From Noviherbaspirillum pedocola (GTDB lineage Bacteria > Pseudomonadota > Gammaproteobacteria > Burkholderiales > Burkholderiaceae_D): a stretch of 64,000 nt of DNA. Positions 1 to 64,000 of this stretch are shown here, in pieces (the first letter of the stretch is position 1; the number at the start of each line of letters is the position of its first letter). The notes beneath the pieces were generated by a model. The model was given only the letters and a program-made list of their open reading frames with translations. It did not search any database and was not told where the DNA came from. The position numbers and the translations under genes were made by a program. The stretch spans positions 186,001 to 250,000 of the forward strand of contig NZ_JAEPBG010000004.1 in the NCBI RefSeq assembly GCF_016632335.1, given 5' to 3'.

Positions 1-1
1 G

Positions 2-760
2 CGTCAGGCGAACCAGCTTGCGCAGACGGCATCGGATGTGGCCAGGAACAGCGGCGACGCGGTGGCCAGGGTGGTGGAAACGATGGCGGATATCGATACG
101 GCTTCGAAGAAGATTGCGGACATCATCACCACCATCGACGGCATCGCGTTCCAGACCAATATCCTTGCGCTGAACGCTGCGGTGGAGGCGGCGCGCGCCG
201 GCGAGCAGGGACGCGGCTTTGCGGTCGTGGCATCCGAGGTGCGCAGCCTGGCGCAGCGCTCCGCTGCGGCGGCAAAGGAGATCAAGGACTTGATCCACAG
301 CTCGGTGGAAAAGGTCAACGCGGGCACGCAGCAGGCCGCGCTGGCCGGCAGCACCATGAATGAGGTGGTGAGCAGCGTGCAGCGCGTCACCGACATGATG
401 GCCGAGATCACGGCTGCGAGCGCCGAGCAGAGCGCCGGCATCGAGCAGGTCAACCAGGCCGTCACGCACATGGATCAGGTGACCCAGCAGAACGCCGCCC
501 TGGTGGAAGAGGCGGCTGCGGCAGCTGCTTCGCTGCAGGAGCAGGCGGGCAGCCTGGCGCAAGCGGTCAGCATCTTCCGGGTCCATGCTCAGCCGCAGCA
601 TGCAGTGGCGGCGACATCGAAGGCTGCCGGCGCGCTGACACGCCCGGCAGCACAGCGCAACGCCTCTTCGTCTTCGAAGGCGGCGCGTACTCCCGTACTG
701 GCCAGCGCCAGCCGATCGGCCGCGCCAAACCACAGCGGTGAAGAATGGGCTGAATTCTGA
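2..760 (+). CDS. Methyl-accepting chemotaxis protein, C-terminal part (5' end outside window)
   Basis: The frame is open from the first bases of the window, so the gene begins upstream; only the cytoplasmic signalling domain is seen. It holds the MCP hairpin-tip core ([20 protein letters not shown], from about nt 149) that contacts CheA and CheW, flanked by methylation helices. After a linker rich in Ala and Ser the protein ends in GEEWAEF. A terminal W-x-x-F pentapeptide on a flexible tether is the known docking site for the methyltransferase CheR and the methylesterase CheB, so this is probably a high-abundance-type receptor. Sensor domain and ligand cannot be judged. A strong terminator follows. 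Confidence 0.95.
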
Positions 761-782
761 AGCGATTCCGATGCGGGATGAC

Positions 783-811
783 AAACCGGCCAATGGCCGG
801 TTTTGTTTTTT
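783..811 (+). terminator. Rho-independent terminator after the MCP gene
   Basis: A perfect 9-bp stem AAACCGGCC/GGCCGGTTT with an AAT loop is followed by a T-rich run (TGTTTTTTT). It lies 22 bp after the MCP stop codon. Confidence 0.85.
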
Positions 812-998
812 ACGGAGCATCCTTACCGCTTCCGGCCTTGACAGCGCGCATGGCCATGCCGGCAAGCGTGTTCTTTAACGGTAATGGCAGCCGCAGCGCA
901 TTTCCTCGCTGACGCTTGACCCAAAGCAATTGCTTCTTCCTGAGCTATTGCTATCTTCTGGCCATTATCAATTTGTCACTGACTTCCGGAAAGCTTCC

Positions 999-1394
999 AT
1001 GTCCAGATACTTCGCTCTCTTCCTTGCCGCTCTTACGCTGCTATCCGCCACAGCATGCTCCACCATCGGCGATGCGCTCGCCGACAAGGGTTCGGGCCAG
1101 GCAAGGGTGTACAACGCTTCCTTCGATCAGGTGTGGAACGCGGTGCCGGACGTCTTGCGTGAACTGGGGCTGAAGGAAGAAGGCTTCCACAAGGGCTCAG
1201 GTTACGTAGTCGCGCGCAAGAAGGTGGTGGGACAGGAAGTGGCGGACAACCTGGCGGTGTTCGTTGACAAGGCCGATAGTGCCAACCGCACCCGGGTCGA
1301 GGTCGTGGCCAAGAGCACGCTGATGCTCGATCCGCTCAGCAGGAAATGGGAGACGCGGGTCCTCGACAAGCTTTCGGAAAAGTTTCCGCGCTGA
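999..1394 (+). CDS. Small putative lipoprotein of unknown function
   Basis: 131 residues from the ATG at 999, chosen because a hydrophobic signal sequence (MSRYFALFLAALTLLSATAC) starts there and GGAAA lies a few bases upstream; an in-frame ATG at 930 would bury the signal peptide. The ATAC-S context before the first Cys is a weak lipobox, so outer-membrane lipidation is likely but not certain. The mature part has a YNASFDQVWNAVPDVLRELG segment, a pattern (aromatic helix with VW then a LGL-type strand) seen in small periplasmic lipoproteins with a BamC-like or DUF3568-like fold. No catalytic motif is visible. It stands alone between the MCP terminator and a convergent response-regulator gene. 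Confidence 0.75.
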   Translation: MSRYFALFLAALTLLSATACSTIGDALADKGSGQARVYNASFDQVWNAVPDVLRELGLKEEGFHKGSGYVVARKKVVGQEVADNLAVFVDKADSANRTRVEVVAKSTLMLDPLSRKWETRVLDKLSEKFPR

Positions 1395-1430
1395 GCGCAG
1401 TCAGGTCGTAGCGGGGCGACCGGCGAAGCA

Positions 1431-1862
1431 TCAATCATGCGAGGTGCCACCGCCCTCAGAGGAGGCACCGTGCATGTCGCTGGCCATCTGCGCATGAAAG
1501 GCGTAGGCATAGCTGCGAACGCTGGACAGCAGATCGATGCGTGACGGCCACTTCTCGATATAGTCGTTGGCGCCCGCCTCGAATGCCTTGAGGCGGTAGT
1601 CCGAATCCACGTAGGCGGAGAGCAGGATGATGGGAAGCGCGCCGAACAAGGGATCCCGACGCAAGGTCTGAATGACCGAGACGCCATCAACAATGGGCAT
1701 GCGCATATCGAGCAGAAGGACATCAGGCATGAATTCGCGGCACTTCGACAGGCACTGCTCGGCACGGAACAGGCATTCGGCAATCACCTCAGGCGCAGTG
1801 TGCAGCAGTTCCAGCGTCAGTTCGGCCGAAGCCTTGTCATCGTCCACTACCAGAACTCGCAT
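1431..1862 (-). CDS. Stand-alone CheY-like response regulator
   Basis: 143 residues forming a single receiver domain with no output domain. The acidic pocket is D7-D9, the phospho-acceptor is D52 (LLLDMRMP), the switch residue is S82 (IILLSAY) and the conserved lysine is K104 in EKWP. The 30-residue tail after the domain is Gly/Ser/His-rich and probably disordered. Its divergent neighbour is a hybrid histidine kinase, a plausible but unproven partner. An output through protein-protein contact is expected, as for CheY or Spo0F. Confidence 0.9.
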   Translation of the reverse strand: MRVLVVDDDKASAELTLELLHTAPEVIAECLFRAEQCLSKCREFMPDVLLLDMRMPIVDGVSVIQTLRRDPLFGALPIILLSAYVDSDYRLKAFEAGANDYIEKWPSRIDLLSSVRSYAYAFHAQMASDMHGASSEGGGTSHD

Positions 1863-2260
1863 TGGAAACGCTCCGTGTTGTCATTGAGGCCGTTGCAGCC
1901 GATAGGGAGGCGCCCAACATGTCAGGCATTCTAAGCGCAGGGAAATGCTTGTGAGAGAGAAATATCAACGAACTCGTCGGTATGCATAGTGAAATGCAGG
2001 CTTTGCGCCACCGGATGGGGCATCGACAGGCTTGGAACAAGTCAGGATTTGATGCGGCGCGAATCACAGGCGCGAAGGTGGCCTAAAGTTTTTCGGCATA
2101 CAAGGGATTTCTCGAGGAACTTTCATTTTGCTCGTGGCATAGTACGGCTTTGCCTGAAATGCCCATCTCCAAACGGCGCAAACCTCTCTCTGTCATCCGT
2201 AATCGCTTGATGCACCAGTGTGGCAGGCGCATGCGTTGACGAGTAGCACACACTTTAAGG
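1863..2260. other. Intergenic region between receiver gene and hybrid kinase
   Basis: About 400 bp between two divergent genes, so it must contain both promoters. No convincing -35/-10 pair, hairpin or open frame with a ribosome site was recognised. Confidence 0.5.
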
Positions 2261-4339
2261 ATGGATTTCGTGCCGGCGGCCGGACTCTTGGAAATATCAC
2301 GCATGGCGAGCGTCATCTTGCTCATCGCCTTCGCTTTTCTCTACGCAGTGTGGAGAAGGGAACGCAAGCGTCATCAATTACTGGCCCGCGATCATGCGCG
2401 GCTGCAGGCTGACCATGACACCATGGAAGGCATGTGGATCGATGCGCCGCTGGGCCTGGCAATACTGGACCGGGAACTGCGTTATGTGCGCATCAACAGA
2501 CTGCTTGCCGACATCAATGGTCTGAGCATTGAAGAGCACGCCGGCAAATCGCTGCGCGAGATAGTCCCGGATCTCGCGCCGCAGGTGGAAGAACTCTTTC
2601 TGAATGTCATTCGCACCGCCAAGCCATTGCTCGGCATTGTCATCGGCGGCGAGACCTCATCCCAGCCCGGCGTGGAACGCTTCTGGCGCGAGAATGTTTA
2701 CCCGATCATGTCCACGCACGGCCGTGTCCTTGGATTGAAGGTCACCATCGAGGAATGCACCGAGCAGAAGCGCCTTGACGACGCCTTGCGCGCCAGCGAG
2801 CAGCGTGAACGGCAACGGGCGATGGAACTCGAGACCGTGATGAACGCCGCGCCAGCGGGCATATTCATTACGCACTCAACGACCTGCAGCGATGTCGCAA
2901 TCAACGCCGAGGCCATGCGCATGCTGCGCAGAGAAGCGAGCGAGCAGCTTTCGCTGTCATGCCCTGGTGAGAAGAATTATCAGATCTTTGCCAATGGTGA
3001 GTTGCGTGAAGCTTCCAGTTTGCCATTGCAGGTTGCGGCGGCAAGCGGTATGGCGGTACGAGGGCAGGAGCTGGAGCTTCGCTTTCACGATGGCGCGGTC
3101 ATGTCGATTCTCGCCAACGCCGTGCCACTGCATGATCGTGAAGGCGTCGTCACTGGAGCCGTCGCGGCCTTTGTCGATATCACGGCGCAGAAGATGGCTT
3201 CCGACATGCTCCAGCAGGACAGCCAGCGCAAGGATCAGTTCATCGCTACGCTCGCGCATGAACTGCGCAACCCGCTTGCGGCAATCCGCACCGGACTGGA
3301 CCTGATGAAGGTATCGCCGACATCGCTGAGCCTGGTCACGCGCACCCGCGACATCATGGAGCGCCAGCTCGGACACCTGGTGCGTCTCATCGACGACCTG
3401 CTGGATGTTTCGCGCATCAATACCGGCAAGCTGGAAATGCGGCGCGAGCCCATGTCCCTGGCAGAGGTCATCGATAACGCGCTGGAAGTCAATGCGCCGT
3501 TCATTGAAGATTCCGGGCATACGCTCGAAGTGAGTGTTATCGCGACGCCGCTCTATATAGAAGCTGACCGGGTCCGCATCGAACAGGTGCTGACCAATGT
3601 GCTGCACAATGCGGCGAAGTACACGCCAGCCGGAGGCAAGGTGACGGTCACGGTTACGGAAGCAGCCGGCGAGGCAATCATCTGCATCGCTGACAATGGC
3701 ATAGGCATCGACCCCATCGTGCTGCCATCGCTGTTCGATATCTTCAGCCAGGCCGAAGCCGGGCGCGACTTGCGCAAGGGTGGCATCGGTATCGGCCTGT
3801 CCCTGGCGCGCAAGCTGGTGGAGCTGCACGGCGGAAAGCTCACCGCCAGTAGCGACGGTATCGGCAAGGGAAGCACCTTCACGATCCGCCTTCCCCTGTG
3901 TGAAGTGCCGATCATCAAGGCGCCGGCCAGCGCAAGCTCGGCAAGCACGCATGGGCCAATGCAGACGCAACGCATACTGATCGTCGACGACAACACGGAC
4001 GCAGCATTAACCCTGGCTTCCTTGCTGGAGACCTGCGGCCACCGTATCGCAACGGCTCACACCGGCACGGAAGCGATTGCCAGCGCAAAGACGTTTTATC
4101 CGGACATCGTCTTCCTCGACATCGGACTGCCTGACATAAGCGGCCTTGATATCGCAAGAATGCTGCGGCGGGAAGAGAGGCTGCGCAACGCGAAGCTGGT
4201 CGCCCTGACCGGATGGGGCTCGGTGAATGACCGGACCGCGACGAAAGAGGCTGGCTTCGATCTGCATTTCACCAAGCCCATCAACATCGATGCACTTCGC
4301 CTCGGCCTGCCCGAACTCAAGTTGCCGCTTGCCCATTGA
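2261..4339 (+). CDS. PAS-containing hybrid sensor histidine kinase
   Basis: 692 residues. One membrane segment lies near residues 16-31, followed by a short helical linker, two PAS-like domains (about 55-170 and 185-315), HisKA with phospho-acceptor H333 (ATLAHELRNPL), HATPase_c with N450 (NVLHNAAKYTP), DNGIGI (478-483) and GIGIGL (508-513), and a C-terminal receiver with D620 (VFLDIGLP), T650 and K672. Autophosphorylation on His followed by transfer to the attached Asp is expected; a downstream phosphotransfer partner is not adjacent. The lone receiver encoded divergently is a candidate partner. M1 sits directly on TAAGG, which is too close; M15 (nt 2303) has a better-spaced TTGGAA, so the true start may be 2303. 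The signal is unknown. Confidence 0.93.
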   Translation: MDFVPAAGLLEISRMASVILLIAFAFLYAVWRRERKRHQLLARDHARLQADHDTMEGMWIDAPLGLAILDRELRYVRINRLLADINGLSIEEHAGKSLREIVPDLAPQVEELFLNVIRTAKPLLGIVIGGETSSQPGVERFWRENVYPIMSTHGRVLGLKVTIEECTEQKRLDDALRASEQRERQRAMELETVMNAAPAGIFITHSTTCSDVAINAEAMRMLRREASEQLSLSCPGEKNYQIFANGELREASSLPLQVAAASGMAVRGQELELRFHDGAVMSILANAVPLHDREGVVTGAVAAFVDITAQKMASDMLQQDSQRKDQFIATLAHELRNPLAAIRTGLDLMKVSPTSLSLVTRTRDIMERQLGHLVRLIDDLLDVSRINTGKLEMRREPMSLAEVIDNALEVNAPFIEDSGHTLEVSVIATPLYIEADRVRIEQVLTNVLHNAAKYTPAGGKVTVTVTEAAGEAIICIADNGIGIDPIVLPSLFDIFSQAEAGRDLRKGGIGIGLSLARKLVELHGGKLTASSDGIGKGSTFTIRLPLCEVPIIKAPASASSASTHGPMQTQRILIVDDNTDAALTLASLLETCGHRIATAHTGTEAIASAKTFYPDIVFLDIGLPDISGLDIARMLRREERLRNAKLVALTGWGSVNDRTATKEAGFDLHFTKPINIDALRLGLPELKLPLAH

Positions 4340-4745
4340 CCATGGATGGCAAGGGCCACGCTGCGTACTGACTGCATGCGCTCACTCTGCCGGCTCGGCG
4401 TATTGCGAAGACAGGCCCCATTCAAAAGCGAATACGGGCCGCAATCCGCCTGCCGCGGCAGGACCGGGCATGGGCATTGCCCGACGCGAATACCGTAGCG
4501 CTGAGAAAATCCTTAGCTCGCTACCCCGGGTTCCGTTGCAAATGCGAGAAAAGGACGTCCGCATCGAATTCGACAATGCGAGCCGAGAAAGACGTCAGCC
4601 GACGGAACCGCAGGCAAGTCGGCCTATCTGACCGGCATTGCAATGGCAGCGTGCGTCGCTCGGGTTGTCCGCAGGGAGGCCCATCCGAAGCGGAGCGGCG
4701 GCGCGCAGCGCTGCCTGCCATTCTCAACCCTGCAAGGAGATCTCC
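4340..4745. other. Intergenic region before the DUF2382 gene
   Basis: About 400 bp with no gene I can support. It must hold the promoter of the following gene; stress-type promoters are likely for that family, but none was identified by eye. A very strong ribosome site, AAGGAGA, closes the region at 4734-4740. Confidence 0.5.
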
Positions 4746-5948
4746 ATGGCTACCATGAACAAGAACACCCCAGTCGTTGCCGGCATGTTTCCCGACCGTG
4801 CCAGCGCGGAACAGGCGTATCAGGACCTGTCCGCACGCGGCTACGGGCAGAAGGATGTCAACCTCGTCATGAGCGATGAAACCCGCAAGCGCCACTTTTC
4901 CGGCAAGGATGCGGTCAAGACTGAACTGGGCACCAAGGCGGCCGAAGGCGCGGGCATCGGTGCGGGCGTTGGCGGTGCGCTCGGCGCGATCGCCGCTGCC
5001 ATTGCCGCTGTCGGCACATCGATCGTGTTGCCCGGCCTGGGACTGGTCGTGGCTGGTCCGTTGGCTGCCGCGCTGGCCGGCGCTGGTGCAGGCGGCGCCG
5101 CCGGTGGCCTGCTCGGCGCGCTGGTCGGATGGGGAATCCCGGAAGAGACAGTGAAGCACTACGAAGCGGGGATCAAGAATGGCGGCATTCTCATGGGCGT
5201 GAAACCGCGCAGCAGCGAAGATGCGCAGTATTTCGAAACGCGCTGGAACAGCAAGTCCGCCGCCACGGCCGCCACGGCCGCCACGGCAGGAACAGCAGGC
5301 GCGCGTATGCAGGACGCCGGCACCATTCCCGTGGTGGAAGAGCAGCTCGAAGTCGGCAAGCGTCAGGTTGAACTCGGCACGGTGCAGGTGACATCCCATG
5401 TGGTCGAGAAGCCGGTGTCGGAAACCGTGACGCTGCGTGAAGAGCATGCGTCCATTGAGCGCCGCCCGGTCAATCGACCCGCTTCCGAAGCGGATCTTGC
5501 CGCGTTCAAGGACGAAACCATCGAAGTCCGGGAAACCGCCGAGAAAGCCGTGGTCAGCAAACAAGCGCACGTGGTCGAAGAAGTCGTGGTGGGCAAGGAA
5601 GCGACTTCAAGCACCCAGCAGATCTCGGATACGGTGCGCAAGACCGTGGTGGATGTCGAGCGCGACGGCGGCACCGGCCTGAGCAACTCCAGCGCCTATG
5701 AAGATGAGTTCCGCAAGGACTATGCGACGCGCTATGCCGGTACCGGCGGCAGCTACGACGACTATGCGACTGCCTATCAATATGGGACGACGCTGGCATC
5801 GGATAGCCGATACGGCGGCCGCTCCTGGGATGAGATCGAAGCCAATGCCCGCAGCGATTGGGAAGGGCGCAATCCCGGTTCGACCTGGGACAACATGAAG
5901 GCAGCGGTGCGCCACGGCTGGGAAAAGGTCACCGGCCAACGGCGTTGA
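4746..5948 (+). CDS. YsnF/AvaK-type stress protein with glycine-zipper and DUF2382 domain
   Basis: 400 residues from the ATG at 4746, fixed by AAGGAGATCTCC just upstream. The N-terminus (about 8-45) resembles the general-stress YflT fold (PVVAGMFPDRASAEQAYQDL). A Gly/Ala-rich hydrophobic stretch (about 68-130) follows, of the glycine-zipper type. Next comes an Ala-Thr repeat, then the DUF2382 region (about 195-310) built of charged beta-repeats (VVEEQLEVGKRQVELG and related). The tail is rich in Tyr, Asp and Gly. Such proteins accumulate under desiccation or general stress in many bacteria; the molecular role is unknown. It appears monocistronic. Confidence 0.85.
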   Translation: MATMNKNTPVVAGMFPDRASAEQAYQDLSARGYGQKDVNLVMSDETRKRHFSGKDAVKTELGTKAAEGAGIGAGVGGALGAIAAAIAAVGTSIVLPGLGLVVAGPLAAALAGAGAGGAAGGLLGALVGWGIPEETVKHYEAGIKNGGILMGVKPRSSEDAQYFETRWNSKSAATAATAATAGTAGARMQDAGTIPVVEEQLEVGKRQVELGTVQVTSHVVEKPVSETVTLREEHASIERRPVNRPASEADLAAFKDETIEVRETAEKAVVSKQAHVVEEVVVGKEATSSTQQISDTVRKTVVDVERDGGTGLSNSSAYEDEFRKDYATRYAGTGGSYDDYATAYQYGTTLASDSRYGGRSWDEIEANARSDWEGRNPGSTWDNMKAAVRHGWEKVTGQRR

Positions 5949-6176
5949 TGCGGCAGGCACATGGCCGGGGGCAATAGGTGCCGGCCAGGTTTGCTGCACG
6001 GCATGCGGCGTTAACAGTGCATCGGCGCCGCACGCCGTATATACCGTCCTGGATGCGGTCTGACTCTGCCGCCACATGGTTCCCGAGCGCTGTAACCTTG
6101 AGTTGGGAATGGCGTCTACATCGCGCGGCGCCATTGTTCCGCGGGTCCTCGCGCATAGCAAACTGAAAGGATGCTC

Positions 6177-6410
6177 ATGAAGAAAATAGTGTTCATTGTG
6201 TTGGCCGGTCTTTACGCATGCAGCGCTTTTGCCGCGTCCGACAAGGACACGGCGGCGGTGGTGAAAGATGAGAAGGCGGACAACACCCAGCACAAACCTG
6301 TGGTGAAGAACGCCTCTCCGAAAGCCACACAACATGCGAAGGAAGAAGCCGACAAGACCAAGGCGCAGGCGGAAAAAGGCGATGCCAAGTCTGTAGGCGG
6401 AATGAAATAG
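6177..6410 (+). CDS. Small secreted, highly charged protein of unknown function
   Basis: 77 residues. An ATG at 6171 abuts the ribosome site GAAAGGA, so the second ATG at 6177 (6-nt spacing) is preferred. The signal peptide MKKIVFIVLAGLYACSAFA is followed by a mature chain of about 58 residues that is almost entirely Lys, Asp, Glu, Ala, Gln and Thr, with no Cys and few hydrophobic residues. It is therefore probably a disordered periplasmic peptide. It follows the DUF2382 gene by about 230 bp and could be a stress companion; that is inference only. Confidence 0.75.
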   Translation: MKKIVFIVLAGLYACSAFAASDKDTAAVVKDEKADNTQHKPVVKNASPKATQHAKEEADKTKAQAEKGDAKSVGGMK

Positions 6411-6744
6411 GCTTTGATCATACTGATGCGCCTTGCTCATGTGCTGTTCAACATCGCTGCTGCTCAACGTTCCTATGCATGACCCTTTTTATTTCCGACG
6501 GCGGCCGTGAGCTTAGCCGCAACCGCAAGCAGACCTTGAACGCAGATCTGGATAGGGGCAGCGGCTTCACCTGTTCACCCGCTGCCCCATCCTGTGTTCT
6601 GTCCGGACGGGAATGAAGCCGCCTTGTTGATGTTTTTGCGATCAGGCAGCCATTGCGCTTGGCCATGGCCGCAATCTCGACCTCACTTCATCTCGCAGCC
6701 GTCTCTTGCTTCGGCAAATGAGACGCAAGCAGATCGGGTCGGCA
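6411..6744. other. Intergenic region between convergent genes
   Basis: The stretch separates the small secreted protein gene from the convergent SDR gene. Apart from the long hairpin listed separately, no gene is supported. Confidence 0.5.
6550..6592. terminator. Long intergenic hairpin, possible bidirectional terminator
   Basis: GGAT-A-GGGGCAGCGG pairs with CCGCTGCCCC-ATCC around a 14-nt loop, a 14-bp stem with one bulged A. It lies between two convergent genes. There is no long T run, so a Rho-independent terminator is possible but unproven. Confidence 0.5.
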
Positions 6745-7518
6745 TCAGGAGACGCTTGGAACAAGATTCTCACCACCGGATACCTCGATTACGGTTCCGG
6801 TCACATAAGGATTGGTCATCAGGAACAGCGCCGCGTGCGCAATGTCTTCCGCTTTGCCCGCGCGCCGCGACGGGAACGTCTCTTCCACTTTCTTTCTAAG
6901 TCCCTCACGGGCTTGATCAGGCAAGAAGCTCCACATATCAGTATCGACAAAGCCGGGACGGATTGTGTTGACGCGGGTCGGCGCCAGTTCCAGCGCAAGG
7001 GAACCGGATAAGGCTTCCACAGCGGCAAACGTAGAGGTGACAGCGGCATAGCCGATCTTTGGTCGAGCCGCCATACCGCCGGAAAGAAAGGTGATGGAAC
7101 CATTCGCCCGGAGATGCGGCGCGCCATAACGGGCACAGGCCCATGTACCCAGGAATTTTCCCTCCAGGTAGCTACGCACCCCGCGCATATCTGCGTCCAT
7201 GAAACCGCCCCAGGTGCCGATGTCGGGCGCTGCGGTGACGACGAGGTGATCGAACGATCCGATGCGCTCGAAAGCCATGCGTACGGCCGTTTCGTCGCGC
7301 ATATCCAGACTCACCTGCTCGAAATCGGCAAGGTCCGGACGTTCTTCCAGCGACGCGATGCGACGACTGGCGACGATCACCGTTGCACCCGATAAGCGTG
7401 CTGCGCGCGCGATTCCCAGACCGATCCCGGTCTTTCCTCCGACAACGACTAGTTTCTTTCCCGAGAGGTTCAACGATGGGGCGCTTGATGCACTACGGTC
7501 ATGATTTGCTGTGTTCAT
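6745..7518 (-). CDS. Divergent short-chain dehydrogenase/reductase-like protein without the catalytic lysine
   Basis: 257 residues with a Rossmann fold. The nucleotide loop is GGKTGIG (27-33). Later elements are VVTAAP in place of the usual NNAG, S146 in FLSGG, Y157 in GYAAVTS, and the PGFVDTDM and VTGTVIEVSGG segments of the C-terminal half. In classical SDRs the motif is Y-x-x-x-K; here the fourth residue after Y157 is T161, read directly from the DNA at about 7031-7050. Such divergent SDRs exist, and their activity is uncertain. AAAGGA precedes the ATG. The gene is divergent from a LysR regulator, the usual arrangement for a regulated target. Confidence 0.88.
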   Translation of the reverse strand: MNTANHDRSASSAPSLNLSGKKLVVVGGKTGIGLGIARAARLSGATVIVASRRIASLEERPDLADFEQVSLDMRDETAVRMAFERIGSFDHLVVTAAPDIGTWGGFMDADMRGVRSYLEGKFLGTWACARYGAPHLRANGSITFLSGGMAARPKIGYAAVTSTFAAVEALSGSLALELAPTRVNTIRPGFVDTDMWSFLPDQAREGLRKKVEETFPSRRAGKAEDIAHAALFLMTNPYVTGTVIEVSGGENLVPSVS

Positions 7519-7860
7519 GGTTTAGATCCTTTGGTCAGTTATCGAGTGCAGCCCAAGGAAGCGTATAGGCATGGTTCGAGCGACGATTGGGCAACGTCGT
7601 CAAAACAAAAGCTGGCGTGTCTGCACCTTGGGCTGTATTGCCACGGCCGTCATACGATGCTTTTCCTGGAATCATTCGCACCGGCTGACGGCATGAGGAC
7701 AATAGTAATTAAGCCCAAATGCATTGATAATCCGCTCATCCTTCATGACACTTATTCCGAAACGGGATTAATATGCCGCGCATGCGACCGGCTCATGCAA
7801 TAAGGCTAATGGTGAAGCGCATGCCGCGCGCGAGGTGGACAACCAGCTGATGGATAGGCA
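7519..7860. promoter_or_regulatory. Divergent SDR/LysR control region
   Basis: A 342-bp region between divergent genes. An AT-rich patch around 7703-7740 stands out from the GC-rich surroundings and is the likeliest promoter and LysR binding area. No clean T-N11-A dyad could be fixed by eye. Confidence 0.45.
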
Positions 7861-8742
7861 ATGGATCGATTTCAGGAGTTGACCGCATTCGTTGCGGTCG
7901 TGGAAGCAGGCGGCTTTTCTGCCGCCGCGCGGCGTATCGGCGAGTCGCAGTCGGTGATCAGTAAATCCGTCGGTGCTCTGGAGAAGCGCCTTGGCGTGCA
8001 GCTATTCAACCGGAGCACGCGCAGCGTCACGTTGACCGATCATGGCCGCAAATACTACGAACGGACCAGGCCGCTGCTGGAAGAAATGGAGCAAGCGGAC
8101 GGGGAACTGATGAACAGTACGCTCGAGATCTCAGGCCTCGTCCGGATCGCGACATCCGCTACGTTCGGCCGGCTTCATGTCCTCCCGCTCATTCCGGAAT
8201 TGCTGGCGCTGCACCCGAAGCTCAAACTCGATCTCATCCTGTCCGACAGTGTGCAGGATCTGCTTGCGGAAAATGTTGACCTGGCGATCAGGGTCAGTCC
8301 CGTCTACAGTCCCGACGCCGTGGTCAGACGCGTGACCACCACTTCACTGGTGTGTGCCGGATCCCGTCGGTATTTCGAGCAGCATGGAATGCCGAGTCAT
8401 CCTGAAGACCTGCAAAACCATAACTGCATCATTTACAACGGTGTCGACAGCTGGAATTTCGTCGGACCGCGCGGAAAATTCAGCGTACGGGTGAGCGGCA
8501 ACCTTTCTTCCAATACAGTGGAGACGATGCTTTCTGCCGTGCGGGACGGCATCGGCATCGGCATGTTTTACCGTGCCTCCTTGGTCGGCGAATTGCGGTC
8601 TGCGGACATCATCACCGTTCTCGATCAGTTCATCAGTGAAACGAGGGATGTCAGCCTCGTCTGGCCGAATCGCAGATACATTTCCGCAAGAGTGCGGCAA
8701 GTGACTGAGTTCTTTGCGACAGCGCTCGCTCAGCGCATTTGA
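7861..8742 (+). CDS. LysR-family transcriptional regulator
   Basis: 293 residues. The N-terminal winged helix-turn-helix (residues 1-60) has the family pattern FVAVVEAGGFSAAARRIG, then SQSVISKSVGALEKRLG, then LFNRSTRSVTLTDHG. The effector-binding domain of type-2 periplasmic fold spans about 90-290 (GLVRIATSATFGRLHVLPLI and so on). It belongs to the CrgA/AaeR-like branch by general pattern. It is divergent from the SDR gene and probably regulates it and itself; the inducer is unknown. Confidence 0.92.
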   Translation: MDRFQELTAFVAVVEAGGFSAAARRIGESQSVISKSVGALEKRLGVQLFNRSTRSVTLTDHGRKYYERTRPLLEEMEQADGELMNSTLEISGLVRIATSATFGRLHVLPLIPELLALHPKLKLDLILSDSVQDLLAENVDLAIRVSPVYSPDAVVRRVTTTSLVCAGSRRYFEQHGMPSHPEDLQNHNCIIYNGVDSWNFVGPRGKFSVRVSGNLSSNTVETMLSAVRDGIGIGMFYRASLVGELRSADIITVLDQFISETRDVSLVWPNRRYISARVRQVTEFFATALAQRI

Positions 8743-8995
8743 ATTTCGGCTTACCGGTGCAGGGTGCGCGAGTCCTTGTGCAAACAAGCCTCTCAGCGTT
8801 GCGCACGGCAGGGTGCGGGAACGGTAGAGCTTTTGCGCGTGCCGAGCTCACCGTCCGCAGTGATCATCACGCCGCCGGACGGTTGCACGCCACAGCCATG
8901 CTTGCAGCCGGTGGCGGCTACAGCAGCTTGACGCTCCCAAAGACCCCGCCTGCGCTATCAGGCTCGGCTCATTCGCTATGTGCTTCAACGCCCTG

Positions 8996-9799
8996 CTACA
9001 GCAAGAATCCGTCTCCGCCACTGCCGGTGAGATCTGCGTTGCCGCTCGTTTCATCTTTCAGGTGGATGCCGGTCAGTTGCCGCTTGCGCGCTTCCGACAG
9101 CAGATAGTGCAGCTTCACCGCCGCATCCGGGTAGCGCATGCCCGCAGGCCTGACATTCGATATGCAGTTGCGGCTTTCATCGGTCAGGCCGACCCGTGGC
9201 TGCCAGGTCAGGTACAGACCCATGCTATCGGGGGAGCTGAGACCGGGCCGTTCTCCGATGAGCACGACGACCGCTCGCGCGCCCAGCACCGCGCCGACCT
9301 CGTCGCCGATGGCTACGCGGGCCTGCTCGACAATGGCGATAGGCGCGAGCGACCATTCCTCCGGCTCGATGCATTGCTGCAGCGCCTGCAGAAAGGGCGC
9401 CGCGTTCTGCTCGATGGCTAAGGCCGACAAGCCGTCGGCAATGACGATCGCAAGGTCGTAGGCGTCCTCTTCGCGGTCCATTGACTGCAGCGCAAGGCGG
9501 GACGGCTCGTCGAGCTGGCGGCCGAGGTCCGGTCGGTGCAGATAGACATCCCTGTTGGCCGCGGCCGAATGCAGTCGTAACACGGGCGGTGGCGATGGCA
9601 GCGCCTGTTCGATCATCCTCTGCAGCCGTGCCGCATCCAGCGTCTGGCGCACCGCATCGCGCGCCCGGGCGTGCGCAAGCTGAAACGCGAGTTGCGCCGC
9701 GGTAGGAACACTCACCCCGGCATGGCCCAGCCCTATCCTGGCCATCGTGAATCGGCGCAGCGGCTGCAACGGATCCTGCACCGGCTTGCCTTGCGACAT
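8996..9799 (-). CDS. eutC: Ethanolamine ammonia-lyase small subunit
   Basis: 267 residues from the ATG at 9799, preceded by GAGGAGAG. The family hallmark GERPGLSSPDSMGLYLTWQP followed by the RVGLTDESRNCISNVRPAG segment forms part of the adenosylcobalamin pocket. Together with EutB it makes the cobalamin-dependent enzyme that converts ethanolamine to acetaldehyde and ammonia. The stop of eutB lies only 11 bp upstream, so the two genes are one operon. The protein is shorter at the N-terminus than the enterobacterial form, as is usual outside microcompartment operons. No shell protein gene is nearby. Confidence 0.96.
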   Translation of the reverse strand: MSQGKPVQDPLQPLRRFTMARIGLGHAGVSVPTAAQLAFQLAHARARDAVRQTLDAARLQRMIEQALPSPPPVLRLHSAAANRDVYLHRPDLGRQLDEPSRLALQSMDREEDAYDLAIVIADGLSALAIEQNAAPFLQALQQCIEPEEWSLAPIAIVEQARVAIGDEVGAVLGARAVVVLIGERPGLSSPDSMGLYLTWQPRVGLTDESRNCISNVRPAGMRYPDAAVKLHYLLSEARKRQLTGIHLKDETSGNADLTGSGGDGFLL

Positions 9800-9810
9800 C
9801 GCATCTCTCC

Positions 9811-11202
9811 TCAGGACAACCGCAGCAGCGCTTGCTGAAATGCCGGCGGCAGGCTTGTGCCCAGCCGCATGCTTCCATCGCCGCTGAAAATCTGCATCTC
9901 GCGCAACCATGCTTCGAACTCCGGCGCCGGGCGCAGCCCGAGCGTGCGCCGCAGGTACAGCGCATCGTGGAACGAGGTGCTCTGATAGCCGAGCATGACA
10001 TCGTCCGCGCCCGGCACGCCCATGATGTAGTTGCAGCCGGCAACGCCCAGCATCGTCAGCAGCGCATCCATGTCATCGCCATCCGCTTCGGCATGGTTGG
10101 TGTAGCAGACGTCGCATCCCATCGGCAAACCGAGCAGCTTGCCGCAGAAGTGGTCTTCCAGGCCAGCGCGCAGGATCTGCTTGCCGTCATACAGATATTC
10201 CGGACCGATGAAGCCGACCACGGTATTGACCAGCAGCGGCTTGAACTTGCGCGCCACCGCGTAAGCGCGCGCTTCGCAGGTCTGTTGATCCACGCCGTGA
10301 TGCGCATTCGCCGACAGCGCGCTGCCTTGCCCGGTTTCGAAATACATCAGGTTCTCGCCGACGGTGCCGCGTCGCAGCGACAGCGCCGCTTCCTGCGCTT
10401 GCTGCAGCAGCGCGAGATAGATGCCGAAGCTGCGGTTGGCCGCCTCGGTGCCGGCGATGGATTGAAACACCAGGTCCACCGGCGCGCCGCGCTCGATCGC
10501 GGCAAGCGTATTGGTCACATGCGTCAGCACGCAGGACTGCGTCGGAATCGCGTAGCGGCGGATGATGTCGTCCAGCATGCCGAGCAGGCGTACGACCTGC
10601 GGCACATTGTCGCTCGCCGGATTGATGCCGATGACCGCGTCGCCGCTGCCATGCAGCAGGCCGTCGAGCAGGCTGGCGGCAATGCCCGAGGCATCATCGG
10701 TCGGATGATTCGGCTGCAGGCGGGTCGACAGCCGTCCGGGCAGCCCGAGGGTATTGCGAAGGCGGGTTACGACGCGGCATTTGCGCGCCACCAGCACCAG
10801 GTCCTGGTTGCGCATGATCTTGGACACGGCCGCGGCCATCTCCGGCGTAATGCCGGGCGCAAGTTGCGACAGCGTCGTTTCATCCGCCTCATCGCCGAGC
10901 AGCCAGTCGCGAAAGTCGCCGACGGTCAGATGCCGTATGCGCTGGAAAGCGGCCGCGTCATGCGTATCGATGATCAGGCGCGTCACCTCATCGCTTTCGT
11001 AGGGCACCACGGCTTCATTCAGGAAGGTCGTCAGCGGCAGATCCGCCAATACCATTTGCGCGGCGACGCGTTCCTCGGCGCTGCCGGCTGCCACGCCTGC
11101 CAGGCAGTCTCCCGATCGCATCGGCGTTGCCTTGGCCATCAGATTGCGCAAATCGGCGAAGCGGTAGCTGCAATTGCCCACTACGCGGCTAAAGCGGCCC
11201 AT
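9811..11202 (-). CDS. eutB: Ethanolamine ammonia-lyase large subunit
   Basis: 463 residues, the normal length. It carries TIM-barrel active-site segments such as GDAVIGINPASDN, THVTNTLAAIERGAPVDL and FETGQGSALSANAHHGVDQ, and the Cys-containing GCDVCYTNHAEAD near the C-terminus. With EutC it cleaves ethanolamine, feeding nitrogen and two-carbon units to the cell. Neither eutA (the reactivase), an ethanolamine permease nor an aldehyde dehydrogenase is adjacent; they may be elsewhere. The first ATG lies close to the beginning of homology, so the start is reasonable. Confidence 0.97.
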   Translation of the reverse strand: MGRFSRVVGNCSYRFADLRNLMAKATPMRSGDCLAGVAAGSAEERVAAQMVLADLPLTTFLNEAVVPYESDEVTRLIIDTHDAAAFQRIRHLTVGDFRDWLLGDEADETTLSQLAPGITPEMAAAVSKIMRNQDLVLVARKCRVVTRLRNTLGLPGRLSTRLQPNHPTDDASGIAASLLDGLLHGSGDAVIGINPASDNVPQVVRLLGMLDDIIRRYAIPTQSCVLTHVTNTLAAIERGAPVDLVFQSIAGTEAANRSFGIYLALLQQAQEAALSLRRGTVGENLMYFETGQGSALSANAHHGVDQQTCEARAYAVARKFKPLLVNTVVGFIGPEYLYDGKQILRAGLEDHFCGKLLGLPMGCDVCYTNHAEADGDDMDALLTMLGVAGCNYIMGVPGADDVMLGYQSTSFHDALYLRRTLGLRPAPEFEAWLREMQIFSGDGSMRLGTSLPPAFQQALLRLS

Positions 11203-11293
11203 GAGTCACCTCGTCATCGATACCCAGGCGGGCATGCGGTTCATGAGCCGCGGTGCCGGGCCCTGAACGGCGCACTGGCTCCATTCTCGCGTG

Positions 11294-11476
11294 TCAGGAG
11301 GCGACTTCCGTGTCCTTGGCCTGCGCCGTCGTATCACCCGCTGCGTCATTCTCTTCCTCGAGCGACTTCCGGTAGGCATCCTCGAGCGCCTGGCTCAACT
11401 CGTCGATGAACCTGCCGATGTGGATACTGGCAAGCGATTGCCTGTCCACCATCTTCTTTCTATCGCGCTGCCGCAT
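11294..11476 (-). CDS. Small acidic protein of unknown function
   Basis: 60 residues from an ATG at 11476 preceded by AAGGGGAC at good spacing; a longer GTG start at 11524 would overlap the upstream stop as GTGA and is less likely. The N-terminus is basic (MRQRDRKKMVDRQ), the middle is an amphipathic helix (FIDELSQALEDAYRKSLEEE) and the tail is acidic and polar. No family recognised. It follows the 77-residue gene closely and both may form one transcript, divergent from the isomerase gene of the export island. Confidence 0.55.
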   Translation of the reverse strand: MRQRDRKKMVDRQSLASIHIGRFIDELSQALEDAYRKSLEEENDAAGDTTAQAKDTEVAS

Positions 11477-11520
11477 ATGCTGTCCCCTTGTGAGATTAGA
11501 ACGGTTGCTGACTGATACCT

Positions 11521-11754
11521 TCACTGCCTCTTGAGTTCTTCCGCAGCGAATTCATCGCTGACCTGCGTCGCGCGGTCCTTGCGGTTGCGGTTATCCGCAT
11601 ATTTCGTTAAGCGCGCTACCTTGCCGATGAGTTTGCTCGGACGTTCCCGTATGGTTTGCGGATAGGCGACTTCCCCTACCCATTCCGCGGGAATTTCCAC
11701 CAGCTTGCCGCGACGCATGCGATAGAACTTTCCATCCTTCTCGATCCGCTTCAT
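11521..11754 (-). CDS. Small basic protein of unknown function
   Basis: 77 residues. It begins with a short beta-like segment (MKRIEKDGKFYRMRRGKLVE) ending in IPAEW, followed by a Lys/Arg-rich helix, net positive charge, no Cys and no membrane segment. No family recognised. The gene points away from the isomerase gene with about 210 bp between them, and is followed by the 60-residue gene. It could be a small regulator or a nucleic-acid-binding protein; this is not supported beyond charge. Confidence 0.5.
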   Translation of the reverse strand: MKRIEKDGKFYRMRRGKLVEIPAEWVGEVAYPQTIRERPSKLIGKVARLTKYADNRNRKDRATQVSDEFAAEELKRQ

Positions 11755-11967
11755 GACTGCCTCACCGATTGCGCCAGGCCTGAAACAGATTGACCGGCTC
11801 TACCTGCTTCCGGTTCCCTGCCGCGCGGCAAGAGGTCGAGCGAGCCGGCATGCCGGCACTATTGATGTACGTCAGTCGGATTGCAACCGAGGCCTTGCCG
11901 CGCGCGTATCGGCCCTGCGCCGCGCTACTCTTGGCGTGTTGATGGCGTCCGCATAAGGAACAAAGCC

Positions 11968-12720
11968 ATGTCCGCGATCGTGCGTATCGATGACCAGACC
12001 ATCGGCATCGAAGACTTCGTGAAGACCCTGAAACTCAACGGCCAGTTCGAAAGTCTTGTCGAGCAGCTGGTGCGTGACCGGATCACAGTACTGGCGGCCA
12101 AGAAGCGGGGGATTGCGCTGCCGCCGGATGAGGTGCAGGAGCGCGCCGATCAGTTTCGCCGCATCCAGGGCCTGCATCGGGCCGCGGATATGAACAATTA
12201 TCTCGATGCGCTCGGCGTATCCCTCGATGAATTCGAAGCCTTCATCGTCGACAGCCTGTACCAGGAAAAGATGATGGAGGAAGTCTGCAGCGACGCTGCC
12301 GTGGCGGAATACTTCCATCTCCATTCGCCGAAGTTCGACAGCATGGAGGTCAGCCATATCCTGGTCGACTCGGAGGGCAAGGCGAAGGAAATCCTGGCCT
12401 GCCTGGAAGACGATCCGGATGCCTTCGCCGACATGGCGCTCGAGCACTCGCTGGCCGAGACGCGCGAGCATGGCGGCGCTATCGGCCGGGTCCTGCGCGG
12501 TTCGCTGCGCGGCGACATCGAAGCGCGTGTCTTCAATGCCAATGCCGGCGAAGTCATCGGCCCTTACGCCACGCCGGACCGTTCCCTGTTCGAGATCTTT
12601 CGCGTCGATGCGCGGCATCCGGCAGCGCTTGACGAAGACACCGCCGCTGAAGTGCGGCGCCTGCTGCGCGAAGAATGGTTGCTGGCGCGGGCGCAGGAAC
12701 ACATCATCGAGGCGCGTTAG
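11968..12720 (+). CDS. Parvulin-type peptidyl-prolyl isomerase linked to the peptide exporter
   Basis: 250 residues from the ATG at 11968, with TAAGGA upstream. A SurA-like helical N-terminal part (1-110) is followed by a parvulin domain (about 112-215) with the family pattern MEVSHILV, AFADMALEHS, GGAIGRV, VFNANAGEVIGP and LFEIFRV. Unlike SurA or PrsA it has no signal peptide, so it should act in the cytoplasm. It ends 32 bp before the exporter gene and is probably co-transcribed. PpiC-like proteins without signal sequences occur beside peptide-export ABC transporters in other bacteria, which suggests a chaperone or maturation role for precursor peptides before export (inference). Confidence 0.85.
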   Translation: MSAIVRIDDQTIGIEDFVKTLKLNGQFESLVEQLVRDRITVLAAKKRGIALPPDEVQERADQFRRIQGLHRAADMNNYLDALGVSLDEFEAFIVDSLYQEKMMEEVCSDAAVAEYFHLHSPKFDSMEVSHILVDSEGKAKEILACLEDDPDAFADMALEHSLAETREHGGAIGRVLRGSLRGDIEARVFNANAGEVIGPYATPDRSLFEIFRVDARHPAALDEDTAAEVRRLLREEWLLARAQEHIIEAR

Positions 12721-12752
12721 CCACCGTCACTCACACCTTCACTGCAGCGCGC

Positions 12753-15700
12753 ATGGACGCCGCCTCTCCACAGCAGGCCCTGGCCGACTTCCTGGGCGGG
12801 GTCGAAATCCTTTCCTCCTTCACGCCTGCCGAGCTCGAACAGCTCGCGCGGCAGGCGCAGACGCGGGCGTGCTCCTTTGGTGACACGGTGTGCAATGCCG
12901 GCGCGCCGGCCGCCGGCTTGTACATCGTCAAGTCCGGCTCGGTGCGGGTTTTCACCGAGGAGCACGGCAAGGAAATCAGCATGGGGGTGAAGAAGGCACC
13001 CGAAGTCTTCGGCGAGCTGGCGATGCTGCGCGAACATGCGCATGAATCCTCGGTACGCGCGGCCGCGCGCACCGAACTGGTGATCATTCCGAGGGAAGCG
13101 TTTGCGCCTGTCATTGCCGGTAATCCGGCCGCGCAGGATTACATCACCAGTTTCGTGGCCATCAGTTCTGCCGGCGGCTTCGTCACCCGGCTGTTCGATC
13201 TGCGCGGCAAGGTCGATCGCGCCGAGCTGGAAGAATTCGTGCGCAGCGTCGGCGTCAAGCGCATCGCGGCCGGACGTGAAGTCTTCAGGCAGGACAGCCG
13301 CGACGACCGGCGCCTGTATGTGGTGCGCCGCGGCGAGGTGCGACTGGTACGCAATGAAGGCGGCAACGACTATCCATTGGCCACGCTGCGCCAGGGCGAG
13401 GTCTTCGGCGAGAAGGCTTGCCTGCTGCGCCAGGAGCAGATGGCGACGGCCATCGCCGCTACCGACACCACACTGCTGGTGATACCCGAGCGCACGGTGC
13501 ACCAGATTCTGGGGCGCAATCCGAAGCTCAGGGAAGCGCTGGAGGAACGCATCCGCTACATCGAAAGGGAGCTGGACCGGCAGAAGCGCCTGGCAGAACG
13601 TCGCGGCGGCAAGGTGCAGCTCGATCTGGCATCCAGCCCGGAATTCGGCGAGAGGCTGGTCAAGCGCTTTCCCTTTGTCGAGCAGGCCGAGGAAATGGAT
13701 TGCGGCGCCGCCTGCCTGGCAATGATCTGCCGGCATTACGGCATCGCGATCACGCTCGGCAAGCTGCGCGAGCTGGCCAATGTCACGACCCAGGGCGCGA
13801 CCATGGATAGCCTGGCGCGGGTCGGCGAGTCGCTGGGCTTCACCATGCGCGGCGTGCAATGCACCTTCGATGCATTGCGCGGCTTCGAGCTGCCCTTCAT
13901 CGCGCATTGGGAGGGCTATCACTATGTGGTGGTGTACGGCGTGTCGGCGCGGCAGGTGCATGTGGCCGACCCGGCCATCGGTTTTCGCAAGATGACGGTG
14001 GAGGAATTCGAGCGCGGCTGGAGCGGCACCTGCCTGCTCTTTACACCCGGGCAGGACATGGCGCGGCTGGCATTGGCGCGTTCACCGTGGCTGCGCTTCA
14101 TCGCCTACCTGCGGCCCTATCGCGGCATCCTGCTGAACCTGTTCCTGGCCACCTTCGTGATCCAGCTGCTCGGCGTGGTGCCGCCGCTCATCATCCAGAA
14201 CATCCTCGATGGCGTGATCGTGCACCAGAACATCAGCCTCCTGCACCTGCTGATTCTTGGCCTCATCATTTCCAGCGTCTTCACGCAGCTCATGAGCACG
14301 ATCCGTGCGTATCTGTCGAACTTCATGGTGCGCAACATGGATTTCGCGATGATGTCGCACTTCTTCCGGCACACGATGTCGCTGCCGTTTTCCTTCTTCG
14401 CCAAGCGCAAGACCGGCGACATCCTGGCGCGCTTTCAGGAAAACCATACGATCCGCGCCTTCCTCACCGAGTCCACGGTAAGCACGGTGCTGAACCTGCT
14501 GATGGTGTTCATCTACTTCAGCATCATGTTCGTGTACAGCCTGAAGCTGACCCTGATTCTCATCGCCTTCGTGATTCCCATCGTCGGCCTCACCGTGCTG
14601 GTCACCCCACGACTCAAGCAATATGCGCGCGATGTGTTCAACGCCTCCACCGACGCGCAAGCCTTTCTGATGGAAGCGCTGGGCGGCGTGGAAACCGTCA
14701 AGGGCATGGGCATGGAACGCGCGGTGCGGCTGAAGTGGGAAAGGAAATACGTGAAGGCGCTGCAGGAGCAGTACCGGGCGCAATCCTTCCACATCGTCGT
14801 CGGCCTGGCCAGCCAGCTGCTGAACGCCGCCGTCACCATCTCCATCCTCTGGGTCGGCGCCAGCCTGGTGCTGGAGCGCGAACTGTCCATCGGCCAGCTC
14901 ATTGCCTTCAATTCGCTGATGGGCAGCGTGCTGGCGCCGCTGATGGGACTGGTCGGCTTGTGGAATCTGCTCAACGATGCCGGTGTAGCGATGGAGCGCC
15001 TCGGCGACGTGCTCGACATGGAGCCCGAGCAACGGCCCGAAGACCTGTCCTCGCGCGTGGTGCTGCCGGACCTGCATGGCGAGATACGGCTGGAGAACGT
15101 CTACTTCCGCTATGGCGGCGACGACACGCCTTATGTGCTGGAAAACATCAGCCTCGAAATCCGGCCCGGCGAGCTGGTGGCCATCGTCGGCCGCAGCGGC
15201 TCGGGCAAGACCACGCTGGCCAAGCTGCTGGTGGGCTTTTATGCGCCGACCGACGGCAGGATCAGCGTCGACGGCTATGACATGAACATCGTCGACAAGG
15301 ATTCCTACCGGGCGCAGGTCGGTTATGTCATGCAAAGCAACCTGCTGTTTTCCGGCACCGTGGCCGCCAACATCGCCAGCGGTGACGACAGCCCGGACCG
15401 GCGCCGCATCGAGGAAGCGGCAAAGATGGCCGATGCGCATGCCTTCATCAGCAAGCTGCCGCTGGGCTATGAGCAGGTGGTCGGCGAACGCGGCATGGGC
15501 TTGTCCGGCGGGCAGATACAGCGGCTGTGCATTGCCAGGGCGCTGTATCACGATCCGCGCCTGCTGGTTTTCGATGAAGCGACTTCGGCCCTGGATACGC
15601 AATCCGAGAGCAACATCATCGGCAACATGAACGAGATCCTGAAGGGTCGCACCGCGGTGATCATCGCGCATCGGCTCTCCACCATCATGCGCGCTGACAA

Positions 15701-15812
15701 GATCCTGGTGCTGTACGAAGGCGCGGTGGTGGAGCAGGGCCGGCACGACGAGCTGGTGGACAGGCGCGGCATGTATTACCAGCTGGTGCAGAAGCAGTTG
15801 AGCACGGCATGA
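12753..15812 (+). CDS. Peptidase-containing ABC exporter with two cNMP-binding-like domains and a C39 domain
   Basis: 1019 residues from the ATG at 12753. Order: two cyclic-nucleotide-binding-like domains (about 20-140 and 155-265), C39 peptidase (about 300-430), six-helix ABC membrane domain (about 445-735) and ATPase (about 775-1015). The C39 triad is intact: C317 (EMDCGAACLAMI) with helper Q311, H390 (GYHYVVVYGV) and D406 (VADPAIG). The ATPase has Walker A GRSGSGKTT, signature LSGGQIQRL, Walker B LLVFDEATSALD and the H-loop AHRLST. C39 domains cut bacteriocin-type leaders after Gly-Gly while the mature peptide is exported. Eight such precursors lie 2-8 kb away. The stop overlaps the next start (ATGA). 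Confidence 0.95.
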   Translation: MDAASPQQALADFLGGVEILSSFTPAELEQLARQAQTRACSFGDTVCNAGAPAAGLYIVKSGSVRVFTEEHGKEISMGVKKAPEVFGELAMLREHAHESSVRAAARTELVIIPREAFAPVIAGNPAAQDYITSFVAISSAGGFVTRLFDLRGKVDRAELEEFVRSVGVKRIAAGREVFRQDSRDDRRLYVVRRGEVRLVRNEGGNDYPLATLRQGEVFGEKACLLRQEQMATAIAATDTTLLVIPERTVHQILGRNPKLREALEERIRYIERELDRQKRLAERRGGKVQLDLASSPEFGERLVKRFPFVEQAEEMDCGAACLAMICRHYGIAITLGKLRELANVTTQGATMDSLARVGESLGFTMRGVQCTFDALRGFELPFIAHWEGYHYVVVYGVSARQVHVADPAIGFRKMTVEEFERGWSGTCLLFTPGQDMARLALARSPWLRFIAYLRPYRGILLNLFLATFVIQLLGVVPPLIIQNILDGVIVHQNISLLHLLILGLIISSVFTQLMSTIRAYLSNFMVRNMDFAMMSHFFRHTMSLPFSFFAKRKTGDILARFQENHTIRAFLTESTVSTVLNLLMVFIYFSIMFVYSLKLTLILIAFVIPIVGLTVLVTPRLKQYARDVFNASTDAQAFLMEALGGVETVKGMGMERAVRLKWERKYVKALQEQYRAQSFHIVVGLASQLLNAAVTISILWVGASLVLERELSIGQLIAFNSLMGSVLAPLMGLVGLWNLLNDAGVAMERLGDVLDMEPEQRPEDLSSRVVLPDLHGEIRLENVYFRYGGDDTPYVLENISLEIRPGELVAIVGRSGSGKTTLAKLLVGFYAPTDGRISVDGYDMNIVDKDSYRAQVGYVMQSNLLFSGTVAANIASGDDSPDRRRIEEAAKMADAHAFISKLPLGYEQVVGERGMGLSGGQIQRLCIARALYHDPRLLVFDEATSALDTQSESNIIGNMNEILKGRTAVIIAHRLSTIMRADKILVLYEGAVVEQGRHDELVDRRGMYYQLVQKQLSTA

Positions 15813-17104
15813 AGATCCTCGACCAGCCGCCGGCGCCGCGCTCGGCCCTCTCCTATGCCGGGCTGATCGAGAAGATCGAGATCATGCGCTCGTCGCTGCG
15901 CTGGGCCACGCGCCTGGAGCGGGCCGACATCGAGAAGCTGTTGCGGCAGTCCGGCGCGCTGCGCGATGAAGTGATGCAGCTGTCGCACAAGGAGCGCTTC
16001 GTCGCCGCGGCCACGGGAGAAGGCCAGTCGGTCAGCGTGCTGGCGGCCGCATCGGCGCCGGGCGCGCGCCGCCTGGCGCTGCGACAGCGCAGCTTCGTGT
16101 TCGAGGGCACCTTCGGCGATAACCCGCGCCTGCTCGATGCGCTGGAGATCGCCGAGAAGGCCGCGCCGACCGATCTGCCGGTGCTGATCGATGGCGAAAG
16201 CGGCACCGGCAAGGAATTGATGGCCAAGGTGATCCATGCCAATGGCGCGCGCGCGGACAAGCCCTATGTGTCGGTCAACTGCGGCGCGATACCGGAGAAC
16301 CTGATCGAGTCGGAACTCTTCGGCCACAGGAAGGGCGCCTTCACCGGCGCGGCGGCCGACCGCCGCGGCAAGTTTGAAAGCGCGCATCGCGGCACGATCT
16401 TCCTGGATGAGATCGGCGAGCTGCCTCTGCAGGGACAGGTCAAGCTGCTGCGGGTGCTGCAATCGCATGAGATACAACGGGTCGGCGCCGATGATGTGAT
16501 CTCGGTGGATGCCCGCATCGTCGCGGCGACGAATCGCAATCTGCGTCAGCTGATTGCGCAGGGCAGTTTTCGCGAAGACCTGTTCTATCGCCTGAGCGTG
16601 ATTCATGTCAGCCTGCCGCCGCTGCGCGAGCGGCGCGACGAAATCCCCTTGCTGTGCGCCTATTTCAGCGACGAGGCGGCCGAAGCGCTGAAGCGCGCGC
16701 CGATGAAGATGACGCCGCGCCTGCGCGACTTCCTGCTCGGCTATACCTATCCGGGCAACATCCGCGAACTGCGCAATCTGATCTATCGCCTGTCCTGCCT
16801 GGCCGGCGAGGTCGCGGACCTGGCGCATCTGCCCGAGGATATCCGGCCCGGTATGCGCGAGCGCGAGCTGAATGTTCCGGCGCGGCGCGCGGCCGACGCG
16901 GTCGCGCCGCCAGCCTCGCTCGCCGATGCCAGGCGCGTGGCCAGCGACGAAGCCGAGCGCGCCTTTCTCGAGCGCGGCCTGCGCGAAGTTGGCGGCACCG
17001 TGACGGAACTGGCGCGCCGCTGCGAAATGAATCGTTCGCATCTGCAGATGCTGCTGAAGAAGCATGGATTGCATTCGCGGGATTTCCGGCCGCGCAAAGC
17101 TTGA
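15809..17104 (+). CDS. Sigma-54 enhancer-binding transcriptional activator
   Basis: 431 residues, start overlapping the exporter stop in ATGA. A short N-terminal helical region (1-95) with no receiver, GAF or PAS domain precedes a full AAA+ domain: Walker A GESGTGKE (129-136), the sigma-54 contact loop GAFTGA (176-181), Walker B TIFLDE (196-201), and the arginine-finger region FREDLFYRLSVI. A Fis-type helix-turn-helix closes the protein (LARRCEMNRSHLQMLLKKHG). It should activate sigma-54 promoters. Both peptide operons have near-consensus -24/-12 elements, making them the obvious targets (inference). With no classical sensor domain, control may come from a partner protein or phosphorylation. 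Confidence 0.95.
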   Translation: MKILDQPPAPRSALSYAGLIEKIEIMRSSLRWATRLERADIEKLLRQSGALRDEVMQLSHKERFVAAATGEGQSVSVLAAASAPGARRLALRQRSFVFEGTFGDNPRLLDALEIAEKAAPTDLPVLIDGESGTGKELMAKVIHANGARADKPYVSVNCGAIPENLIESELFGHRKGAFTGAAADRRGKFESAHRGTIFLDEIGELPLQGQVKLLRVLQSHEIQRVGADDVISVDARIVAATNRNLRQLIAQGSFREDLFYRLSVIHVSLPPLRERRDEIPLLCAYFSDEAAEALKRAPMKMTPRLRDFLLGYTYPGNIRELRNLIYRLSCLAGEVADLAHLPEDIRPGMRERELNVPARRAADAVAPPASLADARRVASDEAERAFLERGLREVGGTVTELARRCEMNRSHLQMLLKKHGLHSRDFRPRKA

Positions 17105-17185
17105 GGGTGCTTGTGTGCGGGTCTTGCGGAGGCGTCTGCCCTACGGAAGATCGTCGCTGTACATGGTCCGCTAGCGTTCCAATCC

Positions 17186-17956
17186 TCACACCGCCGGATT
17201 GAGCACTGTACTTTCCTGCGCGGCCACATCCTCGGCCATGATCACAACCACTGACACATTGTCCCGACCGCCATGGGCCAGCGCGAGATCAACCAGGCCC
17301 TCGGCCGCACGATGGCAGTCGTGGCAGGCGAGCAGGCGGGCGATCTCCTCGTTGCCGACTTCATTGGAAAGGCCATCGCTGCACAGCAGGAACATGTCGC
17401 CGGCCGAGACATCGACGAGACCGTCTTCCGCGTCGAGCGGCTCCATCGCGCCGATGGCACGCGTGATCAGATTGCGCGCCGGATGGCTCGCTGCATCCTG
17501 CGGCGACAACGCGCCGCGGGCCACCAGTTCGCCGACCACGCTGTGGTCGCTGGTGAGCTGCGTCAGTTGTCCATCGCGAAAGCGGTAGATGCGGCTGTCA
17601 CCGACCCACAGATACGCGCAGCGATGATTTGCCGCGAGCAGTACCACGACAGTGGTGCCGATGGTGCCCACATCGCGTAGTGCGGCTTCCATCTGCAATT
17701 GATGATTGACCGATTGCAGTCGCTCATGCACCTCGGCCACCGCTTGCGTCAGCCCCGGCGCGGCCGGCATGTGCTCCAGGGTATCGATCGTGACGCGGCT
17801 GGCCATGTCGCCTCGGCTGTGCCCGCCCATGCCGTCGGCGACGGCCCACAAGCCGCGTTCCGGGCAATCCAGCAAGGCATCTTCATTGATTTCACGCACC
17901 GCGCCCGGATGGGATCGCGACGCGGATAGCCATCGAAGGGAATTCGCATGCGCCAT
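17186..17956 (-). CDS. PP2C-type serine/threonine protein phosphatase
   Basis: 256 residues, the full length of the bacterial PP2C/Stp family. All metal-binding motifs are present: REINEDA, VADGMGGH (D41), GDSRIYRFRDG, LLCSDGL and HGGRDNVSVVV. It removes phosphate from Ser/Thr residues using Mn or Mg ions. GGAGA precedes the ATG. It is convergent with the sigma-54 activator gene and upstream of the first peptide operon. With two kinases and two FHA proteins in the island, it is probably the antagonist of those kinases. There is no membrane segment, so it is cytoplasmic. Confidence 0.95.
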   Translation of the reverse strand: MAHANSLRWLSASRSHPGAVREINEDALLDCPERGLWAVADGMGGHSRGDMASRVTIDTLEHMPAAPGLTQAVAEVHERLQSVNHQLQMEAALRDVGTIGTTVVVLLAANHRCAYLWVGDSRIYRFRDGQLTQLTSDHSVVGELVARGALSPQDAASHPARNLITRAIGAMEPLDAEDGLVDVSAGDMFLLCSDGLSNEVGNEEIARLLACHDCHRAAEGLVDLALAHGGRDNVSVVVIMAEDVAAQESTVLNPAV

Positions 17957-18031
17957 GGCGTTCTCCGCAGCGGGTCGCTCGTCTCCTTGCAGTATAGAGC
18001 GCCACCGTGCGGCTGCGGCGCAGCGATATGG

Positions 18032-18328
18032 CTATGGTTTGATATTCATGCTGCGTTGATCCACGGCGAGGCTGATCTGCGCGTTCGGCGCGGTGTTGCT
18101 GACGTCTATGCTTTGAAACTGGTTGTTCATCTGCTGAGCGAAGTAGTTGTTGGTGACCTCAAAGACATTGATGACGCCGCCAAAGCCGCCATCACTTGCC
18201 ATTGTCGGGACATACGGGCGTATCCAGCCGTACACCCAGCCCGCGCCGCCGCCGCCGCGGATGGATGACATTGCGCCCGCTTGCAATTCGCTTGCGAGGG
18301 GAAGATCCCGAATGATGAGCTCAGCCAT
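18032..18328 (-). CDS. Double-glycine precursor peptide A4
   Basis: 98 residues, last gene of peptide operon A. The leader follows the shared pattern: MAELIIRDLPLASELQ, then AMSSIRGG, ending at residues 25-26, where the C39 peptidase should cut. The mature part starts with a Gly/Trp/Tyr segment (GGAGWVYGWIRPYVP) and continues with Asn/Gln-rich beta-like sequence (VINVFEVTNNYFAQQMNNQF). It has no Cys. It differs strongly from B4, the last gene of the paralogous operon, so this position evolves fast. GGAGAG precedes the ATG. No modification enzyme of the lanthipeptide type is nearby. Confidence 0.85.
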   Translation of the reverse strand: MAELIIRDLPLASELQAGAMSSIRGGGGAGWVYGWIRPYVPTMASDGGFGGVINVFEVTNNYFAQQMNNQFQSIDVSNTAPNAQISLAVDQRSMNIKP

Positions 18329-18364
18329 GATGACTCTCCGTCGCCGATGAGGAAGGAATGCGTT

Positions 18365-18622
18365 TCAGAACCGCGGCAGCGCCAACGCATTGAAGCCGAT
18401 CTGGGTGGGGCGGACCTGCAGGCCGCCGAGGTCGACGCCGGGGCCGATGATGCTGTGGTTGAGCACGGCCACATGCTGCTCCATGTTGTTGGTCTGGGCC
18501 ACATTGATCGGGATGTTGATGGCGATGCTGGGGCTGCCCGCAGTGCCGCCACGGATGGCGGCCATGGCGCGGCGATCCAGCGTGGCGTCCGGGGCGATGT
18601 TGCGGATGACGAGGGAAGACAT
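18365..18622 (-). CDS. Double-glycine precursor peptide A3
   Basis: 85 residues from the ATG at 18622 (AAAGGA upstream). The leader MSSLVIRNIAPDATLDRR then AMAAIRGG precedes a hydrophobic, uncharged core with NIPINVAQTNNMEQHVAVLN and IIGPGVDLGGLQ. It is nearly identical to B3 (22139-22402), differing by one leader residue and the last few residues. Such identity argues for very recent duplication or gene conversion. No Cys, so no disulfide or thioether is possible in the mature chain. Function unknown; export by the C39 transporter is inferred. Confidence 0.87.
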   Translation of the reverse strand: MSSLVIRNIAPDATLDRRAMAAIRGGTAGSPSIAINIPINVAQTNNMEQHVAVLNHSIIGPGVDLGGLQVRPTQIGFNALALPRF

Positions 18623-18648
18623 GGCGAGATTCCTTTGCGTTATCGAGG

Positions 18649-18671
18649 GCGCCGGCCGGGATGGCCGGCGC
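18649..18671. repeat. Conserved intergenic hairpin between peptide genes A2 and A3
   Basis: A perfect 9-bp stem GCGCCGGCC/GGCCGGCGC with a 5-nt loop sits between the second and third peptide genes and is repeated at the same place in operon B. It has no T run. It may attenuate, process or stabilise the polycistronic mRNA (inference). Confidence 0.7.
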
Positions 18672-18692
18672 ACGGGTTTGGATAGCTACGGT

Positions 18693-18986
18693 TCAATAGC
18701 GGCCGACGTAGTTGCCGGCTTGCTGGTTGTTCCAGGCGCAGATGTCGCCGCCGAAGACGGCGGAGCCATTGCCGGTGGCGTTTTGCTGACACTGCGTATT
18801 GGCCTGGGCGATGTCGACGGTGGTGGAATGGCTCACCGGCTTGGGTTCGCAGTACTCGTAGGACGGCATCTTGAAGCAGCTGCTGTAGCTGCTGAAGCCG
18901 CGGCCGGTGCCGCCGTGCACCTTGTTCATGGCTTTGTCGTCCAGGGTTGCGGCAACGGACAGGTCCTTGATGTTGAGGGCGTTCAT
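18693..18986 (-). CDS. Double-glycine precursor peptide A2
   Basis: 97 residues from the ATG at 18986 (AAGGAGAACAGC upstream). The leader MNALNIKDLSVAATLDDK then AMNKVHGG ends at residue 26; His replaces the usual Arg before Gly-Gly. The mature part has an aromatic-Ser start, the KMPSYEYCEPKP segment, then the family motif ATGNGSAVFGGDICAWNNQQ. Four Cys are at 37, 46, 66 and 83. The paralogue B2 keeps the first pair but has the second pair elsewhere. The core is Gln/Asn/Gly-rich with low charge. Predicted substrate of the C39 exporter; biological activity unknown. Confidence 0.88.
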   Translation of the reverse strand: MNALNIKDLSVAATLDDKAMNKVHGGTGRGFSSYSSCFKMPSYEYCEPKPVSHSTTVDIAQANTQCQQNATGNGSAVFGGDICAWNNQQAGNYVGRY

Positions 18987-19029
18987 GCTGTTCTCCTTCG
19001 ATTGAATGTCGTTAAAAGATGGCGATGCT

Positions 19030-19335
19030 TCAGCCCGGCACGCGCAGGCCGCCGAAGCCGCCAAGCACGTTGAAAGCCTGCTGATTGTTTTCAGCGGTGA
19101 TGCCGCCGCCAAACGTGGCCGAACCGTTGCCGGTGTCGTTCTGCTGGAACTGCTGGTTTTGCTGCTGCGCGCTTACCGTGGTGGTCGAGCTCACCGAAGG
19201 CTTGTACTCGTACGGATGGCAGGAAGGCATCTTGAAGCAGCTGCTGTAGCTGCTGTAGCCACCGCGCACTGCGCTCATGGCTTTGCCGTTCAGTTCTTCG
19301 GCGATGGACAGGTCTTGGATGATCAGGGTGTTCAT
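19030..19335 (-). CDS. Double-glycine precursor peptide A1
   Basis: 101 residues, first gene of operon A, with AAGGAGAACGCAA before the ATG. The leader MNTLIIQDLSIAEELNGK then AMSAVRGG ends at residue 26. The mature part has YSSYSSCFKMPSCHPYEYKP with two Cys (33, 39), then a Gln-rich run (SAQQQNQQFQQN) and the family motif DTGNGSATFGGGITAENNQQ, with a Gly-rich hydrophobic tail. B1 is its counterpart in operon B and shares the second half but lacks both Cys. The sigma-54 promoter lies about 70-85 bp upstream. Confidence 0.88.
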   Translation of the reverse strand: MNTLIIQDLSIAEELNGKAMSAVRGGYSSYSSCFKMPSCHPYEYKPSVSSTTTVSAQQQNQQFQQNDTGNGSATFGGGITAENNQQAFNVLGGFGGLRVPG

Positions 19336-19403
19336 TTGCGTTCTCCTTCAGGTGGTTTGCTTGCCGGGTTGAGTGAGCTTTTCGTTGCGCTCGAACTCTC
19401 TAT

Positions 19404-19419
19404 CGCATGGACTGTGCCA
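19404..19419 (-). promoter_or_regulatory. Sigma-54 promoter of peptide operon A
   Basis: On the minus strand the sequence is TGGCACAGTCCATGCG. It matches TGGCAC-R-N4-TTGC with the GG and GC dinucleotides at the exact -24/-12 spacing; the only core mismatch is A for the first T of TTGC. Transcription would start near 19393, about 58 bp before the A1 start codon. A near-identical element stands before operon B, and a sigma-54 activator is encoded nearby. Confidence 0.85.
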
Positions 19420-19970
19420 GCCCTTGGTAAATAGGGCGTTCTGGATGCAAGTCATTGAAGTAAAAGGGTAAATCCGCCGGGTGGATACGAGGAGCCATAT
19501 CGGCGCCGTCGTGCCTGCTACCAGGGTGCCGGCTGGTGGCCAACACCGCCCTGGCAAGCTGTCGGCGCAAAACGAACACTGCGAATCGGATGCAGGCAGT
19601 CACTCCACGCGGCCGCGATGCCAGCGGTGCGTGCCGGAAGGTCTATCCGCGGCGCCGTGCGGCATGGCATGAACAACATGCACACTGCCTGCTCGTTCCA
19701 AGCCGGCAGCATGTTCCATACCAGAAACTATAGCGGTTTCCAATAGGAAATTATCTAGGCCCAAAGTCGAAAGAATCCGAGTGCGTCGCACGAGGGACTG
19801 CCGCATAGTGCTCGCCTGAAGAACTGGCCCTTTGGGCTGCGTGTTCCGCAGTTGCGTCACTACCTGTGCGCATCCGCATGCAGCCTGGCGCCGAGAACGC
19901 TTCGATGGAGCCGTCATGGCATTCACATCTGCTGCAGGTGTGGACTATCCAACATGAAGACGAACGACAT
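19420..19970. other. Intergenic region upstream of peptide operon A and the second MCP
   Basis: About 550 bp with no supported gene. It should carry enhancer sites for the sigma-54 promoter on one side and the MCP promoter on the other. A short AT-rich stretch near 19735-19765 is the likeliest MCP promoter area; no clear box was seen. Confidence 0.45.
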
Positions 19971-21668
19971 ATGAAACTGAACAATCTCAAGATCGGCACG
20001 CGGCTGGCGCTGGCCTTTGGCACGATTTGCCTGCTGTTGGTCGGCATTATTCTTTTCAGCGCGATGATGCTCTCGCGCGTGAACGCCAATACCACTGACA
20101 TCGTCGACTTGCGCCTGCCGCGCATCCAGGTGTCCTACGCGCTCGGCGGCCGGGTCAATGACGTTGCGCTGGCCCTGCGAAATCTGATGCTCGCTCGTGA
20201 CAAGGCGGATGCGCAGAAGCAGATTGAAACGATCGCCGCCGCGCGTCGCGAAATCAATGCGAACTACGAGGAGCTCAAGAAGCTCATCGTGCTGCCCAAG
20301 GGTAAGGACATCCTGAAGAAGATGATGGAGTCCCAGGAGCAGTATGTGGTGAAGGCCGATCGGCTCATCGCCATTGTCAATTCAGGCACGGCGGACGAAG
20401 CGCGCGCCTATCTGAACAGCGACCTGCGTCCGGTACTGGCGAGCTACAAGAGCAGCATTGCCGAGATGATCGAGTTCCAGGTCGAGCTGACCAGAAAGAG
20501 TGGTCAGGATGCCGAGCGCGGCTATCACGACACCCGCAATCTGCTGCTGGGCATAGGCGCAGCCATCGTGGCGCTTGCCGCATTCCTTGGCTTTCGGATC
20601 ACGCGCTCCATCACCCGTCCGCTGGCGCAGGCGCTGGAAGTGGCCAACACGGTGGCGGACGGCGACCTGAGCAGCCGCATCGAAGTACGTACCAGCGATG
20701 AAACCGGCATGCTCCTGGCGGCGCTCAAGCGCATGAACGAAAGCCTGGTGACGACCGTGACCGAGATCCGCCGCGGCACTGAAAGCATTGCCACCGCCTC
20801 GGCCGAAGTGGCGTCGGGTACCCAGGATCTGTCTTCCCGCACCGAGCAGCAGGCTTCCTCGCTGGAGGAAACCGCTTCCTCGATGGAAGAGTTGACCTCT
20901 ACCGTCAAGCAGAATGCGGACAACGCGCGCCAGGCCAATGCGCTCGCCGAAAGCGCATCCACCTTCGCCGCCAAGGGAGGCACGGTAATCAGCGAAGTGG
21001 TAGACACCATGGCCGAGATCAACGAGTCGGCGCGCAAGGTGGTCGACATCATTTCCGTGATCGATGGCATCGCGTTCCAGACCAACATCCTGGCGCTGAA
21101 TGCCGCGGTGGAAGCGGCGCGCGCCGGCGAGCAGGGCCGCGGTTTTGCCGTCGTGGCTTCCGAAGTCAGGACGCTGGCGCAGCGCAGCGCCAATGCCGCG
21201 AAGGAAATCAAGATGCTGATCGATACTTCAGTGGAAAAGGTGGACAGGGGCAGTCGCCTGGTCGGCGAAGCCGGCACGACGATGAACGACATCGTGCAAA
21301 GCGTTCAGCACGTGACCGACATCATGGCCGAGATCACTGCCGCCAGCGCGGAACAGACCGCCGGCATCGAGCAGATCAACACCGCCGTCGCGCAAATGGA
21401 TCAGGTCACGCAGCAGAACGCGGCGCTGGTCGAAGAAGCTGCCGCGGCGACCGAATCGATGCAGGAGCAGGCTGGCCGGCTGGCGCAGGCGGTGGCGGTA
21501 TTCAGGGTGGATGGCGCGCAGCACGTCGTTGTGCAACAGCTTGGCGCGCGTGCGGCGCCTGCCCCGGCGTTGTCCGGCCGGTCGAAGGCGCCAGCCCTGC
21601 GGCATTCCGCTACCGGTTCTTCCGCGCCGAAACGGGTTGCGGCTGGTGGTGATTGGGAAGAGTTCTGA
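19971..21668 (+). CDS. Methyl-accepting chemotaxis protein with 4-helix-bundle sensor
   Basis: 565 residues from the ATG at 19971, where [16 protein letters not shown] starts a typical MCP N-terminus. TM1 is about 11-33, a periplasmic four-helix-bundle domain spans about 35-185 and TM2 about 187-210. HAMP (about 212-265) and the signalling domain with [20 protein letters not shown] follow. The chain ends GGDWEEF, a CheR/CheB-docking pentapeptide. The gene lies between the two peptide operons on the opposite strand, so it may have been trapped there by the operon duplication. A role in sensing secreted peptides is conceivable but unsupported. A bidirectional terminator follows. Confidence 0.95.
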
Positions 21669-21701
21669 AGTTCCTGAAGTAATCGGTACAAGGCGATGAC
21701 G

Positions 21702-21730
21702 ACGCGGGCCCTTCATGGGCCCGCGTTGCC
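21702..21730. terminator. Bidirectional terminator between MCP gene and peptide operon B
   Basis: A perfect 10-bp stem ACGCGGGCCC/GGGCCCGCGT with loop TTCAT lies between the convergent ends of the MCP gene and peptide gene B4. T-rich tracts are short. Confidence 0.7.
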
Positions 21731-21755
21731 TTTGCAGCGCCGTGGTGCGCGTTGG

Positions 21756-21983
21756 CTATTTGCGGCGATCAGGCGCGCTTGATGGCACCGCGCGGGATTG
21801 GCCGCCCGCGGACCGGCTACGCTGCACGCCGCTTGGAAAATCGACGATGCGCGCGCCGCGTGCGAACGCGGGACCAAGATTGACGGGCCGGCCGCGCAGG
21901 CGTGCGCCGCCGATGATTGCAGCCATGGCTTCGTGGTCGAGATCGGTGTTTTCCGTCAGGTCACGGATGATGAGGCTGGCCAT
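21756..21983 (-). CDS. Double-glycine precursor peptide B4
   Basis: 75 residues from the ATG at 21983, with GGAGGA upstream. The leader MASLIIRDLTENTDLDHE then AMAAIIGG has Ile instead of Arg before Gly-Gly. The mature part is unlike its relatives: 49 residues, strongly basic (ARLRGRPVNLGPAFARGARI and an Arg/Ser tail) with no Cys. Basic, Arg/Pro/Gly-rich mature peptides of this size resemble antimicrobial peptides, but this is only a compositional remark. Last gene of operon B. Confidence 0.8.
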   Translation of the reverse strand: MASLIIRDLTENTDLDHEAMAAIIGGARLRGRPVNLGPAFARGARIVDFPSGVQRSRSAGGQSRAVPSSAPDRRK

Positions 21984-22138
21984 GAGGCATTCCTCCATGA
22001 ACGATGAAAGCCCGGGCACACGAGCCGCATCGGCAGGCATGCCCGGGGACATGAGAACAGCTTATGCAAGGTCGGTGTTCATGCATTGACATGGATTCAT
22101 TCCTGCCTCTGCGTGATAGCGACCGCGGCGCCGGCCGT

Positions 22139-22402
22139 TCAGAGAAAGCGTGGCGGCAGCGCCAGCGCATTGAAGCCGATCTGGGTGGGGCGGACCTGCA
22201 GGCCGCCGAGGTCGACGCCGGGGCCGATGATGCTGTGGTTGAGCACGGCCACATGCTGCTCCATGTTGTTGGTCTGGGCCACATTGATCGGGATGTTGAT
22301 GGCGATGCTGGGGCTGCCCGCAGTGCCGCCACGAATGGCGGCCATGGCGCGGCGGTCCAGCGCGGCGTCCGGGGCGATGTTTCGGATGACGAGGGAAGAC
22401 AT
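22139..22402 (-). CDS. Double-glycine precursor peptide B3
   Basis: 87 residues from the ATG at 22402. The leader MSSLVIRNIAPDAALDRR then AMAAIRGG and nearly all of the mature chain equal A3; the C-terminus reads ALPPRFL instead of ALPRF. A hydrophobic core without charge or Cys (NIPINVAQTNNMEQHVAVLN) suggests a beta-rich or membrane-seeking mature peptide. The near-identity with A3 includes the DNA around both genes. Confidence 0.87.
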   Translation of the reverse strand: MSSLVIRNIAPDAALDRRAMAAIRGGTAGSPSIAINIPINVAQTNNMEQHVAVLNHSIIGPGVDLGGLQVRPTQIGFNALALPPRFL

Positions 22403-22428
22403 GGCGAGATTCCTTTGCGTTATCGAGG

Positions 22429-22451
22429 GCGCCGGCCGGGATGGCCGGCGC
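22429..22451. repeat. Conserved intergenic hairpin between peptide genes B2 and B3
   Basis: Same perfect 9-bp stem and 5-nt loop as at 18649-18671, at the same position in operon B. Conservation in a paralogous operon fits a role in the mRNA but may simply reflect recent duplication. Confidence 0.7.
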
Positions 22452-22472
22452 ACGGGTTTGGATAGCTACGGT

Positions 22473-22763
22473 TCAATAGCGGCCGACGTAGTTGCCGGCC
22501 TGCTGATTGTTCCAGGCAGCGATGTCGCCGCAGAAGACGGCGGAGCCATTGCCGGTGGGGTTTTGCTGATACTGGGTATTGGACTGGCAGATGTCGACGG
22601 TGGTGGAGTGGCTGACCGGCTTGGGCTCGCAGTACTGGTAGGACGGCATCTTGAAGCAGCTGTTGTAGCTGGAGCCGCGGCCGGTGCCGCCGCGCACCTT
22701 GTGCATGGCTTTGTCGTCCAGGGTTGCGGCAACGGACAGGTCCTTGATGTTGAGGGCGTTCAT
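22473..22763 (-). CDS. Double-glycine precursor peptide B2
   Basis: 96 residues from the ATG at 22763 (AAGGAGAACAGC upstream). The leader MNALNIKDLSVAATLDDK then AMHKVRGG matches A2. The mature part has SSYNSCFKMPSYQYCEPKP and PTGNGSAVFCGDIAAWNNQQ. Cys are at 36, 45, 59 and 78: the first pair equals A2, while the second pair sits seven and five residues away from the positions in A2. Both members of the second pair moved together, as if each pair forms a disulfide. Predicted export and cleavage by the C39 ABC protein. Confidence 0.88.
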   Translation of the reverse strand: MNALNIKDLSVAATLDDKAMHKVRGGTGRGSSYNSCFKMPSYQYCEPKPVSHSTTVDICQSNTQYQQNPTGNGSAVFCGDIAAWNNQQAGNYVGRY

Positions 22764-22815
22764 GCTGTTCTCCTTCGGTATCGGTTCGGGATGGTGTATG
22801 GCTGTCGGGCTGGAA

Positions 22816-23115
22816 TCAGAAGCGCAGCATGTCGCGCATCGGCGAGTAGCCGGAATCGACGACATTGAATGCCTGCTGATTGTTGTAGGCCTGGATGCCG
22901 CCGCCAAAGGTGACCGAGCCATTGCCGGTGGCGTTCTGCTGAGTCTGGCTGTTGCCCTGCGCGAGCGAGACATTGGTGGTGTAGCTCGAGGCCGGATGCT
23001 CGCCACTCAGTGACGGCATCTTCCAGCCGCCATAAAAGCCGCCGCGCACTTCGCTCATGGCCTTGGCATGCAGTTCTTCGTTGATGGACAGGTCTTGGAT
23101 GATCAGGGTCTTCAT
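22816..23115 (-). CDS. Double-glycine precursor peptide B1
   Basis: 99 residues, first gene of operon B. The leader MKTLIIQDLSINEELHAK then AMSEVRGG precedes FYGGWKMPSLSGEHPASSY, a Gln/Asn-rich strand (SLAQGNSQTQQN) and the family motif ATGNGSVTFGGGIQAYNNQQ. There is no Cys, unlike A1, A2 and B2, so disulfides cannot be essential to the shared fold. AGGAGAACGCAA precedes the ATG. A sigma-54 promoter lies about 65-80 bp upstream. Confidence 0.88.
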   Translation of the reverse strand: MKTLIIQDLSINEELHAKAMSEVRGGFYGGWKMPSLSGEHPASSYTTNVSLAQGNSQTQQNATGNGSVTFGGGIQAYNNQQAFNVVDSGYSPMRDMLRF

Positions 23116-23179
23116 TTGCGTTCTCCTAGAGGTTGCTTGCTTGGGTAAGTGAGCCGGTTGTTGCGCTCGATCTCTCTAT

Positions 23180-23195
23180 CGCATGGACCGTGCCA
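23180..23195 (-). promoter_or_regulatory. Sigma-54 promoter of peptide operon B
   Basis: On the minus strand TGGCACGGTCCATGCG matches the sigma-54 consensus TGGCACR-N4-TTGC at all positions but one, with exact GG/GC spacing. Flanks (about 20 bp on the downstream side) are nearly the same as at operon A. Transcription would start near 23169. A TGCCGC-ttatc-GCGGCA dyad at 23270-23286 is a possible activator site. Confidence 0.88.
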
Positions 23196-23530
23196 GGACA
23201 TGCCTCATTCGGGCCGGATCACGCAATCCATTGAAAACATGAGGGATTTCGAGAGGCGTGGCGTCTGTGTGCCGCTTATCGCGGCATGCTTGCGCATGCG
23301 GGTGACGCAGCGCATCCAACACGCCGGATACGACTGTCGCATCGGGCCCAACACTCGCATGACGCAAGACCTGAGTAGCGATGTTGCGACGACGTCGAGT
23401 GCGCGCAGCGATCTTGTTGCACCTCAAGCAGCCGCAAGCGCGGCGTGGAGCCATCGTCGCTGAAGATGCTCCAATGAAGGGGCTTCCCGGGCACGGGAAA
23501 GGCAAAGTCCTGAACACGGGGCATATACCC

Positions 23531-25603
23531 ATGGCTAGTCTCGCGGACGCGATTCATACCTTCCAGAACGGCGGCCTGTCCCGCAATGCCTTCCTTGACC
23601 GCGTCGAAGAGCTCCTGTCCACGGGGGAGCAAGACGTTCAGGCGCTATTCGCCATGCTGCGGCAGGCCGAAAGCCAGCAACGCCTTCCCGGCGACCTCTA
23701 TATCGAACTGCAGCGGCGCATAGGCCGCCATGCTGCGCGACGCAGTGCTGGCGCGGACCGCGGTTCATCGCTGCAAACGCGCGTCGCCGCACCGCGATCG
23801 GTGGTGGGCGCCGACCAGGACAGCTGGGACGGCGCGCAGGCGGCGCCGGAGGGCGAGCGCATCAAGGGCGTGGGCGACATTCTCAACGGCCGCTTCGTGC
23901 TCGAGGAATGCATAGGCTTCGGCGGCATGGGAACGGTGTACAAGGCGCTGGACCTGCGCAAGCTGGAAGCCTCGGACCGCAAGCCGTATATCGCGATCAA
24001 GGTGCTCAATGTGCATTTCCGCGGCCATCCGCAGTCGCTGATCACGCTGCAGCGGGAAGCGAAGAAGGCGCAGGAGCTGGCTCACCCGAACATCGTCACC
24101 GTGTACGACTTCGACCGCGACGGCACGACGGTCTATCTGACGATGGAATATCTGTCCGGCCGGCCGCTGTCCCGAGTGCTGCGCGAGCCCGGCTTTTCCG
24201 GGCTGCCGTATGCCGAGGTGGTGCGCATCGTCGGCGGCATCGTGAAGGGTCTTGCTTATGCTCATGAGCGCGGCTTCGTGCATTGCGACCTGAAACCGGC
24301 GAATGTCTTTCTGAGCGAGCGCGGCGAAGTGAAGGTCATCGACTTCGGCATTGCGCGCGCCTTTCACAAGCCGGAGAACGACAGCGAGGCCACGGTATTC
24401 GACCCGGGCAGCCTCGGTGGATTGACGCCGGCCTACGCCAGCCCGGAAATGCTAGAGCGACTCGAGCCGGATCCGCGCGATGACATCTATGCATTGGCAT
24501 GCATAGCCTATGAACTGCTCTGTGGTCGCCATCCCTTCGACCGCCTGCCTGCCTTGCAGGCGCGCCATGCCGGCATGAAGCCGCAGCGGCCCAGGAATCT
24601 CGGTCTGCGCCCGTGGCGCGCGCTGAAGGCGGCGCTGGCTTTCGAGCGCGAGCGGCGCACGCCGACGGCCGAGGCTTTCCTGCGCGGCTTTCGCGGTGAG
24701 CGCAGCGGTGTGGAATACCTCGGCTACGCGGCCGGCGTGGCCGTGCTGCTGGTGGCGCTCGGCGTAACGCTGAAGACCTGGCATGGCCGCGCCACGCCGG
24801 CTAGTCAGCCCCAACCGGCACCGACTGAGGCTGCAGCGCCAGCGGCGCCGCTCCCTGCGCAGGCATCTACCGCCCCGGCATCCTCCGTTCCCGCGCCGGT
24901 GTCTACCGCTCCCACCATCGTGCCTGCGCTCACGATGGCGTCGGTGATACCGGTGCTCGGCGAAGTGCCATGTTCCGCGCTGCTGCCCGAGCTGCACGGC
25001 AATGCGCTGCGGGTTCGCGGCTTTCTGGCGCAGCGTTATGGCGAAGCCAGACTCAGGGAGAAGCTGGCCGCCATTCCCGGCGCCCAATCAGTGGACCTCA
25101 ACGTGGAAACCATTGATGACGATAAATGCGCACTGATGGCGGCGCTCGGACCCTACTGGGTGCGCAGCCGTCAGGCCGGCAACGCGGTGAACGTGCGCAT
25201 CAGGGCGGCCGGCGGCGCCTTGACCGAAGGCGACCGGCTGGTGCTGGATATCACCACGCCGGCATGGGATTCGCAGGTCTATCTCGATTACTACGAGCTT
25301 GACGGCAACGTGCTGCACATGGTGCCGAGCCCGCGTGCGCCGCAGAACGGCGCGCCGGCCGGCCATGCGGCCACGGTAGGCAATGCCGGCGGCTGGGTCA
25401 TTTCCAAACCCTTCGGCAAGGAGATGATCGTGCTGCTCACGGTGCCGGCGCCGCTGTTTGCCGGCATGCGCGCCGAGCAGGAACCTGCGGCAACCTACCT
25501 GGCAACGCTGGAGAAGCAGTTGGCGCAGATGAGGTCACGATACGGGCCGGACAAGGTGGGCGTGGATTTCGTGCAGTTGAGGACGGCGGCCAAGGGACGA
25601 TGA
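23531..25603 (+). CDS. Membrane serine/threonine protein kinase with DUF4384-like C-terminus
   Basis: 690 residues from the ATG at 23531; an in-frame ATG at 23474 is possible, as neither has a strong ribosome site. A helical N-terminal region (1-60) precedes a complete kinase domain (about 122-385): glycine loop GFGGMGTVYKA, K157 (AIKVL), catalytic D253 in HCDLKPANV, DFG at 271-273 and TPAYASPEM. One TM helix (about 396-415), a Pro/Ala linker and a C-terminal domain with LVLDITTPAWDSQVYLDYYE follow, the pattern of DUF4384 domains found with bacterial kinases. The kinase is cytoplasmic and the C-terminus probably periplasmic. Divergent from peptide operon B, it is a candidate regulator of the exporter. 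Confidence 0.93.
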   Translation: MASLADAIHTFQNGGLSRNAFLDRVEELLSTGEQDVQALFAMLRQAESQQRLPGDLYIELQRRIGRHAARRSAGADRGSSLQTRVAAPRSVVGADQDSWDGAQAAPEGERIKGVGDILNGRFVLEECIGFGGMGTVYKALDLRKLEASDRKPYIAIKVLNVHFRGHPQSLITLQREAKKAQELAHPNIVTVYDFDRDGTTVYLTMEYLSGRPLSRVLREPGFSGLPYAEVVRIVGGIVKGLAYAHERGFVHCDLKPANVFLSERGEVKVIDFGIARAFHKPENDSEATVFDPGSLGGLTPAYASPEMLERLEPDPRDDIYALACIAYELLCGRHPFDRLPALQARHAGMKPQRPRNLGLRPWRALKAALAFERERRTPTAEAFLRGFRGERSGVEYLGYAAGVAVLLVALGVTLKTWHGRATPASQPQPAPTEAAAPAAPLPAQASTAPASSVPAPVSTAPTIVPALTMASVIPVLGEVPCSALLPELHGNALRVRGFLAQRYGEARLREKLAAIPGAQSVDLNVETIDDDKCALMAALGPYWVRSRQAGNAVNVRIRAAGGALTEGDRLVLDITTPAWDSQVYLDYYELDGNVLHMVPSPRAPQNGAPAGHAATVGNAGGWVISKPFGKEMIVLLTVPAPLFAGMRAEQEPAATYLATLEKQLAQMRSRYGPDKVGVDFVQLRTAAKGR

Positions 25604-25725
25604 GATGACTTGGACGACTTGGGGCCACCGCTCGATGGCGCCGGGGAGCGATGAGAACATGTACATGCGGCATGCGGCGTTGGGCTGCCAAGTCCATCAT
25701 CCCTGCAGCGGTAGGGTGAGTGCAA

Positions 25726-25743
25726 CCACCCCTGTCAACATGC
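25726..25743. repeat. Left arm of an intergenic inverted repeat
   Basis: CCACCCCTGTCAACATGC is the exact reverse complement of the arm at 26068-26085. Related GTGGGTG/CACCCAC sequences extend the second arm to about 26155. Confidence 0.75.
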
Positions 25744-25840
25744 CGGATGCAAGTGCCTACCGAGCACGTTCTGAATCCCTTGTTCATGAAACGCTTCTGT
25801 GGCTTACAAAAAGACACGTCTTTTCTCTGCATAACCACTA

Positions 25841-25885
25841 ACCGTTCGCCCTGAGTAGCCTGCGCAGCAGGCGTATCGAAGGGGC
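25841..25885. repeat. REP-like palindromic element
   Basis: The CCGTTCGCCCTGAGTAGC start followed by GCGTATCGAAGG has the look of a bacterial REP/BIME unit. A partner in opposite orientation starts near 25942. Confidence 0.6.
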
Positions 25886-25941
25886 TGACAGAGCGCGTTC
25901 ACCAGATGAAGACATGCTTTCGGTATGCAGCCGCTATGGTG

Positions 25942-26001
25942 TCCTTCGATACGCCGCTGCGCGGCTACTCATGCTTCGATATGCCGCACTACGGCTACTC
26001 A
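25942..26001. repeat. Inverted REP-like elements, two tandem copies
   Basis: TCCTTCGATACGCCGCTGCG then CGGCTACTCA, followed at once by a diverged copy, GCTTCGATATGCCGCACTACG then GCTACTCAG. These are the inverse of the unit at 25841-25885. Confidence 0.6.
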
Positions 26002-26067
26002 GCAGAACGGGTTCTTCTTAAAGCATCGGAAAAGCGCAAGATCATTTGCCGCGATGAGTGCCTGGCT

Positions 26068-26085
26068 GCATGTTGACAGGGGTGG
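26068..26085. repeat. Right arm of an intergenic inverted repeat
   Basis: GCATGTTGACAGGGGTGG, exact reverse complement of 25726-25743. It is followed by GGTGGATGCAACCCACGCG, and by the inverse CGCGTGGGTTTCACCCACC near 26125, forming a second stem. Confidence 0.75.
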
Positions 26086-26210
26086 GTGGATGCAACCCAC
26101 GCGGTCTTCGCCAGATCGACCGGACGCGTGGGTTTCACCCACCCTGCGAACCCTTGGGGCGGTCGATCCGCCAAACCCGATTTGCCCGCCCGAAGGCCGC
26201 CTGGTGCGCG

Positions 26211-27380
26211 CTACCTGATATCCCGCGCCACGCGCAACCCGTTCTGCGACTGCCGCACGCTGGTGTCGTAATGAAAGCGCGTGGTCACCGGCATATAGCT
26301 CGCGCCTTCGCGCCACGATCCGCCGCGAATCACATGCGCGCTGCAGAACGATTCATTCCAGCTGTGGCCATCCGTCGGCGCATTCTTGTAAGTGCCGTGC
26401 CAGCAGTCGCTGACCCATTCCCAGACGCTGCCGCTCATGTCATGCAGGCCAAAGGCATTGGCCGCAAATGACGCGACCGGCGCCGGCGCCTGCTGTTGCC
26501 ACGGGTCGCCGCATTCCTTGCAATTGGCCATGCCTGCGCGCATGCCTTCTCCCCACCAGTAGCGGCTGGCACTGCCGCCCCTGGCAGCGAATTCCCATTC
26601 GGCTTCGGTCGGCAGACGGTAAGCCTTGCCGGTCTGCGCGGACAGCCATTTCACATAGGCTTGGGCATCGTCCCAGCTGAGGTCGCGCGCGGGCAGATTG
26701 CCAGCGTCGCCTGCCACGGACAAGCGCGGGCAGGCATTCGCCGCCACGCAGGCATTCCATTGCTCGATGGTCACCTCGGTCTTGCCGATGGCGAAAGGCC
26801 TGGCGATCTCGACCCGATGCGCCGGCTTCTCGCTCGGGTCGCCGCTGTTGCTTCCCATCGTGAAGCTGCCGGCCGGCACGCTGACGAGCGTCGGACAGTT
26901 CGCGCAGTCGCGGATCTCTGCAACAGCGGCGGCGGGGCGCTGCTCGGCCTGCGCCGACTGGGCCGATTGCGCGGGTGGCGGCGCGGGCGCCGGCTTGGCC
27001 GCAGGCGCGGGACGAGGGTTTTCCGCAGCCGGCTTCGGCGGCCTCTCAGGCTTCTCCAGTCTCTCAGGCTTCTCCAGTCTCTCCGGCTTCTGCGCCGCCG
27101 CGCGCAGCCTTTCTATGCGGCTTTTCGCCAGCGGCGCGAAGCGACCCTTCGGATAGGCTTGCAGATAGGCCTCGTAGTCGCTGGCCTGCGTGCTGTCCTT
27201 GATCGATTCCCAAAAGGTGAGCTCGTATTGTTCGGCATCGTCTTTGGGCATCACGCCGATACGATGCAGCCGGGCAGCGCCAGGCGCGTCAGGCAATGCA
27301 GCGGTGCCGGAAAGGGCAGCGGCCTGCGCATCGGGCAAGGCCGCGAACAGCAGACAGGCAATGGGAAGAAAGGTCCGCAC
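26211..27380 (-). CDS. Secreted FGE/SUMF-like protein lacking the catalytic cysteines
   Basis: 389 residues from a GTG at 27380 with AAGGGAG upstream. The signal peptide [20 protein letters not shown] is followed by a TPR/Sel1-like helical part (45-95) and a short tandem repeat (PERLEK units, 99-113). A Pro/Ala linker and a formylglycine-generating-enzyme fold (about 160-389) follow: [52 protein letters not shown]. True FGEs have a cysteine pair after RGGSW; here the text reads [18 protein letters not shown], with none. Sulfatase activation is therefore unlikely. A periplasmic binding or structural role is inferred, as for FGE-like domains linked to bacterial Ser/Thr kinases. Confidence 0.88.
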
Positions 27381-27643
27381 GAGCGCTCCCTTGCATCAGG
27401 ACAGAACAGGCAGGCGCAGCGTTGCTGCGCGCCCCCGGTCATCGCCCGTCGTCGGCCCTGCGCACACGGAGCTTGCTTTTTCTCAGTGGATGCCGCCACC
27501 GCGCGCGTATGTTGTGGCCATACCTGACGGCGCGAAAGCAAGGATTCCGGCGGCAATCCGGCGCATTACGGCCCGCCGACAAAGCTTGGACCTCGATCAT
27601 GATTGTCTTCAAAACACTGGCAGGCGCTTTGTCTGATGTCAGC

Positions 27644-28081
27644 ATGCGGCGTGGTGCGTTGCGACTCGCATGGATTGCGGCATGGATTACCGTCAGCGGC
27701 GCGCCGCCGGCGACAGCGGCTGAGCGCACGCCAGCGCCGGCCAATGCTGTCGAGTACATCATCTGGCCGCCGAATGGCGCAGTCATCGATGGCGGCAGAT
27801 TCTGGTTGCGCATGGGCCTGCGCAACATGGGCGTGGCGCCCAAGGGGGTCAAGCAGCCCAATGTCGGACATCATCATGTGCTGATCGACACCGAGCTGCC
27901 GGCGATGGACCAGCCGATTCCGAGCGACAGGAATCACCTTCATTTCGGCGCCGGCGAAACCGAGGCCCGCATCGAACTGCCGCCGGGCCGGCATACGCTG
28001 CAGCTGCTGCTCGGCGACGCCGATCATGTGCCCTTCGACCCGCCGGTGCATTCGGAACGCATCACGATCACGGTGAAGTAG
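27644..28081 (+). CDS. DUF4399 secreted protein, copy 1
   Basis: 145 residues from the ATG at 27644, which begins a clean signal peptide (MRRGALRLAWIAAWITVSG, cut near ATA-A); an upstream ATG at 27599 has a weak TTGGA site and would add 15 residues. The mature part carries the DUF4399 hallmark: VGHHHVLIDTELP, IPSDRNHLHFGAGETEARIE and LPPGRHTLQLLLGD. The His-rich strands suggest metal or small-ligand binding, not proven. Tandem with a close paralogue. Divergent from the FGE-like gene. Confidence 0.85.
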   Translation: MRRGALRLAWIAAWITVSGAPPATAAERTPAPANAVEYIIWPPNGAVIDGGRFWLRMGLRNMGVAPKGVKQPNVGHHHVLIDTELPAMDQPIPSDRNHLHFGAGETEARIELPPGRHTLQLLLGDADHVPFDPPVHSERITITVK

Positions 28082-28130
28082 GGCAAGGCAGACGATCCGC
28101 ACCGCCACGAGGAGCAAACGGGAGCGCAAC

Positions 28131-28553
28131 ATGCACAAGCATCACGCCATCGCAGCCGCACTGCTCCTCATCGCGCAGGCTGTTCATGCCAACGGCAAGG
28201 CCGCCGCGCCGAATGCGGTGGCCTACATCGGCTGGCCGCAGGATGGCTCGACGGTCGCCGCCGGCAAGCCATTCCGCGTGTGGTTCGGCCTGCGCAACAT
28301 GGGCGTGGCGCCCAAGGGCGTGGACTATCCCAACACCGGGCACCATCATCTGCTGATCGACACCGATCTGCCGCCGCTGGACCACGAGATTCCATCGGAT
28401 CGCAATCATTTGCACTTCGGCGCTGGCGAGACCGAGACCATGATCGAATTGCCGCCCGGCAGGCATACGCTGCAGTTGCTGATGGGCGACGACAGGCATA
28501 TGCCGCATGATCCGCCGGTGTATTCGAAGCGCATCAGCATCACGGTCCGATGA
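28131..28553 (+). CDS. DUF4399 secreted protein, copy 2
   Basis: 140 residues with signal peptide MHKHHAIAAALLLIAQAVHA and GGGAG upstream of the ATG. It is about two-thirds identical to copy 1 by eye and has the same TGHHHLLIDTDLP, IPSDRNHLHFGAGETE and LPPGRHTLQLLMGDDRHMP segments. It starts 49 bp after copy 1, probably the same transcript. Function unknown; periplasmic by signal peptide. Confidence 0.87.
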   Translation: MHKHHAIAAALLLIAQAVHANGKAAAPNAVAYIGWPQDGSTVAAGKPFRVWFGLRNMGVAPKGVDYPNTGHHHLLIDTDLPPLDHEIPSDRNHLHFGAGETETMIELPPGRHTLQLLMGDDRHMPHDPPVYSKRISITVR

Positions 28554-28643
28554 GGGCAACAGAGCACTGGCAATGCGCGGGATTTGACCAATACTGATTC
28601 GCACGGCGCAGGCCTGCTGCGCCGTGCGAATGGGACAGCGGAG

Positions 28644-30599
28644 ATGGACACGACAGCCAATCCCGGAAAGACCCGCGGCCAGGACCCGGGCGCATCGTCG
28701 GCTTACCTGGAGGCGATGGATGCGCAGGATTCCGAACCGCGCATCGTGCCCGTCCTTGATGAAATGGTCATTGGACGTGACAAGCAGGATTCTCTCGACG
28801 CCGCCCGCTACCTGCGCATACCCGAGCACACCGTGAGCCGGCGCCATGCGCGCATGCGTCGCAGCGGCGATGGCTATGTCATTGAAGACCTGCACTCGTT
28901 CAACGGCACCTTTGTCAACGGCGAGCGGCTCGCGCCCGGCGATTGGCGCCGCCTGCGCGATGGCGATGAAATCACGCTTGCGTCCAAAGCCTTCGTCTTC
29001 CACTCGCTGATCGTGCCGGCTGCACAGAACGCGCCCGGCATCGTGACGCGCTCGGTGGATGCCTCGGACCTGACCCGGCTCGCGCCGCTGCATGAAGTGA
29101 TGGCTGGCGATACCGACCTGGCGATGCAGAAGCTGCATGCGATGGCGCAGGTCGGCATTGCGCTGGGCGCGGTGACGGATAGGGAAACGCTGATCGAGAA
29201 GATCATGAACTTCATCTTCGACCTGTTCCCGCAGGCCGAACGCGCGTTCATGATGCTCGCAAGCGGGGAAGACGCGGCGCCAACGCCGGTGGCGGCCAGA
29301 AGGCGCGACGGCGCGCCGCTCGACTGGCAGCAGCTGCGCATCTCGCGCACCATCGTCAACGATGTCGTGCGCAACAAGCGCGCGGTGCTCTCGGTCGATA
29401 CCCTTGCCGACCGCCATTACGGCGCGCAGGAATCGATCATTGCGCAAGCCCTGCGCAGCGTGATGTGCGTGCCGCTGCTGCTCGAGGGCGAATGCCTGGG
29501 GCTGATACAGGTCGACACCTCGTCCGATCCGCAAGCCTTCCGCGAAGAGGACCTGGAGATCCTGACCGGCGTGTGCGCGGAAGCCGCGGTGGCGCTGAAG
29601 AATTTCCAGTTGTATTCCGACATTGCGCGCCTGCTCGACGGCTTCGTGCGCGCGTCGGTGCAGGCGATCGAAGAGCGCGACCCGGTAACCGCGGGCCATT
29701 CCTTCCGCGTTGCCGGCTATGCCGAGCGGCTGGCGCTCGCGGCGGACCGTGCCGAGATCCCGGCCCTGCGCGACATCCGTTTTTCGCGCGAGCAGATGCG
29801 CGAGATCCGTTATGCGGCGCTGCTGCACGACTTCGGCAAGGTCGGCGTGCGCGAGCATGTGCTGCGCAAGGAAAAGAAACTGCATCATGCCGACATGCGC
29901 CTCCTGGCGCTGCGCTTTCAGTATGTGAAGGCTTGCCTGGAACGGCAGGCCTGGCGCGACCTGGCGCAGCGCCAGGGGCGGGAAGGCATGGGGCGCGAAG
30001 CTTTCCTGCAGGCGAGCGCCGCGTTGGAAGCGGCCCTGATGCAAGAATTCGCGCGGCTCGATGCTTTTCACGAAACGATACAGCGCGCCAACGAGCCGGC
30101 GATCTCATCCACCGCTTCCCCGCCCGAACTGGAACAGCTGCGCGCCTGTACCTATGCCGGGCTGGACGGCGGCGAACTGCGCCTGCTCAGCGACGAGGAA
30201 TACGCGGCGCTGTCGATCGCGAAGGGCTGCCTGACGCCGGATGAGCGCAGGCAGATCGAGAAGCACGTGGTCGATTCTTATTCCTTCCTGATCCTGATTC
30301 CGTGGACGCGCGATCTGGCCGGCGTGCCATCGATTGCGCACGGCCATCATGAAAAGCTCGACGGCTCCGGTTATCCGATGGGTTTGCGCGGCAGCGAGAT
30401 CTGCACGCAGACCCGCATCCTTACCATCGCCGACATCTTCGATGCGCTCACCGCTGGCGACCGGCCGTACAAGAAAGCCATGCCGCTGGAAGCGGCGCTG
30501 GACCTGATGGGCCTGGAGTGCCGCGCAGGGCATCTGGATGCGGCACTGTTTTCCGCCTTTGTCGAATCGCGGGCCTGGAACACGCAGGAGGCGCCATGA
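28644..30599 (+). CDS. FHA-GAF-HD-GYP protein, probable c-di-GMP phosphodiesterase
   Basis: 651 residues from the ATG at 28644 (GGGAC and GCGGAG upstream). The FHA domain (about 33-120) has the phosphothreonine-binding pattern VIGRD, TVSRRHARM, HSFNGTFVNG. A GAF domain follows (about 175-320), then HD-GYP (about 330-640) with H395-D396 in LLHDFGKVGV, HHE at 568-570 and DGSGYP at 573-578. All key HD-GYP residues are present, so hydrolysis of cyclic di-GMP is likely. An FHA reader on an HD-GYP enzyme links Thr phosphorylation to c-di-GMP breakdown. Its stop overlaps the outer-membrane-factor start (ATGA), so it is co-translated with the secretion genes. Confidence 0.92.
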   Translation: MDTTANPGKTRGQDPGASSAYLEAMDAQDSEPRIVPVLDEMVIGRDKQDSLDAARYLRIPEHTVSRRHARMRRSGDGYVIEDLHSFNGTFVNGERLAPGDWRRLRDGDEITLASKAFVFHSLIVPAAQNAPGIVTRSVDASDLTRLAPLHEVMAGDTDLAMQKLHAMAQVGIALGAVTDRETLIEKIMNFIFDLFPQAERAFMMLASGEDAAPTPVAARRRDGAPLDWQQLRISRTIVNDVVRNKRAVLSVDTLADRHYGAQESIIAQALRSVMCVPLLLEGECLGLIQVDTSSDPQAFREEDLEILTGVCAEAAVALKNFQLYSDIARLLDGFVRASVQAIEERDPVTAGHSFRVAGYAERLALAADRAEIPALRDIRFSREQMREIRYAALLHDFGKVGVREHVLRKEKKLHHADMRLLALRFQYVKACLERQAWRDLAQRQGREGMGREAFLQASAALEAALMQEFARLDAFHETIQRANEPAISSTASPPELEQLRACTYAGLDGGELRLLSDEEYAALSIAKGCLTPDERRQIEKHVVDSYSFLILIPWTRDLAGVPSIAHGHHEKLDGSGYPMGLRGSEICTQTRILTIADIFDALTAGDRPYKKAMPLEAALDLMGLECRAGHLDAALFSAFVESRAWNTQEAP

Positions 30600-32023
30600 A
30601 GCTTGGGATCAGGACCGGCGCTATCGGCGCGGCCCTTGCCTGCGCCATGCTGGCGGGCTGTGCCGACACCAGCATGCCGGACTACCGCCGTCCCGATGCG
30701 CCGATCAAGGCGGCCTGGTCGCAGCAGCCATCGGGGGCCGCGGCGCCGGTCACCGCGGCGCAGGCGATTTCTCCCGACTGGTGGCGCGAATTCCATGATG
30801 CCTATCTCGATGGGCTTATCGACAAGGCCATCGCCGGCAACATCGATATCGCCATTCTCGCGGCGCGCATCCGCGTTGCCGGCGCGCAGATCGGCGAAGC
30901 GCGCGCGGCAGCGCTGCCCACGCTGGATGCCGGCGCCGGCGCCAGCTTCGAGAAGAGCACGGGGCAAAGCTTCACCAAGCAATTCAATCTTGGCACCCAG
31001 GTGAACTGGGACATCGATATCTGGGGCAAGGTCGAGAAGGGCGTGCAGGCGCAGCGGGCGGAATATCAAGCTTCCGAGGCGGACTGGCGCGCCGGTTATC
31101 TCAACCTGGTGGCGGACGTGTCGACCACGTATTTCCAGATACTGCAGATCGATGAACAAATCCAGCGGCAGCAGGCGGCGCTGGAGCGCGGTCGCAGCAT
31201 TCTGTCGACTTATGAAGCGATGCACGCGGCCGGCCTCGTGCCGAGCACACGGGTGCTGCAGCAGCGGGCCGAAATCAACAGCCTCAACACCGGCCTGCTG
31301 GAGCTGCGCCGCTCGCGCGAGCTGTCCGGCAATGCGCTGTGCACTCTGCTCGGCGTGCCGGCCGGCGATTTCCGTGTGCCGCCGGGCCAATTGCAGGGCA
31401 GAGTGGCTTTGCCGTCGGTGCCCGGCGGCCTGCCATCGGATCTGCTCAAGCGGCGTCCCGACATCGTCGCGTCGGAATACCGGGTGCTGGAGGCCTATCA
31501 CCTGACCGGCCAGGCCAAGCTGGCCCAGCTGCCATCGGTCAGCCTGACCGGACGCGGCGGCAGTTCCAGCCTGGCCCTGGGCGACTTGCTGCGCGGTTTC
31601 ACTTTCGGCCTGCTGCCGAGCATCAATTTCCCGATCTTCGATCCGGCTGTGAAAGCCCGCATCAAAACCAGCGAAGCCGAGGGCCAGGTCGCCGAGCAGC
31701 AATACCGACGCACCGTCATCGGCGCTTTCGAGGAGGTCGAGAATGCGCTGGTCAATCTCGATGCGCACCGCAAGCAGAAGATCGAGCTGCAGCAGCAGGT
31801 CGAGCATCTGCAGACGGTGGAGCAGCAGTTCCAGGGTCAGCTGAAGGAAGGCGTGGTTTCGCAGCTCGATGTGTTCGAGGCGGAGCGCTCGTTGCTGGGC
31901 GCGCAGCTCGCGTTGCTGGCCAACCATCAGCAGCTGCTGTCGGACACGGTGACCTTGTACAAGGCGCTCGGCGGCGGCTGGCCGCCGGTGGTGGTCGGCG
32001 CAGACGCATCGGGCCGGCCATGA
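30596..32023 (+). CDS. NodT/TolC-type outer-membrane factor lipoprotein
   Basis: 475 residues from the ATG at 30596 (CAGGAGGCGCC upstream), overlapping the previous stop. The lipoprotein signal ends LAGC at C22. Two outer-membrane-efflux repeats follow, with the family patterns DWWREFHDAYLDGLIDKA, LFTQ-type barrel strands and the coiled periplasmic helices (AEINSLNTGLLELRRSRELS; AEQQYRRTVIGAFEEVENAL). It forms the outer-membrane channel of tripartite exporters. The gene order OMF, double-FHA, HlyD makes it the likely exit duct for the C39 ABC exporter 15 kb away. Confidence 0.94.
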   Translation: MKLGIRTGAIGAALACAMLAGCADTSMPDYRRPDAPIKAAWSQQPSGAAAPVTAAQAISPDWWREFHDAYLDGLIDKAIAGNIDIAILAARIRVAGAQIGEARAAALPTLDAGAGASFEKSTGQSFTKQFNLGTQVNWDIDIWGKVEKGVQAQRAEYQASEADWRAGYLNLVADVSTTYFQILQIDEQIQRQQAALERGRSILSTYEAMHAAGLVPSTRVLQQRAEINSLNTGLLELRRSRELSGNALCTLLGVPAGDFRVPPGQLQGRVALPSVPGGLPSDLLKRRPDIVASEYRVLEAYHLTGQAKLAQLPSVSLTGRGGSSSLALGDLLRGFTFGLLPSINFPIFDPAVKARIKTSEAEGQVAEQQYRRTVIGAFEEVENALVNLDAHRKQKIELQQQVEHLQTVEQQFQGQLKEGVVSQLDVFEAERSLLGAQLALLANHQQLLSDTVTLYKALGGGWPPVVVGADASGRP

Positions 32024-32033
32024 GGAGACCGCC

Positions 32034-34565
32034 GTGAGTGTCTCTCCGCAGCCGATGCCGCAGCAGGGTCGGGCGCGCGATGCGCCGGCCGCGTTCGCGC
32101 TGCTGCTGGAACCGCTGTCGCATCCGGAACTCGGCGAGATACGCATCCAGGACACGCTGTTTCCCATCGGTCGCAATGAAGCGCCTTTCGACGCCTATCC
32201 GGCCGAGCTCACGGCCACGCTGTCGCGCCGCCATGCACGCCTCTTCTGTGAAGGCGGCGAGGCCTATGTCGCGGACCTCGGCAGCCGCAACGGCACTACG
32301 GTCAATGGCGTGGATGTACGCGAGAAGACCAGCCGTCTGAAGGATGGCGATGAAATTCGCTTCGGCAGCGCATTGGCCTACCGCATCCGGCTGGGCAAGA
32401 GTATGGCCGCGCCGGTATCCACGGCGCGCCTGACCGCGCTCACGCTCACGCCCGAGCATGCTGCGCTCGGCTTGCAAACCATCGTCGTCACCGAGTTTCC
32501 ATTTCTGATCGGGAAATCCGAGCCCGAGTTCGCGCGCTACGGCGAAGCGCATGCACAGCAGCTGGCCTTCCTGTCGCGGCGCCATGCGCATATCTTCCTG
32601 CGGCGCGGCATGCCCTGGATTGAAGACCTTGGCAGCACCAACGGCAGCTATATCGATGGCAAGCGGCTGCAGGAGCATGCGGCGCCGATCACGGACGGCA
32701 CGCGCCTGGCCTTCGGCGGCCAGCATTTCGCGTACATCGCCAGCCTGCAGCGCGAAGCGCTCGCGGTCGACCCGACGCTTACCGGCATCGCGCTGCCTGC
32801 GCAAGTCCCGGACGCCGCGCCAGCCGCTGTTGCGCTATCCGATCCGGAAAAGACTACGTTCGTGGCCGCGGCGGGTTCCTTCCTCGACATCTTCTGCGTG
32901 ACGCCGGCGCAGGATGCGGGCGCGGACAAGGGCATGGATGCCGCTGTACCGGCATCCATGCCTTCCCGGCACGCAAGGGAAGCGCCGCGCAGCATGGCGG
33001 CGGCCTGGGTGCGCGCACTCGTCGGAGACAGCGGCCCGTCTCGTGCGCGGATGCTGGCCTGGATAGCTGGGCTTGCGGCTGTAGTGCTCGCACTGGCCGC
33101 GACGCTGGCCATGCGCGGTGGCGACGAGAAAAAGGTGCGCGCGCTGCTGGCCGAGGGTAGCTTCGAGCGCGCCGCCGCAGTTGCAAACGCGCATCTGGCA
33201 ACGCACCCCGACGATTCGGCGATGAAGGCGCTCGATACTGAGGCCGTGTTGAAGGGCGGAGTGCCGCCCTGGCTGGCAGCGCTCAAGGGTGGGCGCGACA
33301 AGGAAGTGCGGGAGCTGCAGGAGCACATGGCACAGAGCGCGCGTGGCAACGATGACCTGCGCGCGTTATTGGGCGAACTCGACTGGGTGGCGCGGCTGCG
33401 CCGCTACATCGCCGGGCGCGGCGGACTGGAAGCGCCGGTGCGCATCTATGTTGATGAAGCGCCGATGCGCGAGCTGCTGGCATGGTGGGATGCGGATGCG
33501 AACGGCCATCAGCGCCAGCTCTCGCGCATCGCTGCCCAGGTGCCAGCCTTTCGCGATACCTATGCCGAAGCGCTCAGTCATGTGCGCCGGCTCAAGAGCG
33601 ACGATGCGGTCTATGGCGCCGCTATCGAACGTCTCAATGCCGCACTCGAAACCGAGCTGAAGGAAGACCGGCTCGATGCCGTGCCAGCGCTGCTGGATGA
33701 CTACGCGGAGAAATATCCGCGGCTCGGCGGACTCGAGCGCATCCGCGCCGATCTCGCGCTGTACCGGCAAGCACTGGAAGCCGCGCGCGATCGGCGCGTG
33801 GGACTGATGGTCGCGCTGCGCGACAGCGCGCAGTTCGCCACCCCGCCGTTCCGTGACAAGTTCCACGCGCTGGCTGCCGGGCCACGCTTCCCGCCAGCGG
33901 AGCTGGCGCAGCAATACCGCGCTGTTGCCGCCAGCTGGCAGGCCGGCAATACGCGCGCGGCGATCGAGCGCCTCGAGGCGATGCGCGGCGGTGCCTGGAG
34001 CGATGCGGTGGATGCCGAGATCGCGCGCAAGAAACGCATTGCCGAAGGCTTTGCTGCCCTGCCCAAGGCACGCGGCAGCCCCGGCCAGGAAGAACGGGTA
34101 CTGGCGTTTTACGATGCGTTGAATCCGTTCGAGGACGGCTGGTTCCTGCAAGCAGCAAGCGACGAGATCGAGCCTTACCGCCGGCAGGCGCAACAGCAGG
34201 CGCGCGAACTCATCGAGCGCGCCGAAGCGCAATGGCGTCGCTACCGCGACGGCGGCGGCATCGAAGGGCCGCAGCGCCTGGAGGCCACGGTATCCGATCG
34301 CTTCCGCAGCCAGGCACGGCTGCTGGTGGCGGCCAGGGACGATGCGCAGCGCGGCATGCGCCTGTTGCGGCAGGTGCGTGCCGAGCAGCCGTCGCAATCG
34401 GCGAGCCTGCAGGAACAGATCGGCGCCGAGCTCGAGCAGCAGCGGCGCGCGTTGCGCGACGCACGAGCAGCGCTCGATCCGGCGGTGTACCGGGCCAAGC
34501 TGGCCCTGCTTGGAGGCGAAGATGGCGAAAGAGAAAGCGCAAGAGCTGGCGCAGGACGGTCCTAA
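32034..34565 (+). CDS. Membrane protein with two N-terminal FHA domains and a periplasmic helical part
   Basis: 843 residues from a GTG at 32034 (TGAGGAG upstream, 10 bp after the OMF stop). FHA1 (about 24-118) has FPIGRNEAP, TLSRRHARL, GSRNGTTVNG. FHA2 (about 138-235) has FLIGKSEPE, FLSRRHAHI, GSTNGSYIDGK. Both keep the Arg, Ser/Arg-His and Asn residues that contact phosphothreonine. One TM helix (340-360) is followed by about 480 residues of charged helices, probably periplasmic. It overlaps hlyD by 44 bp, implying one machine. Role (inference): a phospho-dependent scaffold recruiting the exporter or kinases, comparable in logic to Fha in type VI secretion. Confidence 0.9.
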   Translation: MSVSPQPMPQQGRARDAPAAFALLLEPLSHPELGEIRIQDTLFPIGRNEAPFDAYPAELTATLSRRHARLFCEGGEAYVADLGSRNGTTVNGVDVREKTSRLKDGDEIRFGSALAYRIRLGKSMAAPVSTARLTALTLTPEHAALGLQTIVVTEFPFLIGKSEPEFARYGEAHAQQLAFLSRRHAHIFLRRGMPWIEDLGSTNGSYIDGKRLQEHAAPITDGTRLAFGGQHFAYIASLQREALAVDPTLTGIALPAQVPDAAPAAVALSDPEKTTFVAAAGSFLDIFCVTPAQDAGADKGMDAAVPASMPSRHAREAPRSMAAAWVRALVGDSGPSRARMLAWIAGLAAVVLALAATLAMRGGDEKKVRALLAEGSFERAAAVANAHLATHPDDSAMKALDTEAVLKGGVPPWLAALKGGRDKEVRELQEHMAQSARGNDDLRALLGELDWVARLRRYIAGRGGLEAPVRIYVDEAPMRELLAWWDADANGHQRQLSRIAAQVPAFRDTYAEALSHVRRLKSDDAVYGAAIERLNAALETELKEDRLDAVPALLDDYAEKYPRLGGLERIRADLALYRQALEAARDRRVGLMVALRDSAQFATPPFRDKFHALAAGPRFPPAELAQQYRAVAASWQAGNTRAAIERLEAMRGGAWSDAVDAEIARKKRIAEGFAALPKARGSPGQEERVLAFYDALNPFEDGWFLQAASDEIEPYRRQAQQQARELIERAEAQWRRYRDGGGIEGPQRLEATVSDRFRSQARLLVAARDDAQRGMRLLRQVRAEQPSQSASLQEQIGAELEQQRRALRDARAALDPAVYRAKLALLGGEDGERESARAGAGRS

Positions 34566-35916
34566 GCCACTGGCTGAAGCACTGGAAGACCATAGTGACG
34601 AAGGTATCGCGCTGCTCATGGCCGAGTCCTCGCGCCTGGCGCGGGCGACGGTCGTCACCATGCTCGCATTGGTGCTGGCCGGCCTGGCATGGTCCTTCTT
34701 CGGTCATGCCGATGTGACGGTCACGGCGCAGGGCGCGCTGACGCCGGAATCCGAAGTGCGGCGGCTGTATGCGCCGGTGGATGGCGAGCTGGCCAATCTG
34801 TACATTGCCGAAGGGCAGCCGGTGTCCAGGGGCGACGTGCTTGCGCGCCTGAATGCGCGCGGCGCGATCGAGGCAGCCACCAACGCGCTCGAAGCGCAGC
34901 TCAAGCTTGAATCGGCCGAGCGCGAATGGAAGGAGTTCCCGCAGAAAAAGGCCTTGCTTGAGCGGCGCGCGGCCGCGTTGAAGCAGCAGATGGAGTTGGA
35001 AGAACATCAGAACGAGCGGCGCATCACCGAAGGCACCGGCAAGCTCGCCGAGACCCAGCGCGCGCAACTGCAGGAAGCGCGCACCAATGTCGAGGATGCG
35101 CGGCGCGCGCGCGATGCGGCGAAGGATGAGGCGGACAAGTATGCGCGGCTGTCGGCCTTGCCCGGCGGCGGCGGCGTGGCGCAGCTGCAGGTCGAAAGCA
35201 AGAAGAACGCGCTGCAGGCGGCGGACAATGCGCTGCGGGTGGCGCAATCGCGGCTCTCGGAATTGTCGGCGCGGCAGTCGCTCGAACTCGGGCAGGCGCG
35301 CACGCAGCTCGAAACCAGCGGCCAGGAACTGGCGCGCCTGCGGCTCGAATACGAAGCCGCGACGCGCGAAGTGGCCAATACCGAGGACAAGCTGCGGCTG
35401 CAGGTGCAGACCGCGCGCCTGCTGGCCGATGCGGCGGCGCGCATCCGCTTCGAGAACATCGACAAGGACAACTTCCTGCTCATCGTCGCACCGGTCGATG
35501 GCGTGATCACCGACGTCACCACCACCCAGCCCGGCGACAAGGTGCAAGCCAATGCACCGATCGGCGGCATCGCGCCGAAGGAAGCGCGTGTCGTGCTGAA
35601 GATCGAAATCAATGAAAGCGACCGCGGCTTTCTGCGCGAAGGGCAGGCGGCCAGGCTGAAGTTCAATGCCTTTCCCTACCAGCGCTATGGCGTGATCAAC
35701 GGCACGCTGCAATTCATCTCGCCGACCGCCAGGCCGAGCGCGCAATCGAAGAAACCCGTGTACGAAGGCCGCATCACGCTGGACCGCGATTTCTATCAGG
35801 TCGGCGACATGCGCTATGCGCTGCGCTACGGCATGGTGGCGAATGCGGAAATCGTAGTGCGCGAGCGGCGACTGATCGACCTGGCGCTGGATCCGTTCCG
35901 GCAGGTAGGGGGATGA
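34522..35916 (+). CDS. HlyD-family membrane-fusion protein of the peptide exporter
   Basis: 464 residues from the ATG at 34522, inside the end of the preceding gene with GGAGGCGAAG upstream. A short cytoplasmic N-terminus and TM helix (43-60) precede a lipoyl half-motif (VRRLYAPVDGELANLYIAEG), a long coiled coil (about 120-320), the second lipoyl half (LIVAPVDGVITDVTTTQPGD) and a C-terminal beta-barrel domain (VVLKIEINESDRGFLREGQ). It bridges an inner-membrane ABC exporter to the outer-membrane factor. The only peptidase-containing ABC exporter in the window is at 12.7 kb, so it is the natural partner. Confidence 0.94.
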   Translation: MAKEKAQELAQDGPKPLAEALEDHSDEGIALLMAESSRLARATVVTMLALVLAGLAWSFFGHADVTVTAQGALTPESEVRRLYAPVDGELANLYIAEGQPVSRGDVLARLNARGAIEAATNALEAQLKLESAEREWKEFPQKKALLERRAAALKQQMELEEHQNERRITEGTGKLAETQRAQLQEARTNVEDARRARDAAKDEADKYARLSALPGGGGVAQLQVESKKNALQAADNALRVAQSRLSELSARQSLELGQARTQLETSGQELARLRLEYEAATREVANTEDKLRLQVQTARLLADAAARIRFENIDKDNFLLIVAPVDGVITDVTTTQPGDKVQANAPIGGIAPKEARVVLKIEINESDRGFLREGQAARLKFNAFPYQRYGVINGTLQFISPTARPSAQSKKPVYEGRITLDRDFYQVGDMRYALRYGMVANAEIVVRERRLIDLALDPFRQVGG

Positions 35917-36063
35917 GCGGCATGCGCCATGCAGGCGTTTTGGTGCGTTTATTGATGTTTTGTTCTTTTGATGGTCGCGCCCATGGTGCGCAAGCAGCGA
36001 GCCGGAACTCATCGTGCTGAGCAAGTACACAGGTGGCTCTTCTTCGAACAAGGAAGCATCACC

Positions 36064-39000
36064 ATGAGCCTGAATGCCGCATCGAACCGCAACGGCAAAT
36101 CAACGAATGCCGGCCCAGATGGTGTGCAGCGCTTACCACTTTCCACTTCGCATCTCCCCCCGGCCGGCAATGCACCCACGCTGGCGGGAACGAACACGGA
36201 CCGGGTCTCGCTGCTTGCCGGCGCAGATTCCGAGCTGACGAGTGCGCAGCGCACCCGGCTCAATACGCTGCGCGAAGGAGCGCAAGCGCTGCGCTGGCCA
36301 GACAACGATCCGGACGCCGCCGCAACTGTCGATGTGCCGGCCTACTTCCGCAGTGTGAAAACCAGCGCGGCGCAGCTGCATGAGATCGGACAGACGCATC
36401 CGGCGTCGCCGCAGCTTGCGAGCTGGATCAAGGCATTCGAAGGGGCGCTGGGACGCCTCAACGCCGCGCTGCGCCGGGGTGCAGACAAGGGCGGGCTCGA
36501 TGCGGTTGCATTCGATACCGAAGCGCTCAGGGACATCTTCGGCGCGCTCTCCGCATTCGCAGATCCGGCCAGGGCATCACTGTTCAACCGCCAGCAGCGC
36601 CGCGCCTTGCAGCCGCTGTTGCAAAACCTGACGACGACGCTGCTGCAGGCAGCGGCAAAAGGCTTTGCCTCGTCGGCGACTGTTGCGGAACATCTGCCGC
36701 TGCTGAACTGGATCTGCCGTGGCGTAAAGAAGGGCTTGCTGAAGCCGGACGACGGTATCGCCAAGGTGTTTGAAGGAGCACTGAATGGCCTGGTTGGCTG
36801 GGTAGGCGCCGACGACCAGGATGCGCAGGCCTATCAGATCGGCGAATGCGCGGCGATTCTGAAAGACGTTATCGAGTATGACCTGCTGGCGCTGAAGGCA
36901 AAGGGTGAGGCGGGGGCTGAAGTCTCGCACAAGCTGAAGCAATGCATGGAAGAACTGTGCGGCGCGCATAGCTACGCGGTGCTGGAGAAAGCGCCGGTCA
37001 ACGGCGTGTCGGTAATGAACGTGTGCAATCTGGTCAAGGAACTGATCGGAACGCAAGCGTTGAGCATCGACGAGCTGCAGCGAAATGGTCAGTTGCAGCG
37101 CTTGCTGACGCTGATCGAGGAGATACCGAACGAGCAGATGAGCGGTGGGGATGGCCGGGTGTTATCGAATGCCGGCAACTTCCTGCGCCTGTTGATGCGA
37201 CGCGCTTCGGAAGGACCTGTCGGGGACAAAGAACTGCACGAGAGGGTGTCGAAGGTTGCGAGACGGGTGCTGGCGGCGCTGAATGCCGAGGGATTCGGCA
37301 AGGGCCGCAGGAATGCGCAATCGCTGGCGAACCTGGTGTCGTTCATGCAGGACTGTCACGAGCATCTGTTGCCGGCCTGCGGCGACGAGGTTATGCGCAA
37401 GAGTTTTGCCCGTGCGCTGGACAAGCTACTGGCGAAGCTCGTGGCGGGCGGCGCAGCAGCATTCAGCGATGGGCGCACCATCGATGGCTTGCTGTTGGCG
37501 CTGGCCTATCTGCAAGAGCAAGGCTTGTGCATAGGCACAGCGGGGCTGGAAGAACTGCGCGAAGACTTGCTCGACAAGCAGAACGGCGTGGAACGCGCAA
37601 GGCCCGCAACGCCGGTGCTGTTGAGCGGGCTGGGTGCGCAATTGCCGTCGGTGACGACACCGCCGAAGCTGACGCTGAACCAAGAGACAGAGCAGACCAA
37701 GGCGGATGAGCCGCGCAAGCGTATCCCTGGAGAAGGCGCGATCGTTGCGCAGCCGAGACTGATGGAGCCTGCGCGCAGCGGCCCGAGCACGAGTTATCTG
37801 CGCCCGACCGTGGGCCGGGGCAAGTTCGCGCATGCCCGTAGCGCCAAGACGGATGCGTTCAGTCTTGCGGCGCATGACGCGCTCGCGGAAACGGTCAATG
37901 CGGACGATATCGATTCGGATGATGAACAACAAGACCTTACCGAGGCGCTTCCCAAGACGCCGAGCAAGGACATTGCGGTTGCCAATTCCAGCGTAAAGCC
38001 GCAGGCGCCAGCAGGCGTTGTCGACGTGGAAGCGCTGGTTGCCGCGCTGCGCGCTGGTCAGCCGCAACAGACCGAACAAGTGATGCAGCAACTCAGGAGC
38101 TTGCCGCAAAGGCGGCTGCCGGCACTACCGGAAGCGTTTCTCCTCGAGCTGGACAGCGAAGCCTTTCTGTCGGACAAGATGCGCTTCAAGGCATGCAATA
38201 CCTATCTGTCCAACCTGAGCAAACAGGACAGGCAGAATGCGATTGAATGTTTCACAAAGCATCCACCAACATCGTCGACATTGCGCGAGCTGTTGATCAG
38301 GCACGGCATTGTCAAGGCATCCGAAAGCCAGCATGCGCGGAACAGCGGCTCAGTCGCAGTCGGAGGGACGCCTGAGCATAGTGCAATCGATCCGCCGGCA
38401 ACTGCGCATCGCTCGAGCCAGGCTAAGCCTGCCGCTGCCAGCTCACCGCAGACATCGGCGGAGCATCGCAAACAGGGGGGGCGCGCCAAGGCTGGGGGCG
38501 ACACCGTGATCAGGGACGCCGCCGACGTTGGCCACAACTCCAAGGTGCGCGTGAAAATGCAAGTATTCAATGGTGCCGAGCTGGACGATATGAACGCGCT
38601 TATCGATGCGGCGCCATCTGAGATCCCGACAAGATTGCGTGCAAGGATAAAACAGGGGATGGATCTCAATGCTCCAACGGTCATTGGAATGACCCCACTG
38701 ATGGCTGCTGCACAAGCTGGCGCCACGGAACTGGTGTCGGCAATGATTAAGGAGGGAGCGGATGTCAATGTTCACACGTTGAATAACCAAAACGCGCTGA
38801 TGTGTGCTGCATCGTTTGGCCACACGGCCACGGTACGGGAGCTGGTGCGTGCGGGTGCAAAGATCGATGCTGTAGATGCCAATGGCGTAACCGCACTAAT
38901 GTTGGCTCTGGCAGCGGGGCACATTGAAACGGTACAGGCATTGGCAAGCCTGGGTGCAAACGTCGATGCCGCAGCCCTGGGGGGAGAAACTTCGCTCATG

Positions 39001-40053
39001 CGCGTTATAGAAATGGGTCGCATGTCGTCGGTGCGGACATTGATTGACTTGGGTGCAAACGTCAATGCCGCAGCCCCCGGCGGCGCTACCGCGCTGATGC
39101 TTGCTGTACGCAAGGGCCTCATGGCTATTTTCCGTGCGTTGCTGCAAGCGGACGCAGATGTTAATGCCGTGGACGCTGCCAACGTTAACCCATTGATGAT
39201 CGCCGCCGCGAAGGGTCGTTCGGACATGGTGTGGGAGTTGGCGCGGGCGGGCGCAGATGTCAATGCTACGACGCCGAATGGCGTAACCGCAGTGATGTTC
39301 GCTGCGGAAAAGGGGCACACGGCGACAGTAGAGGCACTGAAGGAGTTGGGAGCAAATCTCAATGCCAGGACACTCGAAGGCACAACTGCAATGATGCGCG
39401 CTGCAATGGCGGGGGACACGGCTATGGTGCAGACGCTGGCGCATGCAGGCGCAGATGTCGATGCTGCACGGCCCAATGGCATAACTGCACTGATATTCGC
39501 AGCAGATAAGGGCCACACAGCAACGGTGAAGGCGCTGAAGAAATTGGGCGCAAATGTCAATGCCGCAGCCTCAGACGGACTTACTGCGCTGATGCAAGCT
39601 GCGAAGACAGGCAAAACGGCTATGGCGTCGTTATTGATCGAGCTGAAGGCTGATGTGAATGCCCATATGACATTTGGCACAACTGCGCTGATGTTCGCCG
39701 CCGCTAGGGGCGACACCGCCATGGTGCGGGCGCTGGCGAAAGCAGGCGCAAATGTCAATGCCGCGATGACAGACGGCGTAATAGCGTTGATGCTCGCTGT
39801 ACTGAAAGGTCATACGACCACAGTGCAAGCGCTGGTGAAGTTGAAAGCGAATGTGAATGCTGCAATGGTCGAGGGCACAACCGCATTGATGATGGCTGCG
39901 GAGAACGGCGACACGTCCATGGTAAAGGCGCTGTTACTTGCAGGAGCCCGGCTGGATATGGTCGACATCAACGGCCAAACCGCGCTGAGTATGGCAAAGG
40001 AAGGCGGACACGGCGAAGTGGTCAAGTTATTGCAGGCGCGTCAAAAGAGCTGA
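36064..40053 (+). CDS. Large ankyrin-repeat protein with helical N-terminal region
   Basis: 1329 residues from the ATG at 36064 (AAGGAAGC upstream). Residues 1-60 are Ser/Asn/Gly-rich and without signal peptide. Residues about 60-560 are alpha-helical, with segments such as PLLNWICRGVKKGLLKPDDG and LLAKLVAGGAAAFSDGRTID that look like HEAT/armadillo-type repeats. A disordered linker with acidic patches follows (about 560-700), a short helical block (700-765), then a second linker. Residues about 875-1325 form 14 ankyrin repeats of 33 residues (consensus GxTALMxAAxxGHTxxVxAL). Such a layout resembles eukaryote-directed effectors of plant-associated bacteria, but no secretion signal is recognised. 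It lies 147 bp after hlyD. Confidence 0.88.
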   Translation: MSLNAASNRNGKSTNAGPDGVQRLPLSTSHLPPAGNAPTLAGTNTDRVSLLAGADSELTSAQRTRLNTLREGAQALRWPDNDPDAAATVDVPAYFRSVKTSAAQLHEIGQTHPASPQLASWIKAFEGALGRLNAALRRGADKGGLDAVAFDTEALRDIFGALSAFADPARASLFNRQQRRALQPLLQNLTTTLLQAAAKGFASSATVAEHLPLLNWICRGVKKGLLKPDDGIAKVFEGALNGLVGWVGADDQDAQAYQIGECAAILKDVIEYDLLALKAKGEAGAEVSHKLKQCMEELCGAHSYAVLEKAPVNGVSVMNVCNLVKELIGTQALSIDELQRNGQLQRLLTLIEEIPNEQMSGGDGRVLSNAGNFLRLLMRRASEGPVGDKELHERVSKVARRVLAALNAEGFGKGRRNAQSLANLVSFMQDCHEHLLPACGDEVMRKSFARALDKLLAKLVAGGAAAFSDGRTIDGLLLALAYLQEQGLCIGTAGLEELREDLLDKQNGVERARPATPVLLSGLGAQLPSVTTPPKLTLNQETEQTKADEPRKRIPGEGAIVAQPRLMEPARSGPSTSYLRPTVGRGKFAHARSAKTDAFSLAAHDALAETVNADDIDSDDEQQDLTEALPKTPSKDIAVANSSVKPQAPAGVVDVEALVAALRAGQPQQTEQVMQQLRSLPQRRLPALPEAFLLELDSEAFLSDKMRFKACNTYLSNLSKQDRQNAIECFTKHPPTSSTLRELLIRHGIVKASESQHARNSGSVAVGGTPEHSAIDPPATAHRSSQAKPAAASSPQTSAEHRKQGGRAKAGGDTVIRDAADVGHNSKVRVKMQVFNGAELDDMNALIDAAPSEIPTRLRARIKQGMDLNAPTVIGMTPLMAAAQAGATELVSAMIKEGADVNVHTLNNQNALMCAASFGHTATVRELVRAGAKIDAVDANGVTALMLALAAGHIETVQALASLGANVDAAALGGETSLMRVIEMGRMSSVRTLIDLGANVNAAAPGGATALMLAVRKGLMAIFRALLQADADVNAVDAANVNPLMIAAAKGRSDMVWELARAGADVNATTPNGVTAVMFAAEKGHTATVEALKELGANLNARTLEGTTAMMRAAMAGDTAMVQTLAHAGADVDAARPNGITALIFAADKGHTATVKALKKLGANVNAAASDGLTALMQAAKTGKTAMASLLIELKADVNAHMTFGTTALMFAAARGDTAMVRALAKAGANVNAAMTDGVIALMLAVLKGHTTTVQALVKLKANVNAAMVEGTTALMMAAENGDTSMVKALLLAGARLDMVDINGQTALSMAKEGGHGEVVKLLQARQKS

Positions 40054-40385
40054 GCTCGAGACCGGCATGGATTCGCGCTGAAGGCGGCGTGAGTCCCATC
40101 AAGGACGTTATCAAGCCCCTGTCAATCGGTACGAACGAAGGCGCCGATGCTGCTGGCGCCGAGACATCCGGCGAAACAAAACGAAAGCATTGAGCGTGAG
40201 ACGCGGCCGACTGGAGACGGTGTACTGCATGTACTACGCTCCCGTAGCCGGTCATTCGGAAACGGTACTAGCTGTCCTGCGTGGCCGACCGTCTCACGGC
40301 ATATCTTTCAGCCGACGGTGCGCGGCACGTGTTCCTTGCGTAGCAGACCGCTGCCATGGGTCAATCCGGATCATGGGACTGGCGT
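40054..40385. other. Intergenic region between convergent ankyrin and kinase genes
   Basis: 332 bp between two gene ends. No gene, strong hairpin or repeat was recognised. Confidence 0.5.
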
Positions 40386-42944
40386 TCAGCGCGCCAGCGG
40401 CCTGGCATCGTCTCCGGACGCCATGCCGCCGTTTTCGGTCTTCACGCCGTCGCGGAATTCGCCTTCCCAGGCGCCGCCGGATGCCCAGGCATAGCGGCCG
40501 TGGCCATGGCTCTTGCCCATGCGCCAGGCGCCGCTGTAGATATCGCCGTTGGCGAAGCGGTTGGTCCCGCTCCCATCCGGCAGGCCGTTCCTGACGTCGC
40601 CGGAATAGCGGTCGCCATTGCTGAAGTCGATGACGCCTACGCCATGCGGCACGCCATCCCGCATCTCTCCTTCATAGCGGTTGCCGTTGGCGAACTGCAT
40701 CGTGCCCTTGCCGTTAGGCAGTCCGCGCGCCCAGTCGCCCCTGTAACGCTGGCCATTGGCCCAGATGAATTCGCCCTTGCCTTGCCGCACGCCTTGCGCC
40801 AGCGTGCCTTCGAAGCGGTCGCCATTGTCCCAGACGATGCGGCCGCGGCCGGAGACGGCGCCGGTGACCGGGTCCGTCGTGAAGTTGCCCGTCATGGTCT
40901 GGCCTGGCAGCTTGAGCACCCTGCCTTCGCTGCTCATCGTTTCGCTTGCCCGCTGCGGTTCGCGTGCCTTATCAGGCTCGGGTTTTTGCGCAGCCTGATA
41001 AGGCGCTTTTTCCGCCGGCCCGGCCGGCGCAGTGCGCTCCTGTGCTGCTGGCGCTTCGGTCCTGGCGGCGTCGCTGGCCGGCGCGTCTGGCGATGCCTGC
41101 GGCATTGCTTGCGCGATGCGCGGTGTCGAGGCTTGCCCCGCGGTCTGTGTCGGCGGCGTCGTTTGTGGTGGTGGCGTCGCCGGTGTCGCGGATGGGACTC
41201 GGGCCGTTGGCCCCGCAATCGATGGCGTAGCGGGGAGTCCGTAGCCCTGCTGCGGAGCCGCTGGAGCCGCATTGCGCGCGGTGCTGGATGTGTTGGCTTC
41301 GCTGGTGGAGGCGCCCGGCGCTTTTGATGCGGCGGATGCGTGCGACTCTTCCGCGTGCCTGAGCCGCGCCAGACTGGCCCGCGCTTCATCCGCATGGCGA
41401 CTGGTTGGATACCTGCTCAGGAAGGACTCATAGACCAGTGGTTTGTCGATGTTGCGTACCGCTGCCCACAATTCCTCTTCGCGACGCTGCGTCTCCCCAG
41501 CCGATGGATGCTCGCGCTTTTCCGGGTTGGCGATGCCCGGCGCCGCGGCAGCGGCGCTTGCTTCGGGCTTTGTGGCGGCCGGCGTCTGGCCCAAGGCAGC
41601 GGTGCTTCCGGTCGATGGCGCGACCGGTTCGCTGTGCCGGGTCACTTCCTGCGGCGCGGATGCGGCCTTGCCGGGATGCCGGACCGCGAGACGAAAGCCG
41701 CCGTAGAGCGCAGCAGCAACGATGAGCACCAGCATGGCCTCGATGGTGCTGCGCCTGCCCAGGGTGCGTGGCGCGTGCGCGGCAAGCCATTGCCGCAGCC
41801 GCTCGATCACGCGGTGGCGCGCGCCATATGGTCTTCGCCATTGAGCTGCCCGCCGTTCCGGCGCGCTTGCGGTGCCCTCGCGGCGGAAGGCTTCAGGCCT
41901 GGCCGCGCTTGCCATCGGTTCCGTGCGCGTGGCCTCGTCCACGCTCGGCATGGCTTCGGGAATGCTTTCGTCGATGCCGAGCGCGCTGCGGAATTGCGCC
42001 ACCGAGCGGATGCGCAGCTCGGGCCGCACAGCCAGCGCATGGTCCAGCGTGGCCAGGAAGCTGTCGCGGTAGCGTCCCTTGCCGGCCTGGCGCGCCGGCA
42101 GCATGTCGTCCTGCACGATGCGCGCTACCGCCGGTGGCGGCGGCTTGCGCGTGATCAGGTAATACACCACCGCGGCCAGCGCATACACATCGGTCCAGGG
42201 CCCCTGCTGCATGCCCGGGGTTTCCATGTACTGCTCGATGGGCGCATAGCCGGGCTTGAGTATCGCGGTCGGCATGTGCGTGAGGTCGCCGAGCACCTGC
42301 CGCGCCGCGCCGAAATCGAGCAGCACCGGGCGGCCATCCTCGAGCAGCATGATGTTGTCCGGCGCAATGTCGCGGTGATAGCAATGCGCCGCATGGATCA
42401 GGCTGATCGCGTCGAGCAGATAGGCGAGAAAGGCGCGTATCCATTCTTCGGTCGGTGTGATTTGCCCGCTTCGAATGGCTTGCTTCAGGGTCACGCCTTC
42501 ATAGAAGGGCATGGCCATGTAGGCGGTGCCATTGGCTTCCCAGAAACGGTAGACCTTCAGCAATGCCGGATGATCGAAGCGCGCCAGCAGCCGCGCTTCA
42601 TTGAGGAAGCTGCGCATGCCGACCCGGAACAGTTCCGCTTCGCGCGGGGAAGTGGCCAGCACATTGCCGTTCGAGGAGCGCAGCGCGAAGCTCGTGGGCA
42701 TGTATTCCTTGACCGCGACATGGCGTTCGAGAAAATGGTCCTGGGCCAGATAGACGATGCCGAAGCCGCCGATGCCGATGACTTTCAGAATTTCGAATTC
42801 GCCGAGCCGCGCCCCTGGCGGCAACGGATTGCCATCGTCAGTCGCCACGCGTTGTGCAGCGGCAGGATCGCCGGGCAGCGCGGGCAGGATCACCGTGCGA
42901 TTCGGCTCGGGTGGGGTCGCGTTCATGTCGAAAGGCTTGCGCAT
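40386..42944 (-). CDS. Membrane serine/threonine kinase with six C-terminal MORN repeats
   Basis: 852 residues from the first ATG; M7 (42926) is equally possible because neither has a clear ribosome site. Kinase domain about 48-325: GIGGFGIVYLA, K79 (VAVKEY), catalytic D192 in YHRDIAPDNIM, DFG at 210-212, and LKPGYAPIEQY in the activation segment. Ala replaces the usual Lys two residues after the catalytic Asp, a variant seen in many proteobacterial kinases. One TM helix (402-421) is followed by a Pro/Ala/Thr-rich linker. Six 23-residue MORN repeats (about 698-835; e.g. NGNRYEGEMRDGVPHGVG) form a beta-sheet ribbon, probably periplasmic. Candidate sensor kinase for the secretion system. Confidence 0.92.
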   Translation of the reverse strand: MRKPFDMNATPPEPNRTVILPALPGDPAAAQRVATDDGNPLPPGARLGEFEILKVIGIGGFGIVYLAQDHFLERHVAVKEYMPTSFALRSSNGNVLATSPREAELFRVGMRSFLNEARLLARFDHPALLKVYRFWEANGTAYMAMPFYEGVTLKQAIRSGQITPTEEWIRAFLAYLLDAISLIHAAHCYHRDIAPDNIMLLEDGRPVLLDFGAARQVLGDLTHMPTAILKPGYAPIEQYMETPGMQQGPWTDVYALAAVVYYLITRKPPPPAVARIVQDDMLPARQAGKGRYRDSFLATLDHALAVRPELRIRSVAQFRSALGIDESIPEAMPSVDEATRTEPMASAARPEAFRREGTASAPERRAAQWRRPYGARHRVIERLRQWLAAHAPRTLGRRSTIEAMLVLIVAAALYGGFRLAVRHPGKAASAPQEVTRHSEPVAPSTGSTAALGQTPAATKPEASAAAAAPGIANPEKREHPSAGETQRREEELWAAVRNIDKPLVYESFLSRYPTSRHADEARASLARLRHAEESHASAASKAPGASTSEANTSSTARNAAPAAPQQGYGLPATPSIAGPTARVPSATPATPPPQTTPPTQTAGQASTPRIAQAMPQASPDAPASDAARTEAPAAQERTAPAGPAEKAPYQAAQKPEPDKAREPQRASETMSSEGRVLKLPGQTMTGNFTTDPVTGAVSGRGRIVWDNGDRFEGTLAQGVRQGKGEFIWANGQRYRGDWARGLPNGKGTMQFANGNRYEGEMRDGVPHGVGVIDFSNGDRYSGDVRNGLPDGSGTNRFANGDIYSGAWRMGKSHGHGRYAWASGGAWEGEFRDGVKTENGGMASGDDARPLAR

Positions 42945-43140
42945 CGCTGAGCCACAGGGGCCTTACCTTACAACGGTCCGCGAAGCGGCGCTATACCGCA
43001 CGGTGAAAACGCGCCGGCGGCACGGTAAAAAGCGTTGATGCCGGCCGCCAACCCAAGCAGGACGAACGCGCCGGTTACCAGCCTGGCTCGCGGGCTTTGG
43101 CGCGAATTCGAACGCTCGCAAGCGCTGGTGCGTCAGACTT

Positions 43141-43506
43141 TCAGCATCCGCCTTGCAATGCCTGGTTCAGAAGAGTAATCAGGTCATTGATCCCGAATGG
43201 CTTCTGAAGATAGCAATTCACGCTGACGGAAAGGGCCAGTGCGCTGATTTCACGGGCTGCCGAGATGAATACCACGGGCGTGTGGATGCCCCTGTCCCGC
43301 ATATGCAGTATCACTTCGGTTCCCGTCAGGCCGGGCATTCTCTGGTCGAGTATGATCACGTCCGGCTTGTATGCGCGAGCGAAGTCGAGCGCCTCCTCAC
43401 CGTCCTGCGCCTGCCACACTTGCCATCCTTCCATTTCGATGAATTCGGCAACGGCCTGCCTGAAATCCTTGTCGTCATCTGCCACCAGCACACTTGCCTT
43501 AGCCAA
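43141..43506 (-). CDS. Stand-alone response regulator receiver
   Basis: A single receiver domain with DDD pocket, phospho-acceptor Asp in VIILDQRMPG, Ser in VVFISAA and Lys in LQKPFG. There is no ATG before the domain. The TTG at 43506 has GGAGG five bases upstream and is preferred; a TTG at 43527 overlaps the stop of the GAF gene (TTGA). From 43506 it has 121 residues. Last gene of the operon with the GAF protein and the large hybrid kinase, so it may be a phosphorelay output. Confidence 0.85.
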   Translation of the reverse strand: MAKASVLVADDDKDFRQAVAEFIEMEGWQVWQAQDGEEALDFARAYKPDVIILDQRMPGLTGTEVILHMRDRGIHTPVVFISAAREISALALSVSVNCYLQKPFGINDLITLLNQALQGGC

Positions 43507-43523
43507 ATCGGCCTCCGTGGAAA

Positions 43524-44729
43524 TCAATGCTTATCGATAACAAAGCTGCCGATACGCAGGGAATCGAACTGCCGCGGCTTCTGGTCGATCGCAACTATCA
43601 CATCGGGCGCCGTCGAGAAACGGATGGTGCCGAGTGCAAGCTGCTCATCGTTTGCGACATCGATTCGCAGCGTCGAACGTGCAGGAGATGATTCGAAAGC
43701 CCGCAGAAACGCCCTGAAGAGCGTTCTCTGCAGCTCGCGCCTGTCGACATGCACAGGCACCGGCTCTGTACCGTGCACGACGACATCGAGGCCGCGCACC
43801 GCCGCTTCCGTCGCAAGCAGCGCCGCCATTTCCCGGGCATGCTGCGCCAGATCGTGGCGCCGCGGTTCTTCGGTTCCGGCCGACGCGATTTCCCGCCATA
43901 GCTGCGACTGCATGCGAAAACGGGTGATCAGCTGGTTCGCGACTTCAACCAGCTGCGTGACCTCGGCATGGCGATTGGCGCGAACGAGGCGGATGGCCTT
44001 TTCCAGGCGCAATCGCGCGGCGCCGTGCATTTGCACCATGTCCTGTTGTATGCGGTCGAGCAGGGCGTCATTCGTTTCCCCTCCGAGCATCTGCTGCAGT
44101 TCCATCGACAGTTGGCGGCGAATCAGCTCTGCCTCGATGCCGTGAGCTGCGCAATAGAGAATCTCGCGGATCCGGTGAGAGGCTTCAACGCGCCGCACGG
44201 ATGTGCTCAGTACGCCGGCGATCTCTCCATTCGGTCCGGTCAAGGGCAGTCCCTGGCAGGTGAACGGGTGAAATCCCTCGATGAAATGTTCGGACCCGAC
44301 GAGTTCGATATATCCGCCCTCGGCCAGCGGGCTTCCTATTCCATTCGCGCCAGCCTGCTGTTCGGCGAGCAATGCCCCCGGCCCTGGTACACGCTGCCGA
44401 CCACTGACGCTTTCCTCGTCGCCCAATACATCGATGACGACGGCGTTCCGGTCGCCCAGCATGGCCGCATGGCGTTCGTCCCCGGCGGCCTGCGACAGTG
44501 CCTGCATGTACGGCTTGGCCGCCTGGATCAGGTTGCCTTCGCGCTCAAAGAGTTCTTTCGCCTGGGCCGAGGTGAGTTCCCTGGCCTGCATGATGAAGGG
44601 GCTGGCGCCGACCTGGTCGCAACGCTGCCACGCGCGCTGGATCGACTCCCGCAGCACATCGCGCGGAATTTTCCTTGTATAGACGTAGTGGTTCCAGACA
44701 TTCTTGGTCGAGTGCTGGTCAGTTTGCAT
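43524..44729 (-). CDS. GAF-domain protein with AcoR-like N-terminus and degenerate kinase-like C-terminus
   Basis: 401 residues, with GGGAG before the ATG. Residues 1-70 look like the N-terminus of AcoR-type activators (RESIQRAWQRCDQVGASP). A GAF domain follows (about 75-215; GIGSPLAEGGYIELVGSEHF, TGPNGEIAGVLSTS). Instead of the AAA+ and DNA-binding parts of AcoR, the rest (about 225-395) is helical and ends with a HATPase-like beta region (GLDVVVHGTEPVPVHVDRRE) lacking N, DxGxG and GxG boxes. It is therefore not an activator and probably not an active kinase. It lies between a hybrid kinase and a receiver gene. A sensory adaptor role is inferred. Confidence 0.75.
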   Translation of the reverse strand: MQTDQHSTKNVWNHYVYTRKIPRDVLRESIQRAWQRCDQVGASPFIMQARELTSAQAKELFEREGNLIQAAKPYMQALSQAAGDERHAAMLGDRNAVVIDVLGDEESVSGRQRVPGPGALLAEQQAGANGIGSPLAEGGYIELVGSEHFIEGFHPFTCQGLPLTGPNGEIAGVLSTSVRRVEASHRIREILYCAAHGIEAELIRRQLSMELQQMLGGETNDALLDRIQQDMVQMHGAARLRLEKAIRLVRANRHAEVTQLVEVANQLITRFRMQSQLWREIASAGTEEPRRHDLAQHAREMAALLATEAAVRGLDVVVHGTEPVPVHVDRRELQRTLFRAFLRAFESSPARSTLRIDVANDEQLALGTIRFSTAPDVIVAIDQKPRQFDSLRIGSFVIDKH

Positions 44730-44747
44730 ACGTTCTCCCGCGGCGAC

Positions 44748-47700
44748 TCACTGGCTGTGCCCGGTGTTATTCATACCCTGTGCAGGCGTGGAGGCGGCGG
44801 GCGTGTTCATCGTGCACCATTCGAAGAATGCATTTCCGATCATCGGACGTCCGATGAAATAGCCTTGCGCCTGATGACAACGCTTTTCGCGGAGAAAGGC
44901 GAGGTCCTGCTGCGTTTCAACGCCTTCCGCAACGATTTCCAGATTCAAGGTGTGCCCCAATGCGATGATCGCTTCGACGATGGGAGGGCCGGCTCCGCCG
45001 CCTTCGATGCCTTTCACGAAGGAGCGATCGATTTTCAGCTTGTCCAGCGGGAGCCGGGCGAGCTGGCTCAGACTGGAATAGCCGGTGCCGAAATCGTCCA
45101 GGGCGACCGAGAGCCCGACCTCCCGCAATATCGAGAAGGTCTTCACCGACTCATCGATGTCCTTGATCAGGGCGCTTTCCGTCAGTTCCAGGGAGATGAG
45201 ACCGGGATTGACGCCGGATTCACGCAGGATGTTCAGAAGCGACGGAAGGAAACCCTGATGGCGGAACTGGATCGGTGAAACGTTGATCGCGACGGTAATG
45301 GCGGGAAGACCGTCCGCCTGCCATTGCACGACCTGCTTGCATACCTCTCCGAATACCCAGCGGCCCAGGGACTGGATGACGCCGACCGACTCGGCAATCG
45401 GGATGAACAGCTCGGGTCCGATGGGATCGCCATCGGGCTGTGGCCATCGCAGCAATGCTTCGGCGCCGCGTACGCTGCCGGTATGCGTATCGACGATGGG
45501 CTGGTAGACGAGCTGAAAGCCTTGGCCTTCCACGCCGCGGCGCAAGCGTTGCTCGATGGACAGCGTCCGGCGTTCCAGAGGCGTCGGTGCGCCTGTATAG
45601 AAATGGAAATTGTTCCTGCCGGCTTCCTTGGCCTGGTACATCGCCATGTCGGCATGCTGGATCAGCGCGTCGAGAGACTGTCCATCCTGCGGGAACAGGC
45701 TGATGCCGATGCTCGGCGCACAGTACAGCTCGCGCTCGCCCACCCGGTACGGCTTCTTGAGTTCTTCGAGCAGATGGTCCGCGGCGCGCCCGGCGTCCGA
45801 GGCTTCCGAGAGGTCCGCCAATACCGCCAGGAATTCATCACCCGCCAGGCGCCCCACCATGTCCTCGGCGCGCGACGAGCTGCGCAGTCTCGCCGCTACC
45901 TGCTGCAGCAACTGGTCTCCGATTCCGTGTCCGAAACTGTCGTTGATCGACTTGAAGCGGTCGAGGTCGATGAACAGCACCGCCAGCATCTTTCTGGAGC
46001 GCCGGGTAGCGGCCAGCAACTTTTCGCCAAACTCGATCAGGCATGCGCGATTCGGTAGGCCGGTGAGCGCGTCATGATGCGCCAGGTGGCGAAAGCGTGA
46101 CTCCGCTTCCTTGCGTTCGGTGATGTCGCTCGCGAGCATCACGATCCCCTCGGGGGACGGGAATATGCCGACATGCCAGCAGCGGCCGCCACGTTCGAGC
46201 TCTACCTGCGCACTTTCACGCCTGGCCATGGTTCGCTGCAGCGCCGATCTCAGCGCTTCTTCCATGTTTACCGGGAAAAACTGGGAGAGCGGCTTCTGCA
46301 TCAGCGCATCGTCGTTCGTGCCGAGCCAGCTTGCCGCCCGGCCGTTCGCAAAAGTAATGCGCCACTGGCGGTCCACCGCGATGAACGCTTCGCTGACACT
46401 GTCCAGCACCATGCGCATGCGCATGCGTGCGGCTTCGGCTTCGGCGCGCAGCGTGCGTTCCTGCCGGCTGCGTTCGGCCTGATCGACCAGGATGCTTACG
46501 CGGGCCAGCAATTCGCGCGCGCTGAATGGTTTCACCAGGAAATCGTCAGCGCCAGCCTCCAGCGCATGGCTTCTCTGTTCATCGTCCGCTTTCCCGGATA
46601 CCAGGATGATGGGAAGCGCGGAAACCAGCGGGTCGGTTCGTATGGCACGGACGAGGTCGAGTCCACCCATGCCTGCCATCAGAAGATCAGTGACCAATAC
46701 GTCGGGTGGCCGCTCGTAAATACTTTCCAGCGCACGCGCGCCGTCGGTCGCGGTTTCGGTGCTGAAGCGTTCTCCCAGCAGGCGGGCGATGTAATGGCCA
46801 AGCTCGGCATTGTCGTCAACCACGAGAACGCGCGCTCTCTTCTGCAGCGATGGCGAAGTGTCCGGGAAGGGAAGGCTGACTGCTTCCTGCTCAAGAATCC
46901 ATTCCTGCGCTTCAAGAGCATGATCGTTCTTCCGCCTGGGGTGGCTTTCCTTTTCGCCTTCGACAATGGCTGCTGGCGGAAGATGAGCTCGCCCCAAGGG
47001 TATTTCAACGCAAAATACGCTTCCTGCGCCGAGTTTGCTCTTCAATTTGACTTCGCCGCCGTGCAGCCGCGCGAATTCTTTGACCAGGGCAAGGCCTATT
47101 CCCGTACCTTGTTCACCATTGGAAGGTGCCCCGCGCGCGCGGTAGAAACGGTCGAATACTTTTGGTATATCGGCATCGGGAATACCGCTTCCCGTATCCC
47201 GGACCGAAAAATGAACACGTCCTTCTTTTTCGACAAGCGTGACTTCGATTTCTCCGTCGGAGGTGAATTTGACTGCATTGGATAGCAGATTCAGAACAAT
47301 CTTTTCCCACAATTCATGGTCGACGAAAACCGCTTGATCGAGCGGTTCGCAATTGACCCGCAATTTCAGGCCAATCTGTTCCACCGCGGTCCGAAACTGA
47401 TTTGCCAGCTCGGCGGTGAACGAGGCCAGATCGGTAGGCTGGAACGTCGCCGTGATGTGTCCCGAGTCGGCGCGCGCCAGCTCGAGCAGGCTGTTGACCA
47501 GCCGCAGCATGCGCCCGGCGTTGCGCCGGGCGCTGGCCACAGCTTTCTGCTGACCCTGGTCGCCATTGGACGCAGCGGAGCGCTGCAGCTGTTCCAGCGA
47601 CCACATCAGCAGCGTCAGCGGCGTACGGAGCTCATGACTGACATCGTTGAAGAAATCCGTCCTGGCTTTGTCGAGTTGTTCCAGCGAAGCGTTCGCCTCG

Positions 47701-48212
47701 CGCAGCAGCGCATTTGCGGAATCGATCTCGCGCCCGCGTTGAAATAATTCAGTTGCCAATGCATGCGTCTGCGCATCGATCAAGCCCCGTGGCAGCTTTT
47801 CGATCAAGGCTGTTACGTCCTCGACGCGATGGATGATGGAGACGACTTCACCATAGGCGTCGAGCACCGGAACGTTTACCGGGCTCCAATGGCGCACTTC
47901 GAAACTGCCGCCAGGCAGGGGAATATCGTATCGCTGGAGCGGCATGGTGTCGGCGTGCTTTGTAGCCAGAACGCGTTCGAGAGAGGCTCGCAGGCGCGCT
48001 GTCCCGGTGCTGGACGGGTCTTCCGGATTTGCCGGAAAAACGTCGAATATGTTTTTGCCGCGAACCGCGTTCTCTTCAATGAATGTCGCCGCGCGATATG
48101 CGGCGTTAGATGTGACGATGCTGAAATCGGGGGCAAGAATCAGGCACGGCGAAGGCAAGAACTCAAAGATTTTATAGAAATCCAAATCTGGCGCTTGATC
48201 CGAATAAGCCAT
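44748..48212 (-). CDS. PAS-histidine kinase-receiver-PAS-GGDEF-EAL multidomain signalling protein
   Basis: 1154 residues, no TM helix. Order: PAS (about 10-140); HisKA with FNDVSHELRTPL; HATPase_c with NLLSNAVKFT, DTGSGIP and GTGIGLAL (to about 405); receiver (about 460-575; VLVVDDN, VLVTDLLMAGM, ILVSGK, LVKPFS); PAS (about 595-715); GGDEF (about 730-885; signature is AGDEF); EAL (about 905-1140; GAEALLRW, ELTESALI, DDFGTGYSS, EIVAEGVET). The cyclase signature has Ala for the first Gly, so synthesis is uncertain. The EAL half looks intact, so c-di-GMP hydrolysis is likely. One chain thus joins phosphorelay and c-di-GMP output. It heads a three-gene operon. Confidence 0.92.
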   Translation of the reverse strand: MAYSDQAPDLDFYKIFEFLPSPCLILAPDFSIVTSNAAYRAATFIEENAVRGKNIFDVFPANPEDPSSTGTARLRASLERVLATKHADTMPLQRYDIPLPGGSFEVRHWSPVNVPVLDAYGEVVSIIHRVEDVTALIEKLPRGLIDAQTHALATELFQRGREIDSANALLREANASLEQLDKARTDFFNDVSHELRTPLTLLMWSLEQLQRSAASNGDQGQQKAVASARRNAGRMLRLVNSLLELARADSGHITATFQPTDLASFTAELANQFRTAVEQIGLKLRVNCEPLDQAVFVDHELWEKIVLNLLSNAVKFTSDGEIEVTLVEKEGRVHFSVRDTGSGIPDADIPKVFDRFYRARGAPSNGEQGTGIGLALVKEFARLHGGEVKLKSKLGAGSVFCVEIPLGRAHLPPAAIVEGEKESHPRRKNDHALEAQEWILEQEAVSLPFPDTSPSLQKRARVLVVDDNAELGHYIARLLGERFSTETATDGARALESIYERPPDVLVTDLLMAGMGGLDLVRAIRTDPLVSALPIILVSGKADDEQRSHALEAGADDFLVKPFSARELLARVSILVDQAERSRQERTLRAEAEAARMRMRMVLDSVSEAFIAVDRQWRITFANGRAASWLGTNDDALMQKPLSQFFPVNMEEALRSALQRTMARRESAQVELERGGRCWHVGIFPSPEGIVMLASDITERKEAESRFRHLAHHDALTGLPNRACLIEFGEKLLAATRRSRKMLAVLFIDLDRFKSINDSFGHGIGDQLLQQVAARLRSSSRAEDMVGRLAGDEFLAVLADLSEASDAGRAADHLLEELKKPYRVGERELYCAPSIGISLFPQDGQSLDALIQHADMAMYQAKEAGRNNFHFYTGAPTPLERRTLSIEQRLRRGVEGQGFQLVYQPIVDTHTGSVRGAEALLRWPQPDGDPIGPELFIPIAESVGVIQSLGRWVFGEVCKQVVQWQADGLPAITVAINVSPIQFRHQGFLPSLLNILRESGVNPGLISLELTESALIKDIDESVKTFSILREVGLSVALDDFGTGYSSLSQLARLPLDKLKIDRSFVKGIEGGGAGPPIVEAIIALGHTLNLEIVAEGVETQQDLAFLREKRCHQAQGYFIGRPMIGNAFFEWCTMNTPAASTPAQGMNNTGHSQ

Positions 48213-48225
48213 AAGTCACACGTAG

Positions 48226-48242
48226 TGTTCCTTAAAGGAACA
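48226..48242. promoter_or_regulatory. Perfect inverted repeat upstream of the hybrid kinase operon
   Basis: TGTTCCTT-A-AAGGAACA (8+1+8) ends 14 bp before the start codon at 48212. This position suits an operator, or a hairpin overlapping the ribosome site. Confidence 0.55.
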
Positions 48243-48858
48243 TAGACATTGCGAATGTTACCTTTGGTTCAAATTGAATGCGGTTATAAACCTTCCACGC
48301 GCAAGAGGAAAAACGTTGCGACGGTAGGTCGGATTCAGGGAATGGGATTGCAATTCCATTGCTGAATTCAAAAAGCGCTGCCCGCTTTTATGCATCGGAT
48401 TTCCGTCCGGCCGCGTTGCGCCGCTCAGGCCCGCGCGCATTCATTATCGAATGCGATTCGTGTTTTTCAAAACGGCAATTTGAAGGCACGCTAGGACATC
48501 AGAAGAACGCCGACGTGATTTCTTACTTTTCCGGCTTGCCGTATTTTTTAGCGTTTAACCTGGACGGAAAATTGCACCAGAAGCCGCCGTCATGGACAGC
48601 CGTCAGCCGAAACGAATGCTTGAATCCATTCATCGCTCCGACTTCACCTGCACAGTGCGAACGCAGCAACTTGGGGAGCCGTTGCGCCGGGCTTCTGACG
48701 CGCACTGGCAATAATCCGGCTTCCATACCGGATATCGACCACATCTTGCCTGAAAGATATTTCCTAAAATCAGCATTAATGCGAAGATAGGGCGCGTTAA
48801 ATTTCCTGACAGAAATTAACGGTCACAAAACTATTTTAAAGCTCTGTCCATTCGCGCC
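48243..48858. other. AT-richer divergent intergenic region
   Basis: About 615 bp, visibly lower in GC than its flanks, between divergent signalling genes. A sequence resembling a flagellar sigma-28 promoter, TAAA (48765-48768) then GAAGATAG (48783-48790) with 14-bp spacing, precedes the MCP gene but matches only partly. A 143-codon open frame (48359-48790) has no ribosome site or recognisable protein character and was not annotated. Confidence 0.45.
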
Positions 48859-50589
48859 ATGAAACTAACCTTCCGCAAGAAACTTTTCCTACCGCTCTTT
48901 ATCAGCTGGCTTTGTCTGCTCGGCATCAGCAGCTTCAACGTCATGGACAGCAAGGCCAGGCGCTTCGAGGAAAGGCAACTGGCGCTGAAGTTTGCAACCG
49001 ACGCCGGCATGTCGACGGTAAAGCGCTATGCCAGTCTGGCCGACTCCGGCAAGATGCCGCTCGACGAGGCAAAGAAGCGCGCGCTCGATGAACTGCGCGC
49101 AATGCGCTATGGCAAGGACGGCTATTACACGATCATCGATTCCACGCCGCGTGTGGTGATGCATCCGATCAAGCCGGAAATGGATGGCAAGGACATGTCC
49201 GATTTCAAGGACAAGGCCGGCACGCCGCTGTACATGAACGTCGCGAAGATTGCGAAGACCACCGGCGAAGGCTGGGTCGACTATGTCTGGCCCAAGCCGG
49301 GCGATGCGGACCAGAACCGCGTCTACCCGAAAGGCGCTTATGTGGCGACCTTCAAGCCCTGGGACTGGAGCTTCATTTCCGGCCTCTACATTGATGACCT
49401 CACCGATGCCTTCGTGCGCGACCTGTGGCAAGCGGCATTGCTGCTGGCGGTAGTCGGCGTGGCGCTGACCGCGGTGATGCTCGCGGTGATCCGCAGCCTC
49501 GGCAAATCGCTGGGCGGCGACCCGGAAGATGCCGCCACGGTTGCGCGCAGCATCAGCGCGGGCGACCTCGGCGTGGCGGTGCCCACCGCCGCCGGCGACG
49601 AAGCCAGCCTGATGGCTGCGATGAAATCCATGCGCGACAACCTGTCATCCATCGTCGGCGAAGTGCGTACCGGCGCCGATGCAATCGCCAGCGCCGCGCG
49701 CCAGATCGCGGCCGGCAATACCGACCTCTCTGACCGTACCGAACGCCAGGCCGGCTCCCTGGAGGAAACCGCATCGTCGATGGAAGAGCTTGCCGCCACC
49801 GTGAAGCAGAATGCGGACAATGCGCGCCAGGCGAATGGGCTCGCGCTGTCCGCGTCCGAGATCGCCATTCGCGGCGGCGAAGTGGTCGGCGAAGTGATCA
49901 CCACCATGGCCTCGATCAACGAATCCTCGAAACGCATCGTCGACATCATCTCGGTCATCGACGGCATCGCCTTCCAGACCAACATCCTGGCGCTGAACGC
50001 CGCGGTCGAAGCGGCCCGGGCCGGTGAACAGGGACGCGGCTTCGCGGTGGTGGCTACCGAGGTCAGGAGCCTGGCACAGCGTTCGGCTTCGGCGGCCAAG
50101 GAGATCAAGGCTCTGATCGGCGACTCGGTAGAGAAGGTCGACGCCGGCGGCAAGCTGGTCGACCAGGCCGGCGCGACGATGCAGGAAATCGTTTCCAGCG
50201 TGCGCCGCGTGGCCGATATCATCGGCGAGATCAGCGCGGCAACCGGCGAGCAGACCGCCGGCATCGATGAAATCAACGGCGCCATCGGCGCGATGGACCA
50301 AGTCACGCAGCAGAATGCGGCCCTGGTGGAAGAAGCGGCTGCCGCATCGCAGGCAATGCAGCATCAGGCCGAGCGGCTGGTGCAAGTGGTGAATGCCTTC
50401 CGTAGTGGTGAGACCGTGGTGACGGCCGCGGTCGCGGCGCCGATGACGATGCCGGCGCTCGGACGGTCCGCGATGACGCGCACGAGTGCAAACCTGCCTG
50501 CCAGCCGGACGCAACATGCTGCGCTCGCCGCGCGCAAGCTGCCGGCCGCCAGCGCCGGCGCTACCGGTGCGGACTGGGAAGAATTCTGA
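48859..50589 (+). CDS. Methyl-accepting chemotaxis protein with single-Cache sensor
   Basis: 576 residues. TM1 about 9-27, periplasmic sCache_2-type domain (about 35-190; YGKDGYYTIIDSTPRVVMHP, then GEGWVDYVWPKPG, FKPWDWSFISGLYIDD), TM2 about 192-212, HAMP, and a signalling domain with [20 protein letters not shown]. The sequence ends GADWEEF, a CheR/CheB-docking pentapeptide. sCache MCPs commonly bind small organic acids or other metabolites; the ligand here is unknown. Confidence 0.95.
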   Translation: MKLTFRKKLFLPLFISWLCLLGISSFNVMDSKARRFEERQLALKFATDAGMSTVKRYASLADSGKMPLDEAKKRALDELRAMRYGKDGYYTIIDSTPRVVMHPIKPEMDGKDMSDFKDKAGTPLYMNVAKIAKTTGEGWVDYVWPKPGDADQNRVYPKGAYVATFKPWDWSFISGLYIDDLTDAFVRDLWQAALLLAVVGVALTAVMLAVIRSLGKSLGGDPEDAATVARSISAGDLGVAVPTAAGDEASLMAAMKSMRDNLSSIVGEVRTGADAIASAARQIAAGNTDLSDRTERQAGSLEETASSMEELAATVKQNADNARQANGLALSASEIAIRGGEVVGEVITTMASINESSKRIVDIISVIDGIAFQTNILALNAAVEAARAGEQGRGFAVVATEVRSLAQRSASAAKEIKALIGDSVEKVDAGGKLVDQAGATMQEIVSSVRRVADIIGEISAATGEQTAGIDEINGAIGAMDQVTQQNAALVEEAAAASQAMQHQAERLVQVVNAFRSGETVVTAAVAAPMTMPALGRSAMTRTSANLPASRTQHAALAARKLPAASAGATGADWEEF

Positions 50590-50757
50590 TCGGCGCGGCG
50601 CCGCAAGTCTGAACGCACGACGGGGTTTGGACGGCTCCGTCCCGGTGCGTTAAATCAATCCTGCTCTCCGGGAAGCTTCCATAATCGAAATGCTGCTGCG
50701 CTGGCGAACGCATCGCCATGCACGGCAGCATCCAGTATGGAAACGGAGACAGGAGAC

Positions 50758-52497
50758 ATGAAAAAAATCGCGATTCATCAACCGAGGCTGCTGCCGCTCG
50801 CTGCGGCAGCGCTCGCCAGTTTCGGCCTGGCCGCATGCGGCGGCGGCGACGATAACAATACCCCGGCCCAGCCGGCGCAACTGGCCATGAGCTGCGCACA
50901 GCTCAATGGCATGAACATCCCCGCTTCCTCCATCGGCCTGGCCACCACCGGCGCCACGGTGACCAGCACGCAGGTCGTGGCCGCCGCGGGCAGCGGCGCG
51001 ACTGCCGTCGGCGAATACTGCAAGGTGCTGGGAGATATCAACCCGGTGGATGCGAGCGCGCCGAAGATCAAGTTCCAGCTCAATCTGCCCACTGACTGGA
51101 ACAGCAAGGCGATGATGTTCGGCGGCGGCGGCTACAACGGCACGATCGCCACCGGCGCCGGCAACGTTCCTGCCGGACCGGCGGACAAGCAAATCCCTCT
51201 CGGCCGCGGCTATGCCACCTTCGGCAGCGATTCCGGCCACCAGGCCAATGCGAATGGCAGCCGTGACGGCACCTTCGGCGCCAATGATGAAGCGCTGCGC
51301 AATTTCTCCGGCGACGCGATCAAGAAGACCCGCGACGTGGCCATGGCCATCATCAAGGCGCGCTACGCCGCCACGCCGAAGAAAACCTATTTCGCCGGCG
51401 GCTCCACCGGCGGGCGCGAAGCGATCCTGGCGGTGCAGAACTGGCCGCAGGACTTCGATGGCGCCATCGTGCTGTATCCCGCGTGGAATGCGGCTGCGCT
51501 GGACTTGCAGTTCGGCCGCATCACGCGGCAGCTGGCGCAGCCCAACGCTTATCCGAGCCGCGCCAAGCGCAAGCTGCTGTACGACGCCGCGATGGCTGCC
51601 TGCGACACGCTCGATGGCGTGCAGGATGGCCTGATCAGCAACCAGGCCGCATGCAACGCGGCTTTCAATCCCGCGACCGCCACGCTCAACGGCGCGCCGC
51701 TGCGCTGCCCAAATGGCGTCGACGTCGGCGACAGCTGCCTGTCCGATGCGCAGATCGCCTCGTTCAACGTCATCAACAGCACGCTGACGCTGCCGTATGC
51801 GCTTGCCAGCGGGGAAACCACGTATCCCGGCTTCAACACCTGGGGCACCGACTTCGGCGTTCCCGGCACAAGCCCCTTGCAGCCGACCGTGCTGACGCTG
51901 TCCATGGGCACCGAGCAACCGGCCAACCCGATGCCGCCGGTGACGAGCACCACGATGCCGCCGTATGGCAGCACCTTCTGGGACCAGTGGGTGAAGTACT
52001 TCGTCACGCGCGATGCGAACTACAACTCGCTGTCGCTCGATCCGCAGGCGCCCGGACCATGGCAGAGCCGCATCGTGGCCCTGACTGGCATCCAGGACGC
52101 CAACAAGACCGATCTGTCTCCCTTCGTCGCGCGAGGCGGCAAGATCCTGATGGCGCATGGCATCCATGATGCGCTGGTCAGCACCCGCGCCACCGAGCAG
52201 TACTGGACCCGTCTGCGCAATGCGATGGGCGCCAACACGGTCACGTCCTTCCTGCGCTATTACGAGATACCGGGTTACGGCCATTCCACCAGCAGCGTCT
52301 TCAATGCCAGCTGGGATTCGGTGACGGCGCTGGAGAACTGGGTGGAAAAGGGCGTCGCGCCGACGAACCAGATCGTCGCCGATACCGCCGGCGTACCGGG
52401 CAGGACGCGGCCGCTGTGTGAATACCCGGCCTGGCCGAAGTATTCCGGCACCGGCGATATCAATAGCGCGAACAGCTATACCTGCGCGACGCAGTAA
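50758..52497 (+). CDS. Tannase/feruloyl-esterase family secreted esterase
   Basis: 579 residues from the ATG at 50758 (CAGGAGAC upstream). The signal ends LAACGG, a lipobox, so the enzyme is probably a surface lipoprotein. The alpha/beta-hydrolase nucleophile is S216 in AGGSTGGREA, with D471 (HGIHDALV) and H509 (PGYGHSTSS) completing the triad. A long lid domain with several Cys lies between them. The family cleaves esters of gallic or hydroxycinnamic acids in plant material. No transporter or aromatic pathway gene is adjacent. Confidence 0.9.
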   Translation: MKKIAIHQPRLLPLAAAALASFGLAACGGGDDNNTPAQPAQLAMSCAQLNGMNIPASSIGLATTGATVTSTQVVAAAGSGATAVGEYCKVLGDINPVDASAPKIKFQLNLPTDWNSKAMMFGGGGYNGTIATGAGNVPAGPADKQIPLGRGYATFGSDSGHQANANGSRDGTFGANDEALRNFSGDAIKKTRDVAMAIIKARYAATPKKTYFAGGSTGGREAILAVQNWPQDFDGAIVLYPAWNAAALDLQFGRITRQLAQPNAYPSRAKRKLLYDAAMAACDTLDGVQDGLISNQAACNAAFNPATATLNGAPLRCPNGVDVGDSCLSDAQIASFNVINSTLTLPYALASGETTYPGFNTWGTDFGVPGTSPLQPTVLTLSMGTEQPANPMPPVTSTTMPPYGSTFWDQWVKYFVTRDANYNSLSLDPQAPGPWQSRIVALTGIQDANKTDLSPFVARGGKILMAHGIHDALVSTRATEQYWTRLRNAMGANTVTSFLRYYEIPGYGHSTSSVFNASWDSVTALENWVEKGVAPTNQIVADTAGVPGRTRPLCEYPAWPKYSGTGDINSANSYTCATQ

Positions 52498-52513
52498 GCG
52501 CAGCGGCGCCGGC

Positions 52514-52538
52514 CCGGAAGCCTGACGTGAGCTTCCGG
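52514..52538. terminator. Hairpin after the esterase gene
   Basis: CCGGAAGC/GCTTCCGG, an 8-bp perfect stem with a 9-nt loop, 16 bp after the stop codon. It has no T run, so terminator function is only likely by position. Confidence 0.5.
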
Positions 52539-52664
52539 CGTCTGAGGTTCATCGTCGGGATGCGGGCCAGATCCTCGGCAAGCTCCTGACGATGAGCGAA
52601 TGGCAGATCGGCGACCAGACACATCATCAGGCGCTGTAGACCGAGGCAGGCGCTGACCCTCAGC

Positions 52665-53765
52665 CTACCGTGCGTGCCGCGCGATGCCGCGGTCCGACGC
52701 TTCAGTGGTGTCGTCAGTCTCATGGCCCGGCTTCGCCGTGTCGGATTTCGGGTCGGGCCTAAGGTCCGGACGCAGCTTCAGCAGCACGCTCCAGTACTGC
52801 ATGTTCAGATTGGCGGCTTCACAGCTCGGATCGCGCGCGCATTCACGAATGCGCGAGCTTGAACTCCGGTCCGGATCGTAGCTGCGCGACAGCAGCATCG
52901 CACTGTTGAGCTTGAGCTTGCGCCGCGCTACCGACTGCAGCACGTTGCCGCCCACGGTTTCCATCTTGCGGGCATCCGCGTCAACAAGGGTGACGACTTC
53001 ACAATGCGCCGGCGCCGCAATACCGCGCAATGCCACGGCATCGCGCCATTCTGCGTAGCGCTTCAGCGGCGCGGTGCCGCGCGAATAGCACAGCAGGTCG
53101 CCAACGGCTGGCCGCGCGCTTTCGGGATCGCAAGCGACCCAGGCGTAGTCCAGCGACGGTGCAAACGCGCGCTGCACATATTTCCAGTGCGCGGCGGAAT
53201 ACCTGAACTGAGCGGCGCTCAGGCCGGCGCGGTCCATCACAAAGGAAATGAATGCGGCCGACCATGGCGTATCGTTCATTGCTGCGCGCACCGCTGCCTG
53301 GCGCAAAGGCTCTGCGATGTCCGCTTCGAGGTCTTCGGTTTGACGCAGCAGTTCGCCAAGCCGATAGGTCGTTGCCGCGCCGGCGTCGGCTGGCGCATCG
53401 AGCAGGCCGGGCGCGACCATGAGCATGCGGTCCTCATCCGCGCCGGGAACATGCTGCGCCAGCGTGCGCCAGTATTCCCAGACGCGTCGCCAGGCATAGC
53501 GGCCGGGTCGACTCGCGTCGCGCCGGCCGGTGCCGGGATCGAGCAGCACCGAGAACTCGGATTCAGTGGCGCCGAATTTCCACAAGCGTCCTTCGGCGTC
53601 GATGCGGTGGCCATCGAATTCCGCATATTCGCGCAGGGCAATCGCGGCGATGCTGGTGCCCAGCGGAGAGGGCGCAGTGGCGCGACACGCCGCGGTTGAC
53701 GCATGAGCAGCGACGTGGCTGGCAAGCAGAAGCAGAGCGAGGGAACGTATCGGTTTCAGCGGCAT
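52665..53765 (-). CDS. DUF2272-type secreted protein
   Basis: 366 residues from the ATG at 53765, where a signal peptide (MPLKPIRSLALLLLASHVAA) begins; a start at 53825 would precede it. Motifs of the family are present: PWSAAFISFVMDRAGL, FRYSAAHWKYV, PAVGDLLCYSRG and HCEVVTLVD, which resemble the Cys/His layout of NlpC/P60- or CHAP-like hydrolases. A role in the cell wall is possible but not shown. The C-terminal 40 residues are polar and disordered. It is convergent with the esterase gene. Confidence 0.8.
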   Translation of the reverse strand: MPLKPIRSLALLLLASHVAAHASTAACRATAPSPLGTSIAAIALREYAEFDGHRIDAEGRLWKFGATESEFSVLLDPGTGRRDASRPGRYAWRRVWEYWRTLAQHVPGADEDRMLMVAPGLLDAPADAGAATTYRLGELLRQTEDLEADIAEPLRQAAVRAAMNDTPWSAAFISFVMDRAGLSAAQFRYSAAHWKYVQRAFAPSLDYAWVACDPESARPAVGDLLCYSRGTAPLKRYAEWRDAVALRGIAAPAHCEVVTLVDADARKMETVGGNVLQSVARRKLKLNSAMLLSRSYDPDRSSSSRIRECARDPSCEAANLNMQYWSVLLKLRPDLRPDPKSDTAKPGHETDDTTEASDRGIARHAR

Positions 53766-53964
53766 CGTTTTATCGGTGGGGCAGGGCGCGTCATTATGCG
53801 TCGAATACCTCGACGGCCGGCACAAGGTCTTATGCGGGGCGTGCCGTGTCGGAAAAACTCCGTGCCGGGACAGGAACAGTCATGTATGGCGATTTGGCTT
53901 GCTCAGTGTCAAAGCCGACATCTGCCTGCGTGCGGACCGGGTTGCCGCACCGGCAATCGCATGA

Positions 53965-53984
53965 TACTGTATGCGCATACAGTA
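53965..53984. promoter_or_regulatory. Perfect LexA-type operator (SOS box)
   Basis: TACTGTATGCGCATACAGTA is a perfect 20-bp palindrome. It contains CTGT-N8-ACAG, the LexA half-sites known in beta- and gammaproteobacteria. It lies 7 bp before the preferred start of the next gene. Confidence 0.8.
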
Positions 53985-53991
53985 CTCGCAT

Positions 53992-54303
53992 ATGGCCAGC
54001 ATCATGTCCCGACTTACCATGCAAACCGTCGCCTCCTTGCCGCAGGATTTTCCGCGCGCCGACCTGGTGCGCGAAGTCCTCTCGAACTATGAGATGTGCA
54101 GCGAACTCGTCGCGCAGATCGTCGCCGAGGTGCGCAAGGAACAGTTGCGCAGCCCGCTGATTTCCACACCGGAGATTGTCGAGATGCGGCTCGATCTGGC
54201 CCGGCGCTTTGGCTGGGGCTGTTTTCCCGGCGAGCTGGAATGGATCTTCCGCAATGTCGTGCGCGAACTGGGCTGCGATATGCCGAGCTCGCTGGTGCCA
54301 TAG
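53992..54303 (+). CDS. Small protein of unknown function, probably SOS-controlled
   Basis: 103 residues from the ATG at 53992. An earlier ATG (53971) lies inside the LexA palindrome and is unlikely; 54004 and 54019 are also possible, as no ribosome site is clear. The protein is soluble with no signal peptide. It is helical, with a conserved-looking core (PRADLVREVLSNYEMCSELV, then LDLARRFGWGCFPGELEWIF). Two Cys; no known motif. The perfect SOS box directly before it suggests induction by DNA damage, so it could be a division inhibitor, toxin or repair accessory. These are guesses from regulation only. Confidence 0.65.
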   Translation: MASIMSRLTMQTVASLPQDFPRADLVREVLSNYEMCSELVAQIVAEVRKEQLRSPLISTPEIVEMRLDLARRFGWGCFPGELEWIFRNVVRELGCDMPSSLVP

Positions 54304-54341
54304 ATGGACCGGCTCCCTCATCACGCGGGCAAGGCAGGCTC

Positions 54342-54461
54342 ATGATGCTGCTGCTCTTTTCTGCGGGCGTCGCATTTGTCCTCATCGCCATCGGACATCG
54401 TCTTCGCAAAGGCACGCGCTCGAACCGTCGCCGGGCCTGGAAGGAAAGCGAATACTCCTGA
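54342..54461 (+). CDS. 39-residue putative single-pass membrane protein
   Basis: An ATG at 54342 with AAGGCAGG upstream starts a hydrophobic helix (MMLLLLFSAGVAFVLIAIG) followed by a basic tail (HRLRKGTRSNRRRAWKESEY). The layout is that of a small inner-membrane protein with a cytoplasmic basic tail. It starts 38 bp after the putative SOS gene and may share its promoter; SOS-induced single-pass toxins (such as TisB) have a similar size, which is only an analogy. Confidence 0.4.
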   Translation: MMLLLFSAGVAFVLIAIGHRLRKGTRSNRRRAWKESEYS

Positions 54462-54469
54462 GGCCTTGC

Positions 54470-54491
54470 CGCAAGCATGCGCATGCTTGCG
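54470..54491. terminator. Perfect palindrome after the small genes
   Basis: CGCAAGCATGC/GCATGCTTGCG, a perfect 22-bp palindrome, 8 bp after the stop of the 39-residue frame. There is no T run; it may be a terminator or a binding site. Confidence 0.45.
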
Positions 54492-54595
54492 ACTTGAGCC
54501 GTCGCGGATCGCGCTATCATCGCGGTTTTCCGATTTGCCGCCAGGCGTCCACGGCGGCAAAGCCATGCGATCCAGCCCGACCTTCCAGCCATCCC

Positions 54596-56065
54596 ATGCA
54601 AACGAAAGCCAACCTGCCGGAGACGGCGCTTCCTCTCGACATGATCATCTTCGGCGGCGCGGGCGACCTCGCGGTGCGCAAGCTCCTGCCCGCGCTGTAC
54701 ATGGCGCATGCGCACGGCAATCTGCCGCGCTCGACGCGCATCATCGGCGTCGGCAGGCATGAGTTCAGCCGCGAAGCGTATGTCGATTTTGTCGCCCAGC
54801 AGTCGCGCCTGTTCATTCCGCCGCAGCACATGGAGCCCGAAGCCTGGTCGCGCTTTCTCGACCTGCTCGACTATGTGGCGATGGACGCCACCGACGCCGC
54901 CGGTTACCAGCATCTTGCCGCCCGGTCGCGCGCCGGCGTGGAGCGGGTGTTTTACCTTGCCACGTCGCCGGCGCTGTTCATGGGCATCTGCGACCGGCTG
55001 GCCGCATGCGGCATGGTCGATGAAGCCAGCCGCGTCGTGCTCGAAAAGCCGCTGGGCCACGACCTGGAATCGGCACGCGAGATCAATCTCGCCGTGGGCA
55101 GGCATTTCAGCGAATCGCAGATCTATCGCATCGACCACTACCTCGGCAAGGAAACCGTGCAGAACCTGATGGTGCTGCGCTTCGGCAACGGCATACTCGA
55201 GCCGCTGTGGCGCGCGCCGAGCATCGAAAGCGTACAGATCACGGTGGCCGAAACCGTAGGCGTCGGCAGTCGCGCCGGTTTCTATGACGGCACCGGCGCG
55301 CTCAGGGACATGGTGCAGAACCACTTGCTGCAGCTACTGTGCATCATCGCGATGGAGCCGCCGGTCTCGCTCGATCCGGACGCGGTGCGCGATGAGAAGC
55401 TCAAGGTGCTGCGCTCGCTGCGGCGCATGAGCCTGGGCGATATCGCACGGGACACGGTACGCGGGCAATACACCGTGGGAGCCGTTAATGGCGAGGCGGT
55501 AAAGGGATATCTGGATGAGCCGGGCATACCGGCGGACAGCGCGACCGAGACCTTCGTCGCCTTGCGCACCCACGTCGATACCTGGCGCTGGGCGAACGTG
55601 CCATTCTTCCTGCGCACCGGCAAGCGCATGCAGAAGCAGCTGTCGCAGATCGTCATCGACTTTGCCAATCCGCCATTCTCGATCTTCCCTGATGCGCCGC
55701 GCACGCGGGCCAACCGGCTCGTGATCCAGCTGCAGCCTGAAGAATCGATACAGCTGCAGATCATGGCCAAGCAGCCGGGCAGCGGAATGAGCATGCTGCC
55801 GGTCGATCTGAAGCTTGATCTGCAGTCCGCGTTCGCGCAACGCCGCGCGGAAGCCTATGAGCGTCTGCTGATCGACGTGGTGCGCGGCAGACTGACGCAC
55901 TTCATGCGCCGCGACGAACTGGAAGCGGCATGGTCCTGGGCCGATCCGATACTGGAAGGCTGGCGCGAGCTTGAAGAAAAGCCGCTGCGCTATACCGCGG
56001 GCAGTTGGGGGCCGGATGCCTCTTCGGGTCTGCTCGCGCGACAGGGCATGGCCTGGCACGAATGA
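54596..56065 (+). CDS. zwf: Glucose-6-phosphate 1-dehydrogenase
   Basis: 489 residues, the normal length. The N-terminal nucleotide motif is FGGAGDLAVRKLLPALY (GxxGDLA type) and the active-site segment is RIDHYLGKETVQN with D180, H181 and K185. C-terminal segments VPFFLRTGKRM and LHxxTAGSWGP-type (RYTAGSWGPDAS) are typical. It oxidises glucose 6-phosphate to 6-phosphogluconolactone, making NADPH for the pentose-phosphate or Entner-Doudoroff route. No pgl or edd gene is adjacent. There is no clear ribosome site before the ATG. Confidence 0.96.
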   Translation: MQTKANLPETALPLDMIIFGGAGDLAVRKLLPALYMAHAHGNLPRSTRIIGVGRHEFSREAYVDFVAQQSRLFIPPQHMEPEAWSRFLDLLDYVAMDATDAAGYQHLAARSRAGVERVFYLATSPALFMGICDRLAACGMVDEASRVVLEKPLGHDLESAREINLAVGRHFSESQIYRIDHYLGKETVQNLMVLRFGNGILEPLWRAPSIESVQITVAETVGVGSRAGFYDGTGALRDMVQNHLLQLLCIIAMEPPVSLDPDAVRDEKLKVLRSLRRMSLGDIARDTVRGQYTVGAVNGEAVKGYLDEPGIPADSATETFVALRTHVDTWRWANVPFFLRTGKRMQKQLSQIVIDFANPPFSIFPDAPRTRANRLVIQLQPEESIQLQIMAKQPGSGMSMLPVDLKLDLQSAFAQRRAEAYERLLIDVVRGRLTHFMRRDELEAAWSWADPILEGWRELEEKPLRYTAGSWGPDASSGLLARQGMAWHE

Positions 56066-56070
56066 GCGCG

Positions 56071-56088
56071 GCGCGCTGAACAGCGCGC
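56071..56088. terminator. Short GC-rich hairpin after zwf
   Basis: GCGCGCT-GAAC-AGCGCGC lies 6 bp after the stop codon. No T run follows; weak terminator candidate. Confidence 0.4.
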
Positions 56089-57603
56089 ATGCGGGCCGCT
56101 GCGGAGTGAGCCCGATTCGCTTTCCTGGCAAGCGCAAGTTGCAATGCAGCTTGGCATTGCTCTGGCTCGTACCCGACTTCCGAGTCGCCGAACTCGGTCG
56201 CCGCGCTACCTGAACAATCTGGATGATTTCGGGAGCACGCGGTAACCGGGGCATGCAAGCTGCGCTGGGATTCCTGCCCTCCGGCTCATGCAGCGATCCC
56301 GCCGATAAGAAAGAGCGCTCCGCAATCCGCAGCAAGCAACTTCCCCCTTACGCATTCCCGCGAGGGCAAAACGCGTATTTTCAATATCGATACACATTAC
56401 ATAGCAATACAATCCGTACTAACAGCAAGAACGTTTTGTCTTATGCTGCTTTGAAGGACTTGTTTCACTATGGCTTCACACAGATGAGGCACGCCAAGTT
56501 GTGGGGCGCCTTGGCCGCGGTGGAGAAACTGCTACTGCAGTTAGTACGAATATATCTCGTCAAAGTTTAGAACGAACAGACAGGCTTAACGCTGCATTGC
56601 CATCAGCTTTGAAATGGAAAGGAAGAACCATGCGTTGGCGATTGAATACGGTTCGCACACTGCAAGAACGTGCGCATCGGGCCCAAAGGCTTGACCAAAG
56701 CAATCATCAGCGATGATGCCGGCGACCAATCGGTGGGATCTAAGCACAGCGGGGGCCGACCGGGGTAGGGATGTGTCGTGTCTCGGAGTCGGCATACGCG
56801 CCTGACCGGATGCGAGATCCGCCCTCGTATGAGACGGCAGGGGCCAAGGGTTCCACGGCCAGTTACCGCATGTCCGGCGGACACGCCCGCTGCCCTCTGG
56901 CGCAGCTCGGACATCTCCATGTATCTCGCTAAGCACGTCCGGCACGGTGGATACCATGTCCTGGCTCAAGAAGATTTGGTGCTCCGCTTCTGCCTCTGCG
57001 GGGATTGCGAAATCAGCCTTCCGGATTCAATGCTGCGTGGTACACGCCAAACATGGCGGCCACGACACGGACCGCCAAGACCAGTTCTCTGCATCCGAAC
57101 CGGCATCGACGAAACCAAACGCACAGACTCCCCCGCAAAAGCAACTCAACGGCTTAACTTGCCGAGTAGGTGGACTACGCAATACAACACAATTGATGAT
57201 ATTGCCGACAACTGTTGACGCGAGGCAACTGTTGCTCGAAAATTCATTCGTTTCGTTGCTTTGACCGCAGCATTTTCATAAACAGCGCCTCGATATGGGT
57301 TAAGCCATGTTCCTGAAAGGCATCAGAATCAGCGTGGCCAGCAGTCTTGCCTATGCGCTTGGACTGTCGAAGATGCTGATACGGGGAACGACGGGTCCGA
57401 ACTGCACGCAGCAGCTTGTAGGCCAGCACGCGGACGTTTCATCGCGGGAGGCGCAGCAGCAGGTAATGAGCGGCAAAGTCAAGCTCCCGAATCGAGACAG
57501 GCAATCAGATTCTGCAAAGGCATTCAACTTGTCCTGACTCAGGGCGGCGGGACAACACGACGACAACCATCTGCCCTCCTCGTAGCTCCAAGAAACCTCG
57601 AAA
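56089..57603. other. 1.5-kb region without a convincing gene
   Basis: Several open frames of 60-146 codons exist on both strands, but they overlap each other, lack ribosome sites and show no recognisable protein character. Base composition is more AT-rich than the flanks, notably 56380-56440 and 57170-57250. It may be decayed DNA, a regulatory region for the downstream MCP, or hold small RNAs; none can be shown. Confidence 0.5.
56630..56716 (+). CDS. Possible 28-residue basic peptide
   Basis: An ATG at 56630 follows AAAGGAAG at ideal spacing and opens a 28-codon frame (MRWRLNTVRTLQERAHRAQR then LDQSNHQR). Arg/His/Gln-rich, no hydrophobic segment. The strong ribosome site is the only support. 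Confidence 0.2.
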   Translation: MRWRLNTVRTLQERAHRAQRLDQSNHQR

Positions 57604-59148
57604 ATGAATCCAATTGCTCGTCGCATGCAGGCGCACTATATGTTGGCCGACCGTTTGATGCTCGGAATATTGTCGGCTCTGCTTCTCATCTCTTTTTGCA
57701 TATCCGGCATGCATGACACCCTCATTTGGTCGTGCATCGTCGGTCTTCCCGCGCTTGCCGTACCGGCCGTGTTTTATGTGCTTCGTCCCGGTGAGCGCAT
57801 CACACGCTGCGTGGTCGCCACTGCAATGATGGTCTTCTGCGCCCTGCAGATTCATCAGGCGGGAGGTCTCACCGAGGTGCACTTCGGCATTTTCGTAGCG
57901 CTGGCGTTTCTGCTCTTCTATCGGGACTGGACGGTCATTGTGACCGCGGCAGTGGTGGTCGCGGCACACCACCTGAGCTTCGATTTTCTTCAGGAGCGGG
58001 GCTATGGCGTGCTGTGCCTGACCAGGCCGAGTCTCGGCATGGTGTTGCTCCACGCAAGCTATGTGGTCGCTGAAGCAGCGGTGCTGATCTATTTGGCCGT
58101 GATTCTGCACAGGCAAGCGGTAGAGGAGGTGGAGCTCAACGCGCGCGTGGAGGGATTGAACAACGCAGGTGATGGACTGATTAACCTGGCCGAACAAGAG
58201 CATGGCCGCTCAAGCCAGGCCGGACGCAATTTCGATGTGATGCTGGGGATATTGAGCGAGTCGATCATGCGGATTCGCCAGGGAACGGAAGTGATCCATC
58301 AGGCCAGCCAGGAAATTGCAGCGGGCAACATGGACCTTTCTACACGCACTGAGTCGCAGGCCTCGTCGCTGCAGCAGACCACGTCTTCGATGGAAGAGCT
58401 GACCTCGACCGTGCGGCAAAACGCGGAAAACGCTGATCATGCCAATCAGCTTGCCTCGAACGCTTCGCAGGCGGCGATGGCAAGCGGCGCGGTGGTTGCG
58501 GACGTCATATCCACCATTGGAGAGATAGATGCGGCGTCGAAGAGGATCGCGGACATCATCACCACGGTCGACAGCATCGCTTTCCAGACCAACATCCTGG
58601 CCCTGAATGCCGCGGTCGAAGCAGCGCGAGCCGGCGAGCAGGGACGGGGCTTTGCCGTGGTTGCGACAGAAGTGCGCAACCTGGCGCAGCGCTCTGCGTC
58701 GGCGGCACAGGAGATCAAGACCCTGATCTCCGCCTCGGTTGAGAAAGTGCAGGCTGGCACCGTCCTTGCTGCGCAAGCGGGCAATGCGATGGAGGATGTG
58801 GTCAGCAGGGTACAAAGCGTCACCGCCGTGATCAACGAAATCACCGCGGCAAGCCGTGAACAGCGCAATGGCATCGAGCAGGTGAACCGGGCCGTGATGC
58901 AACTCGATACCGTGACACAGCAGAACGCGGCGCTGGTGGAACAGGCGGCCGCCGCAGCGGCGTCCTTGCAAGACCAGGCAGGCAACCTGGAACAGGCAGT
59001 CAGCGTATTTCGTATGGGGCAGGAGCATCACACGAGCGCAGTGCCTGCGTCACGTGTCCCGCTCCAGCTGAACCGGGACAATGGAAATACCATTCCCCTT
59101 GCCATGAATCGTCAGACGAAGGCGCTGTCGAAGTCGCCTGCTTGCTGA
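57604..59148 (+). CDS. Methyl-accepting chemotaxis protein with a membrane-embedded, His-rich sensor
   Basis: 514 residues. The first 170 residues hold about five or six TM helices and no periplasmic domain. Histidines H84, H93 ([13 protein letters not shown]), H122-H123 (AAHHLSFDF) and H150 lie in or near the membrane segments. A linker leads, with no clear HAMP, to an MCP signalling domain with [20 protein letters not shown]. The C-terminus (KALSKSPAC) lacks the CheR-docking pentapeptide, so it would depend on other receptors for efficient methylation. The clustered His suggest metal or heme binding, or energy/redox sensing (inference). Confidence 0.93.
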
Positions 59149-59267
59149 TTTGCCTTTGTACAGTGCGAGCGCACTTGCTACTTCGCCGGATGCTCGCGCG
59201 ATGAAGCGGGCATGCAGGGAAAACGGTCCCCGCTGACGCCCGCTCCATCGTTCCGCCGAGGCCGAAC

Positions 59268-60572
59268 TCAGCGGTTCACGACGCGTTTCGGCATGGTCAG
59301 CACGATCGCCGCTGCAGCAATCAGCGAGATTGCCACGCAGTACAGGCCCATGTCCGTGCTATGCGTCACATCCTTGATCCAGCCAACCAGGTAGGGGCTG
59401 ACGAAACCGGCCAGATTGCCGACCGAGTTGATGAGCGCGATACCGGTGGCCGCAGCAGCGCCGCCCAGGAAAGCCGGAGGAATCGACCAGAACTGGCACA
59501 GCGCCCCCAGGATGCCGATCGTCGCAAACGTCAGCGACACAACCGCAAGCGTCACGTCATGCGGCACCAGCGTGCTTGCCACCAGGCCGGCTGCGCCAAG
59601 AATGGCCGGTATCGCGACGTGCCAGCGGCGCTCCTTGCTCTTGTCCGAGCTGCGTCCCAGCATCACCATCGCGACTGCGGCGGCGCCATACGGGATCATC
59701 GTCAACAGGCCGACATCGAAAGCATCTGTCACGCCGGAAGCCTTGATCAGGGTCGGCAGCCAGAATCCGATGCCGTACAAGCCCATGATGATGCCGAAGT
59801 AGCAGGCGCACAGCACCCATACTCGGCTATTGGTGAAGGCGCCGCTGGCGCTGTGGACCTCGATATGCCCGGACTCGCTGGTCAGGCCCTTCTCCAACAC
59901 CACCTTCTCTTCCTCGTTCAGCCACTTGGCCGAGCGTATGCCGTCGTCCAGGTACAGCAGCACCACGATACCGCCGATGATGGACGGAATCGCTTCGATC
60001 AGAAACAGCCACTGCCATCCTGGCATGCCGCTCACGCCGTTGAACTGATTCAGGATCCAGCCGGAAAGCGGGCCGCCGACGACACCGGCGATGGGGATGC
60101 CGGTCATGAACATCGCGGTGATCTTGGCGCGGCGTGAAGACGGGAACCAGTAGGTCAGATAGAGGATGATGCCGGGGAAAAAGCCGGCCTCGGCCACACC
60201 CAGGAAGAAGCGCAGGATGTAGAAGGTCGTTGGCGTCTTCACGAAAATCATTGCGCCGGAGAGCAGGCCCCAGCTGAGCATGATGCGCGCGATCCACTTG
60301 CGTGCGCCGAAGCGATGCAGCGCGATATTGCTCGGTACTTCGAAGATGAAATAGCCGATGAAGAAGATACCGGCGCCGAGGCCGTAGATGGTCTCGCTGA
60401 ATTTCAGGTCCGCCAGCATCTGCAGCTTGGCGAATCCAACGTTCACCCGGTCAAGGTAGGCGAACACATAGCAAAGGAATAGGAAGGGGACCAGACGCCA
60501 CGTCACCTTGGCATAGGTGCTGTCCACGGTATTGGACTGCGCGGCGACATCGCCATAGGCGGTCTTTAACAT
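59268..60572 (-). CDS. MFS transporter, anion:cation symporter (ACS) type
   Basis: 434 residues with about 12 TM helices. The family signature after TM1, CYVFAYLDRVNVGFAKLQM, and EVPSNIALHRFGARKWIAR between TM2 and TM3 are typical of the ACS family (phthalate, tartrate, glucarate and hexuronate permeases). A strong AGGAGATAAC site precedes the ATG. It is the last gene of a probable operon after a class II aldolase gene, so it likely imports the sugar acid or aromatic acid that enzyme handles. Confidence 0.93.
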   Translation of the reverse strand: MLKTAYGDVAAQSNTVDSTYAKVTWRLVPFLFLCYVFAYLDRVNVGFAKLQMLADLKFSETIYGLGAGIFFIGYFIFEVPSNIALHRFGARKWIARIMLSWGLLSGAMIFVKTPTTFYILRFFLGVAEAGFFPGIILYLTYWFPSSRRAKITAMFMTGIPIAGVVGGPLSGWILNQFNGVSGMPGWQWLFLIEAIPSIIGGIVVLLYLDDGIRSAKWLNEEEKVVLEKGLTSESGHIEVHSASGAFTNSRVWVLCACYFGIIMGLYGIGFWLPTLIKASGVTDAFDVGLLTMIPYGAAAVAMVMLGRSSDKSKERRWHVAIPAILGAAGLVASTLVPHDVTLAVVSLTFATIGILGALCQFWSIPPAFLGGAAAATGIALINSVGNLAGFVSPYLVGWIKDVTHSTDMGLYCVAISLIAAAAIVLTMPKRVVNR

Positions 60573-60667
60573 TGTTATCTCCTGTGTGTTGCCGGCGCGC
60601 TCATCGTCGCGCCGATCATGCTTATATGGGCGGCCCTTGCTGCCGGCCGCCTCTCTTCCCTGGCAGC

Positions 60668-61537
60668 TCAGTCGAACATATCCGGGCTGGTTTGGACGAG
60701 CTGCTCGTAAATCGGCTGGAAGTGCAGCCAGCCGATGTACTCGCTGCCCACGTGTTCACGGCTGTAGCGCGAGCTGTGCTCCGGAACCATGATCGGTTTG
60801 ATGCCGGTGGCTTCCACCAGCAATTGCTGCTGGCAGCAGCGCTCGAGCGCGATGAACCAGAATGCCGCGGCTTCGATGCTGTGACGGCTCACGGTCAAGA
60901 GACCGTGATTCTGGTGTATCGCTGCCTTGACGTTTTTGAAGTAATCGGCGACCGACATGCCTGCCTTTTCTTCGACGGCCACGGCGCCGGCCTCATCACC
61001 GATGACGACATGGTCCTCAAAGAACGCGGCGGCGTCCTGGGTGATCGGATCGAGCGGACGGCCGAGCGCCGCGAACGCAGTGCCATACACCGTATGCGCA
61101 TGGCACATCGCGACGATGTCAGGGTTGGCTTCATGCACCGCGGCATGCAGCACGAATCCGGCGCGGTTCAGCGCGTGGGTCCCTTCCACGACCTTGCCCT
61201 TGTGGTCAGCCAGGATCAGGTTCGACACCTTGACCTGCGCGAAATGCACGGCCATCGGGTTGGTCCAGTACAGATCGGGGAACTCCGGATCGCGCACAGT
61301 GAGATGGCCGGCAAAACCGTAGTCGAGGTTGTGCAAGGCAAAGGCGCGGCACGCGGCGACGAGGCGCTCCTTGCGATGCTGGCGTTCCTGCGCGAAGGTC
61401 GAGAAGTCCGGCAGTTCGGGGAATTTCAGGCCGTCCTGCTTGGGGCGATAGATCGAGTTATTGGAAGGATGGGAAATCGTACGGCGCAGTTCTGTCTGTT
61501 GCGCGCTGGTATTGACTTGCGTAGTGCCGGTGCTCAT
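60668..61537 (-). CDS. Class II aldolase/adducin-family protein
   Basis: 289 residues from the ATG at 61537 with ACAGGAGACAGGC upstream. It has the zinc-site pattern of fuculose-phosphate-aldolase-like proteins: acidic E in VVEGTHAL, H-x-H in AMCHAHTVYG, and a distal His in HQNHGLLTVSR. Members cleave or decarboxylate phosphosugars or act on aldehydes of aromatic pathways. The closest by pattern are the longer class II aldolases found beside MFS and LysR genes. The substrate is unknown. The stop is 95 bp before the MFS start on the same strand. Confidence 0.92.
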   Translation of the reverse strand: MSTGTTQVNTSAQQTELRRTISHPSNNSIYRPKQDGLKFPELPDFSTFAQERQHRKERLVAACRAFALHNLDYGFAGHLTVRDPEFPDLYWTNPMAVHFAQVKVSNLILADHKGKVVEGTHALNRAGFVLHAAVHEANPDIVAMCHAHTVYGTAFAALGRPLDPITQDAAAFFEDHVVIGDEAGAVAVEEKAGMSVADYFKNVKAAIHQNHGLLTVSRHSIEAAAFWFIALERCCQQQLLVEATGIKPIMVPEHSSRYSREHVGSEYIGWLHFQPIYEQLVQTSPDMFD

Positions 61538-61637
61538 GCCTGTCTCCTGTGTCGGGTTGCCAAAGAATGGCCGCAACGATAAGACAGCATGCGCCGGCGA
61601 TCCAGACGCGCCGGGCAATAAGATTTATTTCACCGGC

Positions 61638-62543
61638 TTATAAATGCCACGGCGGCTCGCGAAACACCTCGACGAAGTAATCGATGAATGCGCGGATGCG
61701 CGGCACGACCTGGCGCTCCGGGAGATAAACCACATGGATGGCGGTATCGTCCTTGGCCTGATAGTCGCTCAAAAGCGGCACCAGATCGCCACGACGGATT
61801 GCCGGCACCGCGAGATGTTCGGCCAGGCGCATGATGCCCATGCCTGCCATGCACAGTTGAAAGAGAGTCGTGCCATCGGTGCTGCGGAAGTTGCCCTGCA
61901 CGGTGAGCGTTTCGGCTTGGCCGTTGACCATGAACGGCCATTGGTTGAGATGCTCACGCGGTGCTTCCCACGTCAGGCAGGTGTGCCGGGACAGGCCGTG
62001 CGGCGTCACCGGCTGGCCATGCCTGGCAAGGTAATCGGGCGAAGCCACCACGACACGCTGCAGATCGCAGAGCTTGCGGCTGCGCAGCGAAGAGTCCTGC
62101 AGCCGCCCCATGCGTATCGCGACGTCGAAGTTGTCTTCGATGAGATTGACGTTCGAGTCCGACAGCGAAAAGTGCATGCAGATCTTCGGGTATTTCGCCA
62201 TGAACCCCGGCAGCGCCGGCACCAGCTGATCCATGCCGAATGCGTGCGGTGCACTGATGCGCAGATTGCCGGAGGGCTCGCTTGCCCGCACTTGCGCTTC
62301 GGCTTCCTCGAGACTGTCGAGGATGCTGTTACAGGACAGCAGAAAGCGCTCGCCCTCGCTGGTCAATCGTTGCATGCGCGTCGATCGGTGCAGCAGCTGA
62401 ACGCCAAGCCGTCGCTCGAGGCTGCTCATCATCTGGCTGACAAAGGGCTGGCTCACACCGAGCAGGTTCGCGGCGGCGGTAAAGCCGCCAGCCTCGACCA
62501 CTGCCTTGAACACGCGCATCTCCAGCAAGCGCTCATCTCTCAT
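61638..62543 (-). CDS. LysR-family transcriptional regulator
   Basis: 301 residues. Winged helix-turn-helix at 1-62 (FKAVVEAGGFTAAANLLGVS, then QPFVSQMMSSLERRLGVQLL) and substrate-binding domain at 90-295. AGGAGG-type ribosome site upstream. Unlike most LysR genes it is codirectional with its neighbours (aldolase 100 bp downstream, then MFS). It may thus head the operon and regulate it from its own promoter, or the aldolase promoter may lie in the 100-bp gap. Confidence 0.93.
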   Translation of the reverse strand: MRDERLLEMRVFKAVVEAGGFTAAANLLGVSQPFVSQMMSSLERRLGVQLLHRSTRMQRLTSEGERFLLSCNSILDSLEEAEAQVRASEPSGNLRISAPHAFGMDQLVPALPGFMAKYPKICMHFSLSDSNVNLIEDNFDVAIRMGRLQDSSLRSRKLCDLQRVVVASPDYLARHGQPVTPHGLSRHTCLTWEAPREHLNQWPFMVNGQAETLTVQGNFRSTDGTTLFQLCMAGMGIMRLAEHLAVPAIRRGDLVPLLSDYQAKDDTAIHVVYLPERQVVPRIRAFIDYFVEVFREPPWHL

Positions 62544-62955
62544 CGCGCGATTTCCTCCTCGTGGAATCCAATGACCAGTCCGATGTGAAAGCGGATATTC
62601 TCAAACGCCTCTAGCGATTCATGCATCCTGTTACATTGCATCTCACTCATCTCTTGCCGGCCCGCCAGGGCTGTGACAAACACACGGGACCGTCAATATA
62701 CAGGTCCGCTTCCCCGCAAGATTTCCGATCTGCACGAACGGCGCGCTCATAAGCCTTCTTTCTTCGTTGAGCTCATTGTGACTGCGACGCGAGATATGCC
62801 TGGGCACGGCGGCTCATGCGCCGCTTGTGACTGCGCAATGCCGAAGCAATCCCTTTTCAGGATTACATTCATACAAACTAGAATGGCCCTGCCGCCGATC
62901 CGGTGGCCGATCCGGTATCCCGGATGAATAACTAAAACGCGATCAGGAGACACAA
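62544..62955. other. Divergent intergenic region before the binding-protein gene
   Basis: 412 bp between a LysR gene and the divergent transporter gene. It must carry both promoters; no clear box, dyad or gene was recognised. Confidence 0.5.
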
Positions 62956-64000
62956 ATGACACGGCACAACAACGTACTTGCGGTACTGGCATCGACGCTG
63001 GCGCTCGGCCTCGCCGCTCCTGCCTCGGCGCAGATTTCAGGCGACTCGGTGAAGATAGGCTTCATCACCGACCTCTCGGGCTTGTATTCCGATACCGACG
63101 GCACCGGCGGCATCGAGGCGATCAAGATGGCGATCGCGGATTTCGGCGGCAACCTGGACGGGAAAAAAATCGAGCTGCTTACTGCCGATCACCAGAACAA
63201 GGCCGATATCGCGGCCGGCAAGGCGCGCGAATGGATAGACCGCGAAGGCGTGGACATGATCATCGGCGGCACCAATTCCGCGACCAGCCTGTCAATGGCA
63301 AAGGTCGCCGCCGAAAAGAAAAAACCTTTCATCTCGGTCGGTGCGGGTACGGCGCGATTGACCAATGAGGAATGCACGCCGTACACGGTCCACTATGCGT
63401 ACGACACGGTTGCGCTCGCCAGGGGAACAGGCGGCGCAGTGGTGAAGCAGGGGGGCAAGACCTGGTTCTTCCTGACCGCCGATTATGCGTTCGGCACCTC
63501 GCTGGAAAACGATACTGCCGCAGTGGTGAAGGCTTCGGGTGGCAAGGTGCTCGGTTCGGTGCGGCATCCGCTGTCGGCTTCGGATTTCTCTTCCTTCCTG
63601 TTGCAGGCGCAGGCGTCGAAGGCGGAGATCCTGGGCCTGGCCGATGCCGGCGGCGACACGATCAATGCCATCAAGTCCGCCAACGAGTTCGGCATTACCA
63701 AGACCATGAAGCTGGCCGGCCTGCTGATGTTCATTACCGACGTGCATTCGCTCACCCCGGCGCTGGCCAAGGGCATGTACCTGACCGACAGCTGGTACTG
63801 GGACCGGGACGATGACAGCCGCGCCTTCGCCAAGCGCTTCTACGCAAAGGAACACAAGATGCCGTCCAGCCTGCAGGCAGCCGATTACTCTTCCGCGCTG
63901 CAATACCTGAAGGCAGTCAAGGCGGCCGGCACGGACGATGGCGACAAGGTGATGGCGCAGTTGCGGTCGATGAAGCTCAACGACATGTATGTCAAGAACG
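62956..64000 (+). CDS. Branched-chain-amino-acid-type ABC transporter substrate-binding protein (3' end outside window)
   Basis: 348 residues visible; the frame stays open to the end of the window. CAGGAGACACAA precedes the ATG. The signal peptide (MTRHNNVLAVLASTLALGLA, cut after SAQ or ASA) is followed by the type I periplasmic-binding fold: VKIGFITDLSGLYSD, GKKIELLTADHQNKAD, VDMIIGGTNSATSLSMAKVA, and KTWFFLTADYAFGTSLEND. LivJ-like proteins of this branch in Burkholderiales bind amino acids, amides or aromatic acids. Permease and ATPase genes would be expected beyond the window. Confidence 0.94.
   Translation, partial: MTRHNNVLAVLASTLALGLAAPASAQISGDSVKIGFITDLSGLYSDTDGTGGIEAIKMAIADFGGNLDGKKIELLTADHQNKADIAAGKAREWIDREGVDMIIGGTNSATSLSMAKVAAEKKKPFISVGAGTARLTNEECTPYTVHYAYDTVALARGTGGAVVKQGGKTWFFLTADYAFGTSLENDTAAVVKASGGKVLGSVRHPLSASDFSSFLLQAQASKAEILGLADAGGDTINAIKSANEFGITKTMKLAGLLMFITDVHSLTPALAKGMYLTDSWYWDRDDDSRAFAKRFYAKEHKMPSSLQAADYSSALQYLKAVKAAGTDDGDKVMAQLRSMKLNDMYVKN

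Follow-up and report, generated by a model that had tools for sequence, protein, structure and literature searches.

Gene content of the locus

The window, i.e., the whole stretch of 64,000 nt that was analysed, comprises a cluster of genes for peptide export, Gly-Gly precursor peptides and Ser/Thr phosphorylation. Coordinates and strands below are positions in the window. Domain calls were made by Pfam, while the peptides were called by a strict leader pattern plus a profile unless stated otherwise.

11968-12720, plus: SurA/parvulin-like peptidyl-prolyl isomerase (Rotamase; signal peptide absent by eye)
12753-15812, plus: exporter with two cNMP domains, C39 peptidase, ABC transmembrane domain and ATPase
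15809-17104, plus: sigma-54 activator, AAA+
17186-17956, minus: PP2C phosphatase with conserved C-terminal Thr tail
18032-18328, minus: Gly-Gly peptide 1
18365-18622, minus: Gly-Gly peptide 2
18693-18986, minus: Gly-Gly peptide 3
19030-19335, minus: Gly-Gly peptide 4, first gene of cassette 1
19404-19420, minus: sigma-54 (-24/-12) promoter-like site CTGGCACAGTCCATGCG, score 23 of 27
21756-21983, minus: Gly-Gly peptide 5, basic diverged mature part (looser leader pattern plus profile)
22139-22402, minus: Gly-Gly peptide 6, copy of 2
22473-22763, minus: Gly-Gly peptide 7, copy of 3
22816-23115, minus: Gly-Gly peptide 8, first gene of cassette 2
23180-23196, minus: sigma-54 promoter-like site CTGGCACGGTCCATGCG, score 24 of 27
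23381-25603, plus: transmembrane Ser/Thr kinase STK1
26211-27380, minus: FGE-like protein with N-terminal hydrophobic segment
27296-28081, plus: ORF with a second DUF4399 protein in its C-terminal part (by eye; relatives carry two DUF4399)
28131-28553, plus: DUF4399 protein
28584-30599, plus: FHA-GAF-HD-GYP protein
30596-32023, plus: outer-membrane factor (OMF), OEP family
32034-34565, plus: double-FHA membrane protein
34522-35916, plus: HlyD-type periplasmic adaptor
40386-42944, minus: second transmembrane Ser/Thr kinase, with MORN repeats, not core

The initial annotation had named a tripartite export route (C39-ABC, HlyD, TolC-type OMF), a sigma-54 activator, two transmembrane Ser/Thr kinases, a PP2C phosphatase, two FHA proteins (one with HD-GYP), an FGE-like protein and a parvulin without signal peptide. 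Pfam recovered all of these families; each of both kinases has one clear hydrophobic segment, and the missing signal peptide was judged by eye. The gene overlaps it had pointed out are real as well: the stop of the HD-GYP gene and the start of the OMF gene share ATGA at 30596-30599, and the double-FHA and HlyD genes overlap by 44 nt (34522-34565). The second DUF4399 protein is an addition to that earlier list. Two neighbors were rejected as parts of the system, namely the ankyrin protein at 35968-40053 (no match in 80 related loci with flanks of up to 10 kb) and, as a core member, the chemoreceptor (matches in only 4 of these loci).

Exporter and associated genes

The C39 peptidase is fused to the ABC exporter and possesses the catalytic Cys, His and Asp; C317, H390 and D406 are identical in 61 of 61 aligned sequences. 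In cNMP domains an Arg usually binds phosphate. Since it is absent from both domains here, canonical cAMP binding is not claimed. The parvulin gene adjoins the exporter gene in 79 of 80 related loci, the one miss being located at a contig edge, and the sigma-54 activator gene is present in all 80, while Pfam found no sensor domain in the activator. As HlyD adaptor and outer-membrane factor are both encoded in the cluster, its gene content is that of a type I C39 Gly-Gly peptide secretion system, which is predicted to secrete the peptides.

Gly-Gly peptides and their promoters

All eight precursors proposed by the initial annotation share a leader of exactly 26 residues. The strict leader pattern gave seven of them, and peptide 5, whose mature part is short and basic, required the looser one. 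A profile search of the 7.24 Mb genome resulted in eight matches, all within the cluster. In 81 loci (80 related ones plus the window) 143 ORFs from 63 loci fit the leader pattern; the leader is 26 residues long in 132 of these. The reversed sequences of the loci (1.79 Mb) gave none. One of the 143, at 8799-9107 of the window, is clearly spurious with its 40-residue leader. The peptide genes form two four-gene cassettes that flank the chemoreceptor gene, and 1.07 kb of the two align at 85% DNA identity.

Both cassettes have a -24/-12 promoter-like site: CTGGCACAGTCCATGCG starts 85 nt ahead of the first codon of peptide 4 and CTGGCACGGTCCATGCG 81 nt ahead of that of peptide 8. Such sites occur upstream of 81 of 113 first peptides of arrays, a strong site missing at the remaining 32, vs none of 44 following peptides. 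Nine other cluster genes gave 0 to 2 matches each among 14 to 87 upstream regions, and the MORN kinase had a site in 2 of 4. Judged by this preceding promoter-like site, the peptide arrays classify as putative sigma-54-dependent genes.

Kinases, phosphatase and FHA proteins

The double-FHA protein consists of two FHA domains, a disordered Thr-bearing linker, a transmembrane helix and a long helical C-terminal domain. Thr 248, 250, 274 and 275 of the linker are 96-100% conserved in 47 sequences, compared to a linker median of 49%, and 14 of 79 linker positions are conserved to at least 90%. Since Thr 274/275 lie in a wider conserved block, they may serve binding instead of phosphorylation. A structure search with a model of the protein (built from 47 rows out of 83 ORFs) returned FHA matches alone among the matches listed; as this one domain filled the match list, the search barely probed the helical domain. 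By eye, acidic-x-Thr motifs like those of the set were also seen in FHA proteins of two further loci (L211 and L212). In the FHA-HD-GYP protein, HDxGK and HHExxDGxGYP are identical in 14 of 14 aligned sequences, and a near full-length match lies within the 10 kb flanks in only 5 of 80 related loci. Active-site and FHA residues are intact.

The C-terminal domain of STK1 is weakly DUF4384-like (E 0.003, below cut-off). Its linker motif occurs in 12 of 12 sequences, a count that has no control set, and is preceded by an acidic residue in 11 of them, the window's own being the exception. The C-terminal Thr tail motif of PP2C was found in 78 of 78 orthologs (identical, very close (>97%) and incomplete sequences dropped beforehand) vs 0 of 19 other PP2Cs, with a pattern that was written after the tails had been seen; of 20 PP2Cs taken as control, one gave no ORF. 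Both motifs were found by eye, as an automatic scan for conserved Thr in variable context missed them. From the sequences, Thr residues of the double-FHA linker and the PP2C tail are candidate phosphosites that may become phosphorylated.

The FGE-like protein has matches in 56 of 80 related loci, many of them cut at the flank.

Distribution across genomes

Our sample comprised 294 genomes of the family, 29 of which encode the cNMP-C39 exporter at a cut-off of E 1e-40. The double-FHA protein is present in 29 of 29 exporter-positive genomes vs 5 of 265 others (Fisher p 2.7e-35, phylogeny left uncorrected). Within a subset of 70 genomes (29 exporter-positive, 5 with double-FHA but no exporter match, 36 negatives) the STK1 sensor was detected in 29/29, 5/5 and 0/36, the FHA-HD-GYP ortholog in 29/29, 4/5 and 0/36 and the PP2C ortholog in 27/29, 1/5 and 0/36, respectively; the exporter-positive genomes in which no PP2C ortholog was found are G377 and G408. 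Four genera (g1, g3, g112 and g120) each comprise positives plus at least one genome that lacks exporter, double-FHA, STK1 and FHA-HD-GYP jointly. Co-occurrence, whose absence the initial annotation had set as one refutation of its one-system reading, held, but not for every part: only 10 of the 29 exporter-positive genomes have a MORN kinase homolog at most 1 kb from the PP2C ortholog, and this kinase is an occasional partner, not a core member of the set. The co-occurrence check it had suggested also included the leader consensus, for which the genome-wide scan covered the window's own genome.

Five genomes contain double-FHA and STK1 with the exporter unmatched at E 1e-40. Completeness is 81-86% in three of them, 91% in G415 and 99% in G256. 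In G415, five peptides adjoin STK1 together with a fragment of parvulin, a sign of possible decay. Gene order is kept, even where the OMF/double-FHA/HlyD block has moved, and like the joint absences within the four genera this favors the one-system reading; in one genome (G344), however, STK1, OMF and double-FHA are encoded at three separate sites. In two genomes from other orders the genes for OMF, double-FHA, HlyD, parvulin, exporter and activator are all neighbors, while neither STK1 nor PP2C matched in the 15-19 kb read, so that the FHA protein can occur without these two nearby. Four distant loci were scanned on the corresponding side of the exporter. In three, with exporter identities of only about 34-37%, the neighbor is an FHA protein, whereas in the fourth (L210) an integrase gene follows instead.

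Discussion

Taken together, soil bacteria related to Burkholderia carry a conserved gene set predicted to export families of small Gly-Gly peptides. Control of type I secretion is usually placed at the level of expression. Since this set travels with its own kinase, phosphatase and phospho-readers, peptide secretion may be switched by protein phosphorylation. We consider it probable that the cluster encodes a type I secretion system devoted to small Gly-Gly peptides and controlled by threonine phosphorylation through proteins of its own.

One might envision the following mechanism. The sigma-54 activator beside the exporter would turn on the peptide arrays from their -24/-12 promoters. Parvulin and cNMP-C39-ABC exporter would receive the precursors, the 26-residue leader would be cut off, and the mature peptides would pass out via HlyD and the outer-membrane factor. 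STK1, its C-terminal domain turned toward the envelope and the FGE-like protein perhaps acting as co-sensor, would phosphorylate Thr residues in the linker of the double-FHA protein and in the tail of PP2C. FHA domains would bind the phosphorylated sites, and the long helical domain of the double-FHA protein, presumably periplasmic, would carry this state to the HlyD/exporter assembly. PP2C would reset it, while the FHA-HD-GYP protein might connect the same signal to c-di-GMP. FHA binding, export gating, membrane topology, the c-di-GMP link as well as secretion and function of the peptides are all predicted steps of this scheme.

The peptides themselves would most likely build an extracellular matrix; that this matrix is curli-like is a weakly supported guess. 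Eight relatives were scanned for curlin repeats, and two L153 peptides, picked for their curlin-like look, reached 17.9 and 17.3 bits vs a cut-off of 20.7; the window's eight peptides gave no curlin match at E 1. An AlphaFold model of the peptide family (50 rows, 46 of 69 relatives) had a pLDDT of 55 and allowed no conclusion. In its most far-reaching version the proposal is a phosphothreonine-gated type I machine: the kinase/PP2C/FHA switch, acting through the double-FHA protein across the inner membrane, would open or assemble the channel and release sigma-54-controlled, curli-like matrix fibres, while HD-GYP lowers c-di-GMP. The coupling of FHA proteins to this exporter family would then be old, given the three distant loci in which the two are neighbors. 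We put this forward tentatively and regard it as possible but doubtful.

Alternatively, the peptides could be antibacterial bacteriocins, microcin- or Cdz-like, with the kinase/FHA layer timing their release. Gly-Gly leaders and C39 exporters make up the classical export route of bacteriocins, the presence of several diverged peptides in a locus would fit, and two peptides touch Bacteriocin_IIc below cut-off (E 0.16 and E 0.09; best match 13.2 vs 27.1 bits). However, no family scored above cut-off for the window's eight peptides in Pfam or NCBIfam, and N and Q abound in the mature parts, which carry little charge. Furthermore, the gaps between the genes of a window cassette do not exceed about 155 nt, leaving no room for an immunity gene, and in one locus (L061) six of nine peptides are near-identical, which looks like dosage. 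We thus regard bacteriocins as unlikely.

Such copies would be unusual for signals, too, which bears on the idea of cell-cell signalling by the peptides, with STK1 or the chemoreceptor as sensor and the phospho layer as a receiver, not an export gate. It is true that the C-terminal domain of STK1 lies beyond the membrane segment, that all 29 exporter-positive genomes have STK1 as well, and that the chemoreceptor gene between the cassettes is also found near the cluster in some relatives. Yet the double-FHA gene overlaps that of HlyD, and its product's long C-terminal domain points to the channel, so that signalling appears quite improbable to us. It is highly improbable that the phospho layer is part of a type VI system or of some other process and is no more than a neighbor of the exporter: kinase, PP2C and FHA protein are of the families of PpkA, PppA and Fha1, and TagR of the type VI pathway is FGE-like, but the type VI sheath protein VipB (PF05943) had no match in the window's genome or in 12 of 29 exporter-positive genomes, while 11 of 36 negatives carry it without STK1, double-FHA and FHA-HD-GYP orthologs.

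If the phospho-module is indeed tied to the peptide exporter, an uncharacterised Burkholderiales peptide family could be assigned its exporter and promoter class, along with precisely located candidate phosphosites.

Comparison with known systems

The initial annotation knew of no described peptide secretion system with a kinase/phosphatase/FHA layer, and our literature search, judged by title and abstract start, likewise found no description. Several systems are partially similar. NHLP/NHLM bacteriocin export employs relatives of C39-ABC and HlyD; however, TIGR03796 and TIGR03794 score far below their curated cut-offs here (567 vs 853 and 81 vs 156 bits). Cdz of Caulobacter is reported to be a bacteriocin that consists of two small proteins and is grouped with type I secretion, but it reportedly acts by contact-dependent killing. 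The FHA proteins GarA, OdhI and DgcB are soluble, regulate metabolism or c-di-GMP and are not known to act on export. Rv1747 and PknF are similar in that an ABC exporter with two FHA domains and its cognate Ser/Thr kinase are reported to share one operon. There, the FHA domains are part of the ABC protein, and to our knowledge C39 domain, Gly-Gly peptides and tripartite channel are all absent.

Cyanobacteria, from which the next comparison stems, lack sigma-54 as far as we know. The C39 exporter PteB of Synechococcus elongatus is reported to be needed for the secretion of several small Gly-Gly proteins, EbfG1-3 to form amyloid and the EbfG proteins to support biofilm (PMC4997328, PMC9981879). 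Secretion of several such proteins (EbfG1-4) by a C39 exporter resembles what our cluster is predicted to do, but the word 'kinase' occurs zero times in both main texts.

In the type VI threonine phosphorylation pathway, PpkA, PppA, Fha1 and TagQRST are reported to control a secretion machine (PMC12133291). Membrane Ser/Thr kinase, phosphatase, FHA effector and envelope sensors are the shared elements, with the corresponding control of export predicted here. In contrast, the machine here is a tripartite ABC peptide exporter in a genome in which VipB had no match, the FHA protein is membrane-bound and combines a pair of FHA domains with a long helical one, and an FHA-HD-GYP protein is added. 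Should the phospho-module be tied to this exporter, the logic of the type VI threonine pathway would serve an unrelated machine.

Distribution of the system and its gene order

The window lies in a 7.24 Mb genome (80 contigs), and the protein families named in its initial annotation were confirmed by Pfam. The co-occurrence test proposed there for the reading as one system was run in a family sample of 294 genomes, in which the exporter was scored by its cNMP-C39 part at E 1e-40 and the double-FHA membrane protein by its C-terminal region at E 1e-8. The exporter was detected in 29 and the double-FHA region in 34 genomes, and all 29 exporter-positive genomes carry both (29/29), as predicted. 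Double-FHA without an exporter match was found in five genomes (G217, G256, G265, G415 and G424).

Further components were scored in a subset of 70 genomes, comprising the 29 exporter-positive ones, the five with double-FHA only and 36 negatives taken in list order. The sensor region of the transmembrane kinase STK1 is present in 34/34 double-FHA-positive genomes and 0/36 negatives. Orthologs of the FHA-HD-GYP protein (E below 1e-170, every other match above 1e-60) occur in 29/29 exporter-positive, 4/5 double-FHA-only and 0/36 negative genomes, those of the PP2C phosphatase (E below 1e-59, next match 1.3e-40) in 27/29, 1/5 and 0/36. Each of the genera g1, g3, g112 and g120 contains positives plus at least one genome (G212, G056, G239, G210) lacking exporter, double-FHA, STK1 and FHA-HD-GYP together. 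These joint absences are a better argument for one system than the Fisher p value of 2.7e-35 for exporter and double-FHA, since the latter ignores phylogeny. Among 200 genomes of the order, the double-FHA region was found in the window's genome and G158 only; thus the system is patchy.

Genome G415 contains five Gly-Gly peptides beside STK1 and a parvulin fragment (loci L146 and L162), while the exporter match is absent from the genome, a state that possibly represents decay of the system. The double-FHA region was also seen on four plasmid-collection records (NZ_CP049317.1, NZ_CP049157.1, NZ_CP071130.1 and NZ_CP156686.1), three from Caballeronia and one from Burkholderia stagnalis.

The family genomes read share the gene order of the window: parvulin, exporter and sigma-54 activator come first; PP2C and the peptide genes, encoded on the other strand, follow, and after them STK1, the FGE-like gene on the opposite strand, two DUF4399 genes, FHA-HD-GYP, outer-membrane factor (OMF), double-FHA and HlyD. 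Some show insertions or a separation between the two halves, and in the majority of loci from Cupriavidus, Caballeronia and Paraburkholderia, as well as in G289, the OMF/double-FHA/HlyD block lies ahead of parvulin. That the same genes recur in permuted order argues for a functional relation rather than mere neighbourhood.

Matches in the 80 related loci (lower bounds; flanks of at most 10 kb)
Activator: 80/80
Parvulin: 79/80
PP2C: 70/80
Double-FHA and HlyD: 63/80
OMF: 61/80
DUF4399: 58/80
FGE: 56/80

FHA-HD-GYP matched in at least 34 of these 80 loci, but only 5 of those matches approach full length. In 10/29 exporter-positive genomes, the PP2C ortholog has a homolog of the second (MORN) kinase no more than 1 kb away. 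Between HlyD and the MORN kinase, the window carries a large ankyrin-repeat protein (35968-40053) with 0 matches in the 80 loci. In G344 (L148, L149, L150) the STK1, OMF and double-FHA genes occupy three distant places of one contig, reflecting either rearrangement or misassembly.

In a class-wide sample a related cNMP-C39 exporter was detected in 10/369 genomes, the window's included. G682 and G649, from other orders, carry OMF, double-FHA, HlyD, parvulin, exporter and activator as consecutive genes, and no STK1 or PP2C match was found in the 19 kb and 15.6 kb read, respectively. In G649 a caspase-domain (C14) and Sel1-repeat protein (L207:12479-15238) adjoins the outer-membrane factor gene. 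Six of the more distant loci were read, with exporters 34-37% identical in the best piece. The gene on the exporter's far side, scanned in four of them, encodes an FHA protein in L209, L211 and L212, and an integrase instead in L210; in L213 a PP2C-family gene lies about 5 kb away. OEP-family proteins of about 620-700 residues occur near the exporters of L209, L210, L211 and L212, in tandem in L209 and L212.

Peptide genes and their predicted promoters

The window's eight Gly-Gly peptides are encoded in two cassettes with a chemoreceptor gene between them:

18032-19335, minus strand, Gly-Gly peptides (cassette 1)
21756-23115, minus strand, Gly-Gly peptides (cassette 2)

The cassettes align with 85% DNA identity over 1.07 kb and represent a duplication, while the mature parts of the cassette-end peptides (18032-18328 and 21756-21983) are dissimilar. 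A whole-genome search with a profile of 50 peptides (E 0.01) returned these eight only.

Across the window and the 80 related loci, the leader pattern was found in 143 ORFs from 63/81 loci, and in 0 ORFs on the reversed sequences; its recurrence is not chance. The leader measures exactly 26 residues in 132/143 ORFs. The consensus of 147 leaders reads I-x-D-L, then L-D-x-x-A-M-x-x-[VI]-R-G-G, parts of it being imposed by the search patterns.

Sigma-54-like sites were scanned with a weighted consensus (score at least 23, maximum 27) up to 300 nt upstream of genes. Matches precede 81/159 peptide genes, compared to 1.3% in shuffled copies and 0/159 on the other strand. With repeats removed, they precede 81/113 first peptides of an array vs 0/44 following ones, and 69 of the 81 sites start 75-100 nt before the start codon. 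Elsewhere they are absent (parvulin 0/72, activator 0/87, PP2C 0/77, STK1 0/16, FHA-HD-GYP 0/14) or rare (FGE 1/38, OMF 2/68, HlyD 1/73, DUF4399 1/70); the MORN kinase has 2/4. Thus the activator beside the exporter has an obvious target, and we infer that it acts at the peptide promoters.

Proposed phosphorylation layer

In the aligned orthologs, the HD-GYP, STK1, PP2C, C39 and AAA+ domains retain their key residues, and the FHA signature residues of double-FHA are at least 90% conserved (47 sequences). The predicted model of double-FHA (mean pLDDT 84, pTM 0.55) shows a pair of FHA domains, disorder in the linker (244-322) and, predicted with confidence, a helical domain spanning about 470 residues; a hydrophobic helix lies near residue 340. 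Within the linker (median conservation 49%), 14/79 positions reach 90%, including a hydrophobic block after Thr 275, and Thr 248, 250, 274, 275 and Ser 282 are conserved at 96-100%. The PP2C C-terminus ends in [DESN]-x-T-x-[LVIM]-N-P in 78/78 orthologs vs 0/19 other PP2Cs of the family, a pattern drawn up after the tails had been viewed. The STK1 linker carries a Thr-x-[VL] motif in 12/12 sequences, a count without a control set. From conservation, we read the conserved Thr of double-FHA linker, PP2C tail and STK1 linker as candidate phosphosites for FHA-domain binding.

In both cNMP domains of the exporter (window 12753-15812; residues 86-103 and 218-236) the usual phosphate-binding Arg is missing, while other invariant residues such as RQEQ are present; they may therefore bind a ligand other than cAMP, or none.

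Comparison with known systems

Open-licence papers were searched for the system itself and for analogues. Judged by titles and abstracts, no description of such a system was found there. The window's set resembles the type VI threonine pathway described in PMC12133291. VipB had no match in the window's genome nor in 12/29 exporter-positive genomes, and is present without the module in 11/36 negatives. The window's kinase/phosphatase/FHA set very probably does not belong to a type VI system.

The mature peptides (means of 64-71 residues in four main groups) contain many N, Q, S and G residues and few charged ones. Curlin_rpt matched two peptides of locus L153 (E 0.003 and 0.005, both below the family cut-off), and a predicted structure model of the family was uninformative (pLDDT 55). 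According to PMC4997328 and PMC9981879, the EbfG proteins of Synechococcus require the C39 protein PteB for secretion and support biofilm, EbfG1-3 being amyloid-forming. By analogy with EbfG, we favour the view that the peptides may serve as matrix fibres.
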